Shown here piece by piece: positions 1-64,000 of a stretch of DNA of 64,000 nucleotides. The stretch lies in the NCBI RefSeq assembly GCF_900230285.1, contig NZ_OCNK01000001.1, positions 1,178,001-1,242,000 on the forward strand, written 5' to 3'. This stretch comes from Blastococcus haudaquaticus. Its GTDB lineage: Bacteria > Actinomycetota > Actinomycetes > Mycobacteriales > Geodermatophilaceae. Under the pieces are notes generated by a model that was not told the DNA's origin, did no database searches, and was given only the letters and a program-made list of their open reading frames with translations. Both the position numbers and the translations under genes were made by a program. How positions within the stretch are numbered: the stretch's first letter is position 1; each line of letters begins with the position of its first letter.

Positions 1-1249
1 TCGCGGCCTCGCCGTACTTGGCGAAGGCGTCCGAGCGGGCGTCCAGCGCCTCGGCCTCGGCCTGACCACGGGCCAGGATGGCGGCCGCCTCGGCCGCACC
101 CTCGCGCTCGACGGCGTCGGCGATGGCCTCGCGCCGCAGCTTCTCGGCCTCACCGCGCTTGGCGCCCTCGATCGCCTCCGCCTCGGCCAGCGCCGAACGG
201 CGGGCGCGCTCGCCCTCACCCGACAGCTTCGCCTGCTCGGCGGCGGCCTGCGCCGCGGCGATCGTGGCCTGGCGCTGCGCCTCGGCGGTCAGGATGGCCG
301 AGTTCTTCCGGCCCTCCGCCTCCTGTTCGACGCGGTACCGCTCGGCGTCGGCGGGACGGCGCACCTTGGTGTCCAGCTGCCGCTCGGTCAGCGACGCCGT
401 CCGGACGGCGACCTTCTCCTGCTCTGCGAGGATCGCCTGGTCCTGTGCCGCCTGCGCCAGCGGGCCCGCCGCGGCGGCGCGGGCCTTGGCCGCGTCGGTC
501 TCGGCCGCGATCTCGGCCTGCTTCAGGGCGAGCTGCCGCTGGGCGATGGCGATCGCCTCGTCGGCCAGCAGCTGCTCCTGCTGGGCCGCCTGCCGGGCCC
601 GCGCCTCGGCGATGCTGGCCTCCTTGAGCACCCGCGCGGCCTCGGGGCGGCCGAGGTCGGCGAGGTAGGAGCCCTCGGCCTGGATGTCCTGCAGCTGGAA
701 GGTGTCGAGCACCAGGCCCTGACCGGTCAGCGACGACTCGGCCTCCTCGGCGACGGCGGAGGCGAAGGCGGCGCGGTCGCGGATGATCTCCTCGATGGTC
801 AGCCGGCCGACGATCGAGCGCAGCGCACCCGCGAGCACCTCCGAGGTGAAGGTGTCGATGCCCTGCTGCTGGTTGAGGAAGCGCTGCGCGGCGGCGCGGA
901 TCGAGCTCTCGGTGCCACCGACCTTCACGATCGCGACCCCCTCGAGGTCGCACTTCACGCCCTGCTTGGAGACGGCGCCCCGGATGCCCACCGGGATCCG
1001 CCGGCTGGAGAGGTCCATCGTGTGCAGCTTCTGCACGACGGGCAGCACGAAGACGCTGGCGCCCATGACCACCTTCTGGCCCGAGCTGTCCCGCGAGACC
1101 ACGCCCGAGGCGTCGGTGACCTGGCGGCCCTGCCGGCCGGTGACCAGGAACGCCTGGTTCGGGCCGGCCACCTTGATCCGGGAGAGGACGAGCAGGACCA
1201 GCAGGAGGACCAGGGCGGCGATGCCGCCGATGGCGTAGAGCAGCGTCAT
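1..1249 (-). CDS. Flotillin/SPFH-domain membrane protein (partial, C-terminus cut by the window edge)
   Basis: Flotillin-like scaffold protein expected to sit on the inner face of the plasma membrane. The ATG at 1249 opens with a hydrophobic segment (residues 1-20, LLYAIGGIAALVLLLVLLVL), then an SPFH/band 7 domain (about 30-190) and a long Ala/Glu/Arg/Gln-rich coiled coil with EAEAIEGAKRGEAEKLRREA-type repeats, the usual flotillin order. It runs off the left edge after 416 codons, so the C-terminus is not visible. The start overlaps the stop of the upstream NfeD-like gene by 4 bp (ATGA), so the two are translationally coupled. NfeD partners of flotillins are a known pairing. Family assignment is firm; the cargo or process served is unknown. 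Confidence 0.88.
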   Translation of the reverse strand, partial: MTLLYAIGGIAALVLLLVLLVLSRIKVAGPNQAFLVTGRQGRQVTDASGVVSRDSSGQKVVMGASVFVLPVVQKLHTMDLSSRRIPVGIRGAVSKQGVKCDLEGVAIVKVGGTESSIRAAAQRFLNQQQGIDTFTSEVLAGALRSIVGRLTIEEIIRDRAAFASAVAEEAESSLTGQGLVLDTFQLQDIQAEGSYLADLGRPEAARVLKEASIAEARARQAAQQEQLLADEAIAIAQRQLALKQAEIAAETDAAKARAAAAGPLAQAAQDQAILAEQEKVAVRTASLTERQLDTKVRRPADAERYRVEQEAEGRKNSAILTAEAQRQATIAAAQAAAEQAKLSGEGERARRSALAEAEAIEGAKRGEAEKLRREAIADAVEREGAAEAAAILARGQAEAEALDARSDAFAKYGEAA

Positions 1250-1812
1250 GGGGAGGTGCCTCCGGGCTCGGGCAGGGGGTCGGGGAACGTGTCGGGTGCG
1301 GTGGAGACAACCTCGACCGCGGTGTCGCTGAGGGCCTCGGTGACGTAGACCGGCGTGCCGGCGGGCAGCGCGGTGTCGCTCCGGGCCGAGAACTTGAGGT
1401 GCTGGCCCGCGAGCGCCAGCCGGACCTCGCCGAAACCGGTGGCCGGCACCGCGGAGACGACGACGCCCTGGGCGCCGAGGAGGTGGGAGCGGGTCAGGAT
1501 CTCCTGCGTCGGCATGTCCTTCAGCGCGCGGGAGAGGCGGACGGCGCCCCAGGCCAGGGGGACGGCGACGACCAGCCCCGCCGCGAGGGCGAGGAGCGCG
1601 GTGCCTGCGTCCGGGAGGCTCTCCGGCAGGAGACTCACCGCGGCCGCGCCGCCGAAGCCGACCCCACCGAGCAGGGCGGCGATCGCCGGCACCGAGAACG
1701 GGCCGTCCGCGTCGACGTCGCCCAGCCCGAGGTCGCCCAGCTCGCCGACGAACAGCGAGACCAGGAGTACGAGGAGGCCGACGGCGCCGATCACGAGGAA
1801 GACCCCTGCCAC
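1246..1812 (-). CDS. NfeD-like membrane protein with C-terminal OB-fold region
   Basis: About 188 residues from a GTG at 1812, preceded by a GGGAGGG stretch. A membrane segment (VFLVIGAVGLLVLLVSLFVG) is followed by a second hydrophobic region with further helices (about residues 50-100), then a soluble C-terminal region beginning near TRSHLLGAQGVVVS with the G.V.S.....G.V.L pattern of an NfeD OB domain. NfeD proteins are encoded next to flotillin/stomatin partners and are thought to form complexes with them. The 4-bp overlap with the downstream flotillin gene supports this. The open frame extends far upstream but that part is arginine-rich shadow sequence, so the GTG just before the first membrane helix was chosen. 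Confidence 0.7.
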   Translation of the reverse strand: MAGVFLVIGAVGLLVLLVSLFVGELGDLGLGDVDADGPFSVPAIAALLGGVGFGGAAAVSLLPESLPDAGTALLALAAGLVVAVPLAWGAVRLSRALKDMPTQEILTRSHLLGAQGVVVSAVPATGFGEVRLALAGQHLKFSARSDTALPAGTPVYVTEALSDTAVEVVSTAPDTFPDPLPEPGGTSP

Positions 1813-1910
1813 CGCCCGCGCCCTCCCGTCCGTCGTCGGGGCGCAGCCTCCCAGTTCCGGCACCCCCGGGGCAACGAAGTCCCCCGGGGGTGTGGACGAC
1901 CGCCTCGCCG

Positions 1911-2396
1911 TCAGGCCCGCAGGGTCCGACCCAGGACCGCGAGCAGATCCGCGGCGTCCGCGGGGAACGTCCGGCGCGCGCGGCGGAAGGACCGCGTGAG
2001 CAGCGCGAACAGGCCGGCGGCGGGAAGGCACAGCGCCACGCCGCCCCACTCGCCGTTGAGCGCCGCCCCTCCGGCGCCGGCGAGCAGGACGACCACGACG
2101 ACGGCGTAGAGGCCCACCCAGAACAGGGACATGGCGTTCTCGACCACCGTGCCGACCAGCCCCACGCTCCCGTCGGGGCTCCGCTCCAGCTGGCCGTCGA
2201 GCAGGGGGAACGTGACGTACCGGTGGGACACCCGCCGCACCCGGACGTCCCCGTCCGGCCTGGCCCGGACCACCAGGTCGCCCACCTCCCGCGGACGTCG
2301 GCGCGCCCGCTCCACCGCCGTCGTCATGAGCTCGGCGGCCTGCGGCCCGTCCCTCCCCGGCACGGGGACGGTGACCGACAAGCGCTGGCGTCGCAT
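1911..2396 (-). CDS. Hypothetical small membrane protein
   Basis: About 161 residues from an ATG at 2396 with a clear GGGAGGAG ribosome site 5 nt upstream. The first half is soluble (MRRQRLSVTVPVPGRDGPQA, then a basic region). Two membrane helices follow (NAMSLFWVGLYAVVVVVLLA and about NGEWGGVALCLPAAGLFALL), ending in a basic tail with TFPADAADLLAVLGRTLRA. The family was not recognised. It is divergent from the polymerase gene, and a bidirectional promoter would have to lie in the 60-bp gap. Its codon use matches its neighbours. Confidence 0.6.
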   Translation of the reverse strand: MRRQRLSVTVPVPGRDGPQAAELMTTAVERARRRPREVGDLVVRARPDGDVRVRRVSHRYVTFPLLDGQLERSPDGSVGLVGTVVENAMSLFWVGLYAVVVVVLLAGAGGAALNGEWGGVALCLPAAGLFALLTRSFRRARRTFPADAADLLAVLGRTLRA

Positions 2397-2456
2397 CGTT
2401 CTCCTCCCGGCGGGCTGATCCCGCCCCGCGATCCTGCCTGCGCCCGGGACCGGACA

Positions 2457-3824
2457 ATGGAGGCCATGCGGCGAGAGGCGAGTGTGCTGCACCTCGACCT
2501 CGACGCCTTCTTCGCCGCGGTCGAGCAGCGTGACAAGCCGTCCCTGCGGGGTCGACCGGTCGTCGTCGGCGGGGTCGGTGGGCGCGGCGTCGTCGCCACG
2601 GCGTCGTACGAGGCGCGGGCGTACGGCGCCCGCTCGGCGATGTCGACGGCCGAGGCGCGGCGGCGGTGCCCGTCGGGGACGGCGTTCCTCGGCGGACGGT
2701 TCGCCGCCTACCGGCGCACGTCCGACGTCGTCATGGCGCTGCTCCGCGAGCTCTCGCCGCTGGTCGAGCCGGCGTCGATGGACGAGGCCTACGTCGACCT
2801 TGCCGCCGATTCGGGCCACGACCTCTCCGTGGCGGGCGTGACCGAGCTGGGCCGCCGCCTCAAGGACCGGATCGCCGAGGCGACCGGGGGAGTGACCGGC
2901 TCGGTCGGGATCGGGACGTCGAAGCTGATGGCCAAGATCGGCTCGGACCTGCAGAAGCCGGACGGGCTGGTCGTCGTCCCGCCCGGGTCGGAGCTCGACG
3001 TGCTGCACCCGCTGCCGGTCACCCGGCTGGGCGGGGTGGGGCCCGCGACGGCGGAGCGGCTGCACCAGATCGGGGTGAAGACCGTGGGCGACCTGGCCGC
3101 GCGGTCGCTGGCCGACCTGGTGGCCCTCGCGGGCAAGGCCCACGGCGCGGGGCTGTACGCCCTCGCCCGCGCCGAGGACGACCGCGCCGTCGTCCCCGAC
3201 CGGGGCGTGAAGTCGGTGTCCCACGAGGAGACCTTCGAGCGCGACCTCACCGACCTCGACGTCCTCAACCGCGAGATCGACTCGATGGCCGCACGCGTGG
3301 CCGAGCGCCTGCGCGCGTCCGCGTTCTCCGGCCGCACGGTCACCCTGAAACTCCGCCGGTACGACTTCACGACGCTGACGCGCTCCCAGACGCTGCCCCA
3401 GCCCACCGACGACGGCCGCACCATCGCCGCCATCGCCCGGCGGCTGCTCAGCGATGCCGGAACCCAGGGTGGGCTGCGGCTGCTCGGCGTCGGCATCTCC
3501 GGGCTGTCGGTCTACGCCCAGGGCGACCTGTTCGCCGAGGACCTGCTCACCGGCGAGCCCGAGCCCCTCCCGGACGTCGTCACCGCCGTCGACGCGCCCG
3601 AGCCGGAGCCGGAGGTCGACCTGCCCGCCGAGCGCCGGTGGTGGCCCGGACAGGACGTCCGCCACGAGGAGTTGGGCGCGGGCTGGGTGTGGGGCCGGGG
3701 GCTCGGGCGGGTCACCGTCCGTTTCGAGGGCCCGCTCACCCCGCCCGGGAAGGTGCGCACCCTCTCCGCCGACGACCCCCTGCTGCACGCCACCGACCCG
3801 CCCGACTGGAGGACCACCGGATGA
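2457..3824 (+). CDS. dinB: DNA polymerase IV, Y-family translesion polymerase
   Basis: Error-prone lesion-bypass DNA polymerase. It shows the palm motif LHLDLDAFFAAVEQRD near the N-terminus, the second acidic motif SMDEAYVDLA near residue 110, thumb helix-hairpin-helix signals (LGGVGPATAERLHQIGVKTV) and a little-finger domain (VKSVSHEETFERDL onward). A QGDLF peptide about 100 residues from the end is a good beta-clamp binding motif. A 70-residue C-terminal extension (ERRWWPGQDVRHEELGAG to the end) is typical of actinobacterial DinB. The ATG at 2457 was used; a second in-frame ATG at 2466 is equally plausible, since neither has a well-spaced ribosome site. The stop overlaps the next gene's ATG by 4 bp. 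Confidence 0.92.
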   Translation: MEAMRREASVLHLDLDAFFAAVEQRDKPSLRGRPVVVGGVGGRGVVATASYEARAYGARSAMSTAEARRRCPSGTAFLGGRFAAYRRTSDVVMALLRELSPLVEPASMDEAYVDLAADSGHDLSVAGVTELGRRLKDRIAEATGGVTGSVGIGTSKLMAKIGSDLQKPDGLVVVPPGSELDVLHPLPVTRLGGVGPATAERLHQIGVKTVGDLAARSLADLVALAGKAHGAGLYALARAEDDRAVVPDRGVKSVSHEETFERDLTDLDVLNREIDSMAARVAERLRASAFSGRTVTLKLRRYDFTTLTRSQTLPQPTDDGRTIAAIARRLLSDAGTQGGLRLLGVGISGLSVYAQGDLFAEDLLTGEPEPLPDVVTAVDAPEPEPEVDLPAERRWWPGQDVRHEELGAGWVWGRGLGRVTVRFEGPLTPPGKVRTLSADDPLLHATDPPDWRTTG

Positions 3825-5449
3825 CGCGCTCGTGGTGGGGATGGGGCCGCACCGACCGAGCCCTCGCCGACGACGAGTGCGTCGAACTCGCCGCGCTGAT
3901 CCCCGGGCTGCCCGGCCGGCCGCGCGCCGTCCCCCGGCTGCGGGACCTCGAGGTCCCGCCGTCCCGGCTGGGCCCGCCGTCGTCGCTGCCGCTGACCACC
4001 GACCCTGCCGTCCGGGCCGCGCACAGCTACGGGAAGGCCTACCGGGACGTCGTCCGCGCGCTGGCCGGCGACCTGGGCGGGGCGCCCGACGCCGTCGCGC
4101 ATCCCGCCGACGAGGACGACGTCGTCCGGCTGCTCGACTGGGCCGGCACGGCCGGCGTCGTGGTCGTGCCCTTCGGTGGCGGGAGCTCCGTCGTCGGTGG
4201 CGTGGAGTACCGCGGTGACCGGCCCTGGGTGTCGATGGACCTCACCCGGCTGGATCGCGTGCTGGAGATCGACAGGGTGAGCCGGGCGGCCCGTATCCAG
4301 GGCGGCGCCCTCGGGCCGGTGCTGGAGGAGCAGCTGCGGCCCGCCGGCCTGACGCTGCGGCACTTCCCGCAGAGCTTCGAGTTCTCCACGCTGGGCGGCT
4401 GGCTGGCCACCCGCGCGGGCGGCCACTACGCGACCCTGCACACGCACATCGACGACCTCGTCGAGTCGATGCGCGTCGTCACGCCCGCCGGGGTGCACGA
4501 GTCGTGGCGGCTGCCCGGATCGGGCGCCGGCCCGTCGCCGGACCGCTTGTTCCTCGGGTCCGAGGGCACGCTCGGCGTCGTCACCGAGGCGTGGATGCGG
4601 CTGCAGGACCGGCCGCGATGGAAGGCGTCGGCCTCGGTCACCTTCCCGGACATGACGACGGCGACGACGGCGGTGCGGGCGATCTCGCAGGCAGGCCTCC
4701 ATCCGGCGAACTGCCGGCTGCTCGACGCAGGGGAGGCGGCGCTGTCCGGGGCGTCGACGACGGGGGAGTGCGTGCTCGTGCTGGGCGTGGAGTCGGCGGC
4801 GGTGCCCGTGGCGGGGCGGCTGGCCGAGCTGACCGGGCTCGCGCGGGACGCCGGCGGGTCGGTGGCCGGCGACCCTGTCGGCGGGGCGGTCGACGCCGCG
4901 GACGCCATCGATGCCGCGGGCGCCATCGATGCCGCGGGCGCCATCGATGCCGCGGGCGCCATCGATGCCGCGGGCGCCTGGCGCGCGGCGTTCCTGCGGA
5001 TGCCCTACGTCCGCGACGGGCTGGCGCGGATGAGCGCGATCGTGGAGACCTTCGAGACCGCGTGCACCTGGGACCGCGTGGACGAGCTGGTCGCGACGGT
5101 GCAGGCGGAGGTCGGCGCCGCGGTCGGAGAGGTCACCGGCGCACCGGGGCTGGTCAACTGCCGGTTCACCCACGTCTATCCCGACGGCGCGGCGCCGTAC
5201 TTCACGGTGATCACCGCCGGACGGCCCGGCTCGGAGGTGGCCATGTGGGACGACGTGAAGACGGCGGCGTCGGAGGTGCTGGGCCGCCTCGGCGCCACGA
5301 TCACCCACCACCACGCCGTCGGCCGCGACCACCGGCCCGGTTACGACCGGCAGCGGCCCGAACCGTTCGCGGCCGCCCTCCGCGCGGTCAAGGCGACGCT
5401 GGACCCGGCGGGCATCCTCAACCCGGGCGTGCTGATCGATCCCGTGTAG
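3821..5449 (+). CDS. FAD-binding oxidase, alkyldihydroxyacetonephosphate synthase-like
   Basis: 542-residue flavoprotein of the VAO/PCMH superfamily. The FAD-binding PP-loop is VVVPFGGGSSVVGGVE (about residues 110-125), followed by WLATRAGGHYATLHTHIDD and LFLGSEGTLGVVTEAWMRL. The C-terminus has THHHAVGRDHRPGY and ends with DPAGILNPGVLIDP. The His-rich loop and the FGGGSS motif match AgpS-type enzymes, which form the ether bond of alkyl-DHAP in ether lipids; in actinobacteria the substrate is usually unproven. It is translationally coupled to dinB (ATGA overlap). Oddity: a GAIDAA hexapeptide repeats four times (about residues 362-385), encoded by an 18-bp tandem repeat. Confidence 0.85.
   Translation: MTRSWWGWGRTDRALADDECVELAALIPGLPGRPRAVPRLRDLEVPPSRLGPPSSLPLTTDPAVRAAHSYGKAYRDVVRALAGDLGGAPDAVAHPADEDDVVRLLDWAGTAGVVVVPFGGGSSVVGGVEYRGDRPWVSMDLTRLDRVLEIDRVSRAARIQGGALGPVLEEQLRPAGLTLRHFPQSFEFSTLGGWLATRAGGHYATLHTHIDDLVESMRVVTPAGVHESWRLPGSGAGPSPDRLFLGSEGTLGVVTEAWMRLQDRPRWKASASVTFPDMTTATTAVRAISQAGLHPANCRLLDAGEAALSGASTTGECVLVLGVESAAVPVAGRLAELTGLARDAGGSVAGDPVGGAVDAADAIDAAGAIDAAGAIDAAGAIDAAGAWRAAFLRMPYVRDGLARMSAIVETFETACTWDRVDELVATVQAEVGAAVGEVTGAPGLVNCRFTHVYPDGAAPYFTVITAGRPGSEVAMWDDVKTAASEVLGRLGATITHHHAVGRDHRPGYDRQRPEPFAAALRAVKATLDPAGILNPGVLIDPV
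4904..4975 (+). repeat. 18-bp tandem repeat inside the FAD oxidase gene, four perfect copies
   Basis: The unit gccatcgatgccgcgggc is repeated exactly four times (4904, 4922, 4940, 4958) with a degenerate half copy upstream at 4889. The length is a multiple of three, so the frame is kept and the protein gains AIDAAG hexapeptides. Perfect identity of the copies suggests a recent expansion. Confidence 0.97.
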
Positions 5450-5458
5450 AACGGCGGC

Positions 5459-6079
5459 ATGACCGAACACGCCGCCCCGGAGCCCAGCGCCTGGACCCGG
5501 ATGACCCAGGAGGACCCCGGCCACTCGGCCGCCTACGTGCAGCGGTTCCGCTCGCTCGCCGAGCAGGGGATGGACCTGGTGGGGGAGGCCCGGCTGGTGG
5601 ACACCATGCTGGCCCGGGGCTCGCGGGTGCTGGACGCGGGCTGTGGTCCCGGGCGGGTCGGCGGCTTCCTGGCCTCGGTGGGGCACGACGTGGTCGGGGT
5701 GGACGTCGACCCGGTGCTGATCGCCGCCGCGGAGGAGGACCACCCCGGTCCGCGCTGGCTGGTCGGTGACCTGGCGGAGCTGGACCTCCCGGCGGCGGGG
5801 ATCGCCGACCCCTTCGACGCCATCGTCAGCGCGGGCAACGTGATGACCTTCCTGGCCGAGAGCACCCGCGGCGAGGTGCTGCGCCGGCTGCGGGCCCACC
5901 TGCGGCCCGACGGCCGGGCGGTCATCGGTTTCGGTGCCGGCCGCGGCTACGAGTTCGACGACTTCCTCGCCGACGCGCGGGCGGCCGGCTGGGAGCCCGA
6001 CCTGCTGCTGGCCACCTGGGATCTGCGGCCCTTCACCGCGGACGCCGACTTCCTGGTGGCGGTGCTGCGTCCCGCCTGA
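5459..6079 (+). CDS. Class I SAM-dependent methyltransferase
   Basis: 206-residue methyltransferase. Motif I is SRVLDAGCGPGRVGGFLAS (about residues 54-72), the acidic loop is VVGVDVDPVLI, and motif II-like DAIVSAGNVMTFL is followed by LRAHLRPDGRAVIGFGAGRG. The substrate cannot be read from sequence. It follows the oxidase gene by only 9 bp with no strong ribosome site, so it is probably in the same operon as dinB and the oxidase. Confidence 0.85.
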   Translation: MTEHAAPEPSAWTRMTQEDPGHSAAYVQRFRSLAEQGMDLVGEARLVDTMLARGSRVLDAGCGPGRVGGFLASVGHDVVGVDVDPVLIAAAEEDHPGPRWLVGDLAELDLPAAGIADPFDAIVSAGNVMTFLAESTRGEVLRRLRAHLRPDGRAVIGFGAGRGYEFDDFLADARAAGWEPDLLLATWDLRPFTADADFLVAVLRPA

Positions 6080-6208
6080 CGAGGCCGGGGCCAGGTGATC
6101 GCGCGGTCCGGCTGGGGCAGGGGCGGACCACGCGACGCACAGGGCGTTCGGACGCCGGGGCCCAAGCGGACCGCCTCGGCGCGCCCGCTTCCGGTGGCGC
6201 GTCGCGGA

Positions 6209-7099
6209 TCAGCCGATGACGCCGTTGGCCCGCAGCAGGACGAGTGAGTTCACCGTCCGGTGCCCGCGCCACTCCAGGGTCGCCGCGGGGGAGTAGCTGG
6301 CGAAGTCGACCGCCCAACCGCCGTCGGACCGCTGGCCGTCGGCAAGTCGCTCGAGCTCGGCCTCGACCACCCCGGGGGCGAACAGCGACCGCCCCGGACC
6401 ACCGGGGAGCGGCGCGAAGTCCAGCGGCCGCATGAACTCGTCGTCGGCACCTCCGGCCACGTGCAGCAGCCCGTCGGCCGGGACGTGCGGCCGCAGGGCC
6501 TCGAGGGCCTCGGCCGCGGCGGGCTCGGTCCGCGCCGCGGCGTCGAGGAACTGGGCGGCGAAGGCCAGCACCATGGCGTGCGGTTCCGGCCCCAGCTCGC
6601 GGACGGCCCGGAGGCAGTAGGCGGTGGCCCGCCCGAGCCAGGGGTGCGTCGCGACATCGGGGTCGGTCTCCGCCACCCGGTGCGCGACCGCGGCCACCAC
6701 CGCGGTGATCTGCAGCGACGACGTCCCGGCATCCGCACCCGCCCAGAACGGCGCGCAGGCCGCCGGATCGGGCACCGGCAGCGCGAACGGCAGGCCGCCG
6801 TCGGGGAGCGACGCGGCGTCCAGCCAGTCGCACAGCTCCCGCGCGCGGCCGGTCGCCGTCGGCGCGACGTCGGCGAAGACCTCGAACGCGTGCAGCGCTC
6901 CGCCGGGCTGGCTCGTCCGCGAGCGCAGGTCCGGCTCGAGTCCCCACCCGTAGCCGCCGTCGGGGTTGCGGTAGCCGTCGACGGCGGCGAGGACCTCCTC
7001 CGGACCGCCGTCGCCGAACAGCAGGTCGAACCGCCGCCGGTCGAGCACCCGTGCCGAGGTGGCGAGGAAGTTCGCGGCCTTGTCCAGGTCGACCGTCAT
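6209..7099 (-). CDS. Prenyltransferase/squalene oxidase-repeat (terpene-cyclase-like toroid) protein
   Basis: 296-residue all-alpha protein with repeats resembling the QW repeats of squalene-hopene cyclases: VDGYRNPDGGYGWGLEPDL near residue 40 and LADGQRSDGGWAVDFASYSP near residue 255. No DxDD catalytic motif is visible, so cyclase activity is doubtful. Such single-domain toroids are common actinobacterial proteins of unknown function. Start at ATG 7099, overlapping the stop of the upstream hydrolase gene by 4 bp (ATGA), so translation is coupled. Confidence 0.65.
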   Translation of the reverse strand: MTVDLDKAANFLATSARVLDRRRFDLLFGDGGPEEVLAAVDGYRNPDGGYGWGLEPDLRSRTSQPGGALHAFEVFADVAPTATGRARELCDWLDAASLPDGGLPFALPVPDPAACAPFWAGADAGTSSLQITAVVAAVAHRVAETDPDVATHPWLGRATAYCLRAVRELGPEPHAMVLAFAAQFLDAAARTEPAAAEALEALRPHVPADGLLHVAGGADDEFMRPLDFAPLPGGPGRSLFAPGVVEAELERLADGQRSDGGWAVDFASYSPAATLEWRGHRTVNSLVLLRANGVIG

Positions 7100-7689
7100 C
7101 GCTGCTCCCGCCCCACGATGCGGACCGCCGGATCCAGGCACCACTGGAGCACCGACGGCCAGGACCCGTAGCCGGCCGGCAGGTCCAGGTGCGCACCGCC
7201 GGGGATCACGTCCGCGTCCATCCCGAACAGGTCGGCGTACAGCGAAGCCGCGCCGCCGGGGAAGTACGGGTCGTCGTCGGAAGCGACGAACCGGACCCGC
7301 CGGCGCAGTTCCTCGTCCAGGGGCGCGGCCTCGATACCGGGCGGCGCGAACGCGGCGACCGCCGGGTAGGACCGCAGGACGTCGGCCGACGGCGGGGCCA
7401 CGAGCAGCACCCGGTCCGGCTGCAGCTCCCCGAGGGCCGGCGCGGCCTGCCACCACAGCAGGACGGCGAGGCTGTGGCAGACGAGCACCCGCTCGCGACC
7501 GCGGTCGAGCCGGGCCAGCTCGTCGCTCAGCAGGTCCAGCCAGTCGGCGAGGACCGGCTGGTCCGGCTCCGGGAACTGCGGATACCGGACGCCGGCGCCG
7601 CGGCCGGCCAGCTCATCCGCCAGCCAGCGCTGCCAGTGGCCGTCCGGCCGCCGGTTCTCCCAGCCGTGCACGATCAGGAAGTCCGCCAT
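7096..7689 (-). CDS. RBBP9/YdeN-family alpha/beta hydrolase
   Basis: 197-residue serine hydrolase. The N-terminus FLIVHGWENRRPDGHWQRWL is the family signature, the nucleophile elbow is VLVCHSLAVLLWW, the acid is in FVASDDDPYFP and the catalytic His is in IPGGAHLDLPAGYG followed by W/P. All three triad residues are therefore present. An in-frame GTG lies 3 nt upstream of the chosen ATG. It is coupled to the downstream toroid gene and sits 10 bp after the PucR regulator, so these three minus-strand genes look like one operon. The substrate is unknown. Confidence 0.8.
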   Translation of the reverse strand: MADFLIVHGWENRRPDGHWQRWLADELAGRGAGVRYPQFPEPDQPVLADWLDLLSDELARLDRGRERVLVCHSLAVLLWWQAAPALGELQPDRVLLVAPPSADVLRSYPAVAAFAPPGIEAAPLDEELRRRVRFVASDDDPYFPGGAASLYADLFGMDADVIPGGAHLDLPAGYGSWPSVLQWCLDPAVRIVGREQR

Positions 7690-7699
7690 CACCCGATGA

Positions 7700-8887
7700 T
7701 CATGGACGACGGTTCGACGGCGGCGCGACGCCCAGGGCGATGGTGAGCTCCAGGACGGTCCGCGGGTCCTCCAGCCGCTTGCCGTACAGCTCGCGCAGCT
7801 GCCCCATGCGGTACCGCACCGTCTGCGGGTGGACGAACAGCTCGGCGGCGACCGCGTCCCGCCGGCCGTGGTGCAGCAGCCAGCACCGGAGGGTCTCGGT
7901 CAGCTTCTCGCGGGCGCCGTCGGCGAGGTCGGCCAGCGGCGCCAGTGCCTGGGCGCGGAGATCGGCGAGCGCCCCCTCGTCGGCGCGGAGCACCAGGTCG
8001 GCCAGCCGGTCCTCGGTGTCCAGCGGTTCCGGCCCCTCCGCCGTCAGGCCCAGATCGACGGCTCGCACGGCGCGCGCGTAGGAGCCGGCCACCTCGTGCC
8101 AGGGCCGCGCGGGCCCCACCACGGCCTCGCGCTCGCCGAGGGACCGCAGCAACGCCGGCCGCGACCGGCCCTCCGCGTCGGGGACGAGCAGGACCACGAG
8201 CTCGCCGGGCACCTCCTCGGTGGATCGCAGCGTGCGCGGGTCGAGCAGTGCCACGGCGCCGCGCACCCGGGCCGCGGGGAGCAGCACCGCGGTCAGCGTG
8301 CGCGGCGGCGTCCAGTCGGCCCGCTCGGCCGCCGCCAGAAGATCCTCTCGGGGGCCACCGCCCAGCAGCCGGTTCGCCAGCCGTTCCAGGTAGCGCTCCC
8401 TGACCCGCCCGCTGGTCGCCAGCTCGTCGCTGTGCCCGGCGACGCTGGCCGCCGACAGCTGGTCGATGTAGGCGAAGACCAGTTCCGCGAAGCGGGCGAG
8501 CTGCTCCGCGGTCAGGCCGGCGCGGACCCCGCTGTCGGCCATGTGCCGCCACGAGACCCGGGCACCGACCCGGTAGGCGCCCAGCAGCGCGTCCATCGAC
8601 CGGCCGCTGCGTGCCTCACCGCGACCGAGGGCGTAGGCCCCGTCCAGCGCCGGCTGGATCGGCGTGCTCGCATCCCCGTCACCCCCCGCCGACGCGAGGA
8701 CCAGGAACCCGCCGAGGGCGAGCTCGACGGCGTTCTCGATGGTCCGCCCCATCGCGCCGCTGAACGCGCCGGCGTAGCTGGGCACCTCGACGACGATCGC
8801 GGCGACCGTCTGCTCGGCGACGTCCGGCAGTTCCTGCCGCATGGCATCGGCGACGGCGTGCGGGATGCTGAGCGCGTCCGCCGACAT
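7700..8887 (-). CDS. PucR-family (CdaR-type) helix-turn-helix transcription regulator
   Basis: 395-residue regulator. The N-terminal half resembles the RsbRD-type all-helical sensor region (AVADAMRQELPDVAEQTVAA). The C-terminus has the PucR HTH: VAAELFVHPQTVRYRMGQLRELYGK (quoted in part; about residues 345-370) followed by DPRTVLELTIAL. A good GGAGGA ribosome site precedes the ATG at 8887. It is divergent from the ferredoxin reductase/desaturase pair with a 96-bp gap, which suggests it controls that pair and perhaps itself. The ligand is unknown. Confidence 0.82.
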   Translation of the reverse strand: MSADALSIPHAVADAMRQELPDVAEQTVAAIVVEVPSYAGAFSGAMGRTIENAVELALGGFLVLASAGGDGDASTPIQPALDGAYALGRGEARSGRSMDALLGAYRVGARVSWRHMADSGVRAGLTAEQLARFAELVFAYIDQLSAASVAGHSDELATSGRVRERYLERLANRLLGGGPREDLLAAAERADWTPPRTLTAVLLPAARVRGAVALLDPRTLRSTEEVPGELVVLLVPDAEGRSRPALLRSLGEREAVVGPARPWHEVAGSYARAVRAVDLGLTAEGPEPLDTEDRLADLVLRADEGALADLRAQALAPLADLADGAREKLTETLRCWLLHHGRRDAVAAELFVHPQTVRYRMGQLRELYGKRLEDPRTVLELTIALGVAPPSNRRP

Positions 8888-8983
8888 AAACGTCCTCCGT
8901 TTGTTCGCAGGAAACAGAACTTACCGCTGGATTCACGTCAGCCACACAGGTAACTCGCTCTTTCGGTGGGCAATCTTCTGTGT

Positions 8984-10096
8984 ATGACGACCACCGCCCC
9001 GCGCCCTGCCCAGGCCCGGCCGCGCCCCGTCCGGCGAACCGAGGCCCTGCGCGACCGGGTGCTCAAGCTCGCCGAGTTCGTGACCACCCCGCTCCTGCCG
9101 ACCGACTACCTCGACCTGGTCGACCCGCTGCGTTCCGGCGCAGACCTGCGCGGTCGCATCGAGGCCATCCAGCACGAGACGCGCGACGCCGCGACGGTCG
9201 TCATCCGCCCCGGGCGCAGCTGGCGGCCGCACAAGCCCGGTCAGTACATCCGGATCGGCATCGACGTCGACGGCGTGCGGCAGTGGCGGGCGTACTCGCT
9301 GACGTCGGACCTGACGCGCACCGACGGCTGCATCAGCGTCACGGTGAAGGCCATCCCCGGCGGGAAGGTCAGCAACCACCTGGTGCACCGGGCGAAGCCG
9401 GGCACGATCGTCCAGCTCGACCAGGCGGCCGGCGAGTTCTGCCTGCCCGACGAGCACCCGGAGAAGGCGCTGTTCGTGACTGCCGGCTCCGGCATCACGC
9501 CGGTCATGGGCATCCTGCGCAACCACCCCGAGCTCACCGACGTCGTCCTGGTGCACTCCGCCCCTACCGCCGACGACGTCGTCTTCGGTTCCGAGCTGCG
9601 GCAGATGGCCGCCGAGGGCCGGATCCGGCTGATCGAGCAGCACACCGACAGCGCCGGGATGCTCGACGCCCGGTCGATCGCCGACCTCGTCCCCGACCTG
9701 CACGAGCGCTCCACCTGGGCCTGCGGGCCGGTGGGGATGCTCGAGGCGCTCGAGGAGCACTGGGACAAGGCCGGCATCGCCGACCGGCTCTACACCGAGC
9801 GTTTCCGGCCCGCGGTCGTCGTCACCGGCGAGGGCGGCACCGTGAACTTCACCAAGAACGGCACCACGCTCGAGGCCGACGGTGCCACCCCGATCCTCGA
9901 CGCCGCCGAAGAGGCCGGCGTCCTCATGCCGAGCGGCTGCCGCATGGGCATCTGCTACGGCTGCGTGCTCCCGCTCCGCGAAGGCGCCGTGCGCGACCTC
10001 CGCAACGGCGAGCTGACCGTCGCCGCCCCGGGCGACGGCGTGCTCATCCAGACCTGCGTGAGCGCCGCTGCCGGCGCCTGCACCGTGGACCACTGA
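8984..10096 (+). CDS. Ferredoxin/flavin reductase with C-terminal 2Fe-2S domain, electron donor to desaturase
   Basis: 370-residue modular reductase. An FAD-binding barrel (RAYSLTS motif near residue 95) is followed by an NAD(P) domain (LFVTAGSGITPVMGIL, then WACGPVGMLEAL). The C-terminal plant-type 2Fe-2S ferredoxin domain has ligands in PSGCRMGICYGCVLPL plus a final Cys in LIQTCVSAA. This is the architecture of mycobacterial Rv3230c, which passes electrons from NADPH to the stearoyl-CoA desaturase DesA3. The desaturase gene follows 52 bp downstream, supporting the same pairing. An in-frame GTG at 8966 is an alternative start, but the ATG at 8984 leads directly into the conserved part. Confidence 0.9.
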   Translation: MTTTAPRPAQARPRPVRRTEALRDRVLKLAEFVTTPLLPTDYLDLVDPLRSGADLRGRIEAIQHETRDAATVVIRPGRSWRPHKPGQYIRIGIDVDGVRQWRAYSLTSDLTRTDGCISVTVKAIPGGKVSNHLVHRAKPGTIVQLDQAAGEFCLPDEHPEKALFVTAGSGITPVMGILRNHPELTDVVLVHSAPTADDVVFGSELRQMAAEGRIRLIEQHTDSAGMLDARSIADLVPDLHERSTWACGPVGMLEALEEHWDKAGIADRLYTERFRPAVVVTGEGGTVNFTKNGTTLEADGATPILDAAEEAGVLMPSGCRMGICYGCVLPLREGAVRDLRNGELTVAAPGDGVLIQTCVSAAAGACTVDH

Positions 10097-10148
10097 GCCG
10101 AGCCCTGCTCCCCGACCACTGACCGCCCCGATCCAGAGGAGACGGACC

Positions 10149-11345
10149 ATGACCGTTCTGCAGAAGAAGTCCGACAACCCCGTCGCGCACCTGTCCGCCG
10201 AGGACATCGAGATGATCGGCAAGGAGCTCGACACCATCCGTCAGGAGGTGCGCGACAGCCTGGGTGAGGACGACGCCAAGTACATCCGCAAGGTCATCGA
10301 CGTCCAGCGCAAGCTCGAGCTGGGCAGCCGGGCAGCGCTGCTGGTCTCGATGTTCCCGCCGGCCTGGGTCGTCGGGACGGTCGGCCTGTCGGTCGCCAAG
10401 ATCCTCGAGAACATGGAGATCGGGCACAACATCCTGCACGGCCAGTGGGACTGGATGCGCGATCCCAAGATCCACTCCACGACGTGGGAGTGGGACATGG
10501 CCAGCCCGGCCGAGCAGTGGAAGCACTCGCACAACGAGCTGCACCACACGTACACGAACGTGATCGGCAAGGACAACGACCTCGGCTACGGGATCATGCG
10601 CGTCGACGAGGACCAGCGCTGGCACCCGATGTACCTGGCCCAGCCGCTGTGGAACTTCATCAACGCCTGCTTCTTCGAGTACGGGATCGCTGCCTACGAC
10701 CTCGAACTCGGCAAGAACCTCGCGTCGAAGAAGCGCCGCCAGAACCCGGAGTTCAAGGCCGCCTACAAGCAGGTGCTCAAGAAGATCCGCAACCAGGCGG
10801 GCAAGGACTACCTGGTCCACCCTGCGCTGTCCGGCCCGTCGTTCCTGCCGACCCTGGCCGCGAACTTCACCGCCAACGTCGTGCGCAACCTGTGGTCGCA
10901 CTCGGTGATCATGTGCGGGCACTTCCCCGAGGGCGTCGAGACCTTCGAGAAGAAGTCGATCGACGGCGAGACCCGCGGTGAGTGGTACCTGCGCCAGATG
11001 CTCGGCTCGGCCAACATCTCGGGCAGCAAGGCCATGCACATCATGACCGGCAACCTGTCGCACCAGGTGGAGCACCACCTGTTCCCCGACATCCCGAGCA
11101 ACCGGTACGCCGAGATCGCGCCCAAGGTGAAGGACATCTTCGACCGCTACGGGCTGACCTACCACTCCGCCCCGCTGTACAAGCAGGTCGCGAGCGCGTG
11201 GCACAAGGTCATCCGGCTCTCGCTGCCCAACGGCTGGCTCGCGGAGACGACGCCGAAGAACGCGCCGGCGCAGGTCATCAAGCTGGTGCGCATGACGACC
11301 GGCGGCAAGAAGGTCCGCCGCGAGCTGTCGAAGGCCGCCGCCTGA
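10149..11345 (+). CDS. Membrane acyl-CoA (delta-9) fatty acid desaturase, DesA3-like
   Basis: 398-residue di-iron membrane desaturase. The three histidine boxes are GHNILHGQW (about residue 98), KHSHNELHHTY (about 127) and SHQVEHHLFPDI (about 304), with hydrophobic segments between them (SRAALLVSMFPPAWVVGTVG and others). It introduces a double bond in acyl-CoA using electrons from the reductase encoded just upstream. A GAGGAGACGG ribosome site lies before the ATG. Transcription probably ends at one or both hairpins downstream (11348-11392 and 11398-11438). Membership is firm; the delta-9 position is inferred from the DesA3 likeness. Confidence 0.93.
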   Translation: MTVLQKKSDNPVAHLSAEDIEMIGKELDTIRQEVRDSLGEDDAKYIRKVIDVQRKLELGSRAALLVSMFPPAWVVGTVGLSVAKILENMEIGHNILHGQWDWMRDPKIHSTTWEWDMASPAEQWKHSHNELHHTYTNVIGKDNDLGYGIMRVDEDQRWHPMYLAQPLWNFINACFFEYGIAAYDLELGKNLASKKRRQNPEFKAAYKQVLKKIRNQAGKDYLVHPALSGPSFLPTLAANFTANVVRNLWSHSVIMCGHFPEGVETFEKKSIDGETRGEWYLRQMLGSANISGSKAMHIMTGNLSHQVEHHLFPDIPSNRYAEIAPKVKDIFDRYGLTYHSAPLYKQVASAWHKVIRLSLPNGWLAETTPKNAPAQVIKLVRMTTGGKKVRRELSKAAA

Positions 11346-11347
11346 GG

Positions 11348-11392
11348 AAGGACCCCGTCCCCCTCACGCTCAGGTGAGCCGCGGACGGGGCC
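11348..11392 (+). repeat. Dispersed AAGGACC stem-loop element, copy 1 (after desaturase gene)
   Basis: Starts 2 nt after the desaturase stop. The outer stem GGACCCCGTCC pairs with GGACGGGGCC with one bulged A. The centre here is ctcacgctcaggtgag, a second small stem, and differs from the CTCGCAGGCTCG centre of most other copies. Confidence 0.7.
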
Positions 11393-11397
11393 GTAGA

Positions 11398-11438
11398 CCG
11401 GAGAGGCCCAGGACCCGCGTGGTCCTGGGCCTCTCCGG
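11398..11438. terminator. Bidirectional terminator hairpin between convergent genes
   Basis: Perfect 18-bp inverted repeat: ccggagaggcccaggacc (11398-11415), loop cgcgt, mirrored at 11421-11438. It lies between the convergent desaturase gene and the minus-strand small ORF, whose stop is at 11440. No long T-run follows, as is usual in GC-rich actinobacteria. Confidence 0.85.
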
Positions 11439-11439
11439 T

Positions 11440-11859
11440 TCATGGCTCGCCGACCCCGCCGGGCTCAGACCGCCAGGTCAAGTTGTCGAGCCGCCGGCCG
11501 ACCACGGCACCTACGGGCACGTGGGCGATCTCCGCCAGGTCCTCCAGCGTCGCTGACACGACGTCCTCGAACTCCGCGTAGCCGATCACGTCAGGTCCCA
11601 TGCCCGCCGAGACGTAGTAGCCCGTGATGGCCAGCCGCACGTCGGCGGGGGAGACGTCGAGGTCGCGCACCACGGCGGTCGTGGTGGCCCGCATGGAGCT
11701 CATCCCGGAGAAGGCACGCCCGCAACCGCACCCACCGTCCGGATCGGCCTGGTCCGTCGCGCAGACGAACCCCGGCAGGACGAGTTCCCCTTCGATCGCG
11801 AAGCAGAAGTCGCCGTCCTGCTCGCCCTGTCCTTCTCGCGTCGCCGTCAGCAGCTTCAT
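11440..11859 (-). CDS. Conserved actinobacterial hypothetical protein (Cys-rich motif, DUF7715-like)
   Basis: 139-residue soluble protein starting MKLLTATREGQGEQDGDFCF. It has a cysteine cluster FVCATDQADPDGGCGCGRAF (residues about 31-50) and MSSMRATTTAVVRDLD after it. I recall similar short actinobacterial proteins of unknown function with this N-terminus and CGC cluster; the DUF number is from memory. The cysteines may bind metal. It is a single-gene unit between two strong hairpins, with no informative neighbour. Confidence 0.62.
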   Translation of the reverse strand: MKLLTATREGQGEQDGDFCFAIEGELVLPGFVCATDQADPDGGCGCGRAFSGMSSMRATTTAVVRDLDVSPADVRLAITGYYVSAGMGPDVIGYAEFEDVVSATLEDLAEIAHVPVGAVVGRRLDNLTWRSEPGGVGEP

Positions 11860-11912
11860 GCGGGCACCGTGCCACTGCGGTCCGACAGTTCGACGCGTCC
11901 CACGTGGAACGG

Positions 11913-11949
11913 GGAGGGGCCCAGGACCGTCACGGTCCTGGGCCCCTCC
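11913..11949. terminator. Terminator hairpin downstream of the lipase-like gene
   Basis: Perfect 17-bp inverted repeat: ggaggggcccaggaccg (11913-11929), loop tca, mirrored at 11933-11949. It lies 21 bp beyond the minus-strand stop at 11970. A one-mismatch parS-like site (11897-11910) is immediately beside it. Confidence 0.85.
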
Positions 11950-11969
11950 GCGGCACCCCGGCCGGCCGG

Positions 11970-13874
11970 TCAGGGCCTCAGCGCGGGGTTCGGGAAGTTG
12001 AGGGGCAGCAGCACGGCGGGATCGTTGATCGGCACCTCCCAGACGGCTCCGGTGCCGTCCGGGTCGGCCACCCGCCCGCTGCGCAGGAACTCCGACACCT
12101 GCGCCAGGCCCTGCAGCCAGGCCGGGTTGTCCGGGTTCAGCAGGAACGAGTGCGGGTTGTCCGTGCGACCGGTGCGGTCGTGGCGGTACAGGCTGGTCCG
12201 CGACCACAGGTCACCCGCGTCGACGAGCGTGTAGGACGTCGGGTTGGGCACCGTCTGGTCGCCGAGGGCCACCTGCAGCAGCACCCGGCGATCGTCGATC
12301 AGCGGCGCGAACGTCTCCGGGCTCCCCGGCCGGCTCAGCCACGTCGCCTTCGCCAGGTGGTCCTGGATCGCCAGCGCTCCCGGGACGGTCGCCGTCACCG
12401 GGCCCTCACCGCGCAGCGGAAGCTGTTCCTGGAAGAACGCCCGACTGCGGTCCTGGCTGTTGAGCAGCCCGGCCGCCTGCAGCGACTGGGTGGTCAGCAG
12501 CCGGAAGGCGGGCGCCAGCCGCGCGATCTCGGTGATCGGCCCACCTGGCACGTTGAGCACCGCCCGGCTGATCGCCGGGTCCGCCCCGGTGAGCATCGAG
12601 CCGTAGATGCCGCCGAAGCTCTGCCCGAAGTAGGTCACGCCGCGGCCCGAGAGGTCGGGGGATCGGTCACCGTCGACGTCGGTGTCCAGGGACCGCACCA
12701 GCGTCATGATGTCGGCTGCCGTCTGCCGCAGCGCGTCACGGGAGGAGACCGCGGCGGCGCCCCCGCTGGCCGAGGATCCCTCACTGGCCTCGATGTCGCC
12801 GTCGCCGTCCTGGTCGATGCCTCGGCCGTATGCCGGCAGCGTCGTCGTCGTGCCGCCGCTGGTGACCCGCCACGTGCTGCCCGGCCCGTAGCCGTGGCCC
12901 ACCACGTTGGTGGCGATGGTGGCGATGCCCTCGGCGGCGTTCGTGGTGGCGGCGAGGAAGGCGGCGTTCGTGGAGCTGGTGAAGCCGTGCCCGAAGACGG
13001 CAACCGGCCACCCGCCGGCCGGGGCCTTGCCTGCCGGCAGCACGGCGACGAAGGGCAGTCGCGCCGCGGCCACCGGGAGGGGGCCGAAGTCACGGGTCGG
13101 GGTCTGGCGGATCGTGACGTCCGGCTGCAGCCAGGACGGCGCGAGGTAGGAGCCGAAGACCAGCAGGCTGCCCGCGGGGAGTTGCTGGGTCGGCACGGGG
13201 GCCGGGGCCGGGTCGACCGTGCCGCGGTCCTGTGCCCAGTCGACGGTCGTGCCGGCCGCCGGGAACGTCCCCTCCACCCGCAGCCCGGGGGCGATACCGA
13301 CGGCGCCGAGCGCTCGTCCGCCGACGTCGATCTGCCGGCGCAGGTCCACCAGGCCGTCGGTCGCGCTCATCGTGGTGAACGTGTCCTGGGCGGCCTTGTT
13401 CGCCGGCCCGCCCTGGACGCTCAGCCGGTAGGTCGTGCCCGGGGCGAGCTGTTCGGCCGGATGGGCGTAGACCGTGTTCGAGGCCCGGTCGTAGACGACG
13501 CGGTCGACGCCGGTGCGCCAGCCGCCGCGCGACTCCTGGACCGTGATGCGCTGGGCCATCTGCGCGGGATCGACCGGGGCGCTGAACGTGACGGCGAGCC
13601 GAGGGTCGAGGTCGAAGCCGTCGAGCTCGTTGAGCCGCTGCACCAGCCCGCAGGTGATGGCCGGGCCGCAGTTCTGCGTGGGCAGGGCCACGCGACGGCC
13701 GGTGAGCTGCCGGCCGTCGGGGACGGTGAGGGAGTTGCTGGGGAACAGGGACACCGGGTCGGCCTTCGGCTGGGGCGCAGCGAGGGCCGAGGGTGCGGTG
13801 GCGGCGAACGTGGCGGTGAGGGCCAGCGCGCCGACGGCGGACATCGTCGTCCGCCGCCAGGAACGAAGGGTCAC
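11970..13874 (-). CDS. Secreted lipase/esterase-like alpha/beta hydrolase with EF-hand calcium loop
   Basis: About 634 residues from a GTG at 13874 with an AGGAG ribosome site. The signal peptide is RSWRRTTMSAVGALALTATF, with likely cleavage after SALAAP. An N-terminal Ig-like region (FDLDPRLAVTFSAPVDPAQM) precedes an alpha/beta hydrolase core with VAVFGHGFTSSTNAAF (oxyanion region) and the nucleophile elbow TYFGQSFGGIYGS. Between them is DQDGDGDIEASE, an exact EF-hand loop, and later DTDVDGDRSPD. The layout resembles large bacterial lipases with a Lipase_bact_N-type front end. Substrate unknown; extracellular location is inferred from the signal peptide. Confidence 0.78.
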   Translation of the reverse strand: MTLRSWRRTTMSAVGALALTATFAATAPSALAAPQPKADPVSLFPSNSLTVPDGRQLTGRRVALPTQNCGPAITCGLVQRLNELDGFDLDPRLAVTFSAPVDPAQMAQRITVQESRGGWRTGVDRVVYDRASNTVYAHPAEQLAPGTTYRLSVQGGPANKAAQDTFTTMSATDGLVDLRRQIDVGGRALGAVGIAPGLRVEGTFPAAGTTVDWAQDRGTVDPAPAPVPTQQLPAGSLLVFGSYLAPSWLQPDVTIRQTPTRDFGPLPVAAARLPFVAVLPAGKAPAGGWPVAVFGHGFTSSTNAAFLAATTNAAEGIATIATNVVGHGYGPGSTWRVTSGGTTTTLPAYGRGIDQDGDGDIEASEGSSASGGAAAVSSRDALRQTAADIMTLVRSLDTDVDGDRSPDLSGRGVTYFGQSFGGIYGSMLTGADPAISRAVLNVPGGPITEIARLAPAFRLLTTQSLQAAGLLNSQDRSRAFFQEQLPLRGEGPVTATVPGALAIQDHLAKATWLSRPGSPETFAPLIDDRRVLLQVALGDQTVPNPTSYTLVDAGDLWSRTSLYRHDRTGRTDNPHSFLLNPDNPAWLQGLAQVSEFLRSGRVADPDGTGAVWEVPINDPAVLLPLNFPNPALRP

Positions 13875-14001
13875 GAGTACTCCTGGTGTGTCGGGGGTCC
13901 CCTTCCTACGTGACGGTGATCCAGGCCACACACGCGGGGTCACTGGACGGTCACTGGCGGCGCGGTGCGGAGATGCCCGAGCACGGCGAGCACTGCACGG
14001 G

Positions 14002-14034
14002 AGAGGCCCGGAACCGCAAGGATTCCGGGCCTCT
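14002..14034 (-). terminator. dnaB terminator hairpin
   Basis: Perfect 12-bp inverted repeat (agaggcccggaa at 14002-14013, mirrored at 14023-14034, 9-nt loop) located 17 bp beyond the dnaB stop on the minus strand. Confidence 0.85.
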
Positions 14035-14050
14035 GGTGGAGGTGCCGCGG

Positions 14051-16666
14051 CTAGTTGGCCATGTCCACGAAGCGGCTGTAGTGGCCCTGGAAGGCGACCG
14101 TGACGTTGGCGGTCGGGCCGTTGCGGTGCTTGACCAGCATGATGTCGGCCTCGCCGGCCCGCGGGGACTCCTTCTCGTACATGTCCTCGCGGTGGATCAT
14201 CATGACCATGTCGGCGTCCTGCTCGATCGAGCCGGACTCACGGAGGTCGGACAGCATCGGCTTCTTGTCCTGACGCTGCTCGGAGCCACGGTTGAGCTGC
14301 GACATCGCGATGACCGGGACCTCGAGCTCCTTGGCCAGCAGCTTGAGCGCACGCGAGAACTCCGAGACCTCCTGCTGACGGCTCTCGACCTTCTTGCCCG
14401 ACGTCATCAGCTGCAGGTAGTCGATGACGATCAGCTTGAGGTCGTTGCGCTGCTTGAGCCGCCGCGCCTTGGCCCGGATCTCCATCATCGTCATGTTCGG
14501 GGAGTCGTCGATGTAGAGCGGCGCATCGGCGATCTCGCCCATCCGGCGGGCCAGCTTCGACCAGTCCTCGTCGGACAGGGAGCCGGCGCGCATGTGGTGC
14601 AGCGGCACCTTCGCCTCGGCCGACAGCAGACGCATGGTGATCTCGTGCTTGCTCATCTCCAGGCTGAAGATGGCGGCAGGCAGGTGGTTCTTCACCGACG
14701 CCGAGCGCGCGATGTCGAGCCCCAGCGTCGAGTTGTGCGTCGGGATGAAGCTGCGGCCGGCGAGGAAGAGGTGGTCCTCCGCGTCGACCTGGATGCACCG
14801 CACCGGAACGCTCGGGATGAGCCGCACGTCGGTGATGAAGCGACTGCCCCGAGAGGTGAACGTCCGAGCACCACGCTCCTTGTGCAGCAGCTTCTTCCGC
14901 TCCAGCTTGAAGACCTCGTCGTCGGTGCTGAACGTCAGCGTGAAGCAGGTCGAGGAGTCCTCGGAGCGCCCGCGCACGCGCTTGGTCGTCATGCGGACGC
15001 GGTAGCCCAGGCTGGCCATGAGCTCGCGAGCGTCCTCGGCCAGCCGCCGGCTGGTGACGCCGAACTGGACGACCCCGCTCGGCGCCACGGTGCCATCGGT
15101 GTCGAGCAGGCCGGCGAGCAGCGCCCGCCGCTGCGCGATGGACCCGCGCAGGTACTGCGTCGGGATGTGCTTGTCGTTCAGCACTCCGAGCTTTCGCAGG
15201 AGCGCCTGGACGGTCCCGTGGTCGTCCCTGCAGGCCTGGCACTGCGCCATGCCGGAAGACGGACCGCCGCAGTCGGGGCAGGAGGCCTGGAGTCCCACGC
15301 CACCGGCCGCCCGCAGAGCACCGCCACAGGCCTTGCCGCAGGTCTGCACCTGCGACGTCATGGGGAAGAACCGCTCTCCGCACATCGGGCAGGTGCGGTC
15401 CTCGGTCGCGACCCGCGGCGGGAGCTGGAGCGAGTACCGGCGGTCCGCGCCCGTGGGCTGTGCGACCAGGCCTTCGCTCTCGATGTAGACGGCGATCTCC
15501 GGGTCTGCGCTGGTGAACTGCGCCGCGGCGGAGGTGCCGTCACCGAGCCAGACACCGAGAGCGTACGGCGGAACGGGGAGGTCGGCCGGTGACAGATCGA
15601 GCGGGGCCGCGTTCGTCACGGAGTGATTGAGCCGGGCGTCCTTCGTGGCGCAACGAACCGTCCGGGCGATCTCCTCGGTGGTGCGCACCTCCGCGAAGGT
15701 CCTCCGGTTGCGGCACCGGTTGGTGCCCGCGGCGGCCGCCTGGGCCGACTTCCGGCTGGCGCGGGTCTCGGTGAGCCACTGGTGCTGTGCATCCGCGACG
15801 ATCACCGAACCGTCGGAGAAGTGCACCGCGTAGCAGGGCCGGTCGGTCAAGACGTCGGTCGCGGCGACCACCGTCGTGGGTCGGCCGTCGGAGCCGATCA
15901 CCCGGTCACCGACGGCGATCTCGCCCATCGTCGTCCAACCCGAGGGGGTGGCGATCGGGGTGTCCAGGGCCAGGGCCTTGCCCACGCCGGGACGGGCCGC
16001 GATGACGATCATCTGACCGGCCTGCAGACCGTTGGTGAGCTCGTCGAGGTCACGGATGCCGGTCGGGACGCCGCGGCTGACCCCGCCACGGGAGGCGATC
16101 GCGTCCAGCTCGTCCATGGTCGGCTGGAGGATGTCCTCGAGGCGCGAGTAGTCCGCGCTCATCCGCTTCTCGGTGACGTCGTAGATCTCCTGCTGCGCCC
16201 GGTCGACGATGTCGTCGACGTCGCCCTTGCCGCCCGCGGCGCCGTAGCCGAGCTGCACCACCCGGGTGCCGGCCTCCACCAGCCGCCGCAGCACGGCCTG
16301 CTCGGCCACGATCGCGGCGTAGTAGCCGGCGTTGGCCGCCGTCGGTGTGGAGGCGATCAGGGTGTGCAGGTAGACCGCACCGCCCATCTTGGACAGCTGG
16401 TCGGTGCGGTTGAGCTCGGCGGCGACGGTGATCGCGTCCGCCGGCTCGCCGCGGCCGTAGAGGTCGAGGATGCAGTCGAAGATGATCTGGTGCGCCGGCC
16501 GGTAGAAGTCCGGCCCCTGGAGCGCCTCCACGACGTCGGCGACCGCGTCCTTGCTGAGCAGCATGCCGCCGAGCACCGACTGCTCGGCGGCGACGTCCTG
16601 CGGCGGCTGCCGGTCGTAGGCCGGCGCCGTCGCTGTCGGCCGGCTGAAGTCGTCGGCCACCGCCAC
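14051..16666 (-). CDS. dnaB: Replicative DNA helicase DnaB, interrupted by a P-loop intein
   Basis: Hexameric replicative helicase. The precursor is 871 residues: N-extein 1-230, intein 231-645, C-extein 646-871, giving a 456-residue mature helicase. The N-terminal domain begins near PPQDVAAEQSVLGGMLL. The RecA-like core has ARPGVGK before the intein and STLGLDIARS after it, so the Walker A motif is complete only after splicing. Later motifs are IFSLEMSK, LIVIDYLQLM, AMSQLNRGSEQR and ESGSIEQDADMVMM. Start: GTG at 16666 with GGAGG six bases upstream; a second GTG lies at 16660. It follows the rpsF-ssb-rpsR-rplI block but has its own 600-bp upstream region containing a perfect DnaA box. Confidence 0.97.
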   Translation of the reverse strand: MAVADDFSRPTATAPAYDRQPPQDVAAEQSVLGGMLLSKDAVADVVEALQGPDFYRPAHQIIFDCILDLYGRGEPADAITVAAELNRTDQLSKMGGAVYLHTLIASTPTAANAGYYAAIVAEQAVLRRLVEAGTRVVQLGYGAAGGKGDVDDIVDRAQQEIYDVTEKRMSADYSRLEDILQPTMDELDAIASRGGVSRGVPTGIRDLDELTNGLQAGQMIVIAARPGVGKALALDTPIATPSGWTTMGEIAVGDRVIGSDGRPTTVVAATDVLTDRPCYAVHFSDGSVIVADAQHQWLTETRASRKSAQAAAAGTNRCRNRRTFAEVRTTEEIARTVRCATKDARLNHSVTNAAPLDLSPADLPVPPYALGVWLGDGTSAAAQFTSADPEIAVYIESEGLVAQPTGADRRYSLQLPPRVATEDRTCPMCGERFFPMTSQVQTCGKACGGALRAAGGVGLQASCPDCGGPSSGMAQCQACRDDHGTVQALLRKLGVLNDKHIPTQYLRGSIAQRRALLAGLLDTDGTVAPSGVVQFGVTSRRLAEDARELMASLGYRVRMTTKRVRGRSEDSSTCFTLTFSTDDEVFKLERKKLLHKERGARTFTSRGSRFITDVRLIPSVPVRCIQVDAEDHLFLAGRSFIPTHNSTLGLDIARSASVKNHLPAAIFSLEMSKHEITMRLLSAEAKVPLHHMRAGSLSDEDWSKLARRMGEIADAPLYIDDSPNMTMMEIRAKARRLKQRNDLKLIVIDYLQLMTSGKKVESRQQEVSEFSRALKLLAKELEVPVIAMSQLNRGSEQRQDKKPMLSDLRESGSIEQDADMVMMIHREDMYEKESPRAGEADIMLVKHRNGPTANVTVAFQGHYSRFVDMAN
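14732..15976 (-). other. DnaB intein, class 3 type with LAGLIDADG homing endonuclease and zinc-finger-like insertion
   Basis: 415-residue in-frame insertion between GVGK and STL of Walker A. The N-terminal residue is Ala (ALALDTPIATPSGWTTMGEI), not Cys or Ser. Block B is SVIVADAQHQWLTE with Trp67 two after the His and no TxxH threonine. Block F has Cys394 (VRCIQVDAEDHLFLAG) and block G ends FIPTHN, with Thr413. Ala1 plus W-C-T is the known signature of class 3 inteins, which use the block F Cys as first nucleophile. LAGLIDADG motifs are ALGVWLGDGTS (about 139) and LLAGLLDTDGT (about 286), both with the catalytic Asp. Eight Cys (196, 199, 213, 217, 233, 236, 246, 249) lie between them. Confidence 0.93.
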
Positions 16667-16887
16667 GGTTGTCCTCCATCTCGTGCGGGCGCGCCCGCGG
16701 CACCACTCCGAGGGGAAGCCGGAGTTCGGCGAGCGCGCCGGACCGAACGTCTGTTCGGTGATTGCTACCGCCAGGCACTGACATGTTGGACGGAGCCAAG
16801 TCCGGCGCCTGGCGGCAGCTGGGGAGGACGTTAGGAAGCCGGAGGGGGGCCCGTCCAACACCGGTGTGCACGTCGATCTGCACAACT

Positions 16888-16896
16888 TGTGGACAA
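16888..16896 (-). promoter_or_regulatory. DnaA box upstream of dnaB
   Basis: tgtggacaa is the exact reverse complement of the actinobacterial DnaA box TTGTCCACA. It is about 220 bp upstream of the dnaB start and embedded in a small palindrome (acttgtggacaagt). Confidence 0.7.
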
Positions 16897-17206
16897 GTCG
16901 GTGGATTCACGCCTGTCGACATGTGGAGACGGCGGGGGACACGCGGCGGCCATCCGCCGTCCCCCCTGCCGTCACCTGCGGGAACGGGATCCACGGGCTG
17001 TGGACGGCAGAAAGTTCTCAACAATTTTCCGGGGCGCGCACCACGAGTCCCACGCTCCCCCGGACCCGTCTCCCCGCCCGGGGAGACCGGTCGTCGCGCC
17101 TGGGAGGCGGGACGTCGCGCCTGCGCCCCCCGGGGCACCGGAGCCGCCGCCAGCACCTCCACGGGGCGCACAGCGGGCCGGCGCCCGGTTCGGGTCCCGG
17201 GACGAC

Positions 17207-17242
17207 GGAAGGGGCGCCGGACCGCAGTCCGACGCCCCTTCC
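17207..17242 (-). terminator. Terminator of the rpsF-ssb-rpsR-rplI operon
   Basis: Inverted repeat ggaaggggcg (17207-17216) with cgccccttcc (17233-17242), extended by an inner cggac/gtccg pair. It lies 27 bp after the rplI stop on the minus strand. Confidence 0.8.
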
Positions 17243-17268
17243 GGGCTGGCCCCCGCAGGGGCCCTGGC

Positions 17269-17724
17269 TCAGCCGGGGACGACCTCGATCGTCAGCTGGG
17301 TCGTGACCTCCGGGTGCACCCGCACGGTGACGCTGTGCTCGCCGGTGGTCTTGATGCTGCTGGGCAGCTCGATCCGGCGGCGGTCGAGCTCCGGACCACC
17401 CGCCGCGGAGACCGCGGCGGCCACGTCGGCGGTGGTGACGCGGCCGAACAGCCGGCCGCCCTCACCGGCGCGGGCCGGGACCTGCACCCTGAGGCCGGTC
17501 AGACGCCCGGCCACGGCCTGCGCGTCCTCGTGCGAGGCGACCTCGCGGGCGGCACGCGCCCGACGGAGCGACTCGACCTGCTTCTGGGCACCACGGGTGG
17601 CCGCGATGGCCAGGCCGCGGGGCAGGAGGTAGTTGCGGCCGTAGCCGCCCTTGACCTCGACGGTGTCACCGGAGGAACCGAGACCGGTGACCTCCTGCGT
17701 GAGGATCAGCTTCATGGTGCTCAT
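17269..17724 (-). CDS. rplI: 50S ribosomal protein L9
   Basis: About 151 residues. The N-terminal rRNA-binding domain is MKLILTQEVTGLGSSGDTVE with GGYGRNYLLPRGLAI, followed by the connecting helix (QVESLRRARAAREVASHEDA) and the C-terminal domain (LFGRVTTADVAAAV, SIKTTGEHSVTVRVHPEV). Full length for the family. The ATG at 17724 lies 2 nt after the rpsR stop; a second ATG three codons later (17715) gives the canonical MKLIL start. Neither has an SD site, so it relies on coupling to rpsR. Confidence 0.97.
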   Translation of the reverse strand: MSTMKLILTQEVTGLGSSGDTVEVKGGYGRNYLLPRGLAIAATRGAQKQVESLRRARAAREVASHEDAQAVAGRLTGLRVQVPARAGEGGRLFGRVTTADVAAAVSAAGGPELDRRRIELPSSIKTTGEHSVTVRVHPEVTTQLTIEVVPG

Positions 17725-17726
17725 GA

Positions 17727-17963
17727 TCAGCGCGCCGTCGAGGTGTAGGGCAGCAGTGCCATCTCGCGGCTGTTCTTCACGGCCACGGCGACGTCACGCT
17801 GGTGCTGGCTGCAGTTGCCGCTGACGCGGCGGGCACGGATCTTGCCGCGGTCGGAGATGAACTTCCGCAGCAGGGTCGTGTCCTTGTAGTCGATGTAGGT
17901 CGCCTTGTCCTTGCAGAACTGGCAGACCTTCTTCTTGATCTTGCGGATGGGAGGCTTTGGCAC
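17727..17963 (-). CDS. rpsR: 30S ribosomal protein S18
   Basis: 78 residues from a GTG with GGAG 9 nt upstream. Conserved [48 protein letters not shown]. The CxxC plus later Cys mark the zinc-binding (C+) form; actinobacteria often hold a second zinc-free copy elsewhere, used under zinc starvation. The wider open frame upstream is shadow sequence crossing the repeat element that separates rpsR from ssb. Confidence 0.97.
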
Positions 17964-17993
17964 TGGGTTCTCCAGAAAGTGAGGTGATGGAGC

Positions 17994-18049
17994 GGCCGCT
18001 CGCCGGGGCCCGCGCCGAACGGAGAGGCGTGGGGGGCGAGGGGGTCCTT
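17994..18049 (-). repeat. Dispersed AAGGACC stem-loop element, copy 2 (between ssb and rpsR)
   Basis: Read on the minus strand it begins 2 nt after the ssb stop with AAGGACCCCC and ends GGCGAGCGGCC. The outer stem CTCGCC/GGCGAG is capped by GGACC/GGCC. It lies inside the ribosomal operon, upstream of the rpsR ribosome site, so it cannot be a simple full terminator. Confidence 0.7.
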
Positions 18050-18051
18050 CT

Positions 18052-18555
18052 TCAGAAGGGCGGTTCGTCCGACGGTCCGGCGGGCGTCGACCAGGGGTCG
18101 CTCGCTCCGCCGCCACCGCCGCCACTGCCGCCACCGGAGAAGCCGCCACCGCCGCCGCCGCCACCACCGAAGCCGCCGCCACCCTCACCGCGCGATGCGC
18201 GGGTGACCTTCGCGGTGGCGTAACGGAGGGACGGGCCGATCTCGTCGACCTCGAGTTCGATGACGGTGCGCTTCTCGCCTTCCTTCGTGTCGAAGGAGCG
18301 CTGCTTGAGGCGGCCGCTCACGATGACCCGCGAGCCCCGCGTCAGCGACTCGGCCACGTTCTCCGCGGCCTGACGCCAGACGTTGCAGCGGAGAAACAGC
18401 GCTTCGCCGTCCTTCCACTCCTGCGACTGGCGGTCGAAGGTGCGCGGGGTCGACGCGACGGTGAAGTTGGCGACGGCAGCGCCCGACGGCGTGAAGCGCA
18501 GCTCCGGATCGGCGGTGAGGTTGCCGATGACGGTGATGACGGTTTCGCCGGCCAT
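18052..18555 (-). CDS. ssb: Single-stranded DNA-binding protein
   Basis: 167 residues. The OB-fold ([20 protein letters not shown] to about residue 115) is followed by a Gly/Ser-rich linker (about 123-150, nearly all glycine) and the acidic tail ending DEPPF, the protein-interaction tip. It lies between rpsF and rpsR as in most bacteria. Clear ATG at 18555, two bases after the rpsF stop. Confidence 0.97.
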
Positions 18556-18557
18556 GG

Positions 18558-18845
18558 TCAGTGGGCCTCGGGGCGCATCAGCTTCGTGCGGAGCACCGAC
18601 TCGTTCAGGTTGAGCTGGCGGTCCAGCTCGGCCACGGCGGCGGGCTCGGACTCGATCGTGACGATCGCGTAGATGCCCTCGACCTGCTTCTTGATCTCGT
18701 AGGCCAGCCGACGCCGGCCCCAGATCTCGGTCTTGACGGTGCCACCGGCCTTGGTGACGACGGTCAGGAACCGGTCGAGCGAGGGAGCGATGGTCCGCTC
18801 CTCGAGCTCGGGGTCGAGGATGACCATCAATTCGTAGTTACGCAC
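18558..18845 (-). CDS. rpsF: 30S ribosomal protein S6
   Basis: 95 residues: [16 protein letters not shown], then [19 protein letters not shown] and [20 protein letters not shown], ending [10 protein letters not shown]. The GTG at 18845 was chosen because S6 proteins start MRNYELM; AGGAGG lies 11 nt upstream. First gene of the rpsF-ssb-rpsR-rplI operon. Confidence 0.96.
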
Positions 18846-19022
18846 GGAGAACCCCACCTCCTCTGGACTTGGCGGCTGCAGGACGTCTGCAGCAGGAGGG
18901 TCGTGCATGCGTCGCGCGCCCCGACAGGTGTCGAGAGCGCGCTGATCCAGGTTACCAGCGCCCGGGAACGCGGCGGCGGCCGCCGTCCCCGGGGGACGAC
19001 GGCCGCCGGCCGGGTGCGCTCG

Positions 19023-20072
19023 TCACTCCACCGGCGAGCGCGACGCCTGGTGGGTGCGGACCAGTGCGGCCGTGACCGCGGCGAGGGCCACCACCGCGGC
19101 CAGGGCAGCGGCAGGGAGCGTCTGGGCGGGGGTCGCCTCGGAGGCGGCCTGCGTGACCGGGTCGCTCTCCTCGAGGGCGACGTCGTCCAGGCCGGCCAGC
19201 TGACCGAACACCGGCACCGACGCGCCGTCGTAGCTGCCCGCCACACCGCCGGCACCGCCCCCCGAACCCGCGCGGTCGGCCCCGCCGAGGCTGCGGCCGG
19301 GCACGAAGTAGCGCGACGGGTCGAACGCGGAGGCGGCCACGATGTCCGACGGCGTCATCCGCGGTGCGCCGAAGTCGGTGTCGTACGTGTAGACGTCACC
19401 CGGGGTGCCGGCCAGCGGGGATCCGTCGGTGGCGCCGTCGGTGGGCGCGGGAGCACCCGGTCCGGCCGGTCCGGTCGGGCCGCCGGGGGTGGGCGGCGGC
19501 TGGACCTGCCCGGTCGGCAGCGGCACGTTGACCTGCGGGAGCTGCGGCAGCCCCACGCTGGGCAGGGTGGGCAGGTTCGGCGCGATGGTCTGCACGACGT
19601 AGGGGATCGGGGCGGGCAGCGGCGGGAGCGACGCCAGGGTCTTGTCCACCACCTGCTGCAGGGTCACGCCCACCGGCAGGCTGGCCTGCGGGACGATCCG
19701 GTAGGTGTAGGTGATCGAGCCGGTGGTCGCCGGAGCCGAGAAGTTCCACGCAGCGCTCTGGTCGGTGGCGAGCTTCCGCTCCTGGCCGAAGAAGTTCACC
19801 GCGACGTCGGTGTGGACCGTGACGGAGAGGTTGACCAGCCCGAGGTTGATCCCGCCCTTGTTCTGCGCCGGGATCTTGTTCACGAACGTCACCGACCCGC
19901 CCGCGTCGACACTGGCCACGGGAGGCGTCAGGTTCCTGATCTCGATCGTCGCGCTCGGGGCGGCCGCGGCGCTGGGGGCCATGAGGACCGAGAAGGCGGC
20001 CACGCCCAACCAACCGAGTACCGCAGCGGCGACTCCTCGCTGCGCGGTTCGACGGATCCGACCGGTTGCCAT
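19023..20072 (-). CDS. Secreted, C-terminally anchored cell-surface protein of unknown function
   Basis: About 349 residues from an ATG with GGAGG 11 nt upstream. The signal peptide is GVAAAVLGWLGVAAFSVLMA with cleavage near SAAAAPSA. A beta-rich globular part (SATIEIRNLTPPVASVDAGG to about residue 130) holds SITYTYRIVP. A long Pro/Gly/Thr linker follows (QVQPPPTPGGPTGPAGP and on), then a C-terminal hydrophobic helix (ALAAVVALAAVTAALV) with a basic tail. It resembles wall-spanning surface proteins. No sortase LPxTG motif was seen. It sits alone between rpsF and the endonuclease gene. Confidence 0.68.
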   Translation of the reverse strand: MATGRIRRTAQRGVAAAVLGWLGVAAFSVLMAPSAAAAPSATIEIRNLTPPVASVDAGGSVTFVNKIPAQNKGGINLGLVNLSVTVHTDVAVNFFGQERKLATDQSAAWNFSAPATTGSITYTYRIVPQASLPVGVTLQQVVDKTLASLPPLPAPIPYVVQTIAPNLPTLPSVGLPQLPQVNVPLPTGQVQPPPTPGGPTGPAGPGAPAPTDGATDGSPLAGTPGDVYTYDTDFGAPRMTPSDIVAASAFDPSRYFVPGRSLGGADRAGSGGGAGGVAGSYDGASVPVFGQLAGLDDVALEESDPVTQAASEATPAQTLPAAALAAVVALAAVTAALVRTHQASRSPVE

Positions 20073-20202
20073 CGTCTTCTCTACCTCCACTGTGCGCCGA
20101 GATCAGCTCGCCTACTGGTGAGTAACCCCCGTCACGTTGCTTGAACGATGATGTGTGATCGCAGTTACGGCTAAACCTGAAATCGGGGAAGAACTAGGGT
20201 CC

Positions 20203-21024
20203 GTGAGCGTGGCTCTCCACCCGATCGGCGTACACGTCGGCCCTGGTCTGACCGAGGACAACGAGCTCGAGGACGGCGGCCCGCTGGCCCGCGCGGCCGA
20301 GATGGACGCCGACGGCGTCCAGGTGTTCCTCACCGACCCGCAGAGCTACAAGAACCCGAAGCCGCGGCCCGACCAGGCGGACCTGCTGGGCTCGGACGTC
20401 ATGGTCGTGGTCCACGCGCCGTACATGCTGAACGTCGCGACGACGAACAACCGGATCCGCGTCCCGGGCCGCAAGCTGCTCGCGGCGCACGCCGCGGGGG
20501 CGGCAGCCATCGGCGCCTTCGGCCTGGTCGTGCACGGTGGGCACGTACTGGCCGAGGACGACCCGGCGATCGGTGTGGACAACTGGCGCAAGACGTTCGC
20601 CTACCAGCAGAAGGACGGCGGCTTCCCGCTCCCGCTGCTGATCGAGAACACCGCCGGGGGCGGCAACGCCATGGCGCGCGACCTCGACGCCGTCGACCGG
20701 CTGTTCGACGCCGTCGGCGAGTTCGGCGCCGGTTTCGTGCTCGACACCTGCCACGCCTGGGCGGCCGGCTGGGACCTGTCCACCGTGGTCGACGACGTCC
20801 GCGCCCGGGCGGGCCGGATCGACCTGGTGCACCTGAACAACAGCCGCGACCCGCACGGCTCCAGCCGCGACCGGCACGCCCCGCTGACCGAGGGCGAGAT
20901 CCCCACCGAGCTACTGGTCGAGGTGGCGCGGGCGGCCGACTGCCCCGTCGTCCTCGAGACCCCCGGGGACGCCGCGTCGCACGCCGAGGAGATCGCCCTC
21001 CTGCGCACCGCCCTCGGGGGCTGA
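20203..21024 (+). CDS. Endonuclease IV / xylose isomerase-like TIM-barrel (AP endonuclease family 2)
   Basis: About 273 residues. Metal-ligand motifs of the family are present: VVVHAPYMLN, GLVVHGGHV, LLIENTAGGG (ligand Glu), VLDTCHAWAAGWD (Asp and His), LVHLNNSRDPHGSSRDRHAP and CPVVLETPGD. This matches endonuclease IV, which cleaves DNA at abasic sites, though distant sugar isomerases share the fold. Start uncertain: GTG at 20203 or 20209; an upstream in-frame ATG at 20155 is also possible. Its last 114 bp overlap the 3' end of the convergent GT87 gene. Confidence 0.8.
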   Translation: MSVALHPIGVHVGPGLTEDNELEDGGPLARAAEMDADGVQVFLTDPQSYKNPKPRPDQADLLGSDVMVVVHAPYMLNVATTNNRIRVPGRKLLAAHAAGAAAIGAFGLVVHGGHVLAEDDPAIGVDNWRKTFAYQQKDGGFPLPLLIENTAGGGNAMARDLDAVDRLFDAVGEFGAGFVLDTCHAWAAGWDLSTVVDDVRARAGRIDLVHLNNSRDPHGSSRDRHAPLTEGEIPTELLVEVARAADCPVVLETPGDAASHAEEIALLRTALGG

Positions 21025-22539
21025 GCGCAGCAGCCGCACCCCACGCAGCAGCCGGCGGTCCGGAGCCCGGTCGAGCGGGCCCCCGGCCGGATCGTCGACC
21101 CCGGGCCAGCTGGTCCGCACCACGTCGCCGTCCGGGCGCAGCACGTCGCGGACGACGAGGGCCATGAGCACGAGGACCGCCGTGTCGCGCAGGAGCACGC
21201 CGAAGAAGAACCACTCGACCTCGATGCCGCGGTTGTCCGTGCCGAGGTAGTGCAGCATCGTCACGATCCACACCATGACCTCGGTGGCCTGCCAGAGCAG
21301 CAGGGAACGCCAGCGCGGGCGGGCGAGCACGGCCAGGGGCAGCAACCAGAGCGAGAACTGCGGACTCCACACCTTGTTGAGCAGCAGGAAACCGGCCACC
21401 AGCAGGAAGGCCAGCTGCGCCACCCGGGGGCGGACGGGCGCAGCCATCCCGAGCCATGCGACGCCGGCCGCGAGCGCGAGCAGGCACACCGTGACGACGG
21501 CGTTGAGGACCGACGGCGTCTCGCCCGCCGCGAGCGGGCCGTCGAGGATGCGCTGGTCGGTCGCGTGCAGCGCGATGTTCCAGATCGACTCCGGGTTGGC
21601 CGGCCGCTCGCGGCTGAAGACGAAGAACCAGGACCAGTTGTCCGCCGCGGCGAGCGCGACGGGGAGGTTCACCGCCGACCAGGCCACCGCCGCGGCCGCC
21701 ACCGCCACCACCCAGGCCCGCAGCCGGCCGGCCCGCAGGCAGAGCACGAAGAGGACCCCGAACAGCAGCAGCGGGTAGAACTTCGCCGCGATGCCCAGGC
21801 CGAGGAGGACACCGGCCGCCACCGGGCGGGACCGCGCCCAGGCGAGCATGCCGAGGGTGGCGAGCGCGACGGCGAGCAGGTCCCAGTTCGTGAAGGCGTG
21901 CACGAGCAGGATCGGGGACAGGCCGATCATCGCCGCGTCCCAGGGCCGACGGCCGGACAGCCCGAGCACCGCGCGCACCAGCACGAGCGCGCAGGCAGAC
22001 AGCAGGAGGCACGTCAGGACGGTGAAGGCCTGCACGGTCGGGACGCCGGGCAGCAGGCCGACCGAGTCCGTCGCCGTGACGTACAGGCGGGCTCCGGTCG
22101 CGGCGAGGGCCATCAGGCCGCCGGTGAGGACCGGGTACTCGACCCGCGCGTCCAGGTAGGGCAGGGCTCCCTCGCCGAGGCCGTAGCTGCCGAAGAGCGG
22201 CACCGCGTCGGAGTAGCAGAGATGGGTGTACTGGCGCGAGCCGCTCCAGTCCCCCGAGGCGCAGGGCGCCTGCTTGGCCCACGCGAGCGCCAGGACGCAG
22301 GTGGCGAAGAGGAGGCAGACGCGGAGCGGCGTCCAGAACCGGGCCCGCCCGGTCACCGCGTGCCGGCCCCAGGGGCCACCTACGGCCTCGCTCGCCTGCG
22401 CCGCGACGGCATCGACCCAGGTGGGGACCACGCGATCGGGTCGCGAGGGCGGCGTGACCACCGGTGCGCCCGTTCCACGTGGAACGTGCACGGACCCCCC
22501 CGGAGTGGTTCCGGAGGGGTCCGTGGAGGTGGTGCTCAC
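20911..22539 (-). CDS. GT87-like polyprenol-phosphate mannosyltransferase (multi-pass membrane protein)
   Basis: Up to 542 residues with about ten membrane helices, for example PLRVCLLFATCVLALAWAKQ, AFTVLTCLLLSACALVLVRA and LLLFGVLFVLCLRAG. Between the first helices is ALPYLDARVEYPVLTGGLMA, the acidic loop region seen in mycobacterial alpha-mannosyltransferases; Rv0051 holds the same position next to ponA1. It probably adds mannose from a lipid carrier to a cell-envelope glycan. The GTG at 22539 is the longest start. A parS site and a hairpin fall in the first 25 codons, so initiation further in (for example before VVPTWVDAV) is possible. The 3' end overlaps the endonuclease gene antisense. 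Confidence 0.75.
   Translation of the reverse strand: MSTTSTDPSGTTPGGSVHVPRGTGAPVVTPPSRPDRVVPTWVDAVAAQASEAVGGPWGRHAVTGRARFWTPLRVCLLFATCVLALAWAKQAPCASGDWSGSRQYTHLCYSDAVPLFGSYGLGEGALPYLDARVEYPVLTGGLMALAATGARLYVTATDSVGLLPGVPTVQAFTVLTCLLLSACALVLVRAVLGLSGRRPWDAAMIGLSPILLVHAFTNWDLLAVALATLGMLAWARSRPVAAGVLLGLGIAAKFYPLLLFGVLFVLCLRAGRLRAWVVAVAAAAVAWSAVNLPVALAAADNWSWFFVFSRERPANPESIWNIALHATDQRILDGPLAAGETPSVLNAVVTVCLLALAAGVAWLGMAAPVRPRVAQLAFLLVAGFLLLNKVWSPQFSLWLLPLAVLARPRWRSLLLWQATEVMVWIVTMLHYLGTDNRGIEVEWFFFGVLLRDTAVLVLMALVVRDVLRPDGDVVRTSWPGVDDPAGGPLDRAPDRRLLRGVRLLRSAPEGGAQEGDLLGVRRGVPGGLEDDGAVGRPRHLDQ
22472..22485. other. parS site (perfect), inside the GT87 gene 5' end
   Basis: gttccacgtggaac, a perfect 14-bp palindrome identical to three other copies in the window and to the known actinobacterial ParB-binding consensus. 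Confidence 0.9.
22490..22524 (-). terminator. Possible hairpin downstream of ponA
   Basis: Inverted repeat acggacccc (22490-22498) with ggggtccgt (22516-22524), strengthened by ccgg/ccgg inside. It is about 50 bp past the PBP stop, but lies within the annotated start of the GT87 gene. Either it is a terminator and the GT87 start is further in, or it is only part of the coding sequence. Confidence 0.45.
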
Positions 22540-22574
22540 CCGCTCAGTGTGCGGGACGGGAGGAGCCGCACGGC

Positions 22575-25037
22575 TCAGCCGTCGCCGTCCTCCTCGGGCA
22601 ACCCGGGCACGCCTTCCTGCGGCGCGTCCGGGTCGGGGTCCGGGTTCGGGTTCGGGTTCGGATTGGGGTTGGGGTTGGGGTTCGGGTCCGGATTGGGGTT
22701 CGGGTCCGGATTGGGGTTCGGGTTCGGGTCGGGGTTCGGCGCGGGGCTCGGGACCGTGCTCGGCGTCGGGGCCGTGGTGGCCGGCACGTCCGGCTCCGGC
22801 TCCGGCTCCGGTTCCGGCTCCGGGACGCCCTCGCCCGTGTCTCCCTCGATGAGCGGCTCGCTCGGCAGCTCCTCTTCCGGCGTGCCGGCGAGGACGGTGT
22901 TCATGAACTCCTGCCAGATGGCGCCCGGGAGCCCCGAGCCGTAGATGATCTGCTCCCGCGCGTTGCGGATCGGGTCGTTCGGGTTGTCGTTGCCCATCCA
23001 GACGGCCGTGGACAGGGACGGGGTGTACCCGACCATCCAGGCGTCGGAGTTCTCCTCCGCGTTGAGGCCCTGGGTACCGGTCTTGCTGGCGACCTCCCGC
23101 CCGCCGTCCAGTGCCCGACGCGAGTACGAGGCGACGTCCTTGAGCGCGTAGGTGACGTCGTTGGCCACGTCGGCGTCGATGACCTGCTCGCCCGGGTCGC
23201 CGGCGTACTCGAGCAGGACCGCGCCCGCGTTGTCGGCGACCTTCGCGACGAAGTACGGATCCCGCTCGACGCCGCCGGCGGCGAAGGTGGCGAAGCCGTG
23301 CGCCTGGTCGATCGTGCGCATCTCGTACTCACCGATGCCGATCGAGGAGCCGATCGTCCCGGTCTCCGGGTTGGCCAGGGTCGGCACGCCGAGCAGCAGG
23401 GGGCTGCCCTCCTCCCACACGTCGGGCAGACCGGAGGCCCGCCGGGCCACGTCGGCGACCTTGTCCGGGCCCACCTCGTAGGCCAGCCCGTAGAAGGTGG
23501 TGTTCAGGGAGCGGGTGATGGCCTCCTGCAGCGTGCACGACCCGCACGAGGCACCGCCGGAGTTGCGCACGGGGGCGTCGCGGTCCGGGAACTCCTGGGG
23601 CGAGCTCCCGTCACGGCGCGCCGTGACGCTGATGCCCTGCTCCAGCGCCGCCGCCAGGACGTAGGGCTTCACCGACGACCCCGGCTGACGCTGCGCCCGC
23701 GCGTAGTCGATGGCGCCCTCGCCGGCTCCGACGTCACCGCCGTAGTACGCCTTCACGGCGCCCGTGCGCGGGTCCACCGCCACGATGGCCTCCCGCAGGC
23801 CCTCGGGCTCCCCGTCCATGACCTCGGCGACGGCCGTCACCGCGGCGTTCTGCATGCCCGGGTCCACCGTGGTGGTGATCCGGAGGCCGCCGGCGCGCAC
23901 CTGCTGCTCGTCGTACCCGTGCTTGCCCTCCATCTCGGCGAGCACCCGGTTGACGATCAGGCCCTTGTAGTCGGTCGGGATGCCGAGCGACGAGCCGGCC
24001 TTGGGCAGGACCGCGGGGTACACGGAGGCGGCGCGCTCCTGGGAGGTCAGCCACCCCTCCTCGACCATGGCGTCGAGCACCCGGCCCCAGCGGTCCTGGG
24101 CGTCCTCCGGGCTGACCTCGGGGTCGTACCGCGAAGGGCTGCGGATGAGGACCGCGAGCACGGCCCCCTGCTGCGCGGTCAGCTGGGCGGCGGAGACACC
24201 GAAGTAGGTATTGGCCGCGGCCTCGATGCCGTAGGCACCCCGGCCGTAGTAGATCGTGTTCAGGTAGTTCTCGAGGATCTGCTGCTTGGTGTAGTTGTTG
24301 TCGAGCTTGATCGACAGGAAGAGCTCCTGGAACTTCCGGCTGAACGTCTGCTCGGAGTTCTGCAGGATCGCGTTCTTCACGTACTGCTGGGTGATCGTGG
24401 AGCCACCCTGGGTCGCGCCGCCGGTCAGGTTGTTCCACGTGGCCCGGATGATCGCGGGCACGGAGATCCCGGGGTCGGAGTAGAAGCTGCGGTTCTCCGC
24501 CGCCAGGACGGCGTTCTGGGCCGGCTCGGCGATCTGGTCCAGCGCCACGTTCGTGCGGTTCTCGTCGCCGAGGCGCGCCATCTCGGTCGTGCCGTCGGAG
24601 TAGTAGATGACCGTCGTCTGGGCCGTGGTGATGGAGTCGGGGCTCGGCACCTCGGTGCTGGCGTAGACGACACCGACGAAGACACCGAGCAGCACCAGCA
24701 TGCCCGCCATCAGCCCACCGGCGATCTTGAGCCGGCGTCTGCGCTTCTGCTTCTTGCTCCGCGCGGTGCCCTTGGGCCCGCCTGCCTTCGCCGCGCTGCC
24801 CTTGGTGCCGGAGCCCCGGGGCTTGGCACCGGCGGCGGCACCGGCAGGGCGGCTGCCCGGGGGACGAGGCGGGGTGCCGCCGGAGCGGGCGGCCGTCGTG
24901 CGGGCCCGCCCGCCGCCCGCGGCCGGCCGACCTGATCCACGGCCGCCCCCGCCGGTGCTCCGGGTCCGCGCGGGCGGCGGACGGCGGACCGATCCGGCGC
25001 GCGGCGCTACGGGCGAGGTCTCGTCGTGGGAAGGCAC
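22575..25037 (-). CDS. ponA: Bifunctional class A penicillin-binding protein (PBP1/PonA type)
   Basis: About 820 residues from a GTG at 25037 (AGAGAGGGG upstream). A cytoplasmic basic, Gly/Arg-rich tail of about 100 residues precedes one membrane helix (KIAGGLMAGMLVLLGVFVGV). The GT51 transglycosylase domain has AAENRSFYSD and the typical GGSTITQQYVKNAI. The transpeptidase has the nucleophile SSVKPY, SLNTTFYGLA (SxN) and ASKTGTQG (KTG). It polymerises and cross-links peptidoglycan. The C-terminus is a long tail of alternating Asn-Pro/Asp-Pro. Position beside DUF5318 and GT87 matches Rv0049-ponA1-Rv0051. Confidence 0.95.
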   Translation of the reverse strand: MPSHDETSPVAPRAGSVRRPPPARTRSTGGGGRGSGRPAAGGGRARTTAARSGGTPPRPPGSRPAGAAAGAKPRGSGTKGSAAKAGGPKGTARSKKQKRRRRLKIAGGLMAGMLVLLGVFVGVVYASTEVPSPDSITTAQTTVIYYSDGTTEMARLGDENRTNVALDQIAEPAQNAVLAAENRSFYSDPGISVPAIIRATWNNLTGGATQGGSTITQQYVKNAILQNSEQTFSRKFQELFLSIKLDNNYTKQQILENYLNTIYYGRGAYGIEAAANTYFGVSAAQLTAQQGAVLAVLIRSPSRYDPEVSPEDAQDRWGRVLDAMVEEGWLTSQERAASVYPAVLPKAGSSLGIPTDYKGLIVNRVLAEMEGKHGYDEQQVRAGGLRITTTVDPGMQNAAVTAVAEVMDGEPEGLREAIVAVDPRTGAVKAYYGGDVGAGEGAIDYARAQRQPGSSVKPYVLAAALEQGISVTARRDGSSPQEFPDRDAPVRNSGGASCGSCTLQEAITRSLNTTFYGLAYEVGPDKVADVARRASGLPDVWEEGSPLLLGVPTLANPETGTIGSSIGIGEYEMRTIDQAHGFATFAAGGVERDPYFVAKVADNAGAVLLEYAGDPGEQVIDADVANDVTYALKDVASYSRRALDGGREVASKTGTQGLNAEENSDAWMVGYTPSLSTAVWMGNDNPNDPIRNAREQIIYGSGLPGAIWQEFMNTVLAGTPEEELPSEPLIEGDTGEGVPEPEPEPEPEPDVPATTAPTPSTVPSPAPNPDPNPNPNPDPNPNPDPNPNPNPNPNPNPNPDPDPDAPQEGVPGLPEEDGDG
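22619..22741 (-). repeat. NPDP/NPNP-encoding low-complexity tract in ponA
   Basis: Imperfect 6- and 12-bp units (gggttcgg, ggattgggg) encode about 40 residues of PNPDPNPNP-type sequence at the PBP C-terminus. Length variation by slippage is likely. Not a CRISPR array: there are no spacers and the frame is kept. Confidence 0.9.
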
Positions 25038-25211
25038 GAGGAACCCCTCTCTCTGTCGGTTCTCTGTCGTCGATCGTCTTCGGCGGCCGACCGATGGTCC
25101 AGCCTGGCGTGTCGCGCCCTGCGAGCGGGGGAGGACCGCGCGCATCGGCACCCGTGCGGGGCTGCTGTGACGGAGGGGTCCGGCGTGACGCCGGCCCTCC
25201 CGCCCCGGGCG

Positions 25212-25649
25212 CTACTCCGTGGCCGTCCGGCGCCGCCCCCTGCGGGGCTGCTGCCCCGGCACGGGCTCGACACCCAGCACGTACGAGGAGTCGAGGTGGT
25301 TCCAGCCACAGCTGCGACACACCTCGACGGCGTACACCGTGAACTCGTCCTGTGCGGCGTCCATCCGGGCCAGTTCGGCCCCGGTCTTCGCCTGCCCCGA
25401 GGTCGGGCCCAGGTGGTCGCCGTACACGTAGTTCACCAGGGTCAGCTGTTCCTTGCGGCACACCGGGCAGGCGATCGAGGTCGCCTCGCCGTGGTACTTC
25501 GCCGCCCGGGAGAGGTACGGACTCGCGTCGCAGACCTCGAACAGACCCGTGCGGCCCGCGTACACGTCGGCGAGAACAGCTCGCCGCTGCAGCGAGTAGT
25601 CCACGACGGAGCGACGTCCGGGCACGGCGGCCAATGTACGCAGTGACAC
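25212..25649 (-). CDS. DUF5318 family protein (zinc-ribbon-like)
   Basis: Up to 145 residues. The core is VVDYSLQRRAVLADVYAGRT followed by CDASPYLSRAAKYHGE, a CxxC in IACPVCRKEQL and a second in VEVCRSCGWNHLDSSYVLG, which suggests a zinc ribbon. It is an actinobacterial family of unknown function, encoded beside ponA1 in mycobacteria (Rv0049) as here. Start uncertain: GTG 25649 was used; later starts just before VVDYSL are possible. The upstream side carries a small perfect palindrome (25651-25668). Confidence 0.75.
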   Translation of the reverse strand: MSLRTLAAVPGRRSVVDYSLQRRAVLADVYAGRTGLFEVCDASPYLSRAAKYHGEATSIACPVCRKEQLTLVNYVYGDHLGPTSGQAKTGAELARMDAAQDEFTVYAVEVCRSCGWNHLDSSYVLGVEPVPGQQPRRGRRRTATE

Positions 25650-25650
25650 T

Positions 25651-25668
25651 GCGATCCTCGCGGATCGC
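25651..25668. repeat. Small palindrome, copy A of a two-copy pair
   Basis: gcgatcc-tcgc-ggatcgc, with a flanking tgacact. The same core with flanking tgacatt recurs at 42850-42868. Confidence 0.6.
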
Positions 25669-25708
25669 GACCGCCGCCACCTGCCGTCCCCGACACCGCG
25701 GAGCCGCC

Positions 25709-25767
25709 GGGCCGCGCTGCAGGGGCCCGCCGCGAGCTTGCGAGCGGTGGGCGGCAGCGGGGTCCTT
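25709..25767 (-). repeat. Dispersed AAGGACC stem-loop element, copy 3 (divergent gap before padR)
   Basis: On the minus strand it runs AAGGACCCCGCTGC to GCAGCGCGGCC, with the centre CTCGCAAGCTCGCGG. It is one of the few copies not directly after a stop codon: it lies upstream of two divergent genes. Confidence 0.75.
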
Positions 25768-25770
25768 CTG

Positions 25771-25804
25771 CTGCGCGGACCCCTCCGGGGCCCACTCGGC
25801 GCGA
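25771..25804 (+). repeat. Second dispersed repeat, partial copy
   Basis: ctgcgcggacccctccgggg followed by cccactcggcgcga. It shares this core with copies at 42900-42950 (+) and 53713-53761 (-), but lacks their agccgctgagtc left part. Confidence 0.7.
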
Positions 25805-25830
25805 CCCCGAGGGTCGCCATGTCATGGCTT

Positions 25831-25853
25831 CGATGTATCGTCTCGATACATCG
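25831..25853. promoter_or_regulatory. PadR operator palindrome upstream of padR-ino1
   Basis: Perfect 10-bp inverted repeat cgatgtatcg-tct-cgatacatcg, 24 bp before the padR start. It contains the ATGT...ACAT core typical of PadR-family operators, so it is a strong candidate for autoregulation. Confidence 0.8.
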
Positions 25854-25877
25854 GGAACACCGGCTGAGGGAGGCGCG

Positions 25878-26480
25878 ATGCTCGAGTTCGCCATCCTCGG
25901 TCTGCTCCACCAGTCCCCGATGCACGGGTACGAGCTGCGCAAGCAGCTGTCCGAGGTGCTCGGAGGGATGCGGAGCATCTCCTACGGGTCCCTCTACCCG
26001 GCGCTCAAGCGCCTGCGGGCGGCCGGGCTCATCTCCAGCGACGAGCCCGATCCGCGTGCGCTGCTGCCGGCGGACGCCCCACCGCTCACCGGCCGGCGCG
26101 GCAAGGTGGTCTACACGATCACCGCGGAGGGCAAGGAACGCTTCCACGAGCTGGTCAGCCAGACCGGCCCGGAGGCCTACGACGACGGCGGGCTCTTCGG
26201 CGTCCGTCTGGCCTTCTTCCGGCACACCGCCGCCGACGTGCGGCTGCGCATCCTCGAGGGTCGCCGCCGGACCGTCGAGCAGCAGCGGGAAGGCCTCCGT
26301 TCCTCGCTGGCCAGGACCAGGCAGCGGCTGGACCGGTACACCCTCGAGCTCCAGCGCCACGGCCTCGAGTCGGTGGACCGCGAGGTCCGCTGGCTGAACG
26401 AGTTGATCGACACCGAACGCCGAGAGGCGACCACGACAGAGAGCACCAGCTCGGAGAAGGAGAACCCATGGGGTCAGTGA
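25878..26480 (+). CDS. PadR-family transcription regulator of the ino1 operon
   Basis: 200 residues. An N-terminal winged helix ([20 protein letters not shown], then [17 protein letters not shown]) and a C-terminal helical dimerisation region ([18 protein letters not shown]) are the Vir_C-type arrangement. The ATG at 25878 has GGGAGG 4 nt upstream; a longer frame from 25824 would cross the operator. It overlaps ino1 by 13 bp. Rv0047c, a PadR protein, sits next to ino1 in M. tuberculosis, so control of inositol synthesis is likely. The effector is unknown. Confidence 0.88.
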
Positions 26481-27547
26481 AGGTCGCCATCGTCGGCGTC
26501 GGGAACTGCGCGGCCTCGCTCGTGCAGGGCGTGGAGTACTACCGGGACGCCGACGAGACCACGTCGGTCCCGGGGCTCATGCACGTCCGCTTCGGCGAGT
26601 ACCACGTCTCCGACGTCGAGTTCGTCGCCGCGTTCGACGTGGACGCCAAGAAGGTCGGGCGTGACCTCTCCGAGGCCATCGTCGCCAGCGAGAACAACAC
26701 GATCAAGATCGCCGACGTCCCGCCGCTCGGCGTGACCGTGCAGCGCGGCACCACGCTGGACGGGCTCGGCAAGTACTACCGCGAGATCGTCGAGGAGTCC
26801 GACGAGCAGCCGGTGGACATGGTCGCGGCGCTGCGGGAGTCCGGTGCCGACGTCCTCGTCTGCTACCTGCCCGTCGGTTCGCAGCAGGCCGCCGAGTTCT
26901 ACGCCCAGGCCGCCATCGACGCGGGCGTGGCCTTCGTGAACGCCCTGCCGGTGTTCATCGCCGGGACCAAGGAGTGGGCGGACAAGTTCACCGCCGCCGG
27001 TGTCCCGATCGTCGGAGACGACATCAAGAGCCAGGTCGGGGCCACCATCACCCACCGCGTGCTGGCGAAGCTGTTCGAGGACCGCGGTGTCCAGCTCGAC
27101 CGCACCATGCAGCTCAACGTCGGCGGCAACATGGACTTCAAGAACATGCTCGAGCGCGAGCGCCTGGAGTCCAAGAAGATCTCCAAGACCCAGTCGGTCA
27201 CGAGCCAGGTCGACCGCGACATGGGCAAGGGCAACGTCCACATCGGCCCGTCGGACCACGTGCCGTGGCTGTCGGACCGCAAGTGGGCCTACGTCCGCCT
27301 CGAGGGCCGCGCCTTCGGCGACGTCCCGCTGAACCTGGAGTACAAGCTCGAGGTGTGGGACTCGCCGAACTCGGCCGGCATCATCATCGACGCCGTCCGG
27401 GCCGCGAAGATCGCCAAGGACCGCGGCATCGGCGGCCCGATCCTGTCGGCGTCCTCGTACTTCATGAAGAGCCCGCCGGTGCAGTACGACGACAGCGAGG
27501 CCCGCGACGCCGTCGAGGCGTTCATCGCCGGCACCATCGAGCGCTGA
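26468..27547 (+). CDS. ino1: Inositol-3-phosphate synthase
   Basis: 359 residues. NAD-dependent isomerisation of glucose-6-phosphate to inositol-3-phosphate, the first step to phosphatidylinositol, mannosides and mycothiol. Motifs: [17 protein letters not shown] (NAD fold), [58 protein letters not shown] and [16 protein letters not shown]. Length is that of the short actinobacterial form. Coupled to padR by overlap. Confidence 0.97.
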
Positions 27548-27549
27548 AC

Positions 27550-27607
27550 AAGGACCACCCTTCCCCCGACGCCTCGCAGGCTCGGCGCGGGACCCTGAAG
27601 GGTGGCC
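27550..27607 (+). repeat. Dispersed AAGGACC stem-loop element, copy 4 (after ino1)
   Basis: Starts 2 nt after the ino1 stop. Outer stem GGACCACCCTTC pairs fully with GAAGGGTGGCC apart from one bulged A. Centre: cctcgcaggctcggcg. Confidence 0.8.
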
Positions 27608-27691
27608 GCTCCAGTACCTCGCCTGGGCCCGCGTCTCCTCCGGGGACGCGGGCCCTGCCGCGTCCTGCGGGGTGTGGAGCCGCCCGCTGCC

Positions 27692-27697
27692 TACGCT
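27692..27697 (+). promoter_or_regulatory. Candidate -10 box of a leaderless promoter (lipoprotein)
   Basis: TACGCT with 7 nt to the ATG at 27705, so transcription would start at or near the start codon. No ribosome site is present. Confidence 0.6.
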
Positions 27698-27704
27698 GCT
27701 CCAC

Positions 27705-28478
27705 ATGCCTCCCCGCGTCGTCCGACTGGTCGTCGCGGCGGCCCTGGGACTGGCTCTGATGACCGGCTGCACCGCCGACGACGCCGCCGGGCGGCCCATC
27801 GGGGGCGGGGTCACCGAGGCGGAGGCGCAGCAGCTCGCCGCCCTCCTGCAGCGCAACCAGCAGCGCGGAGGAGCGGACTTCGTCGCGACGGCCCCCTACG
27901 GCGAGGGCCGGTTGCTCACCCTCACCGGATCCGTGGACTTCCGCGAGGGGGTCGGCCGCGCCCAGGCGGTCACCAGCTTCGACGACGGCCGCCCCGAGGA
28001 CACCCGGACGCTCTTCTTCACCCCGGAGGACGTGTGGGTGGGCGACGTCCCCGGCATGGCGAAGGCACTCGCAGCCGCCGGGGGGCCCGCGGCCGGCTAC
28101 CTGCGCCGCCCGGTCACCACCGGCACCGAGGACGGCGTCCCGCTCCTGGTCGACGTCCTCACCGAGGTACTGCTCAACCTCACCGCCCGCGCGGCGGACG
28201 ACCCCCGGTCCTTCCTCGACGGCGGCTACACCTGGCAGGGCCAGCGCTCCATCGACAGCCGCCTGACCACGCTGTTCGGCCTGCCGGGCGGGCGGACGGT
28301 CGCCGTCTCCTCGTCCGACGACCTGCTCACCCAGTTCGTGACCACGGTGGCCCAGGGCGGCTTCGACGTCACGATCACGCTGTCGGACCACGGCATGCGG
28401 CGCATCGACCTGCCGGCCGACGACCAGACCGCTGAGGCGGCGGCGTACCCGGAGGTCGCGGCGGCGCTGGGGATCTGA
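27705..28478 (+). CDS. Putative lipoprotein of unknown function
   Basis: 257 residues. The signal peptide RLVVAAALGLALMTGC has a lipobox LMTGC, so it should be lipid-anchored outside the membrane. The body has FVATAPYGEGRLLTLTGSVD, TRTLFFTPEDVWVGD and VTITLSDHGMRRIDLP, resembling LppX/LprG-style envelope lipoproteins only loosely. The family was not recognised. Start ATG 27705 was chosen because it precedes the signal peptide directly; an upstream in-frame ATG at 27672 was rejected. Confidence 0.65.
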   Translation: MPPRVVRLVVAAALGLALMTGCTADDAAGRPIGGGVTEAEAQQLAALLQRNQQRGGADFVATAPYGEGRLLTLTGSVDFREGVGRAQAVTSFDDGRPEDTRTLFFTPEDVWVGDVPGMAKALAAAGGPAAGYLRRPVTTGTEDGVPLLVDVLTEVLLNLTARAADDPRSFLDGGYTWQGQRSIDSRLTTLFGLPGGRTVAVSSSDDLLTQFVTTVAQGGFDVTITLSDHGMRRIDLPADDQTAEAAAYPEVAAALGI

Positions 28479-28520
28479 ACGCACCGGGGTTCTGCGGACA
28501 CCCGGGCTCCGAAGACAACA

Positions 28521-28555
28521 GGAGAGGGCGGCCTCTTCCCCAGACCGCCCTCTCC
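28521..28555. terminator. Bidirectional terminator between lipoprotein and yqgE
   Basis: ggagagggcgg (28521-28531) and ccgccctctcc (28545-28555), an 11-bp perfect inverted repeat between convergent genes. Confidence 0.85.
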
Positions 28556-28595
28556 CGGGTTCCTTCCTACCAGATCCGGAGCGATCCGGGCACCC

Positions 28596-29264
28596 TCAGT
28601 TGACGGATGGGTCTGCTGGGGCGGTCGAGAGCACTGCGAGGCGTCCGGACTGCCGACCCATGACCTCGCGCCAGAGCACGGGGCCCGACGCCTGGCTCAG
28701 CACGTCGTCGGCCCGGCCCGGCACGCACGCCCACGCCCCCTCGGCGATCTCCCCGGCCAACTGGCCCGCCGACCAGCCGGCGTAGCCGGCGAAGACGCGG
28801 AGCCCGGTCAGCTCCTCCTCCAGCTCCGACGGGTCGCGGTCGAGGTCCACGAGGTACACGTCGTCGGCGACCCGGCGCAGCGGGCTGTCGCCCTCCGCGG
28901 TCGCGGACGGACAGGTGGCCAGGCACAGGGCGGTGTCGGTCTCGCAGGGCCCGCCCACGTGGAACACCCCGGGGCTGACGGCGAGGTCGCACCACCCCGG
29001 CAGGACGTCGCGGATCTCCACCTGGCTCGGGCGGCCGAGGACGACGCCCAGCGTGCCGGTGTCGGAGTGGTCGAGCACGTAGACGACGGTGCCGGCGAAC
29101 GTGGGGTCGGTGAGCGCGGGCATCGCCACGAGCAGCGAGCCCGGGCGGACGTCGTCCAGGGAGCCGATCGTCAGCGCCGGCACGGCTGGAACGCGTCGTC
29201 GACCGGTCACGGGCCGCACGGGCGGGCCGGACTCGGGATCGGGTGACGAGGGCACCGGAGTCAT
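28596..29264 (-). CDS. YqgE/AlgH (UPF0301) family protein
   Basis: 222 residues. Family motifs: GSLLVAMPALTDPTFAGTVV, YVLDHSDTGTLGVVLGRPS, VFHVGGPCETDTALCL and LRVFAGYAGWSAGQLAGEI. Function remains uncertain in most bacteria. The start ATG at 29264 lies before a 35-residue Pro-rich leader; a CACACT -10-like box ends 7 nt upstream, so a leaderless transcript is possible. It is divergent from the MFS gene, as Rv0038 is from Rv0037c in mycobacteria. Confidence 0.85.
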   Translation of the reverse strand: MTPVPSSPDPESGPPVRPVTGRRRVPAVPALTIGSLDDVRPGSLLVAMPALTDPTFAGTVVYVLDHSDTGTLGVVLGRPSQVEIRDVLPGWCDLAVSPGVFHVGGPCETDTALCLATCPSATAEGDSPLRRVADDVYLVDLDRDPSELEEELTGLRVFAGYAGWSAGQLAGEIAEGAWACVPGRADDVLSQASGPVLWREVMGRQSGRLAVLSTAPADPSVN

Positions 29265-29333
29265 CCCCACCAGTGTGCCCCACTCGCAGCTCCGCGCCAG
29301 CCGATCACGCCCGGCCACCGCGTCGTCCCTCCG

Positions 29334-29339
29334 TAGGGT
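29334..29339 (+). promoter_or_regulatory. Candidate -10 box of a leaderless promoter (MFS gene)
   Basis: TAGGGT ending 6 nt before the GTG at 29346; no ribosome site is visible. Confidence 0.5.
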
Positions 29340-29345
29340 GACCGC

Positions 29346-30632
29346 GTGCCGCAGGTCGTGACGGGCGTCCGCCCCGTGCTGCGCCGCGGCGACTTCCGGC
29401 GCCTGCTGGCCACGCGCCTGCTGTCGCAGTTCGGCGACGGCGTCTTCCAGGCCGCACTGGCCGGCACCGTGCTGTTCAACCCCCAGCGGGCGGCCGAGCC
29501 GGCCGACATCGCCGCGGGTTTCGCCGTCCTCCTGCTGCCGTACTCGCTCGTCGGCCCCTTCGCCGGTGTCTGGCTCGACCGCTGGAGCCGTCGGCAGGTC
29601 CTGCTGGTCGCCAACGTCGTCCGGGCCGGCCTGGTGGCCGTGGTGGCTGCGCTCGTCCTGGGCGGCGTCGAGGGAGCTGCCTTCTACTCGGCCGGGCTGG
29701 CCGTCTTCTCGGTCAACCGGTTCGTCCTCTCCGCGCTGTCGGCGGGGCTGCCGCACACGGTCGACGAGCCCTCGCTCGTCCCGGCGAACGCCCTGTCGAC
29801 GACGGCCGGCGGGGTGTCCACGGTGCTCGGGGGAGCCGCGGCGATCCTGGTGCTGGAGGCGACCAGCTCGGCGGATCCGGGGTACGCCGCCGTGGCGCTC
29901 GCCGCGGGGTTGCCCTATCTCGGTGCATCGGCCGTGGTGCGCGGCTTCCCCCGGCCTCATCTGGGACCCGACCACCCGGCCGATCCCGTCCGCCGATCGG
30001 CTCGCGCGTCCGCCCGGGACACCGTGCTCGGCATGGTGGCCGGTGCGCGGCACGTGGCCGCCCGTCCTCCGGCGGCGGCCGCGCTGCTGGCGATCGGGTT
30101 GCACCGGCTCTGCTACGGCGTCTTCACGCTCATGGCGCTGCTCCTCTACCGGAACACCTTCCCGGCGGGCGGGAGCCCGTTCCCCGGCGGGATCCTCGGG
30201 CTGGGTCAGGTCGTGGCCGCCGCCGCGGTCGGCACCCTCGCCGCTGCCGCCGTCACGCCGGCGGTCGTGCGCCGCATGGGCACCCGGCGGTGGGTCCCGG
30301 CCCTCCTCGTCGGCGGCGGGGCGGCCCAGCTGGCCCTGGCCCTGGAGCCGGCGCCGTGGTCGGTCGTCCTGGTCGGGGTGCTGCTCGGGTTCGTGGCGCA
30401 GGGCGTGAAGATCTGCGTGGACAGCACGCTGCAGGAGACGGTGGAGGACGACTACCGCGGCCGGGTCTTCTCCGTCTACGACACGCTGTTCAACCTGACG
30501 TTCGTCCTCGCCCTGGTGGTGGGCGCCGCCGCGCTGCCGGAGTCCGGCGTCTCCCTGTCGGTGCCCGTGGTGGTCACCGGCTGCTATCTGCTCGCCGCGG
30601 TCACCTCCGCGCGGATGACCCGCCGGCATTGA
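29346..30632 (+). CDS. Major facilitator superfamily transporter
   Basis: 428 residues with about twelve hydrophobic segments. The N-terminus RRGDFRRLLATRLLSQFGDG and WLDRWSRRQVLLVANVVRAG (loop 2-3 motif A variant) place it among EntS/MFS_3-like exporters, as does DDYRGRVFSVYDTLFNLTF near the C-terminus. Substrate unknown. Orthologue by position of Rv0037c. GTG start with a probable leaderless promoter. Confidence 0.82.
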   Translation: MPQVVTGVRPVLRRGDFRRLLATRLLSQFGDGVFQAALAGTVLFNPQRAAEPADIAAGFAVLLLPYSLVGPFAGVWLDRWSRRQVLLVANVVRAGLVAVVAALVLGGVEGAAFYSAGLAVFSVNRFVLSALSAGLPHTVDEPSLVPANALSTTAGGVSTVLGGAAAILVLEATSSADPGYAAVALAAGLPYLGASAVVRGFPRPHLGPDHPADPVRRSARASARDTVLGMVAGARHVAARPPAAAALLAIGLHRLCYGVFTLMALLLYRNTFPAGGSPFPGGILGLGQVVAAAAVGTLAAAAVTPAVVRRMGTRRWVPALLVGGGAAQLALALEPAPWSVVLVGVLLGFVAQGVKICVDSTLQETVEDDYRGRVFSVYDTLFNLTFVLALVVGAAALPESGVSLSVPVVVTGCYLLAAVTSARMTRRH

Positions 30633-30647
30633 CCCGCGGGATCGCGA

Positions 30648-31658
30648 TCAGAGCTCGGGCACGCAGGGGCCACTGCCCAGCACCTCCAGGCCGGTGAGGT
30701 CACCGGGACCGAGGTCGGGCACCTCCCGGCGGGCCTCGGGGTACATCAGCTGGGCCGGGTCGTCGACGTGGGCCAGGCCGACGAGGTGGCCCAGTTCGTG
30801 CAGGACGATCGCCCGCACCGTCTCGGCACCGTCGCGGAAGGACAGGATCTCCGGCAGGCGGCCGGCGTCCAGCGAGACCGTCCCGGAGACGAAGACCCGC
30901 GTCCCCTCGCCCAGGGAGACCGCGACACTGCCGGCCTGGCCGACCGTGTCGCCCGCCAGGGCCGGGTTCTGCTCCTCGGTCTCCCACGCGACCAGCACCG
31001 GCGCCCAGCGGTCGCCGTAGCGGTCGGGCTGGAACACCGGGCGGTCCAGGGTGGTGGGCTCGTCGCTGGGACCGTCGTGGACGAACCGCAGACCGGTGAC
31101 CTCCGAGAGCCGGGCGAACGCCGCGTGGACGGCCTCCTCGCCGCCGGGGGGCGCGTTGTCGGGGCGCAGGACGTAGTGCACCGGGCGACAGGGGTCGTAG
31201 GTGACCGGCGTGACGCCGTCGGGCTGGAAGGCGATGAAGCCGTACGGGCCGCCCTCCGGCGGGGCGGGGAGCGGCGTCCCGAGCGGGCGGCGGGCGGCCT
31301 CGATCCCGGCCGTGGGCCGGTCCGGCGGCGATGTGGGGGTCGGTGGCGTGGCCGAGGGGACGGCGGTGGGCGGGGCCGGGGTCACCGACGACCAGGGCGA
31401 GGTGCTCGGCCCCACCAGCACGGCGGCGACAAGGCTCAGGACGACGACCAGCGGGACGACGAGGAGCCCGCGCAGCAGCCTCCGGCCGCGCCGGCGCACG
31501 GGTCGCGGCGGCGGCCCGGGGGAGCGCCACGGGATCGGGTCGACCCGGACGCCCGCGGCCTCGTCCAGCACCCACTGCGGCACCCGACCGGTGGGCGACG
31601 ACGGCAGGGCGCCGCCCTCCCGGTCCGGGTCGCCCACGGTGCGATCGAACGGGTCCAC
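30648..31658 (-). CDS. Membrane-anchored matrixin-like zinc metalloprotease
   Basis: 336 residues. A cytoplasmic part of about 65 residues is followed by one membrane helix (LLVVPLVVVLSLVAAVLV), a Pro/Thr linker and an extracytoplasmic protease domain. The zinc motif is VLHELGHLVGLAHVDD (HExxHxxGxxH), followed by a Met-turn in AQLMYPEARR, the metzincin signature. The domain starts around YGFIAFQPDGVTPVTYDPCR, with Cys pairs that could form a disulfide. Substrate unknown. GTG start at 31658, with GACAAT six bases before it as a possible leaderless -10. Confidence 0.82.
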   Translation of the reverse strand: MDPFDRTVGDPDREGGALPSSPTGRVPQWVLDEAAGVRVDPIPWRSPGPPPRPVRRRGRRLLRGLLVVPLVVVLSLVAAVLVGPSTSPWSSVTPAPPTAVPSATPPTPTSPPDRPTAGIEAARRPLGTPLPAPPEGGPYGFIAFQPDGVTPVTYDPCRPVHYVLRPDNAPPGGEEAVHAAFARLSEVTGLRFVHDGPSDEPTTLDRPVFQPDRYGDRWAPVLVAWETEEQNPALAGDTVGQAGSVAVSLGEGTRVFVSGTVSLDAGRLPEILSFRDGAETVRAIVLHELGHLVGLAHVDDPAQLMYPEARREVPDLGPGDLTGLEVLGSGPCVPEL

Positions 31659-31723
31659 GTCCGGATTGTCGGCACACCCGGGAGAACCTGGAGTCCGGCG
31701 CGCGGGGAGTCACCCCAGGGAGG

Positions 31724-33220
31724 TCAGCCCTGGGTCGCCCACCACTCCTTCAGTGCGGCCTCGGCGTCGTCGGGGTCGAGCGGCCCGCGCTCGAGGCGCA
31801 GGTCCTTGAGGAACCGCCACGCACGGCCCACCTCGGGGCCCGGGCCCAGGCCGAGGATCGACATGATCGCGTTGCCGTCGAGGTCGGGACGGACGCGGGC
31901 CAGGTCCTCCTGCGCGGACAGTTCGCGGATGCGCTGCTCGAGGGAGTCGTAGGTGGCCGACAGCGCTGCCGCCCGTTTCTTGTTGCGCGTCGTCGAGTCC
32001 GAACGGACGAGCTTGTGCAGCCGCGAGAGCAGGTCGCCGGCGTCGGTGACGTAGCGGCGCACCGCGGAGTCGGTCCACTCGCCGCTGCCGTACCCGTGGA
32101 AGCGCAGGTGCAGGAAGGTCAGCCGGGAGACGTCCTCGACGATCTCCTTCGGGTAGCGCAGCGCGGTCAGGCGCTTGCGGACCAGCTTGGCGCCGACCAC
32201 CTCGTGGTGGTGGAAGGAGACGCGCCCGCGCGGCTCGTGCCGGCGGGTGGCCGGCTTGCCGATGTCGTGCAGCAGCGCGGCCAGCCGCAGCACCAGGTCG
32301 GGCGACGCACCGTCCTCACCGGCCGCGACCGCCGCCTTCTCCAGCGCGATCGCCTGGTCGAGCACCGTGAGCGAGTGCGTGTAGACGTCCTTGTGCTGGT
32401 GGTGCTCGTCGATCTCCATCCGCAGCGCGGACAACTCCGGGAGCACGACGTCGGCCAGTCCCGTCCCGACGAAGAGCTGCAGCGCCTCCCGCGGCGAGTC
32501 CTGCAGGAGTGTCTTCGACAGCTCGGCCTGCACCCGCTCGGGGGTGATCCGCGCCAGCTCGCCGGACATCGCGGTCATGGCCTCGACCACCTCGGGCACC
32601 GGTGCGAGACCGAGCTGGGCCACGAAGCGGACGGCGCGCAGCATGCGCAGGGGGTCGTCGGCGAAGGAGTCGGCAGCCGTGCCGGGTGTGCGCAGCCGGC
32701 GGGCCAGCAGGTCGCCCAGGCCGCCGAACGGATCGGTGACACTGCGGTCCGGACCCAACGAGACGGCCATCGCGTTCACCGTGAAGTCCCGGCGCACGAG
32801 GTCGTCGACGAGCGAGTCGCCCCACGCGACCTCGGGGTTGCGGGACTCGCGGTCGTAGCGGTCGGCGCGGAAGGTGGTGATCTCCACCCGCACCCCACGG
32901 ATCTCGGCGCCCACGGTGCCGAAGGCGATGCCGGTGTTCCACGTGGAACCGGCCCAGCCCCGGAGCAGCCCGAGGATCTGCTCGGGGCGGGCGTCCGTCG
33001 TCACGTCCAGGTCGCCCGGGACCCGCGGGCCGCCCGCGCCCGCCGACAGAAGCGCGTCCCGGACCGAACCGCCGACCAGGTGGGCCTCGAAGCCCGCGTC
33101 GGTGAACCGCTGGCCCAGCTCCACGAGCACGGGGGAGAGCTCGACCAGTTCGCGCACCGTCTCCTGGACGGCCGGGGGCACCGGCTCGGGGGAAGGAGGA
33201 CGCGCAGGCTGATCGGACAC
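31724..33220 (-). CDS. pcnA: tRNA nucleotidyltransferase (CCA-adding type) with HD domain
   Basis: 498 residues. Class II nucleotidyltransferase motifs: AHLVGGSVRDALL, GDLDVTTDARPEQIL, RRDFTVNAMAV, DDPLRMLRAVRFVAQLG. An HD domain follows (LAALLHDIGKPATRR). It adds or repairs the 3' CCA end of tRNA. Same position as Rv3907c, divergent from the Nudix gene. A GTG start with TACTCT 8 nt upstream suggests a leaderless mRNA. A perfect parS site lies within codons 91-95. Confidence 0.95.
   Translation of the reverse strand: MSDQPARPPSPEPVPPAVQETVRELVELSPVLVELGQRFTDAGFEAHLVGGSVRDALLSAGAGGPRVPGDLDVTTDARPEQILGLLRGWAGSTWNTGIAFGTVGAEIRGVRVEITTFRADRYDRESRNPEVAWGDSLVDDLVRRDFTVNAMAVSLGPDRSVTDPFGGLGDLLARRLRTPGTAADSFADDPLRMLRAVRFVAQLGLAPVPEVVEAMTAMSGELARITPERVQAELSKTLLQDSPREALQLFVGTGLADVVLPELSALRMEIDEHHQHKDVYTHSLTVLDQAIALEKAAVAAGEDGASPDLVLRLAALLHDIGKPATRRHEPRGRVSFHHHEVVGAKLVRKRLTALRYPKEIVEDVSRLTFLHLRFHGYGSGEWTDSAVRRYVTDAGDLLSRLHKLVRSDSTTRNKKRAAALSATYDSLEQRIRELSAQEDLARVRPDLDGNAIMSILGLGPGPEVGRAWRFLKDLRLERGPLDPDDAEAALKEWWATQG
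32936..32949. other. parS site (perfect), inside pcnA
   Basis: gttccacgtggaac, perfect 14-bp palindrome. It encodes GSTWN in the conserved nucleotidyltransferase domain. Confidence 0.9.
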
Positions 33221-33228
33221 GACGAGTC

Positions 33229-33234
33229 AGAGTA
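33229..33234 (-). promoter_or_regulatory. Candidate -10 box of a leaderless promoter (pcnA)
   Basis: TACTCT on the minus strand, 8 nt before the GTG of pcnA. Confidence 0.5.
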
Positions 33235-33265
33235 GTGCCGGGCGCCTCGCCGCCCACCCCCGCGC

Positions 33266-33271
33266 TACCCT
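33266..33271 (+). promoter_or_regulatory. Candidate -10 box of a leaderless promoter (Nudix gene)
   Basis: TACCCT ending 6 nt before the ATG at 33278; no ribosome site is present. Confidence 0.6.
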
Positions 33272-33277
33272 CCTGGC

Positions 33278-33754
33278 ATGGCTGGGACGGGCGCGCGTGG
33301 ACGCCCCGGCCGCCGGTTGCGCCGGGTCGACGAGACCTCCGCCGGGGGCCTGGTGGTGGCCGACGACGGTGTGACAGGGCCTCGTGCCGCCCTGATCGGC
33401 CGCACCGACCGCCGCGGCCGGCTCCTCTGGTCGCTGCCGAAGGGTCACATCGAGGCCGGTGAGACGCCCGAGGACACCGCCGTCCGCGAGGTGGCCGAGG
33501 AGACCGGGATCATCGGTGAGGTCGTCGCGCCCCTCGGCATCATCGACTTCTGGTTCGTCGCCGACGGTCGCCGCGTGCACAAGACCGTCCACCACTTCCT
33601 GCTCCGGGCCATCGGTGGCGCGCTCTCCGATGCCGACGTCGAGGTCACCGAGGTCGCCTGGGTGCCCCTCGAGGAACTGAACGGCCGACTGGCCTACGCG
33701 GACGAACGGGCCCTGGTCGAGCGGGCGCCGGCGCTGCTGGCCGACAGCGCCTGA
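33278..33754 (+). CDS. Nudix hydrolase (MutT4-like)
   Basis: 158 residues. The Nudix box [20 protein letters not shown] followed by TGIIG is complete (GX5EX7REUXEEXGU). [13 protein letters not shown] opens the fold and FHHFLL-like [10 protein letters not shown] follows. It hydrolyses a nucleoside diphosphate-linked compound. By position it corresponds to Rv3908 (mutT4), upstream of the DUF6049-murJ block. Substrate not determinable from sequence. Confidence 0.9.
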
Positions 33755-33828
33755 CCCGGCTTGCGAAGTCGAGACGGCAGAGCGCGCACCCGCGTTCCGC
33801 GGCCCACGCGCGCCGGCGAGGAGGTCCG

Positions 33829-36180
33829 ATGACGCGGCCGGCACTGCTCCGCGCCGCCGCCGGACCCCTGTTCGCCACGGCGATCGGTCTCACCGCGCTC
33901 GGGGTGCCCGCGACCCAGGCGTCGGCCGCGCCACCCCCGGTTCCTGCCTCGCCGCTGGCAGCGCCGGTGACGGACGCGACCGAGGGCGACCGGCCGGTCC
34001 GCATCGAGGTGGGCCGGTTCGAGCCGCGCACCATCACGCCGGGCTCGCTGGTCTCCGTGACCGGCACGCTGACCAACACCGGGTCCTCGGCGATCACCGA
34101 CCTGAGCGTCCGGCTGCAGCGGGGCGAGGTGATCACCACGCGCGCCGACCTGGCGTTCGACCAGCGCGACCCCGATCCCGCGACGACCGTCATGTCGCCG
34201 TTCCAGCCCGTGGACGGCGAGCTGGCCGCCGGCGCCGAGCTGGACTTCAGCTACACCGTCCCGTCCGAGACGCTCCGCCTCACCGAGGACGGCGTCTACC
34301 CCGTGCTGCTCAACGTCAACGGCGCGGTGGACGGCGCGGAGCAGCAGCGGGTCGGTGAGCTCTCCACCTACGTCGTCCAGCAGCCGGCGGCGCCCACGGC
34401 GCGCACGGCCGTGGCCTGGCTGTGGCCGCTCGTCGAGCCCTCGCACCGCACCCCCTCGGGTGGCTTCCGCGACGACGGTCTCGCCGAGGCGGTCGCCGGC
34501 GGTGGTCGGCTGGACCGGGCGCTCGCGGTCATCGAGCGGCTGCCCGGCGGGGCGACCGGCGACGGGACGGTGGTCGCCCCCGCCCTGCAGGTGACCCTGG
34601 CGATCGACCCGGCGCTCGTCGAGGAGCTGCGGCTCATGGCCCAGGGCCCCTACGAGGTCGACGGGCGGGCGGGCACGGGGACCGACGACGCCGCCGCCTT
34701 CCTCGAGCGGCTGGCGGACGTCGCCGCCGTCCACCCGGTCGTCGCCCTGGCCTACGGAGACGTCGACGCCGACGCGGTGGTCGGCGCCGGCATCCCCGCC
34801 GTGCTCGCCCGGAGCCTGCCGGGTACCCCTGCGGGGACCGCCCAGGACCCGCCCGGGACCACCCGCAGCGACGACGGCGCAGCGGCGGCGAGCACCAGCG
34901 GCGCGCCGGAGTCCCCCGCTCCGCAACCCGACGCGGGCCCGGGGGACACCGGCGCCGGAGCCGCCATCCTGTCCGACGCCCTCGACGTCGAGCCGCGCAC
35001 CGATCTCGCCTGGGCCGCGGGCGGCGCCGTCCGCGCGGACACCCTGCGGGTCCTGCAGGCCGGCGGAGTGGAGCGCGTCGTCCTCGGCGCGGACGGGCTG
35101 ACCGACGGCGAGGACGCCACGGGACACGCCGACCCCACGGCCGCCGCCCGCACGACGATCGCCACCGCCTCCGGAACGGTCGAGGCGCTCGTCGCCGACC
35201 CGACCCTCGGTGCGCTCGTCGGTGCCGCGGAGCAGGTCGACGGGGGGGCCCGCCTGGCCGAGCAGCGGTATCTCGCCGAGCTCGCCGTCCTGAGCCTGCA
35301 GGCCCCCGAGGGCACCGAGCAGACCGTGCTGGTCGCTCCTCCGCGCGAGCTCGATGCCGGGCCCGAGGGCGCCGGAGCGATGATGGCCGACACCGCGGGC
35401 CTGCCCTGGCTGCGTCCGGCGACCGTCGCGGAGCTGTCCGCCGGCACCCCCGTTCCCGCGGGTGACCTCGCCGGCCCGCCGGAGGCACCCGCCCTCGACC
35501 CCACCGGGGTCGCCGGCCTCGTCGCCGCCGCCGCCAGCCGGGAGGACCTGGCCGGCGCGGTGGTGGGCGACGCCGATCTCGCGCTGCGCAGCTACGACGC
35601 GGCCATCTCCCGTGCCGCGTCGGCCACCCGTCGCGACGACGCCGAGGACTTCCGGGCGGTCAGTGCCGCCCTGGAGAGCGCCCTGGACGACGTCCTCGGC
35701 CGGGTGACGCTGCTCGCGCCGGCCGACGGCACGTACAGCCTGGGCTCCAGCGACGCACCGCTGGTGCTGACCGTGCGCAACGACCTCCCGGTGACCGTCG
35801 AGGTGCTCCTCGACCTGCGCGCCCGCGGCGGGAGCGGCCTGTCCATCGGGGACATGGGCCTCCAGACCCTGGCCCCGGGTGAGCGGACGACCCTCACGGT
35901 GCCCACGGAGGTCCGCCAGGCCGGCGGGTTCGCCGTCCGGGCCCAGCTGACGACACCCACGGGCCGGCCGCTAGGCGACGAGATCTCCCTGCAGGTCAAG
36001 AGCACGGCCTACGGCTCCATCTCCCTGATCATCACGATCGGGGCGGCCGTGCTGCTCGGCCTGCTCTTCCTGCGCCGGCTGGTCAACTTCGTGCTCCGCC
36101 GCCGCGCGACCGCCCCCGGCGAGCCGGCCGGCGGGCCCGAGGGCGCCACCCTGCAGCCGCCCAACCGGAGCCCGGTGTGA
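33829..36180 (+). CDS. DUF6049-like large secreted/membrane-anchored protein (Rv3909-like)
   Basis: 783 residues. The signal peptide is GPLFATAIGLTALGVPATQA. A large extracytoplasmic part follows, starting VRIEVGRFEPRTITPGSLVS (Ig-like beta domain, about 50-180), then TWO similar alpha/beta segments around LALAYGDVDADAVVG and EQTVLVAPPRELDAG. A late Ig-like domain (APLVLTVRNDLPVTVEVLLD) precedes a C-terminal membrane helix (ISLIITIGAAVLLGLLFL) and a basic tail. It is always encoded directly before murJ in actinobacteria, suggesting a role with peptidoglycan precursor export. AGGAGG precedes the ATG. Coupled to murJ by a GTGA overlap. Confidence 0.8.
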   Translation: MTRPALLRAAAGPLFATAIGLTALGVPATQASAAPPPVPASPLAAPVTDATEGDRPVRIEVGRFEPRTITPGSLVSVTGTLTNTGSSAITDLSVRLQRGEVITTRADLAFDQRDPDPATTVMSPFQPVDGELAAGAELDFSYTVPSETLRLTEDGVYPVLLNVNGAVDGAEQQRVGELSTYVVQQPAAPTARTAVAWLWPLVEPSHRTPSGGFRDDGLAEAVAGGGRLDRALAVIERLPGGATGDGTVVAPALQVTLAIDPALVEELRLMAQGPYEVDGRAGTGTDDAAAFLERLADVAAVHPVVALAYGDVDADAVVGAGIPAVLARSLPGTPAGTAQDPPGTTRSDDGAAAASTSGAPESPAPQPDAGPGDTGAGAAILSDALDVEPRTDLAWAAGGAVRADTLRVLQAGGVERVVLGADGLTDGEDATGHADPTAAARTTIATASGTVEALVADPTLGALVGAAEQVDGGARLAEQRYLAELAVLSLQAPEGTEQTVLVAPPRELDAGPEGAGAMMADTAGLPWLRPATVAELSAGTPVPAGDLAGPPEAPALDPTGVAGLVAAAASREDLAGAVVGDADLALRSYDAAISRAASATRRDDAEDFRAVSAALESALDDVLGRVTLLAPADGTYSLGSSDAPLVLTVRNDLPVTVEVLLDLRARGGSGLSIGDMGLQTLAPGERTTLTVPTEVRQAGGFAVRAQLTTPTGRPLGDEISLQVKSTAYGSISLIITIGAAVLLGLLFLRRLVNFVLRRRATAPGEPAGGPEGATLQPPNRSPV

Positions 36181-38183
36181 CCGCCGGGCCGGACGACCGG
36201 CCCGCCGCGGACGAGGTGCGCGCCGGACGCCCACCGGTCCCCCCGGCGACTCCCCGCCCGCAGCGACGGCCAGGTGGCCCGTCGCTGCCCCCGCCGCCGT
36301 ACCGGGCGACACCCCCGCCCTCGGCGCCGTTCGCCGACCAGGGGTCCGGCGGCGCACCGTCGGGCCAGCCGCCGGTGCCCCCGCCCGTCCCGCGGCCGTC
36401 CGCCGCGGCACGGCCCCCTGCGCGACCCCTGCCGCCGCTGCCGCCGCTGCGCAACCGCTGGGTCCCGGCCGCCGACGACAACTTCACCCAGGTGATCACG
36501 GTCCTGCCCCCGGTCCCGCGCGGGCCGGTGGCGGAGACCGAGGAGGAGGCCGACCAGCGCGAGGGAGCGCCCGGCGCCGCTGGTGGCATCCTCCGCGCCG
36601 CCGGCACCATGGCGGTCGCCACGCTGGTCTCGCGCATCACGGGACTGCTGCGGACGATGGTGCTCGCCGCCGCGCTCGGCGTCACCCTGGTGGCCGACGC
36701 CTACACCACCGCCAACACGCTGCCGAACATCGTCTACGAGCTCCTGCTGGGCGGGGTGCTGAGTTCGGTCGTCGTCCCGCTCCTCGTGCACGCCCAGGAA
36801 CGGGACGCCGACGGCGGGGTCGCCTACACGCAGCGGCTGGCCACCATCGCCGTGGCCGCCCTGACGCTCGTCACGGCCCTGGCCGTGCTCGCCGCTCCTT
36901 TCCTCACCCGGCTCGCAGGCATCAGCGACGACCCGGGTCAGGTGGAGCTGGGCACCTGGCTGACCCGCATCCTGCTGGTCGAGGTCGTCTTCTACGGCAT
37001 CGGCGCCCTGGCCCAGGCGGTCCTCAACTCGCGCGGGGTCTTCGGGCCACCGGCATGGGCGCCCGTCCTCAACAACGTCGTGGTCATCGCCACCGGCGCG
37101 CTGTTCCTCGCGGCCAGCGACCCCCTGGACCTCACGCCCACGACGATCACCCCCGGCCAGGTCTGGCTGCTGGGCATCGGCACGACCCTCGGCATCGCCG
37201 TCCAGGCCCTGGTCCTGCTCCCGCTGCTCGGGAAGGCGGGGGTCCCGCTGCGCCCGCGCTGGGGTTTCCGGGAGACCGGCCTCCGGGAGGCGGGCACGCT
37301 GGGCCTCTGGGTCGTCGGCTACTCGGCGGTGAGCGCTCTCGGCGTCGTCGTGGCCACCCGGATCGCGAACGCGGCGACCCGCGAGGGCGGCCTGGGCTCG
37401 ACGGCCTTCTCCTACGCCAGCCTCCTGTTCCAGATGCCCTACGGGATCATCGGCGTCGCCCTGCTGACCGCGCTCCTGCCCCGCATGAGCCGGGCCGCGG
37501 CCCGGTCGGACGTGACCGGGGTGACGGACGACCTGTCACTGGGCACCCGGCTCTCGGCACTGGGCCTGCTGCCGGTCACCGCGGCGCTGGTCGTGCTGGG
37601 GCCTCCGATCGGCGTCCTGGCCTTCGCCCGGGGGAACACCTCCCTCGAGGAGGCGGCGGCCATCGGGACCGCGCTCGCCGTCGGGGCCTTCGGGCTGCTG
37701 CCCATGGCGGTGACGCTGCTCCAGCTGCGGGTCTTCTACGCCATGAAGGACGCGCGGACGCCCACGCTGATCCAGATCGGGATGGTCGCCGTCCGCGTGC
37801 CCCTCCTGCTCCTGGTCCCCACCGTCGTCGACCCCGAGCACGTCGTCGCCGGACTGATGCTCGTCACCGGGATCACCTACGTGGCGGGCTGGGTCATCGG
37901 GGACGTCGCCCTGCGCCGAAAGCTGGGTGGGCGGCGGTCGGGGGCGACCCTCGGGCCGCTGCTGCGCATGACCGCCGTCGCCGTCGTGGCCGGTGGCGCC
38001 GGGCTCCTTGTCCGGAACGTGACCGACGACCTCGTCGGCACGTCCCCGGCAGGGTCGCTCGTCACGGTCCTGGTCGGTACCGTGGTCATCGGCGGCGTGG
38101 CTCTCGCGGGTCTCGTGATCGCCCGTGTCCCGGAGGTCCGGGAGCCCCTCGCGGCGCTCAGGACCCGGAAGGGACGCGGGTGA
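36177..38183 (+). CDS. murJ: MurJ-type lipid II flippase
   Basis: 668 residues. A Pro-rich cytoplasmic N-terminal extension of about 130 residues is followed by fourteen hydrophobic segments of the MVF/MurJ fold, beginning AGTMAVATLVSRITGLLRTM, with ANTLPNIVYELLLGGVLSSV and FQMPYGIIGVALLTALLPRM. It moves lipid II across the membrane. In M. tuberculosis the orthologue (Rv3910) is one polypeptide with a C-terminal pseudokinase; here the gene stops at the end of the transporter and the pseudokinase is a separate overlapping or adjacent ORF. GTG start overlapping the previous stop. Confidence 0.93.
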   Translation: MTAGPDDRPAADEVRAGRPPVPPATPRPQRRPGGPSLPPPPYRATPPPSAPFADQGSGGAPSGQPPVPPPVPRPSAAARPPARPLPPLPPLRNRWVPAADDNFTQVITVLPPVPRGPVAETEEEADQREGAPGAAGGILRAAGTMAVATLVSRITGLLRTMVLAAALGVTLVADAYTTANTLPNIVYELLLGGVLSSVVVPLLVHAQERDADGGVAYTQRLATIAVAALTLVTALAVLAAPFLTRLAGISDDPGQVELGTWLTRILLVEVVFYGIGALAQAVLNSRGVFGPPAWAPVLNNVVVIATGALFLAASDPLDLTPTTITPGQVWLLGIGTTLGIAVQALVLLPLLGKAGVPLRPRWGFRETGLREAGTLGLWVVGYSAVSALGVVVATRIANAATREGGLGSTAFSYASLLFQMPYGIIGVALLTALLPRMSRAAARSDVTGVTDDLSLGTRLSALGLLPVTAALVVLGPPIGVLAFARGNTSLEEAAAIGTALAVGAFGLLPMAVTLLQLRVFYAMKDARTPTLIQIGMVAVRVPLLLLVPTVVDPEHVVAGLMLVTGITYVAGWVIGDVALRRKLGGRRSGATLGPLLRMTAVAVVAGGAGLLVRNVTDDLVGTSPAGSLVTVLVGTVVIGGVALAGLVIARVPEVREPLAALRTRKGRG

Positions 38184-38257
38184 CCGGACCCACGCGGGAT
38201 GCGCCGCCACCGTCGGAGCACTCGCGCCCGCGGCCGCAACAGGACAGGGGGTCGACA

Positions 38258-40003
38258 GTGTCGATGACATCGACGACGACCGGCCTCCCCGACCGCTACC
38301 GCCCGCTCGACCAGGTCGGCGCGGACGAGCCGACGCCCACGGGCGTCATCCAGTGCTGGCGGGCCAAGGACCGCGTCCTGAACCGCGACGTCGCGATCCG
38401 CGTGCACACCCCCGCCGGCCCGGCCGCGCACGGGTGGATCAGCCGGGCGCTCACCGCGGGCGGGCTCGCCACCCCGGCCCTGGCCATGGTCTACGACGCC
38501 TCCGAGGGCACCGGCGACCCCCAGGTCCCCGGCGGCGCCGCCTACGTCGTCAACGAGTGGATCGACGGCGAGACCCTCGCCGAGCGGCTCACCCGTGGCC
38601 CGATGCCCGACCGCGAGGTGCGCACCGTGCTGCGCCGGCTCGCCGAGGGCGTCGCCGAGGCGCACCGGGTCGGCCTGGCCGTGGGCGGGCTGACGCCCGA
38701 CAACGTCGTGCTCCGCCCCAACGGGCTGGTCGGCCTGCGGGCCGTCCCCGCGGCCACCGGCACCATCGACGGCGACATCGCCGCCCTCGGCGCGCTGCTC
38801 GAGGTCTGCCTCACCGGCCTGGACCCGAGCCGGCCGGGGACGCGCAAGCTCACCGGTCCGTCCGACCTCGTGGCGCTCGTGCGCCGGGCGCGGTCGACCG
38901 AACCCGGCCAGGGCCTGTCCAGCGTCGCGGCGATGGCCTCGCTGCTCGCCGAACGGTCCCGCCCCGGTCCCATGTCGGCAGCCGCCCGCGCCGAGGAGAC
39001 CGACAGCGGCTGGTTGCGCCGGCTGCGCGACCGCCGTCCCGACCAGGTCTCCGACCACCCCGTCGACGGCGCCCCGCTGAACACCGTGGCGGCCGACGGC
39101 GACGCGGTCCCGCTCGACCGCGAGACGCTGCCGCCGGTCCCTCCGGTGCGCCCGGTCACCGACACCGCCGTCGCCCCGGCTGCGCTCGGCGGCGACACCA
39201 TCGCGGCCGGCTCCGTCGCGCCGTCCGGCGGTGCCTACGCCGGATCGGCCTCCCCCGCTCCGCCCGCGCGCTACGACGACGAGCCGTTCCAGGTGCTCGA
39301 CGACGACCGCGGCTACGACCACCACCCGTACGACGAGCCGGCCACCGGCGAGGACGACCTCGACGAGGACGGCGCCAAGCGGCACAAGCTCGTCGTCGTC
39401 GGCCTGCCGCTGCTCGCGCTCCTCGTGGTCATCGGTCTGGCGTGGTGGTTCGGCAAGGGCGTCATCTCGGTGGCGGACGGCGTCGACGAGACGCCCGGGT
39501 CGACGCCCTCCATCAGCGCCCCCGCCCAGGAGACCGATGGCGGCGGCGTCGCCGCCGGCGAGGCGGTGGCGATCGCCGGAGGCGACGTCTTCGACCCCCA
39601 GGGCGACGGCGACCCCGACCACCCCGAGGACGTGCCGCTCGCGTTCGACGACGACGCCGCGACGTCCTGGACGACCTACGAGTACCGGGGGTCGCCGGCC
39701 TTCGGCAACCTCAAGGACGGCGTCGGCCTGGTGCTCGACCTCGGTTCGGCCCAGGAGCTCGCGGCGGTCGGCGTCGAGGGTTCCCCCGGCGCCACGGTCG
39801 AGATCCGCACGGGCGACTCCGCCGACGGCGACATCGACAGCTTCGAGGTCGCCGCGGACGGTGAGCTCGAGCAGCAGACCGAGTTCGCCTTCGACGAGCC
39901 GGTGTCGGCGCGGTACGTGCTGGTCTGGATCACCGGCCTGGTCCCGAGCGAGGGCGGCTTCTCCGCCGAACTCGCCGAGGTCACCGTCAAGGCGGCCGGC
40001 TGA
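38258..40003 (+). CDS. Membrane-anchored pseudokinase of the MurJ system, with extracellular discoidin-like domain
   Basis: About 581 residues. The kinase-like domain ([20 protein letters not shown] to about residue 235) lacks key residues: the VAIK lysine is Arg (RDVAIRVH), HRD is replaced by GGL ([12 protein letters not shown]) and DFG is absent, so it should be inactive. A linker, one membrane helix ([20 protein letters not shown]) and a C-terminal beta domain ([18 protein letters not shown]) follow. The mycobacterial counterpart is the C-terminal half of MviN, whose phosphorylated form binds FhaA. GTG 38258 has GGGGG six bases upstream; GTG 38180, overlapping the murJ stop, is the alternative. 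Confidence 0.8.
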
Positions 40004-40022
40004 ACCCGGGGAATGCTCCCCC

Positions 40023-40028
40023 TACGAT
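40023..40028 (+). promoter_or_regulatory. Candidate -10 box of a leaderless promoter (trxB)
   Basis: TACGAT with 7 nt to the GTG at 40036, in the 32-bp gap after the pseudokinase gene. Confidence 0.6.
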
Positions 40029-40035
40029 CCTCGTT

Positions 40036-41055
40036 GTGCCGCCCGTGAGTGACTTCCCATCGCCTGGTCCCGCCGTGACGACGGAGGGGATCGTCGACCC
40101 CGTCATCCCGCCTGCCGAGCACGACGGCATCCGTGACCTGATCATCATCGGCTCCGGCCCCGCCGGGTACACGGCGGCCACCTACGCCGCCCGGGCGAAC
40201 CTGCACCCGCTGGTGTTCGAGGGCTCGCAGTTCGGTGGCGCGCTCATGACCACCACCGAGGTGGAGAACTTCCCCGGCTTCCCGCATGGCATCCAGGGCC
40301 CGCAGCTCATGGACGACATGCGCACGCAGGCGGAGAAGTTCGGCGCCGAGCTGGTGCCGCGCGACGTCACCGAGGTCGACCTCACGGCCACGCCCAAGAT
40401 CGTGAAGGTGGGCGACGAGGTGCACCGCGCCCACGCGGTGATCGTCGCCACCGGTTCCAAGTACCGCTACCTCGGGCTGGACAACGAGCAGCGCCTGCTG
40501 GGCCGCGGCGTCTCGGCCTGTGCCACGTGCGACGGCTTCTTCTTCCGCGACCAGGACATCGTGGTGGTCGGTGGCGGTGACTCCGCGATGGAGGAGGCCA
40601 CCTTCCTCACCCGGTTCGCCAAGAGCGTCACCGTCGTGCACCGGCGGAACGAGCTGCGCGCCTCCAAGATCATGGTCAAGCGCGCGCAGGACAACGAGAA
40701 GATCCGCTGGGCGCTCGGCAAGCAGGTCACCGACGTGCTGGGGGAGACCACCGTCGACGCCGTCCAGGTCACCGACGTCGAGAGCGGCGCCACCGAGACG
40801 ATGACCGTGAGCGGCCTGTTCGTGGCGATCGGCCACGACCCCCGCAGCGAGCTGTTCGCCGGTCAGTTGAAGCTCGACGACGAGGGCTACATCCAGGTGG
40901 AGCACCCGAGCACCCGGACCAGCATCGACGGCGTCTTCGCCTGCGGCGACGTGGTCGACCACATCTACCGGCAGGCCATCACCTCGGCCGGCACCGGCGC
41001 GGCGTCGGCGATCGATGCCGAGCGCTGGCTCGCCGACACCTTCGACGAGAGGTAA
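40036..41055 (+). CDS. trxB: Thioredoxin reductase
   Basis: 339 residues. A leader of about 30 residues precedes the FAD motif [20 protein letters not shown]. The redox centre is [11 protein letters not shown], the NADPH motif [20 protein letters not shown], and the C-terminal FAD contact [20 protein letters not shown]. It reduces the thioredoxin encoded next to it using NADPH. In mycobacteria and Streptomyces sigM/rsm genes lie between murJ and trxB; here only 32 bp do. GTG start with a likely leaderless promoter. Confidence 0.96.
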
Positions 41056-41109
41056 GGACCCCTCTGCCCCACCGCTCGCAGGCTCGCGGCGGGACGCTGC
41101 ACAGGGGCC
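41054..41109 (+). repeat. Dispersed AAGGACC stem-loop element, copy 5 (trxB-trxA)
   Basis: Overlaps the trxB TAA stop. Outer stem GGACCCCTCTGC with GCACAGGGGCC (one mismatch, one bulged A), centre ctcgcaggctcg. Placed between two co-directional genes expected to be co-transcribed. Confidence 0.8.
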
Positions 41110-41180
41110 GGGCATGAATCCACCCGCCGGTCGGTTGACCTGACAGGTACCCCGCAAGCCGAGACAAGGGAGAACGACCC

Positions 41181-41507
41181 ATGGCAGGCAACACCGTCAC
41201 GGTGACCGACACGAGCTTCGCCAGCGACGTGCTGGGCAGCGACAAGCCCGTGCTCGTGGACTTCTGGGCGGAGTGGTGCGGCCCGTGCAAGATGGTCGCC
41301 CCCGTCCTCGAGGAGATCGCCGCCGAGCACGGCGACAAGCTCACGATCGCCAAGCTGAACATCGACGAGAACCCGCAGATCGCCCGCGACTACCAGGTCA
41401 TGTCGATCCCGACCATGACGGTGTTCCAGGGTGGCAAGCCGGTGAAGAGCATCATCGGCGCCAAGCCCAAGGGCGCGATCCTGAACGACCTCGCCGACTA
41501 CCTGTGA
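41181..41507 (+). CDS. trxA: Thioredoxin
   Basis: 108 residues, full length. Active site WAEWCGPCKMVAPVLEEIA, with IAKLNIDENPQIARDYQVMS and the cis-Pro loop SIPTMTVFQGGKPV. Ribosome site AAGGGAG about 9 nt upstream of the ATG. Partner of trxB. Confidence 0.97.
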   Translation: MAGNTVTVTDTSFASDVLGSDKPVLVDFWAEWCGPCKMVAPVLEEIAAEHGDKLTIAKLNIDENPQIARDYQVMSIPTMTVFQGGKPVKSIIGAKPKGAILNDLADYL

Positions 41508-41544
41508 CGTACGGCCCCCCTCGGGGGCCACGCTGAGTTGCCAC

Positions 41545-41576
41545 GGGCCCATCCGACCATCCGGTCGGGTGGGCCC
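41545..41576 (+). terminator. trxA terminator hairpin
   Basis: gggcccatccgacc (41545-41558), loop atcc, ggtcgggtgggccc (41563-41576): 14-bp stem with one G-U pair, 37 bp after the trxA stop. Confidence 0.75.
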
Positions 41577-41639
41577 GCTCTCGTCCGGGTGGACCCCGGT
41601 GGGCCGGTAGCGGACAGGAGGACGACAATCGGTAGCACG

Positions 41640-42827
41640 ATGGGAACCGACAGCCAGATGACACCGCTGCGCCTCGGGGACCGGGGGGCCGCGGTGGCCG
41701 ACGTGCAGACAGCACTCCGGAGCCTCGGACTGCTCCCCGACCGCGACGGCACGACCGTCCCCCGGCCGCCCACCGCGATGGCCACCCTCCCCGATGTCGC
41801 ACTGGCTGCGGCGGAGTACGACGCCGCGACCGAACTCGCCGTCCGCCACTTCCAGCAGACCCGAGGGCTGTCGGTGGACGGCAGGGTCGGCGAGGAGACC
41901 TACCGGGCCCTCAACGAGGCCCGCTGGTCGCTGGGGGACCGGCTGCTGCGGTACGACCCCGAGCGGCCCGTCCGCGGCGACGACGTCATCAGCCTGCAGG
42001 AGCGGGTGCACGAGCTCGGCTACGACGCGGGCCCCGTCGACGGGGTCTTCGGGCCCGGGACCGAGGAAGGACTGCGGAGGTTCCAGCGCGACTACGGCCT
42101 GACCGCCGACGGCACCTGCGGGCCCGCCACCCTGCGCGCCCTCCGCCAGCTCGGTCGCAAGGTCACCGGTGGGCGCCCGCAGCTGCTGCGCCAGAGCGCC
42201 TCCTTCGTCGACAGCGGCCCGCACCTCATCGGCCGGCGCATCGTCGTCGACCCGGGGCACGGCGGCGACGACCCCGGCTTCACCGCGGGGGAGACCACCG
42301 AGGCCGACCTCGTCTTCGATCTCGCCTCGCGGATCGAGGGACGGCTGGCGGCCGCCGGCGCCACGGTCTACCTGACCCGCGGGCGGGACCAGAATCCTGC
42401 GGCGAGCGAGCGCACCGCCTTCGCCAACGACGCCCGCGCCGACCTGTTCATCGCCCTGCACGTGGACGCGCACACCTCCGCGCACGCCCGCGGGGTGGCC
42501 AGCTACTACTACGGGACCGGATCGGGGGCGTCCTCCACGGTCGGGGAGCAGTTCGCCAACCTGGCGCGCCGCGAGGTCGTCGCCCGCACCGGGCTGCTGG
42601 ACCTCGGCTCGCACCCGAAGACCTGGGACCTGCTGCGGATGAGCCGCATGCCCGCCGTCCGGCTGGATGCGGGCTACCTGTCGCACCCGGTCGACCGGCT
42701 GGTCCTGCTCGACGCGCGCGTGCGCAGCGCCATCGCCGCCGGTGTCCTGGCCGCCGTGCAGCGGCTCTTCCTGCCGGCGGAGGCCGATCCGCCGACCGGC
42801 ACGTTCGTCCTGCCCGAGAGGTTGTGA
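41640..42827 (+). CDS. cwlM: CwlM-like protein: two peptidoglycan-binding domains plus amidase_3 domain
   Basis: About 395 residues. Two PG_binding_1 repeats (LRLGDRGAAVADVQTALRSL; VISLQERVHELGYDAGPVDG) precede an N-acetylmuramoyl-L-alanine amidase domain (RRIVVDPGHGGDDPGF onward). In M. tuberculosis CwlM is not a lytic enzyme but a PknB-phosphorylated activator of MurA. Here the zinc-ligand His (DPGHGG), Glu (TTEADLVFD) and His (ALHVDAHTS) are present, but the usual catalytic Glu is replaced (RLDAGYLSHP). The tail PPTGTFVLPERL keeps the PTGTF motif bearing the mycobacterial phospho-threonine. AGGAGG lies 20 nt before the ATG, unusually far; an ATC codon sits at the ideal spacing. Confidence 0.88.
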   Translation: MGTDSQMTPLRLGDRGAAVADVQTALRSLGLLPDRDGTTVPRPPTAMATLPDVALAAAEYDAATELAVRHFQQTRGLSVDGRVGEETYRALNEARWSLGDRLLRYDPERPVRGDDVISLQERVHELGYDAGPVDGVFGPGTEEGLRRFQRDYGLTADGTCGPATLRALRQLGRKVTGGRPQLLRQSASFVDSGPHLIGRRIVVDPGHGGDDPGFTAGETTEADLVFDLASRIEGRLAAAGATVYLTRGRDQNPAASERTAFANDARADLFIALHVDAHTSAHARGVASYYYGTGSGASSTVGEQFANLARREVVARTGLLDLGSHPKTWDLLRMSRMPAVRLDAGYLSHPVDRLVLLDARVRSAIAAGVLAAVQRLFLPAEADPPTGTFVLPERL

Positions 42828-42849
42828 GCCTGCGAGAGTGCTATGACAT

Positions 42850-42868
42850 TGCGATCCTCCGGATCGCA
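42850..42868. repeat. Small palindrome, copy B of a two-copy pair
   Basis: tgcgatcc-tcc-ggatcgca with flanking tgacat, matching copy A at 25651-25668. Both lie in gene-free gaps next to a copy of the second dispersed repeat. Confidence 0.6.
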
Positions 42869-42899
42869 CCGCGGCCAGGAGCCGTCCCGACCTGCGCAG

Positions 42900-42950
42900 A
42901 GCCGCTGAGTCGTCCCTGCGCGGGACCCTCCGGGCCCCACTCGGGCCGAC
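42900..42950 (+). repeat. Second dispersed repeat, full copy 1
   Basis: agccgctgagtcgtccctgc, then gcgggaccctccgggcccca and ctcgggccgac. The same block is found inverted at 53713-53761 downstream of dnaA. No ORF spans it. Confidence 0.75.
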
Positions 42951-43001
42951 ATTGCAGTCCAGTTGCTCGGGAGGCTCGGTTCCCCGGCTTCCTGCCGTCC
43001 T

Positions 43002-43007
43002 TACACT
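43002..43007 (+). promoter_or_regulatory. Candidate -10 box of a leaderless promoter (aminotransferase)
   Basis: TACACT with 7 nt to the GTG at 43015; no ribosome site is visible. Confidence 0.6.
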
Positions 43008-43014
43008 CGGCAGG

Positions 43015-44445
43015 GTGCCCACCACTCCGACCGGCTCGCCCGCCGGTCCCGGTCAGCAGGGGACGCACCTGACGCACGGTGCGCATCCCCACGTCGTGCC
43101 GCGCCATCCGCGGCTGGACCCTCTGGCGGACCGGTACGCAGCTCGCACCCACGGGATGAAGACCTCGGAGATCCGGGCGCTGTTCTCGGTGGTGAGCCGG
43201 CCCGAGGTCGTCTCCCTGGCCGGAGGCATGCCCGCGGTGACCGCGCTCCCGCTCGACGCGGTCGGCTCGATGATCGGCGACCTCGTCTCCGGCATGGGCG
43301 CCCAGACGCTGCAGTACGGCTCGGGCCAGGGCGATCCCCGCCTGCGTGAGCGCATCTGCGACGTCATGGCCCTGGAAGGGATCCGCGACGCCTCCGCCAG
43401 CGAGGTGGTCGTCACGGTCGGCTCCCAGCAGGCCCTGGACCTGGTGACCCGCGTCTTCGTCGACCCCGGCGACGTCATCCTCGCCGAGGCGCCGTCCTAC
43501 GTCGGAGCCCTGGGTGTCTTCCAGTCCGCCCAGGCCCGCGTCCGGCACATCGCCATGGACGACGACGGGCTGATCCCGGAGGCCCTGGAGCAGGCGCTGG
43601 TCGAGTGCCGGGCCAACGGTGACCGCGTGAAGTTCCTCTACACCGTGCCGAACTTCCACAACCCGGCCGGCGTGACGCTCACCGAGACCCGCCGCGAGGC
43701 CGTCATGGCGATCGCCGAGCGGCACGACCTCCTGATCATCGAGGACAACCCCTACGGCCTCCTCGGATTCGACCACGAGCCGATGCGCGCGCTGCGGGCC
43801 CGCGACTCGCAGCGGGTCATCTATCTGGGCTCCTTCTCCAAGACGTTCTCCCCAGGTCTGCGGGTCGGCTGGGTGCTGGCTCCGCTGGCCGTGCGGGAGA
43901 AGCTGGTCCTGGCAACCGAGGCGCAGGTGCTCTGTCCGCCGTCGCTCACCCAGTACGCGGTGGCCCGGTACCTGGACACCCAGCCCTGGCGGGAGCAGAT
44001 CAAGCTGTTCTCCGAGCTCTACCGCGAGCGCCGCGACGCCTGCCTGGAGTCCCTGGACGCCATGATGCCCGCGGGCACGACGTGGACCCGCCCCGACGGC
44101 GGCTTCTACGTGTGGCTGAAGCTCCCGCACGGCCTGGACGCCAAGCGCATGCAGCCGCGCGCGGTCAACGCCCTGGTCGCCTACGTGCCAGGGATCGGCT
44201 TCTACGCCGACGGCAGCGGGCGCGAGTACATGCGGCTCTCCTACTGCTACCCCGAGCCCGACCAGATCCGGGAGGGAGTGCGCCGGCTGGCCCGCGTCGT
44301 CGAGGCCGAGCTGGACCTGCACTCCACGTTCGACGCCGTCGACACCGGCACCTTCCGCGCCGTCGGCCGCCGCGCCTCCGGGCACGACGCCGAGACGATC
44401 GTCGGCCCGGCCAACAGCAACGCCTACGAGGACGGACGGGCATGA
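43015..44445 (+). CDS. PLP-dependent class I/II aminotransferase (LysN/MocR-like)
   Basis: About 476 residues from a GTG. Fold-type I aminotransferase motifs: REVVSLAGGMPAVTALP-like PEVVSLAGGMPAVTALPLDA, LQYGSGQGDPRLRERICDVM, VVTVGSQQALDLVTRVFVDP, TVPNFHNPAGVTLTETRR, IIEDNPYGLLGF, the PLP lysine in YLGSFSKTFSPGLRVGWVLA, and FYVWLKLPHG. Similar proteins act as 2-aminoadipate or broad-specificity aminotransferases; the substrate here is unknown. It overlaps the ligase gene by 4 bp (ATGA), so the two products may act in one pathway. Confidence 0.9.
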   Translation: MPTTPTGSPAGPGQQGTHLTHGAHPHVVPRHPRLDPLADRYAARTHGMKTSEIRALFSVVSRPEVVSLAGGMPAVTALPLDAVGSMIGDLVSGMGAQTLQYGSGQGDPRLRERICDVMALEGIRDASASEVVVTVGSQQALDLVTRVFVDPGDVILAEAPSYVGALGVFQSAQARVRHIAMDDDGLIPEALEQALVECRANGDRVKFLYTVPNFHNPAGVTLTETRREAVMAIAERHDLLIIEDNPYGLLGFDHEPMRALRARDSQRVIYLGSFSKTFSPGLRVGWVLAPLAVREKLVLATEAQVLCPPSLTQYAVARYLDTQPWREQIKLFSELYRERRDACLESLDAMMPAGTTWTRPDGGFYVWLKLPHGLDAKRMQPRAVNALVAYVPGIGFYADGSGREYMRLSYCYPEPDQIREGVRRLARVVEAELDLHSTFDAVDTGTFRAVGRRASGHDAETIVGPANSNAYEDGRA

Positions 44446-45434
44446 CCGAGCCGACGGCCACCTCCCCCGCTCCGGGCGCGGGCACCTCCGGTCTGCGCGC
44501 CGTCGTCCTCAGCGGCGGGCTGAACTTCGAGCGCGAGGTCAGCCTGTCCTCGGGGACGCAGGTGTGGGAGGAGCTGGCGCGTGCCGGCGTCGACGCCGAG
44601 ATCCGCGACGCCGATGCCGATCTGCTGCCCGGTCTCGCCGCCTCCCCGGCCGACGCGGTCTTCATCGCTCTGCACGGTGCCACCGGTGAGGACGGCGCTC
44701 TGCGGGCGGTCCTGGACCTCGCCGGCGTGCCGTACGTGGGGTCACCTGCCGCGGCCTGCCGGCTCGCCTGGGACAAGCCGGCCGCCAAGTCGGTCGTGCG
44801 AGCCGCCGGAGCGACGACGCCGGACTGGGTGGCCCTGCCGCACAGCACCTTCCGGGAGCTCGGTGCAGGGGCGGTGCTGGACCTCATGGTCGCCCGCCTC
44901 GGCCTTCCGCTGATGGTGAAGCCGGCCTCGGGCGGCTCCGCCCTCGGCGTGCAGAAGGTCAGCAACGTCGAGGAGCTGCCGGCCGCCATGGTCAGCTGCT
45001 TCGCCTACGGCGACACCGTCATGGTCGAGCGCTACATCGAAGGCATCGAGCTGGCGATCTCGGTCGTCGACCTGGGGGAGGGCCCGCAGGCGCTCCCGGC
45101 CGTGGAGATCGCTCCCGCGTCCGGCGTCTTCGACTACACCGCCCGGTACACGCCGGGGCTGACCGAGTACCACGTACCGGCGCGCGTCTCCGACGACGTC
45201 GCCGGTCGCGCGGCCGCCCTTGCCGTCCAGGTGCACGAGGCCCTAGGGCTCGCCGACCTCTCGCGGACGGACGCCATCGTCTCCGCGGACGGCGAGGTGC
45301 ACTTCCTCGAGGTGAACGTGTCCCCCGGTCTCACCGAGACGTCGATGTTCCCGATGGCCGTCGAAGCGGCGGGGTACGAGCTCGGTGAGGTGCTCGCCGG
45401 TCTGCTCGCCGGCCGGGCAGTGACCGTGCGCTGA
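44442..45434 (+). CDS. D-Ala-D-Ala ligase-like ATP-grasp enzyme
   Basis: 330 residues. N-terminal GLRAVVLSGGLNFEREVSLS and IALHGATGEDGALRAVLDLA match the Ddl substrate-binding region. The ATP-grasp domain has LPLMVKPASGGSALGVQKVS, MVERYIEGIELAISVVD and EVHFLEVNVSPGLTETSMFP. Glu and Asn metal ligands are present. A second Ddl is normally elsewhere in actinobacteria, so this may be a paralogue with another substrate. Coupled to the aminotransferase; ends at a strong terminator. Confidence 0.85.
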   Translation: MTEPTATSPAPGAGTSGLRAVVLSGGLNFEREVSLSSGTQVWEELARAGVDAEIRDADADLLPGLAASPADAVFIALHGATGEDGALRAVLDLAGVPYVGSPAAACRLAWDKPAAKSVVRAAGATTPDWVALPHSTFRELGAGAVLDLMVARLGLPLMVKPASGGSALGVQKVSNVEELPAAMVSCFAYGDTVMVERYIEGIELAISVVDLGEGPQALPAVEIAPASGVFDYTARYTPGLTEYHVPARVSDDVAGRAAALAVQVHEALGLADLSRTDAIVSADGEVHFLEVNVSPGLTETSMFPMAVEAAGYELGEVLAGLLAGRAVTVR

Positions 45435-45459
45435 GCGCACACTGCCACGCACAAAGAGT

Positions 45460-45495
45460 AAGGCCCTGTTCCGTCATGTGACGGAACAGGGCCTT
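45460..45495. terminator. Bidirectional terminator between the ligase gene and parB
   Basis: aaggccctgttccgtca (45460-45476), loop tg, and its perfect 17-bp complement at 45479-45495. Convergent genes on both sides. Confidence 0.92.
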
Positions 45496-45514
45496 TCTCG
45501 CAGGTGGGTGGAGA

Positions 45515-46567
45515 TCATCCCTCGGGACGGCGTCCGGTGATCTCCGGGGCCATCACACCGATGATCCGCTGCAGGTCGTCGACCGAGCCGAACTCGACGA
45601 CGATCTTCCCCTTGGACCGGCCGATCTGGATCTTGACCTTCGTCTCGAACCGGTCGGACAGCCGGGACCCGAGTTCCTCCACGCCGGGGGCCGTGATGTT
45701 CCGCGCCCGGCGCTTGGCGGTGGGGCGATCCACCACGGCCATGGCGACGGCCTCCTCGGTGGCGCGCACCGACATCCCCTCGGCCACGATCCGGGTGGCC
45801 AGAGCGTCCTGCGCCTCGGCGTCCGGCAGGCCGAGGAGTGCCCGCGCATGGCCCGCGGAGATGACACCGGCGGCGACCCGCGTCTGGACCTTCACCGGCA
45901 GCTTCATCAGCCGGATGGTGTTGGTGACCTGCGAGCGACTGCGGCCGATGCGGCCGGCGAGCTCCTCGTGCGTGGCCCCGAACTCCTCGAGCAGCTGCTG
46001 GTACGCGGCCGCCTCCTCCAGCGGGTTCAGCTGGACGCGGTGGATGTTCTCGAGCAGGGCGTCGCGGAGCATCGCGTCGTCCGTGGTGTCCCGGACGATC
46101 GCCGGCACGGTGTCCAGGCCCGCCGCGCGGGCGGCGCGGAGCCGGCGCTCGCCCATGATGAGCTCGTAGGCGACCCCACCGTCGTCGTCGCGGCCGTTCT
46201 CGCGGACGACGATCGGCTGGAGGAGCCCGAACTCCTTGACGCTGTAGGTCAGCTCCTCCAGGGCCTCGTCGTCGAAGACCTGCCGGGGCTGCTTCGGGTT
46301 CGGGACGATCGCCGTGACCGCCACCTCCCGGAGTTCCGCGCCCGGGACGCCGACGGCGCTGACCCCGTCGTCCCCCACCGGCGCCGCAGGCACGTCGGAA
46401 GACGGTTCGCTCGCCGCGGGCGGGTCGGGCACCAGGGTGACCGCCGGCGCGCTGGGGGAAGCTGTCTCGACCGGGGCGGCGACGGCCGCGGCCGTGTGCT
46501 CCGACGGGGGAGCACTGGTGGGGATGAGGGCCGCCAGGCCCCGGCCCAGTCCGCCGCGCTTGTTCAT
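45515..46567 (-). CDS. parB: Chromosome-partitioning protein ParB
   Basis: 350 residues. [18 protein letters not shown] is the ParA-stimulating N-terminus. The CTPase/ParB_N domain has [28 protein letters not shown] and [17 protein letters not shown]. The HTH region has [20 protein letters not shown] followed by [12 protein letters not shown] and [12 protein letters not shown]. The C-terminal dimer domain ends [20 protein letters not shown]. It loads at parS and spreads as a CTP-dependent clamp. parA is immediately upstream. Confidence 0.97.
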
Positions 46568-46595
46568 GGCCGCTCTCCGCTCACCCGTGACTCGT

Positions 46596-47630
46596 TCACG
46601 AACTCTCCTGCGTGCTGACTGCGTGCTGCGCCACGGGCGGCACGGCGACCCCGGCCATGCCGGGGCGGTCGAGCGGTGGCAGATCGACGCCGCGCTCGGC
46701 GAGCTGCCGCGCCGCCTCCACGTAACTGGTCGAGCCGCGCGACCCGGGGTCGTAGGTGAGCACCGACTGGCCGTAGCCCGGCGCCTCGGAGACGCGGACG
46801 TTGCGGGGGATGACCGCCGGCAGCACGAGCTCGCCGAAGTGGTTGCGCACCTCGTCGGCCACCTGATCGGCGAGCTTCGTCCGGCCGTCGTACATGGTGA
46901 GCAGGATGGTCCGCACAGCGATGCCCGGGTTGAGGTGCTGGCGGACCAGGTCGATGTTGTTGAGCAGCTGCCCGAGGCCCTCCAGCGCGTAGTACTCGCA
47001 CTGGATGGGGATGAGCACCTCGTCGCCGGCGACGAGCGCGTTCAACGTGAGCAGGCCGAGCGACGGCGGGCAGTCGATGAGCACGTAGTGCGGGCGCTGC
47101 TCGGGCGGGAGCTCGTGCACGTAGGCCTCGATGGCCCGGCGCAGGCGGTGCTCGCGGGCCACGACGGAGACCAGCTCGATCTCGGCGCCGGCCAGGTCGA
47201 TCGTGGCCGGGACGCAGAGCAGCTTCGGGCTGGCCGTCGTCGGGTGGACCACCTCGCCCAGGGAGTTGTCCCCGACGAGGGCGTCGTAGACCGACGGGGT
47301 GCCGACGGTGTGCTCCACGCCGAGGGCCGTGCTGGCGTTCCCCTGGGGGTCGAGGTCGATGACCAGGGTCCGGAGCCCGTAGAGGGCGAGCGCCACCCCC
47401 AGGTTCACCGTGGACGTCGTCTTGCCGACGCCGCCCTTCTGGTTCGCGATGGTGATGACCCGGATCCGGTTCGGCGCCGGGAAGGGTTCCTGGTCGGCGG
47501 CGTGCAGCACGCGCGTCGCGCGCATCGCCTCCATGGCGATGGGGCTGTCGAAGTCGGCCATCCCGGCCGAGGACGACGATGACTGGTCGGCGGCCAGGCT
47601 GCTGCGCAGCCGTTCGCCCGGGTCGGTCAT
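46596..47630 (-). CDS. parA: Chromosome-partitioning ATPase ParA
   Basis: 344 residues from an ATG with AGGAGGG nine nt upstream. The deviant Walker A motif is [20 protein letters not shown], followed by [13 protein letters not shown] and [21 protein letters not shown] disordered leader of about 55 residues precedes it ([20 protein letters not shown]). A perfect and a one-base-variant parS lie 40-84 bp upstream, so ParB probably regulates this operon. Confidence 0.97.
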
Positions 47631-47669
47631 CGGTCGTCCCTCCTGCATGCCCTGCTCATGTCCCCAGCC

Positions 47670-47683
47670 GTTTCACGTGGAAC
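47670..47683. other. parS site (gtttcacgtggaac variant), upstream of parA
   Basis: gtttcacgtggaac, one change from the perfect palindrome. It lies 40 bp before parA and 17 bp from the next site. Confidence 0.88.
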
Positions 47684-47700
47684 GCGGATCCGGCGGTCCT

Positions 47701-47714
47701 GTTCCACGTGGAAC
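47701..47714. other. parS site (perfect), upstream of parA
   Basis: gttccacgtggaac. With the site at 47670 it forms a close pair in the rsmG-parA gap. Confidence 0.92.
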
Positions 47715-47719
47715 GGAGG

Positions 47720-47775
47720 AAGGACCCCCGGCCCCCCACCGCTCGCACGCTCGCGTCGGGACCCTGCAGGGGGCC
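47720..47775 (+). repeat. Dispersed AAGGACC stem-loop element, copy 6 (rsmG-parA gap)
   Basis: aaggacccccggcccccc with centre ctcgcacgctcgcg and ending gggggcc. It is oriented opposite to the surrounding minus-strand genes and ends 2 bp from the rsmG stop. Confidence 0.75.
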
Positions 47776-47777
47776 GC

Positions 47778-48458
47778 TCACCGAGTTCCCCGCGTCATGA
47801 CCACCACGGTAGTGGCAGCGTCCCCCAGCTCCGCACCGACGGCCCGCGGATGCACGTCCCGCATCCCCGCAGCGGTCAGCTCGGGCAGCAGGCGGGGCAG
47901 GTCCTGGAGGGCCCTGGCCCCGACGAGCGCCACCAGCTGCGTGCCCGGGCGCATCAGCCCGCGGCACCAGGCGACGAGGCGGGGGAGGGGAGCCACCGCC
48001 CGGGCGGTGACGACGTCGACCGGTCCGACCGCCGAGACGACCGAGCGCTCCTCCGCCCGGCCGCGGACCACCCGCCACGGACGCCCGCCGTCCGGCGCGA
48101 GGTCGGCCACCGCCTGGTCGAGGAACTCGACCCGCCGCGACATCGGTTCGACCAGGGTCAGCGCGAGGTCGGGGCGTGCCAGCCCGAGCGGGATGCCCGG
48201 AAGCCCGGCACCGCTGCCGACATCCACGACGTGCGCGTCCTGCGGGACCGCCTCGGCCACGGCCGCGCTGTTGAGCACGTGCCGGTCCCACAGCCGGGGG
48301 ACCTCCCTCGGTCCGATGAGGCCGCGGACCACACCGTCACTCGCCAGCCGGGCGACGTACCGCTCCGCCCGGGGGAGGGCGGAGCCGAACACCTGGTGGG
48401 CGGTCGACGGCGTCGGCGGGGCCCCGTCCCCCGGGGGATCCTCCTCTGCGCCGCTCAT
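47778..48458 (-). CDS. rsmG: 16S rRNA (guanine527-N7)-methyltransferase RsmG
   Basis: 226 residues. Motifs: RLWDRHVLNSAAVAEAVP, VVDVGSGAGLPGIPLGLARP (SAM site), LVEPMSRRVEFLDQAV, VVTARAVAPLPRLVAWC and a basic region after. Loss of this enzyme gives low-level streptomycin resistance in other bacteria. The ATG at 48458 follows AGGTGAG. The khpB stop is 7 bp upstream. Confidence 0.95.
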   Translation of the reverse strand: MSGAEEDPPGDGAPPTPSTAHQVFGSALPRAERYVARLASDGVVRGLIGPREVPRLWDRHVLNSAAVAEAVPQDAHVVDVGSGAGLPGIPLGLARPDLALTLVEPMSRRVEFLDQAVADLAPDGGRPWRVVRGRAEERSVVSAVGPVDVVTARAVAPLPRLVAWCRGLMRPGTQLVALVGARALQDLPRLLPELTAAGMRDVHPRAVGAELGDAATTVVVMTRGTR

Positions 48459-48465
48459 CGAGTTC

Positions 48466-49161
48466 TCACCTGTCGGGCAGGACCACGACGCGGCGGTTCG
48501 GCTCCTCGCCCTCGGACTCGCTGTGCACACCGGCGACCGAGGCGATGACGTCGTGCACGACCTTGCGCTCGAACGGGTTCATGGGCGACAGCCGCTCGGG
48601 CTGACCGCTCGAGGCGACCCGGCCGGCCGTCTCACCGGCCAGCGTCGTGAGGTCGGCACGGCGCTTGGCCCGGTACTCGCCGACGTCCAGCATGAGCCGG
48701 CTCCGGACGCCCGTGGACTGGGCGACGGCCAGCCGGGTCAGCTCCTGGAGCGCCTCCAGCGTGGCGCCGTCCGGGCCGATCAGGTCGGTGAGCTTCCCGC
48801 CGACGATCGCCACGGAGGCCCGGTCGCCCTCGACGTCGAGGTCGATGTCCCCGTCCTTGTCCAGGATGTCGAGCAGGCGCTCGAGGTAGTCCCCGGCGAC
48901 GTCACCCTCCCGGACGAGGAGGTCATCGCCGTCCTCATCGTCCTCATCGTCCTCAGCCGCCCCGGCTGCCCCATCGGCATCGGTGTCGACCGGCTCGATC
49001 ACCGCGTCGGCACCCAGGGCGTCGTCGACGGCCGGCTCCAGGATGTCGTCGGGGTCACCCACGCCGCTGGCGGCCGGCGTCAGCACGGTGCGGGTAGCGG
49101 TGTCGTCCCCCAGTGCGGTGTCGGTCGGTGCGGTGTCGGTGGGCTGCTGCGGGGCACTCAC
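48466..49161 (-). CDS. khpB: KhpB/Jag RNA-binding protein (KH and R3H domains)
   Basis: 231 residues. A long acidic, disordered N-terminus (AAEDDEDDEDGDDLLVREGD) precedes a KH domain (DLDVEGDRASVAIVGGKLTD with LIGPDGATLEALQELTRLAV) and an R3H domain (PMNPFERKVVHDVIASVAGV, SEGEEPNRRVVVLPDR). It is encoded with yidC in most Gram-positives and linked to cell-wall synthesis and division through RNA binding. The acidic run is encoded by three gtcctcatc 9-bp repeats (48931-48957). Confidence 0.93.
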   Translation of the reverse strand: MSAPQQPTDTAPTDTALGDDTATRTVLTPAASGVGDPDDILEPAVDDALGADAVIEPVDTDADGAAGAAEDDEDDEDGDDLLVREGDVAGDYLERLLDILDKDGDIDLDVEGDRASVAIVGGKLTDLIGPDGATLEALQELTRLAVAQSTGVRSRLMLDVGEYRAKRRADLTTLAGETAGRVASSGQPERLSPMNPFERKVVHDVIASVAGVHSESEGEEPNRRVVVLPDR

Positions 49162-49241
49162 AGGGGTTCCTCCCAGGTCGGTGCGGGCGAACCGGGCGGA
49201 CCCGGTGGTCTGGTGAGCGGCGGGGCGGTGACGCGCTGCGC

Positions 49242-50306
49242 TCAGCGGCGCTTGCGCTTGCCCCGGTTCGGCGGCGACTGACCGGCCCGCGTGGCCCCGG
49301 TGGCGCCGCCCTGCTTGCCCGGCGGCCGCCCGTTCGAGGAGTTCCCGTCGGTCGGTGCTGCGTCAGTGACGTCACCGGTCGCGGGGTCGGCGGCGGGAGC
49401 GACGGGACGACCGCCCTTGGGGCGTACGGGCTTGGCGCCCGGCTTGGGCGCGAGCGTCTTCGGGTCGATGACCGGCTTGTCAGCGGCGGCCTTCGCCTTG
49501 GCGGCGTCGGACCCGGGCGGCGGCATCTTGCGCAGGATGAAGAACTGCTGGCCCAGCGTCCACAGGTTGTTGGTGAACCAGTAGAGGAGGACGCCGATCG
49601 GGAAGATGAAGCCGGAGACGAACAGGCCCGCGGGCATGACGTAGAGCAGGATCTTCTGCACCATCGCGGCCTGACCCTCGACCGGGCCCGAGCGCCGCAT
49701 GATCTGCTTCTGGGTGAAGTACGTGGTCAGACACATGATCACGATCAGCACGAACGCGACGATGCGGATGTTGGTGTAGGTCACCCCGGCGATGTCGAGG
49801 ATCGCCGTCTCCTTGGCGCCGCTCATGTTGAACGACGAGGAGATGGGCGCGCCCAGGAGCTTGGCCCGCGCGGCCTCGTCGGTCAGGTCGTCGGACCAGC
49901 TGTAGAGCCCCGGCTTGTCCGGCGCGAGCCGGCGCAGCACGTGGAAGAGGGAGAGGAAGACCGGGATCTGCGGGAGGATCGGCAGACAGCCGGCCAGCGG
50001 GTTGACCCCGCGCTCCTTCTGCAACGCCATCATCGCCTGGCTGAGGCCCTGCCGGTCGCTGCCGTACTGCTTGCGCAGCTTGGCCATCTCCGGCTGGAGC
50101 TCCTGCATCGCCCGCTGCGACTTGACCTGCTTGACGAACAGCGGGAAGAGGATCAGGCGGATCGTGACCACCAGGAACACGATCGCCAGGACCCAGGTCA
50201 GGCCGCCGAGGCCGGACTCGGCCGGCGGGTCACCGAAGAGGGTGTTCCACAGCGAGTGCCACCGCGCCATCACCCAGGAGATGGCGGTGTACAGCCAGTC
50301 AAGCAA
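49242..50306 (-). CDS. yidC: Membrane protein insertase YidC
   Basis: 354 residues. Five membrane helices of the Gram-positive type: [53 protein letters not shown] and [40 protein letters not shown] is the conserved cytoplasmic helical loop. The conserved Arg is in [14 protein letters not shown] long basic tail ends KRKRR and may contact ribosomes. No lipobox. Overlaps yidD by 8 bp. Confidence 0.95.
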
Positions 50307-50673
50307 CGGAGGACTCCTCGTTCGTCCCGGGGTCAGCCGGGGCGGCTCGGTGGGGACGGCCGGCGGCCGAGCTCTCGCCGCGGTCCGGGGACGACACTGC
50401 TCTGCTCGACGAGTGGCCGACGTCTGCGGTTCCGTCGGCTCCTTCGTCCCGGCCGCTGGGGCCCCCGGGCACGAGGTCCACCCCGCCGGGGTGCCACGGC
50501 GCGCACTTGAGGATCCGGACCAGCGCCAGCCAGCTCCCGCGGGCGGCCCCGTGCCGCTGCACCGCCTCGGCGGCGTAGGCGCTGCAGGTGGGGTGGAAAC
50601 GGCACCGCGGCGGGAGGGCCGGGCTGATCGCCCTCGAGTAGAAGCCGATGGCGGCGAGCAGCGCCCGGCGCAT
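50299..50673 (-). CDS. yidD: Membrane protein insertion efficiency factor YidD
   Basis: About 124 residues, longer than the usual 70-85 because of a C-terminal tail rich in Ser, Arg and Glu after [12 protein letters not shown]. The core is intact: [20 protein letters not shown] followed by [13 protein letters not shown] and [16 protein letters not shown]. It helps YidC. The ATG at 50673 overlaps the rnpA stop (ATGA); a GTG one codon upstream is possible. Confidence 0.93.
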
Positions 50674-51083
50674 CACGGCCGGGTCCCCCGGTCGCCGAGC
50701 AGGCGGGCCAGGCCCGCGCTCAGGTCGCGACGAAGGTCCTCGGATGCCGCCGTACCCGCCTCGGGCCGGGCCCGGACGACGAGGTCCGCTGAGGCCGGCA
50801 GCCGGTGCAGTTCGTCCCGGACCACGGCGCGCAGCCGTCGGGTCACGCGATGACGGACCACCGAGTTGCCGACGGCCTTGCCGACCACGAAACCGACCCG
50901 GGCACCGGGTGCGCGCGCGGGCGTGTCACCTGTCGCCGACCGCGACAGGGAAGGCGGAACGGCCTGCTCGGGCCGTTCGGGGAGGTAGTGGAGCACCATG
51001 GTCGGCCGCCCGGCGCGCCTGCCGGACCGGACGACCGCGGTGAACTCCGGACGCCGGCGCAGGCGTGCCTGCGCGGGCAGCAC
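50673..51083 (-). CDS. rnpA: Ribonuclease P protein component
   Basis: 136 residues from a GTG one base after the rpmH stop. [40 protein letters not shown] (RNR motif region) and [13 protein letters not shown] are conserved. Binds the RNase P RNA for 5' maturation of tRNA. Confidence 0.95.
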
Positions 51084-51084
51084 G

Positions 51085-51222
51085 TCAGGCGGAAAGGTTC
51101 TCGCGACCCTTGCGCCGACGACCGGCGAGGATCGCCCGGCCCGCGCGGGTACGCATCCGCAGCCGGAAGCCGTGGGTCTTCGACCGTCGGCGGTTGTTCG
51201 GCTGGAACGTGCGCTTGCTCAC
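51085..51222 (-). CDS. rpmH: 50S ribosomal protein L34
   Basis: 45 residues: [47 protein letters not shown] start with TAGGAG seven nt upstream. Too short for many ORF searches. First gene of the minus-strand rpmH-rnpA-yidD-yidC block and divergent from dnaA. Confidence 0.97.
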
Positions 51223-51861
51223 GAGGTACTCCTACTACATGACATCGGCGGTGCGCACCCGCCGGTGGGCGAGCACGCGCGGGGCGACCGGGACGAACGG
51301 CGACGTGCCGCGCCCACGACCCCGGAGGCTGGTCACTGCGGCGCGGAACTCCCCGCTCCCCACCTGCACGGGAACCGCGCGGGCGACGGAGGCGGCCGGA
51401 ACCGTCCACAGACTCCAGCCAGCATAACCGAGATCGTGCTGGTGCCGAAGGGCGGGCGGACCGCGACCGCCGATGATCCCCCCGCGCGACCCCCGCATGG
51501 CGGCGGCACGCCGCAGGCGACGCGCCCGGGCTGCCCGGCCGAGCGTTGCCGGGCTGTGGATGGGGCTGTTAGCGTCGCCGTCGCTCCGCGTCGGACGTCA
51601 GGGTCACGACGTGTGGGCCGACCCCGTCGGTCAGCCGACCACCGAACCGTCCGCTCTCCCGCCGTTTCCGGCCGTCGACCTGCAGGAATGCGGATCGGTG
51701 TCGGCTCCGGCACACGGACCCGGCAGCATCCGTCGCCGACCGTGCACAGCCTGTGGACACCGGTGTGGAATGACTGCGTCCACACATCCACAGCGGGACC
51801 GTCGAGCGGTCGCCGGAACGCCGTCGACCGGGGTCGACACCGATGGGGAGGAAGAAGCGGC
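51223..51861. other. rpmH-dnaA intergenic region with DnaA-box-like sites (639 bp)
   Basis: No gene supported. Contains DnaA-box-like sites (TTGTCCACA with 1-2 mismatches): 51402-51410 (ccgtccaca), 51752-51760 (tgtggacac, reverse), 51776-51784 (gcgtccaca), plus looser tgtggatgg near 51554 and catccacag near 51785. Divergent promoters for rpmH and dnaA must be here; dnaA autoregulation is likely. Confidence 0.75.
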
Positions 51862-53601
51862 ATGGCCGATGCCACGCTGGACCTGGCGACCGTCTGGGAC
51901 CAGATCCGCGAGCGGCTGGCGACGAGCCTGTCCCCTCAGCAGAACGCGATGCTGAACCTGACCCGCCCCCTCGGGCTGGTCGAGGACACGGCCGTTCTCG
52001 CTGCTCCCAACGAGTTCACCCAGACCGTCCTCGAGTCCCGCATGCGCCGGGTGCTGGCCGAGGCGCTGTCCGAGCAGTTCGGGCGCGACATCCGCGTCGC
52101 CGTCCAGCTGGAGGACTCGCCTCCGGAGCCGGCGACCGAGACCCGCGACCAGGAGCCCACCCGTCGCCCCTGGACGGCGGCCGAGGTGCAGCGCGCCGAG
52201 GAGGACCGGGCCAGCCGCGACCGCGCCGACGACGGACGCAGCGCGTTCGGCGTGCGCACCGACGCGGTCGGGTCCGCGCCCTGGGACCGGGACGGCCACG
52301 ACGACAGGTCGGCCCGCGCCGATTCCGAGGTCCGCGAGCTCCGGCCGGTCGACCGCGCGCCGGTCGACCGCGGTGCACCGGGGGACTGGGCCACCACCTG
52401 GGGGAGTCAGCCCACCGGTCGTGACTGGGGCGGGAACGAGGACGGCCGATCGGCCGACGTCCTGCCGTTCGACGTCGACGGCTCCGACGGGAACGACCAG
52501 CGCGGGCGGTCCGCCGCAGGGGCAGGGCGCGGACGTCGTCCGGACGCCGGTCGCCCGGCCGGCCTGGACCCCGGCATGAACCCCAAGTACGTCTTCGACA
52601 GCTTCGTCATCGGCAACAGCAACCGGTTCGCCCATGCCGCGGCCGTCGCGGTGGCCGAGGCACCCGCCCGCGCCTACAACCCGCTGTTCATCTACGGGGA
52701 ATCGGGGCTGGGCAAGACCCACCTGCTGCACGCGATCGGTCACTACGCGGCGCGGATGTTCCCGAACGTGAAGGTGCGCTACGTCAGCACCGAGGAGTTC
52801 ACGAACGAGTTCATCAACCTGGTGCACTCCGGCCGGGCCGAGGACTTCCGCCGTCGCTACCGGGACATCGACTTCCTGCTGATCGACGACATCCAGTTCC
52901 TCGAGCGGGCCGAGCGCACGCAGGAGGAGTTCTTCCACACCTTCAACACGCTGCACAACGCCAGCAAGCAGATCGTCATCACCTCCGACCGCGCGCCGAA
53001 GAAGCTGACGACGCTGGAGGACCGGCTGCGCACGCGGTTCGAGTGGGGCCTGATCACCGACGTCCAGGCGCCCGACCTCGAGACCCGCATCGCCATCCTC
53101 CGGAAGAAGGCCTGGGGCGAGCGGCTCCAGGTGCCCGACGCGGTGCTGGAGTTCATCGCCAGCAAGGTGCAGACGAACATCCGCGAGCTCGAGGGCGCGC
53201 TGATCCGGGTCACCGCGTTCGCCAGCCTCAACAAGCAGCAGGTCGACCTGCCCCTGGCCGAGCTGGTGCTCAAGGACCTGATCAGCGACGAGCAGGGCCC
53301 GCAGATCACCGCGGCGATCATCATGGCCGCGACCGCCGAGTACTTCTCCGTGACGATGGAGGAGCTCCAGGGCAGCAACCGGAGCCGGACGCTGGTCAAC
53401 GCCCGGCAGATCGCGATGTACCTGTGCCGCGAACTCACCGAGCTGTCACTGCCCCGGATCGGAGCCTCCTTCGGCGGCAAGGACCACACCACGGTCATGC
53501 ACGCGGTCAAGAAGATCACCAACCTGATGAGCGAGCGCCGGGCCACGTACACGCAGGTCACGGAGCTGACGGCCCGCATCAAGAGCCGCGCCCGGCAGTA
53601 G
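51862..53601 (+). CDS. dnaA: Chromosomal replication initiator DnaA
   Basis: 579 residues. Domain I begins [20 protein letters not shown]. Domain II is a long disordered acidic/Arg-rich linker (about 100-235) as in other actinobacteria. Domain III (AAA+) starts [20 protein letters not shown] with Walker [16 protein letters not shown], Walker [12 protein letters not shown] and [20 protein letters not shown]. Domain IV carries the box-binding signature [23 protein letters not shown] at 51862 with GGGGAGGAAG upstream. A stem-loop element follows the stop. Confidence 0.98.
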
Positions 53602-53658
53602 AAGGACCCCGTCCTCCCCACCCCTCGCACGCCCGTGGGCGGTGCCCTGGACGGGGCC
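53602..53658 (+). repeat. Dispersed AAGGACC stem-loop element, copy 7 (after dnaA)
   Basis: Begins at the base after the dnaA stop TAG with one intervening g. Outer stem GGACCCCGTCC/GGACGGGGCC with one bulged A, identical in stem sequence to the copy after the desaturase gene. Confidence 0.8.
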
Positions 53659-53712
53659 ACTCCGGACCGCACCGCCCACGGGCGACGGATCAGAGGGGAC
53701 GGGACGGCACAC

Positions 53713-53761
53713 GTCGCGCCGAGTGGGCCCGGAGGGTCCGCGCAGGCGTGACTCAGCGGCT
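53713..53761 (-). repeat. Second dispersed repeat, full copy 2
   Basis: Inverted relative to the copy at 42900-42950: on the minus strand agccgctgagtcacgcctgc, gcggaccctccgggcccact, cggcgcgac. Confidence 0.75.
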
Positions 53762-53829
53762 CAGCCAGCTGGGGGACGGCACGTGGAGGCGGTGTCGTCC
53801 GGAGGACGACAGAGTGGTTGTCCCGGGGG

Positions 53830-53838
53830 TTGTCCACA
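53830..53838 (+). promoter_or_regulatory. Perfect DnaA box in oriC
   Basis: ttgtccaca, followed by gccgtggacag, a second imperfect inverted box. Confidence 0.85.
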
Positions 53839-54596
53839 GCCGTGGACAGAAGTCGACAGCGACGATGCCCTGATCGGAGGCGGTGGCCGCCGGTGGCCGG
53901 CCGGTGACCGCCGTCGACTCATCGAGAAGTTGTCCCCAGGAATGTGCACAGGTTGGGGAGATCTCGTGCCCGCCGGGTCACGGCAGGTCACCGGCCCCTG
54001 CGTCCCGGTCGGCCGGGCTCGAACTCGTACTCGCCCCTGACCTGCGGGTATGGGCCTGTCGTCGCCTGAGAGCGGCACGGCGTCGGATCCCGGTCGCTCG
54101 TCCCTGGGCACGACCTGGGGATCCACCCGGGAGACGCAGGGGACAGGGGGTGGACGGCGGCGGGCAGCGGTGAACAACCGTAGAGATGTCCACGTGTCGA
54201 CACAGGCGGGACGGTCACCGCCCACAGTCGGCCAACAGGCCCATTCCTGCCCTGACCTGCGCGAAGGGCCCCGATCCCCAGCTTCCACACGTGTGATGAC
54301 GAGGATGAGGGAGTTATCTCGATGAATCCTTGAACCACATTCTGGGTGGGGACGCTCCGCTCAGGGGGCCCCGAGGGCCAGCAGGAAGGGCAGCGGGACG
54401 GGGTCTCGCGCGGGGGCGTCGGCCCGGGTCCCGAGGTGCTCGACCAGCTCATCGAGGGACCGGGGTTTCCCCCCGGGGGACCGCAGCAGGCACGATGAGC
54501 ACCGCACCGGCACAGGACGCCCCCGCGTCCTGCCCGCCGGTATCGGGAAGCCGCACCCGCCAGAGGGTCGGGATCAGAGCTGGGGTGGGTCGAGAG

Positions 54597-55757
54597 ATGA
54601 AGTTCCGGGTGGCACGTGAGGTGCTCGCCGACGCCGTCGCGTGGACGGCGCGCAGCCTGCCGCCTCGACCGTCGGTGCCCGTACTGGCCGGCATCCTGCT
54701 CGAGGTCGACGGGAACCAGCTGTCGGTGTCGGGCTTCGACTATGAGGTCTCGGCCCGCGCCGAGGTCGACGTCCAGGCCACCGAGAGCGGCCGGGCACTG
54801 GTCCCGGGCCGGCTGCTGGCCGAGATCACCCGGGCGCTCCCCCCGCACCCGGTCGAGATCACCGCCGAGGGCCCCAGGCTGGCTCTCGTCTGCGGCAACG
54901 CCCGCTTCAGCCTGCCGACGCTGCCGGTGGAGGACTACCCGTCCCTGCCGTCGATGCCGTCCTCGGCCGGGCTCGTCGACAGCGACGTCTTCGCCGAGGC
55001 GGTGGGCCAGGTCGCCGTCGCCGCCGGACGGGACGACACGCTGCCGATGCTCACCGGCGTGCGCCTGGAGATCGAGGACGACCTGATCACGCTGGCGGCC
55101 ACGGACCGCTACCGCCTCGCGGTGCGCGAGTTCGCCTGGCGCCCCGAGACGCCGGGTGTCTCCGCCGCCGTGCTGGTTCCGGCACGCACCCTGGCCGAGG
55201 CCGCGAAGACGCTGACCAGCGGCCCGGAGATCGTGCTCTCGCTGTCGTCGGGGAGCTCCGGCGAAGGCATCCTGGGCCTCTCCGGCAAGGACCGGCAGAC
55301 CACGACCCGCCTGCTCGACGCCGAGTTCGTGAAGTACCGCGCGATCATGCCGAACGACTCGAACTCCCACGCGTCCCTGCCGGTGGGCCTGTTCACCGAC
55401 GCGGCCAAGCGCGTCGCCCTGGTCGCCGAGCGAGGCACGCCCCTGCGCTGCGAGTTCACCCCGGGGCAGGTCACGCTGCACGCCGGCGGCTCGGACGAGG
55501 AGGGCCAGGCCGAGGAGCGGTGCGACGTCGAGTTCGACGGCGAACCGCTCACCATCGGCTTCAACCCGACGTTCCTGCTCGACGGCCTGGCCGCCGTGCA
55601 CACCGAGCGGGCCCGGATCGACTTCACCAGCCCGCTCAAGCCGGCCGTGCTCTCCGGTGTGGAGGAGCCGGCGGCCGACGACGGCAAGCCGGCCGGCCCG
55701 GCGGAGCGCACCGGGAGCTACCGCTACCTGATCATGCCGGTGCGCCTGCCCGGCTGA
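54597..55757 (+). CDS. dnaN: DNA polymerase III sliding clamp (beta subunit)
   Basis: 386 residues, full length. Starts MKFRVAREVLADAVAWTARS; domain motifs VPVLAGILLEVDGNQLSVSG, DTLPMLTGVRLEIEDDLITL, ATDRYRLAVREFAW and the C-terminal YRYLIMPVRLPG. The homodimeric ring holds polymerases, including the DinB at the left of this window, on DNA. The ATG at 54597 was chosen by homology; the long open frame upstream is arginine-rich shadow. Confidence 0.98.
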   Translation: MKFRVAREVLADAVAWTARSLPPRPSVPVLAGILLEVDGNQLSVSGFDYEVSARAEVDVQATESGRALVPGRLLAEITRALPPHPVEITAEGPRLALVCGNARFSLPTLPVEDYPSLPSMPSSAGLVDSDVFAEAVGQVAVAAGRDDTLPMLTGVRLEIEDDLITLAATDRYRLAVREFAWRPETPGVSAAVLVPARTLAEAAKTLTSGPEIVLSLSSGSSGEGILGLSGKDRQTTTRLLDAEFVKYRAIMPNDSNSHASLPVGLFTDAAKRVALVAERGTPLRCEFTPGQVTLHAGGSDEEGQAEERCDVEFDGEPLTIGFNPTFLLDGLAAVHTERARIDFTSPLKPAVLSGVEEPAADDGKPAGPAERTGSYRYLIMPVRLPG

Positions 55758-55759
55758 AA

Positions 55760-55817
55760 AAGGACCTCGTCGCCCCCCACCACCCGCACGCTCGCGGTGG
55801 GACCCTGCGACGAGGCC
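55760..55817 (+). repeat. Dispersed AAGGACC stem-loop element, copy 8 (after dnaN)
   Basis: Starts 2 nt after the dnaN stop. Outer stem GGACCTCGTCGC pairs fully with GCGACGAGGCC apart from one bulged A; centre cacccgcacgctcgcggtgg. Confidence 0.82.
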
Positions 55818-55872
55818 GTCGGCCGGGCACGATGAGCAGGAAACTCGATAACACGAAAGAGGGGACGACGTC

Positions 55873-56805
55873 GTGCAGCTGGGGCTTGTCGGGCTGGGCA
55901 AGATGGGCGGCAACATGGCCGAGCGGCTGCGCCGCGGAGGTCACGAGGTCGTCGGTTACGACCACTCACCGGGCAAGCGGGACGTGGACAGCCTGCCCGC
56001 GCTCGTCGAGGCGCTGAGCGCGCCGCGCGTGGTGTGGGTGATGGTCCCGGCCGGTGAGCCGACCAAGGCCACCGTCAAGGAGCTCGGCGAGCTGCTGAGC
56101 CCGGGCGACGTGGTGATCGAGGGCGGTAACTCCAAGTACACCGACGACCAGGTGCACGACGTCATGCTGCGCGAGAAGGGCATCGGCTACATCGACGCCG
56201 GAGTCTCCGGCGGCGTGTGGGGCCTGGAGAACGGCTACGCGCTGATGGTCGGCGGCACCAAGGAGGACGTCGCCAAGGCACAGCCGATCTTCGACGCGCT
56301 CCGGCCCCCGACGCCGGAGGACGCGTCCGGTCAGGCCATGCCGGGCGTGGGCTTCGTGCACGCGGGTCCCGTGGGCGCGGGGCACTTCAGCAAGATGGTC
56401 CACAACGGCATCGAGTACGCGATGATGCAGGCCTACGGCGAGGGCTACGAGCTGCTGGCCGCCGTCGACCTGATCGAGGACGTCCCCGGCGTCGTCGCCT
56501 CGTGGACGCAGGGCACCGTCATCCGCTCGTGGCTGCTCGACCTGCTGGTCCGGGCGCTGCAGGAGGACCCCGAGCTCGAGCGCATCAAGGGCTACGCGGA
56601 GGACTCCGGCGAGGGCCGGTGGACCGTGGAGCAGGCGATCGAGAACGCCGTCCCGATGCCCACGATCGCCGCCTCGCTGTTCGCCCGCTTCGTGTCCCGC
56701 CAGGACGACTCGCCGACCATGAAGGCCGTCGCCGCGCTGCGCCAGCAGTTCGGCGGCCACGCGGTGCACGCCGTCCAGGCGCAGGAGGCCGAACGGCCGG
56801 CATGA
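55873..56805 (+). CDS. gnd: 6-phosphogluconate dehydrogenase, decarboxylating (short NAD-type)
   Basis: 310 residues, the short GndA/YqeC form rather than the 470-residue form. NAD fold [20 protein letters not shown], then [58 protein letters not shown] (catalytic Lys) and [18 protein letters not shown]. It oxidises 6-phosphogluconate to ribulose 5-phosphate in the pentose phosphate pathway. Its place between dnaN and recF is shared with Streptomyces and other actinobacteria. GTG start. Confidence 0.95.
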
Positions 56806-56807
56806 CG

Positions 56808-56865
56808 AAGGACCCCCGTGCCCCCCACCACTCGCAGGCTCGCGGCGGGGCCCTGCACGGGGGCC
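56808..56865 (+). repeat. Dispersed AAGGACC stem-loop element, copy 9 (after gnd)
   Basis: Starts 2 nt after the gnd stop. Outer stem GGACCCCCGTGC pairs fully with GCACGGGGGCC apart from one bulged A; centre ctcgcaggctcgcgg. Confidence 0.82.
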
Positions 56866-56896
56866 GTTCCAGCACGTCACGGAGGGGCCGGCTCTG

Positions 56897-58090
56897 ATGT
56901 ACGTCCGGCACCTGCAGGTGGGGTCGTTCCGCAACTGGGAGCACGTCGACCTGCCGCTCGGCCCGGGACCCACCGTCTTCGTGGGTCGCAACGGCGAGGG
57001 CAAGACCAACCTGGTCGAGGCGATCGGCTACCTCGCCACCATGGGCAGCCACCGGGTGTCCTCCGACGCGCCGCTGGTGCGGCACGGCGCCGAGCAGGCC
57101 GTCGTCCGGGCGGCGCTGCGCCGGGGCGACCGGGAGCTGCTGGTCGAGATCGAGATCAACCCGGGCCGGGCCAACCGCGTGCGGGTCAACCGCGGTCCCC
57201 TGCCCCGGCCTCGTGAGCTGCTCGGCATGGTCCGGACCGTGCTGTTCGCCCCCGAGGACCTCGCCCTGGTGCGCGGCGACCCCACCGAGCGACGGCGGTT
57301 CCTCGACGAGCTGCTGGTGACCCGCACCCCGCGTCTGGCCGGCGTGCGGTCGGACTACGACCGCGTGCTCAAGCAGCGCAACGCCCTGCTGAAGACCGCC
57401 CGGCTGGCCCGCGGCAAGGCGATCGAGACCCTCGACGTGTGGGACGGGCACCTGACCGACTACGGCGGGCAGTTGCTGGCGGCCCGGCTGCACCTGGTCG
57501 CCGACCTCGCGCCGCACATGTCCGAGGCCTACGCCGAGGTGGCCGGCGAGGGCGCCGTGGTCGCAGGCCTCGGTTACAGCTCGACCGTCCCCCTCGCCGG
57601 CACCGGCTCAGCGGTGGCGCCCGGCGCCCCCGTCCCCTCGGCGGCGGAGCTCACGGAGGCGATGCGGGAGCGGATCGCCGAACGCCGCAACGACGAGCTG
57701 GACCGCGGCATGACGCTGGTCGGTCCGCACCGCGACGACCTCGTCATCCACCTGGGACCTGCCCAGGCCAAGGGCTTCGCCAGCCACGGGGAGTCCTGGT
57801 CCCTGGCGCTCGCGCTGAAGCTCGCCACCTTCGCCCTCTTGAGAGGCGAGGGCGAGGACCCCATCCTGATCCTCGACGACGTCTTCGCCACCCTCGACGC
57901 CGAGCGTCGCGCCGCCCTGGCGGCGGTGGCGCGGTCGGCGGAGCAGACGCTGATCACCGCGGCGGTGGTCGACGACGTGCCGGAGGAGCTGCGCGGTGTC
58001 CGGGTCGAGGTGGGCGGTGGCTACGCGGTCGTGGTGAAGGACGGGCCGGGGGTCGGGGAGCGGGCCGTCGTCGAGGGGCGGGTCCCGTGA
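56897..58090 (+). CDS. recF: DNA replication and repair protein RecF
   Basis: 397 residues. SMC-like ATPase: Walker [41 protein letters not shown]-like [20 protein letters not shown], signature region [20 protein letters not shown] and Walker B/D-loop [13 protein letters not shown]. It loads RecA at gaps. The stop overlaps the next GTG (GTGA). Confidence 0.97.
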
Positions 58091-58587
58091 CCGAGGAACG
58101 GCCGGCCCGGCCCAGCGACATCGCGCGGGCCGCGCTCGAGGCTGCCCGCGCCGCCTCCGCCGCTCGTCCCCAGCCGACCCGCCGGCGCATCGCCGGGCCG
58201 CGGCGGACCTGGACGGGCGCCGGCCCGGGCGCCGACGACCCGCAGCCCCTGGGCCGCCTGGTCGACTCGCTGGTCACCGAGCAGGACTGGTCGGACCGGA
58301 CCCGTATCGGTGCGGTCTTCGGTCGCTGGTCGGCCCTCGTGGGGCCCGACATCGCCGAGCACTGCCGACCGGAGACCCTCACCGAGGGAGAGCTGCTGGT
58401 CGTCGCGGAATCGACGGCGTGGGCCACGCAGTTGCGCCTGCTGGCACCCTCGATCCTCGGCAAGCTCCGCGCGCAGGTCGGCGGGGACGTCGTGACCCGG
58501 TTGCGCGTTGTCGGACCGACGGCCCCCAGCTGGAAGAAGGGCCCGCGCTCGGTGCGCGGGCGGGGGCCCCGGGACACCTACGGATAG
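58087..58587 (+). CDS. DUF721 family protein (Rv0004-like)
   Basis: 166 residues. An Arg/Ala-rich leader precedes the DUF721 core [60 protein letters not shown] and [19 protein letters not shown]. The family is predicted to bind nucleic acid or replication factors (DciA-like); DciA proteins load DnaB in many bacteria. It normally precedes gyrB, but here another gene follows. Confidence 0.9.
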
Positions 58588-58613
58588 CACCGCACCACGA
58601 CGGAAGGGCAGCG

Positions 58614-59558
58614 ATGAGCACCCCGCGGGACCGCGACGGCTTCGACGACGACGAGGCCGGCCGCGCCTGGCAGGAGCCGGCCCACCTGGGTGGCGACCGG
58701 CCCGCCGACGACCAGCCCTCCCCCGACGAGCCGCGCGACGAGCCGAACTTCGCCGACCGGCGCAAGCAGCCGCGCGACAGCGACCACACCGCGGAGGGGG
58801 CGACCTGGCAGCCGCCCGGATGGGACCTGCCCGCGGCCACCCCCGACCGGGGCCGGCAGTCCGGCGTCGACCCGTCCTGGGCGCCGCCCGGGCCGCCGCC
58901 GACGACGGCCCCCGAACGCCCCCGTGGCCTGTTCGGCGGGCGCGCGCGGCCCCAGGACCCGGAGATGACGCGGGCGTTCACCTACGAGGGCGACCCGCTC
59001 GGTGCGCAGGGCTGGGCCCTGCAGCACGGCTGGACGGTCTCCGACGGCAGCGGCCCGGAGGACGCCGTCCTGCAGGAGCTGCTCGCCGGCTCACCCGTGC
59101 GGCCCGGCAAGGAGGCGCGGCCGGCGTCGGTGCTGCGCGGCCGCGCCGGAGCGGTCGAGCTCGTCGCGTTCGACGTCGTCGAGCCGCTGGGCAAGCGCTG
59201 GGTGGCCACCCACGCGATCACGGCCGCCCCGATGCTGGGCGTCGTGCCCGTCCTGCGGCTCTCGCCCGCCCGGCTGTGGAAGCACCGCACCGGCGGGATG
59301 ATGCCGCTCCTCAGCGGCAACGAGGCGTTCGACGGCCGCTGGCAGCTGCTGGTCGCGGAGGACGGTCCGCAGGTGCGGCGACTCGCCCAGGACCCGGCCG
59401 TGCAGGGCCTGCTGCTCGGCACCGACGACGGCGACGAGTTCTGGACCGGCGCCGGGCACCTGGCCGCCGTCCGGCCCGACGGGCACCGGCCACTGCTCAT
59501 CGAGCACCACGCCCGGCTGCTGACGGCGATCGTCGGCGCGCTGGCCGCGGGCCACTGA
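58614..59558 (+). CDS. Hypothetical protein at the usual gyrB position
   Basis: 314 residues from an ATG with GGAAGGG eight nt upstream. The first 115 residues are acidic, Pro-rich and probably disordered (DRDGFDDDEAGRAWQEPAHL). A globular C-terminal domain (about 120-314) has DPLGAQGWALQHGWTVSDGS, FDVVEPLGKRWVATHAITAA and FDGRWQLLVAEDGPQVRRLA. It resembles actinobacterial proteins of unknown function with no motif that allows assignment. No membrane helix or signal peptide is seen. Confidence 0.65.
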   Translation: MSTPRDRDGFDDDEAGRAWQEPAHLGGDRPADDQPSPDEPRDEPNFADRRKQPRDSDHTAEGATWQPPGWDLPAATPDRGRQSGVDPSWAPPGPPPTTAPERPRGLFGGRARPQDPEMTRAFTYEGDPLGAQGWALQHGWTVSDGSGPEDAVLQELLAGSPVRPGKEARPASVLRGRAGAVELVAFDVVEPLGKRWVATHAITAAPMLGVVPVLRLSPARLWKHRTGGMMPLLSGNEAFDGRWQLLVAEDGPQVRRLAQDPAVQGLLLGTDDGDEFWTGAGHLAAVRPDGHRPLLIEHHARLLTAIVGALAAGH

Positions 59559-59571
59559 GACGGCCGGTCCG

Positions 59572-61356
59572 CTGACCAGCCCGGACGACCCCGACCCGGG
59601 TGCCGCGCCGGAGGCGGGCGCCGGCATCCGGGAGCTCCTGCCCCTCCTGCGACCGCACCGGCGGCCCCTGGCGGCAGCCGCCGTGCTGTCCCTGGTCGCC
59701 GCCGCGGGGGCCCTGGCCCAGCCCGCCCTGGTCTCGCGCGTCATCGCCGTCGTCGGCTCGGGGGAGCCACTCCTCCCCGCGGTCGGCCTCCTGGTGGTGG
59801 TGCTGCTCGCGGCCTCGGCGCTGTCGGCGTTCCAGCAGTTCCTGCTGCAGCGGACCGCCGAGGGCGTCGTGCTCAGCACGCGGCGGCTGCTCACCGACCG
59901 GTTGCTGCGGCTGCCGATCGCCGAGTACGACCGGCGGCGCACGGGTGACCTGATGTCGCGGGTCGGCTCGGACACCACGCTGCTGCGGGCGACGGTCACC
60001 TCGGGCGTCGTCGACGTCGCCGGTTCCGTGGTGCTCGCCCTCGGCGCCGTGGTGGCGATGGCGCTGGTCGACGTCTGGCTGCTGCTGCTCACCGTCGTCT
60101 CCGTCGCGATCGGCGTGACGACGGCCGTGCTCGCCTCGCGCGGGGTCCGGCGCCTTTCCCGGCAGGCGCAGGAGGAGGTCGGCGCCATGACGGCCGCGGT
60201 GGAGCGGGCGCTGTCGGCGGTCCGGACCATCCGGGCGAGCGGTGCCACCGCCCGCGAGGCCGCCGCCGTCGGTGCCAGCGCGGGCCGGGCGTACACGGCG
60301 GGCGTCCGGGTGGCCCGGCTGGAGGCGCTCGTCTCGCCGGCCGGGTCGATCGCCGTGCAGGGCGCCTTCCTGGCCGTGCTCGGCGTGGGTGGCTACCGCG
60401 TGGCGAACGGCTCCATGACCGTCGCCGAGCTGGTCGCGTTCATCCTGTACCTGTTCCTGCTGGTCATGCCGCTGGGTCAGGCGATCGGTGCGTACACCGA
60501 GCTGCAGACCGGGCTCGGCGCACTGGTCCGGATCCAGGAGATCCTCGCCCTCGACCCCGAGGACGACGAGCACGCGGAGCGGCCCGCCCGGGCCGCCGCG
60601 CCGGCCCCCGCGACGGCCGCCGGGCCACCACCGCTCCTGCAGCTCGACGGCGTCGACTTCGGCTACCCCGACGGGACGCCGGTGCTGCGCGGGGTGTCCT
60701 TCGACGTGCCGGCAGGCAGCCGGGTGGCGCTGGTCGGGCCCTCCGGCGCCGGGAAGTCCACGATCCTGGCCCTCATCGAGGGCTTCTACCCGGTGAGCGC
60801 CGGCGTCGTCCGCTGGTCGGGGACCGATGTCCGGGAGATGCCGCGCGCGGCCCTGCGGGCCCGGCTCGGCTACGTCGAGCAGGAGGCGCCGGTCCTGGCC
60901 GGGTCGGTGCGGGACAACCTGCTGCTCACCCGGCCCGACGCCACCGATCCCGAGCTGTGGGCCGTGCTGGCCGACGTCGGGCTGACGCAGGTGGTGCGGC
61001 GCTCGCCCCGCGGCCTCGACGTGCTGGTCGGCGACGAGGGGGTGCTGCTCTCCGGAGGGGAGCGGCAGCGCCTGGCCATCGCGCGCTCCCTGCTCGCCCG
61101 CCCGGAGCTCCTCCTGCTGGACGAGCCGACCGCCAGCCTGGACGCCCGCAACGAACAGCTGCTGCGCGAGACCCTGGCCGCGGCGTCGGCCGACCGCGCG
61201 CTGCTGGTGGTGGCCCACCGCCTGTCCACCGTGCTCGACAGCGACCAGATCGTGGTCCTGGACCAGGGGCGGGTGGTCGCACGGGGGACCCACGACGAAC
61301 TGGTGGACAGCAGTCCGCTCTACCGGGAGCTGGCCACCGCCCAGCTCCTGGTCTAG
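59572..61356 (+). CDS. ABC exporter, fused membrane and ATPase domains
   Basis: 594 residues if translation starts at the CTG at 59572. No ATG, GTG or TTG occurs in frame between the stop at 59521 and the GTG at 59683, yet residues before that GTG (IRELLPLLRPHRRPL) look like the normal start of this family. Six membrane helices are followed by an ATPase: Walker A GPSGAGKSTILALIEG, Q-loop YVEQEAPVLAGSVRDN, signature LLSGGERQRLAIARSLL, Walker B LLLLDEPTASLD and switch His VVAHRLSTV. Single half-transporter, likely a homodimer exporting a drug or lipid. Its stop shares a CTAG with the convergent gene. Confidence 0.9.
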   Translation: MTSPDDPDPGAAPEAGAGIRELLPLLRPHRRPLAAAAVLSLVAAAGALAQPALVSRVIAVVGSGEPLLPAVGLLVVVLLAASALSAFQQFLLQRTAEGVVLSTRRLLTDRLLRLPIAEYDRRRTGDLMSRVGSDTTLLRATVTSGVVDVAGSVVLALGAVVAMALVDVWLLLLTVVSVAIGVTTAVLASRGVRRLSRQAQEEVGAMTAAVERALSAVRTIRASGATAREAAAVGASAGRAYTAGVRVARLEALVSPAGSIAVQGAFLAVLGVGGYRVANGSMTVAELVAFILYLFLLVMPLGQAIGAYTELQTGLGALVRIQEILALDPEDDEHAERPARAAAPAPATAAGPPPLLQLDGVDFGYPDGTPVLRGVSFDVPAGSRVALVGPSGAGKSTILALIEGFYPVSAGVVRWSGTDVREMPRAALRARLGYVEQEAPVLAGSVRDNLLLTRPDATDPELWAVLADVGLTQVVRRSPRGLDVLVGDEGVLLSGGERQRLAIARSLLARPELLLLDEPTASLDARNEQLLRETLAAASADRALLVVAHRLSTVLDSDQIVVLDQGRVVARGTHDELVDSSPLYRELATAQLLV

Positions 61357-62831
61357 GGCCGCTCGGCGGCGCGGGCGATGCCCTTGACCATCCCGCCGAA
61401 GACGAACCCGTGGAACGCGGCGACCGCCCACCAGTAGGCGTGACCGGCCAGCCCGTGCGGCGCGAAGGTCGCCCGCTGCCGGAGCACCGCGCCACCGTTC
61501 GCCGGGTCGTGTTCCACGTGGAACTCGAGCCACGCGAGACCGGGCAGGCGCATCTCCGCGCGCAGCCGCAGCAGCCTTCCCCGCTCCAGCTCCTCGACCC
61601 GCCAGAAGTCCAGGGCGTCGCCGACGAAGAGCTTCGCCGGGTCGCGGCGGCCCCTCCGCAGGCCGACGCCGCCCACCGCCCGGTCCATCCACCCGCGCAC
61701 CCGCCAGGCCAGCGGGAAGGAGTACCAGCCGCTGTCGCCGCCGATCCCCTCCACGACGCCCCAGAGGGCGTCGGCGTCGGCCGTCGTCGTCCGCGTCCGC
61801 TCGTCGACGTAGAGGCTCCCGCCGGCCCAGTCCGGATCGGTGGGCAGCGGGGACGACGGAGCCCCGGGCGTGGAGGCGCTCGACCACCGGGTGGTGACGG
61901 CGGAGCTGTGCACGCGGGCGATGGCGAGCCGCACCGCCTCGTCGAAGCTGAGCAGCCCCTCCGGCGGGTCGGGGACGAACTCCGCGATGTCGTGCTCCTG
62001 GCAGACCACCGTGTTGCGCAGCGACTCCACCAGCGGCCGGGCGATGCCGGCCGGGACGGGCGTGATCAGGCCGACCCAGTGGCTGGAGAGGGACGGCGAG
62101 AACAGCGGGACCGGCAGGATCCGCCGTCGGGGCAGGCCGGCGACGACGGCGTACCGCTGCATCATCTCGGCGTAGTTCATGACGTCGGGCCCGCCGATGT
62201 CGAAGCCGCGGTGCACCGTGGCCGGCAGCTCCGCGCAGCCGACCAGGTAGCGCAGGACGTCGCGGATGGCGATCGGCTGGATGCGGCTGTGCACCCAGCG
62301 CGGCGTCACCATCACCGGCAGCCGCTCGGTGAGGTACCGCAGCATCTCGAACGACGCCGAGCCGGAGCCGAGCACGACCGCGGCCCGGAGCACGGCGGTC
62401 GGGACGCCGGAGGCGAGCAGGATCCCGGCGACCTCGATCCGTGACCGCAGGTGGGGTGAGAGCTCCTCCCCCTGCGGCTCCAGTGCCCCGAGGTAGACCA
62501 GGCGCCCCACCCCGGCGGTGCGCGCGGCGCCGGCCATGACCCGGGCGGTCCGGCGGTCGGTCTCCTCGAACTCCGGCCCGGTGGCCAGGGCGTGGATCAG
62601 GTAGTAGACGACGTCGACGCCCTCGCAGGCGGCCGCGACCTGCTCCGGGTCGGTGGCGTCGGCGCGCGCCACCTCCACCTCGCCCGACCACGGGTGGTCC
62701 CGGATCCGCTCCGGGGAGCGGGTCATCACGCGCACCCGGTGCCCGGCCGCCAGCAGGTCGGGCACCAGCCGGCCGCCGATGTAGCCGGTGGCGCCGGTGA
62801 CGAGGCAGAGCCGGGGCGCGTCGGAGGTCAT
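61353..62831 (-). CDS. SDR-type nucleotide-sugar-like epimerase fused to a DUF2867-like domain
   Basis: 492 residues. N-terminal extended SDR: LCLVTGATGYIGGRLVPDLL, VARADATDPEQVAAACEGVD, VVYYLIHAL, with a tyrosine region in GFDIGGPDVMNYAEMMQRYA. A C-terminal beta-rich DUF2867-type domain follows (SLYVDERTRTTTADADALWG, then GWYSFPLAWRVRGWMDRAVG and LRLRAEMRLPGLAWLEFHVE). Such fusions are widespread; substrate unknown. ATG at 62831. The coding strand carries a perfect parS (61511-61524). Confidence 0.85.
   Translation of the reverse strand: MTSDAPRLCLVTGATGYIGGRLVPDLLAAGHRVRVMTRSPERIRDHPWSGEVEVARADATDPEQVAAACEGVDVVYYLIHALATGPEFEETDRRTARVMAGAARTAGVGRLVYLGALEPQGEELSPHLRSRIEVAGILLASGVPTAVLRAAVVLGSGSASFEMLRYLTERLPVMVTPRWVHSRIQPIAIRDVLRYLVGCAELPATVHRGFDIGGPDVMNYAEMMQRYAVVAGLPRRRILPVPLFSPSLSSHWVGLITPVPAGIARPLVESLRNTVVCQEHDIAEFVPDPPEGLLSFDEAVRLAIARVHSSAVTTRWSSASTPGAPSSPLPTDPDWAGGSLYVDERTRTTTADADALWGVVEGIGGDSGWYSFPLAWRVRGWMDRAVGGVGLRRGRRDPAKLFVGDALDFWRVEELERGRLLRLRAEMRLPGLAWLEFHVEHDPANGGAVLRQRATFAPHGLAGHAYWWAVAAFHGFVFGGMVKGIARAAERP
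61511..61524. other. parS site (perfect), inside the SDR/DUF2867 gene
   Basis: gttccacgtggaac. On the minus strand it encodes part of the EFHVEHD segment. It is about 8 kb to the right of dnaA, the only perfect site on that side in this window. Confidence 0.9.
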
Positions 62832-62954
62832 GCGACCGAGTGTCGGCGCGATCGCGGTGTCGCGCCCGAATCGCGGGACGACGGCATGAGCAGCACGATC
62901 ACCGCGTCGGCCGACGGCGGTCGTCCCCAGCACTCTGCACATGCAGGAGAGCCC

Positions 62955-64000
62955 ATGTCCGACACGACCACCGCGGACGACCGGACCGCCGACGGCCGAC
63001 CGACCCTCAAGCGGGTGATGGGGCCGGGACTGCTCCTGCTGTTCATCGTCGGTGACGTCCTGGGCACCGGCATCTACGCGCTGACCGGCACGGTGGCCGC
63101 CGAGGTCGGCGGCGTCGTCTGGCTGCCCTTCCTCGTCGCGTTCCTCGTCGCACTGATCACCGCGTTCTCCTATCTGGAGCTGGTGACGAAGTACCCGCAG
63201 GCCGCCGGGGCCGCGCTGTACGCGCACAAGGCGTTCGGCATCCACTTCGTGACGTTCCTCGTCGCCTTCGCCGTCATGAGCTCCGGCATCACCTCGGCGT
63301 CGACCGCGGCGCGGGCGTTCAGCGCCAACGCGGCCGAGGTGTTCGGCCTCGACCTCGGTGAGGGCATCGGCATCACGCTCATCGGGCTGGGCTTCATGAC
63401 GCTGGTCGCGCTGGTGAACCACCGGGGCGTGGGGGAGAGCGTCAAGGCGAACGTGGTGCTCACCTGCGTCGAGCTCAGCGGCCTGCTGATCATCATCGGG
63501 ATCGGCGTCTGGGCCCTCGGGATCGGCGACGGCGACTTCTCGCGGGTCACCGAGTTCGACACCGGTGACAAGTCGGTGCTGACCGGAGTGATCGCCGCGA
63601 CCGGACTGGCGTTCTTCGCGATGGTCGGCTTCGAGGACTCGGTCAACATGGCCGAGGAGTGCAAGGAGCCCCGCCGGATCTTCCCGAAGGTGCTGCTGCT
63701 GGGGCTCGGCATCACCGGCGTCATCTACGTGCTGGTGTCCGTCTCGGCCATCGCGCTGGTGCCGGCCGACCAGCTCAGCGAGGGCGAGACGCCGCTGCTG
63801 CAGGTCGTCGAGGCCGGCGCCCCCGGGTTCCCGGTCGGGCTCTTCGGCGTCATCACCATGTTCGCCGTCGCCAACACCGCGCTCATCAACATGCTGATGG
63901 CCAGCCGGCTCGTCTACGGGCTGGGCCGGGAGCGCGTGCTGCCGCCGCTGCTCGGCCGCGTCCACCAGAAGCGGCGGACGCCCACGACGGCGATCCTCTT
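62955..64000 (+). CDS. APC-family amino acid permease (partial, runs off the right edge)
   Basis: At least 348 residues visible. Soluble leader of about 20 residues, then VMGPGLLLLFIVGDVLGTGI (helix 1 with the unwound GTGI region), FLVAFLVALITAFSYLELVT, YPQAAGAALYAHKAFGIHFV and further helices such as LLIIIGIGVWALGIG. The AFFAMVGFEDSVNMAEE region is typical of APC transporters (helix 6). It imports an amino acid or similar cation; specificity unknown. ATG with AGGAGAG six nt upstream. Confidence 0.88.
   Translation, partial: MSDTTTADDRTADGRPTLKRVMGPGLLLLFIVGDVLGTGIYALTGTVAAEVGGVVWLPFLVAFLVALITAFSYLELVTKYPQAAGAALYAHKAFGIHFVTFLVAFAVMSSGITSASTAARAFSANAAEVFGLDLGEGIGITLIGLGFMTLVALVNHRGVGESVKANVVLTCVELSGLLIIIGIGVWALGIGDGDFSRVTEFDTGDKSVLTGVIAATGLAFFAMVGFEDSVNMAEECKEPRRIFPKVLLLGLGITGVIYVLVSVSAIALVPADQLSEGETPLLQVVEAGAPGFPVGLFGVITMFAVANTALINMLMASRLVYGLGRERVLPPLLGRVHQKRRTPTTAIL

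Follow-up and report, generated by a model that had tools for sequence, protein, structure and literature searches.

A 64-kb window of the Blastococcus haudaquaticus genome (the whole stretch of DNA that was analysed) carries a hairpin sequence that recurs between genes. The question raised by this locus is whether the sequence represents an RNA structure kept by selection, a signal at gene ends, or a small repeat that moves.

Hairpin copies in the window

An earlier note placed nine hairpin copies in the window. All nine were recovered at these positions by a covariance model, R1, with E values of 8e-17 to 2.5e-5, and the next-best match in the window scan has an E value of 0.55. R1 was built from 31 copies of the same genome, including eight of the nine window copies (copy a was excluded), so eight of the nine matches are partly by construction. 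The two minus-strand copies were correctly identified, but the values given for them are low ends; their own-strand starts are 18049 and 25767. Rfam gave no match in the window at gathering score, and in the region 53500–57000 there were two low-scoring unrelated matches (E 6 and 9.7), neither of them on a copy.

Copy a (11344–11395, plus strand) is degenerate, with an inner stem that is altered or partly deleted, and follows a fatty-acid desaturase ORF (PF00487), 2 nt past its stop codon. It is followed by a separate terminator-like GC hairpin at 11397–11439 (ACCGGAGAGGCCCAGGACC/GGTCCTGGGCCTCTCCGGT). Among four readable congeners a full copy is present in G008; the other three have no copy and retain a comparable hairpin. 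Copy b (17991–18053, minus strand) separates the minus-strand genes ssb (PF00436) and rpsR (PF01084) and is 2 nt past the stop of ssb; the site is empty in all four readable congeners. Copy c (25707–25771, minus strand) has no stop codon before it and is in the gap ahead of a PadR-family gene at 25824 (plus strand). At this site a decayed remnant was recognised by eye in G011, and three other congeners are empty. Copy d (27546–27610, plus strand) is 2 nt past the stop of ino1 (PF01658), with a terminator-like hairpin downstream at 27625–27655 (GGGCCCGCGTCTCC..GGGGACGCGGGCCC). There is a partial copy in G002, and five congeners are empty. In element-free congeners this position is also occupied by a GC hairpin, which is near-identical in G011 and G012. 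G011, which is empty at site d, carries a tail-like CCAGCACC there, and some empty sites may thus be deletions.

Copy e (41050–41112, plus strand) follows a thioredoxin-reductase-like gene (PF07992) and precedes trxA (PF00085). Its own AAGG completes the TAA stop of the upstream gene; the site is empty in six of six congeners, where this gene ends in TGA or TAG. Copy f (47716–47778, plus strand) is between parA (46596–47648, minus strand) and gidB/rsmG (47778–48530, minus strand), directly after a parS-like palindrome and with its 3' end adjoining the gidB stop. All five readable congeners are empty at this site. Copy g (53598–53661, plus strand) immediately follows the dnaA stop TAG and is present in G011 and G002; four congeners are empty, with TGA or TAA stops. 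Copies h (55756–55820) and i (56804–56868), both on the plus strand, are 2 nt past the stops of dnaN and gnd, respectively. Copy i is ahead of recF and has a longer 3' tail, GTTCCAGCACGTCAC. The adjacency to stop codons that had been noted for most copies holds for seven of the nine, where a sense-strand stop adjoins the copy (in e by way of its own TAA), and does not extend to c and f.

Copy number and distribution

When three mismatches were allowed, the loop motif by itself was found 19 times versus 18.9 expected in shuffles, and was rejected as a search probe as it performs no better than chance. With at most one mismatch, AAGGACCCC was found 27 times versus 16.1 expected, and none of 100 shuffles reached 27. 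The strict pattern AAGGACCCCN{2,12}CCCCCACC has 30 matches in the genome and the reversed control has none. A covariance-model scan reveals at least 150 copies, spread over nine of 11 contigs; like all genome copy numbers from such scans, in which no more than 150, 86 or about 46 candidates per genome were scored, this is a lower bound. The element is approximately 58–80 bp in length, and 161 distinct copies were examined. The first count was 162, with one place counted twice (L052:9 = L057:1501). The analyses of flanks, tails, folds and mismatches are based on the 162 copies or a filtered subset, and that of the stop register on 161.

Within the genome, no two copies were found to be identical. 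Compared with their own nearest relative, 109 of the 161 copies differ at 2–6 of about 58 positions; only copies with a length difference of 6 or less were compared, and the short copy L037:1542 had no partner. Given the absence of identical copies and this divergence, current activity can only be inferred.

The element is also present in relatives: of 112 family genomes, 96 of which are at least 90% complete, 101 have it. It was found in none of 24 genomes of other families in the same order. Within what was searched it thus appears limited to one family, the Geodermatophilaceae. Covariance-model matches, which are lower bounds, drop to 0–9 in some relatives; the congener G015 has 0–1, and G061 is likewise almost free of the element.

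Secondary structure and covariation

The covarying outer arms are confirmed. In 31 copies there are 41 cells changed on both sides, versus a mean of 11.3 in shuffles, and none of 500 shuffles is as high; slid controls give 5–12 such cells. By a measure of further pair types the covariation is weaker, being reached by 23 of 500 shuffles. The fold as described is supported except for one feature absent from the description, an A.C mismatch in the inner stem on the sense strand of 25 of the 31 copies. On the antisense strand this conserved A.C is a G.T pair.

The mismatches of the outer stem were counted in 145 of 162 copies from the same genome and in 91 of 103 from relatives. Over all 11 pairs, G.T versus A.C on the sense strand is 35 to 32 and 31 to 30, respectively. 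At positions 3–10, a range picked after inspection of the mismatch table, A.C exceeds G.T by 32 to 14 in the same genome (p 0.011) and by 28 to 16 in relatives (p 0.096), and the excess in the two sets together has p 0.002. Of the two strands, the antisense one folds more stably in 156 of 162 copies and in 94 of 103 from relatives, versus 84 of 162 in the control.

Copies at shared sites in different species differ mostly through paired double changes. In 101 pairs of copies there are 139 double changes in which both states are Watson-Crick pairs, versus 96 one-sided and 37 other double changes; the pairs are non-independent and include the duplicate records L079/L236, L118/L232 and L102/L105. 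The paired changes include C-G to G-C swaps, without a wobble intermediate. Selection on pairing would also give paired double changes at shared sites.

Flanking sequences and stop codons

In 114 of 161 copies the AAGG has a coding-frame stop at −2 to +4 nt, versus 22 at the mirror position and 0–4 at seven shifted positions. Six of the 161 copies are within a coding-like frame. Gene ends were here defined by open frame and GC3, without a gene finder. The 5' junction has the consensus YNGNNG|AAGGACC, a register that TGA and TAG match. A G at −4 is found in 83% of 83 gene-end copies and 74% of 55 other copies, the latter class being defined by offsets 0–4 only, with some of its members moved to gene ends in a later count. 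This conserved G could be part of the element rather than of the target. A 3' tail is present in 32 copies and in some contains CGTC. There is no T run after the hairpin, T being at most 35% at every position of the 3' flank. A separate terminator-like hairpin after the element was also seen by eye at copies in L042, L144, L161 and L186.

Orthologous sites in related genomes

When the nine window sites were compared with six congeners, the 47 readable sites, tallied by eye from the sequences, comprised 7 with a copy, 3 with a remnant and 37 empty ones. The dnaN and gnd 3' sites were followed in 78 loci, with L105 and L137 left out, L131 dropped and gnd of L108 frameshifted. The model matches (E up to 0.05) at dnaN in 37 of 78 loci, eight of them inverted, and at gnd in 39 of 78, three inverted. 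Some of the inverted copies go back to a shared event, as L061 and L085 have common flanks. Copies nested within a copy occur in L079, L083, L086, L092 and L103. At these two sites the element is present, inverted, nested or missing among close species, and species with gnd sequences 93–96% identical differ in its presence. No target site duplication was recognised by eye in pairs of filled and empty sites, and the insertion ends are located approximately, not to the single base. A second palindrome (core ATGGCCAT) was considered as a rival repeat family and rejected: six perfect ones are present in 1.54 Mb, all of them in the gnd-recF gap.

Search for a mobilising enzyme

No mobilising enzyme for the element was found among the Y1, reverse transcriptase and IS110 candidates searched. 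A RAYT/IS200 mobiliser was rejected, as Y1_Tnp (PF01797) has no match in the 112 family genomes, nor had it any in a first set of 37; the control matched in 5 of 14. A reverse transcriptase (PF00078) is missing from 19 of 32 element-bearing genomes, and IS110 (PF01548) from 12 of 32, including the genome of the window; both were likewise rejected as the mover. The search for an IS91-type Y2 transposase (PF04986) gave no match, controls included, and is uninformative. With regard to a possible origin as a MITE of a known IS, no half-elements flanking a transposase were noticed in 1.26 Mb among the 40 of 92 orphan 5' and 30 of 47 orphan 3' matches that were listed. Many of these are elements missed by the strict partner pattern, and others are chance matches in genes.

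Comparison with known repeats

The MIRU elements of mycobacteria are small actinobacterial repeats that insert at TGA-containing stop/start sites in operons. They carry short ORFs and are not known as covarying hairpins. A likeness in several properties is found in the REPs of the GTAG superfamily with their RAYT (Y1) transposases (PMC3733652, PMC2817692). These REPs share with the present element a high copy number, a mostly intergenic palindrome close to ORF 3' ends, termini that can furnish the preceding ORF with a TAG stop, and differences in copy number among relatives; RAYT is their proposed mover (PMC3733652). The lengths differ (20–40 bp for REPs in PMC3733652 versus about 58–80 bp here), and the present hairpin is a longer, two-part structure with a bulge and a conserved A.C. 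In addition, the present element comes without a Y1 transposase in 112 genomes and from a single actinobacterial family in what was searched. A GTAG tag at the stem foot is found in 7 of 139 anchored copies, and GNNG in 68. The element is not a standard REP, the GTAG tag being rare and the Y1 (RAYT) transposase absent.

Di Nocera et al. 2013 (PMC3733652) also describe REPs tagged with CGTC, likewise REP-like palindromes, and found no dedicated transposase for them. These have a stem of 8–9 bp, a loop of 4–5 nt and an unpaired terminal CGTC, whereas the stem foot here is GNNGAA and CGTC is confined to the distal 3' tail, where some copies carry it. In the passages of PMC3733652 that catalogue tagged REPs the host phyla do not include Actinobacteria; untagged REP-like sequences are mentioned in M. 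tuberculosis. Some E. coli REPs are no more than 15 nt away from a stop (PMC12306157) and have in common with the present element a hairpin just past the stop and a possible effect on terminating ribosomes; 446 of 4,072 predicted REPs are that near, versus 114 of 161 copies in a fixed register at −2 to +4 nt here. No report of the present repeat was found in the literature searched, including passages of PMC9686282 and PMC2267715.

Function and origin of the element

One alternative is a transcription terminator or mRNA 3'-end stabiliser kept by vertical descent, its GC hairpin stopping RNA polymerase or 3' exonucleases. The stop codons ahead of 114 of the 161 copies are in keeping with such a role, as are the stable folds (mean −30.2 kcal/mol versus −26.5 for downstream 65-mers) and the functions in termination and mRNA stabilisation hypothesised for REPs in passages of PMC3733652. 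However, most of the readable congener sites are empty, some copies at dnaN and gnd are inverted, and copies b, e and i each have co-directional genes on either side. As a primary role it is very improbable, because copies a and d precede a separate hairpin that is kept where congeners are element-free, and the stem is not followed by a T run. An RNA under selection on the sense strand, with a cis-regulatory or protein-binding function, would fit the covarying arms, the conserved bulged A and loop, the sense orientation behind genes and the compensated changes among copies at shared sites. Such an RNA should favour G.T over A.C on its own strand, and the outer stem shows no such preference; the antisense fold is more stable in nearly all copies and turnover is high between close species. 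This reading is very unlikely, and in the form given there is no support for the earlier proposal that covarying arms are the mark of a selected RNA. The present case is a warning that covarying arms among paralogous hairpins do not alone demonstrate one.

A further alternative places the function in the DNA: the element would form a cruciform or bind a nucleoid or replication protein, gene conversion would have spread it and selection would maintain it. It would account for a palindrome kept without sense-strand preference, and in the window copies g, h, i and f adjoin dnaA, dnaN, gnd-recF and par genes. Nevertheless, copies are found on nine of 11 contigs and gene conversion does not give a fixed stop-codon register. 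Such a site is also not essential, since congener G015 has 0–1 matches, and this explanation is extremely improbable.

High copy number, presence and absence between close relatives, inverted and nested copies and the restriction to one family support the suggestion, also made in the earlier note, of a REP-like mobile element. The hairpins very probably represent a single family of short DNA palindromes that are mobile but non-autonomous and work like REP sequences. Copies would be placed at new locations by an enzyme acting in trans. This enzyme would most likely recognise the hairpin, possibly in its antisense form, in which the conserved A.C is a G.T. New copies would land with their 5' end at stop codons, in the register of the junction consensus, where they would harm no gene and may even provide the stop. 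A resident copy would then drift, be deleted or take in nested copies. If transcribed, a strong hairpin a few bases past the stop may delay ribosomes at termination, an effect reported for E. coli REPs, and for a mobile palindrome any such delay would be a side effect.

The question posed is which enzyme moves a family-wide, stop-registered set with no recognisable RAYT, and whether the stop sequence or translation termination guides its insertion. A more speculative and rather doubtful possibility is that these palindromes land at stop codons, are moved without a known HUH transposase, and have their arms rewritten pairwise by the copying of one arm from the other within the hairpin; the paired double changes at shared sites, C-G to G-C swaps included, would be in keeping with this. 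If true, such rewriting would keep the arms complementary while their sequence changes freely.

Structure and covariation of the element

The nine elements reported in the window by the earlier note are real and lie at the positions it gave. The consensus of aligned copies from the same genome is GAAGGACCCC-NNN-G-CCCCCCACC-GCTCGCANGCTCGC-GGCGGG-NCCCTGC-NNN-GGGGCC, with 12 invariant columns among 36 copies. The outer stem consists of 11 pairs and has an unpaired A between pairs 2 and 3. Of the 8 inner-stem pairs, one is A.C in most copies (25 of 31) and A-T in 4. The genome's own copies examined number 161 (162 in counts that include one duplicate), and 32 of the 161 display a longer 3' tail that starts G(T/C)TCCA and is often CAGCACGTCACC. 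One subfamily has the form CCCCGTCCTCCTCACCCCTCGC...GGGGCGAGCCTCGGGACGGGGCC; copy g, at dnaA, represents a further form, TCCCCACCCC...GGGCGGTGCCC. Tandem repeats of the 3' half (unit end GGCCGTTCCAGCACSTCACC) are present behind gnd in two Modestobacter records, L122 (from 8394) and L136 (from 2325).

The loop motif alone is not above chance. The pattern AAGGACCCCN{2,12}CCCCCACC has 30 matches in the 4.51 Mb genome and the reversed pattern has none. The proposed scan with a covariance model (R1, built from 31 copies) gave at least 150 matches in the own genome, a lower bound, and matches in 101 of the 112 Geodermatophilaceae genomes scanned, representing 9 of 12 genera. The claimed covariation of the outer arms is borne out, as cells changed on both sides exceed those in 500 of 500 shuffles and in every slid control. 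The 147 anchored own copies (one place counted twice) have 66 different 9-nt arms. In 101 non-independent pairs of copies with the same site and flanks in different records, two-sided changes that keep Watson-Crick pairing number 139, one-sided changes 96 and other double changes 37. These paired changes could stem from independent insertions of different copies, from selection on pairing or from hairpin-templated correction.

A sense RNA under selection should tolerate G.U and avoid A.C in its arms. Mismatches were counted in 145 of 162 own and 91 of 103 relative copies, the rest being dropped for an unfit anchor or length. Over all 11 outer pairs, G.T and A.C are nearly balanced, at 35 vs 32 (own) and 31 vs 30 (relatives). 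G.T is abundant at the stem foot and in the last pair. At positions 3–10, a range picked after the table was seen, the counts are 14 vs 32 in own copies (p 0.011), 16 vs 28 in relatives (p 0.096) and 30 vs 60 pooled (p 0.002). The antisense strand gives the stabler fold in 156 of 162 own and 94 of 103 relative copies, against 84 of 162 control stretches. By this indirect argument a sense RNA is not favoured, and the data fit an antisense-strand hairpin, as DNA or RNA. The covarying arms had been taken as the mark of a selected RNA: pairing is indeed kept, but G.T is not favoured over A.C and the antisense strand folds more stably.

Position relative to genes

A stop codon of a coding-like frame ends within -2 to +4 nt of AAGG in 114 of 161 own copies, 57 of them at +2 (TGA 82, TAG 21, TAA 11). 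The corresponding count is 22 of 161 for the mirror position on the opposite strand and 0–4 for seven shifted positions. Six of the 161 copies are inside a coding-like frame. G is found at -4 in 83% of 83 gene-end copies vs 74% of 55 classed away from gene ends; the latter hints at a sequence preference, unless this G is part of the element. The element can supply the stop codon, because dnaA ends in TAG at filled sites (window, congeners G011 and G002) and in TGA or TAA at copy-free ones, and the TAA of trxB in the window is completed by the element. GTAG REPs are likewise reported to supply stop codons in the portion of PMC3733652 covered, and PMC12306157, in the text covered, states with reference to an earlier study that ribosomes stall at REPs lying within 15 nt of a stop codon.

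A terminator by origin was rejected: separate GC hairpins follow copies a (desaturase ORF) and d (ino1), and similar ones are present in element-free congeners. The same layout is seen by eye at copies in L042, L144, L161 and L186. No T run is found 3' of the element stem, and copies b, e and i are between co-directional genes (ssb-rpsR, trxB-trxA and gnd-recF).

Other palindromes were also noticed. Perfect ones with ATGGCCAT at their centre, and with arms that are complementary but vary, occupy the gnd-recF gap in records without the element there (L075:8490–8525, L098:8256–8291, L061:8365–8394, L115:2297–2326, L082:8340–8361 and L227:3349–3370); Modestobacter L073, L076 and L078 have CCAAAGTCGCGACTTTGG instead. 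This palindrome may be an older terminator or operator preceding recF. In the gap between parA and gidB, a parS-like palindrome, TGTTCCACGTGGAAC (window 47700–47715), adjoins the 5' side of copy f directly. Four of five readable congeners have TGTTCCACGTGGAACA at this site, the exception being G015; in the window, beside the copy f insertion, a G replaces the final A.

Distribution and relation to known repeats

The 80 retained DnaN relatives carry the labels Blastococcus, Geodermatophilus, Modestobacter and Klenkia, plus a few other names. R1 matches are present in 32 of 61 genomes, own included. All 32 are among the 37 from the same family; the 24 genomes from other families of the order have none. 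Copy number is uneven: G067 has 4 matches, G076 2 and G080 9, while many family genomes reach or approach the scoring maximum, so that their numbers are lower bounds. G015, of the same genus, gave one weak match in one scan and none in another. L072 (SPQJ01000041.1), labelled 'Bacillus sp. AZ43' and flagged unverified, encodes a DnaN with 93% identity to the window's and looks like a Geodermatophilaceae genome by this identity.

The element resembles REPs in being palindromic, many-copy, behind genes and variable between relatives. Unlike GTAG REPs as PMC3733652 describes them in the portion covered, its copies generally lack a GTAG tag and its host genomes have no matching transposase; its structure also differs from that given there for CGTC REPs. 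Y1_Tnp, the domain of RAYT and IS200/IS605, had no match in any of 112 family genomes, and controls gave matches. Among 32 element-bearing genomes, RT had no match in 19 and IS110 none in 12, the own genome being one of these 12. The main text of PMC3733652 has no word beginning 'actinobacteria', though REP-like sequences without a tag are noted there for M. tuberculosis; the covered part of PMC12306157 tabulates three Actinomycetota genomes, none from Geodermatophilaceae. No earlier report of the element is among the literature matches listed, a coverage outside which most subscription papers fall.

Turnover of copies

The nine window sites were compared with six congeners (flank identity 83–95% upstream, 68–95% downstream). 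The 47 readable site-genome combinations comprise 7 copies (site a in G008; g in G011 and G002; h, dnaN, in G010 and G008; i, gnd, in G011 and G008), 3 remnants (site c, PadR, and h in G011; d in G002) and 37 without either. At site c the sequence adjoining the element is unconserved in three congeners, so these three show the absence of a copy there and no more. Some copy-free sites may be deletions; G011 has a tail-like stretch at site d. The dnaN-gnd gap has a model match in 37 of 78 loci, inverted in 8 of these, and the region 3' of gnd in 39 of 78, inverted in 3. Presence differs between records with 93–96% identical gnd, both at the dnaN site (e.g., L125/L133, L119/L100) and at the gnd site (e.g., L094/L128, L099/L121). 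Copies are nested within copies in L079, L083, L086, L092 and L103. More than one copy or fragment per gap is seen in L084 (7351–7540 and 8518–8580), L113 (7348–7458, in mixed orientation) and L064 (from 8514), somewhat like the BIMEs of REPs.

In the own genome 109 of 161 copies are 2–6 positions from their nearest relative and no identical copies were found; this divergence fits an older or slow family. The turnover between close relatives and the inverted and nested copies are properties of a mobile element, in agreement with the REP-like mobile element that the earlier note had listed among several roles.
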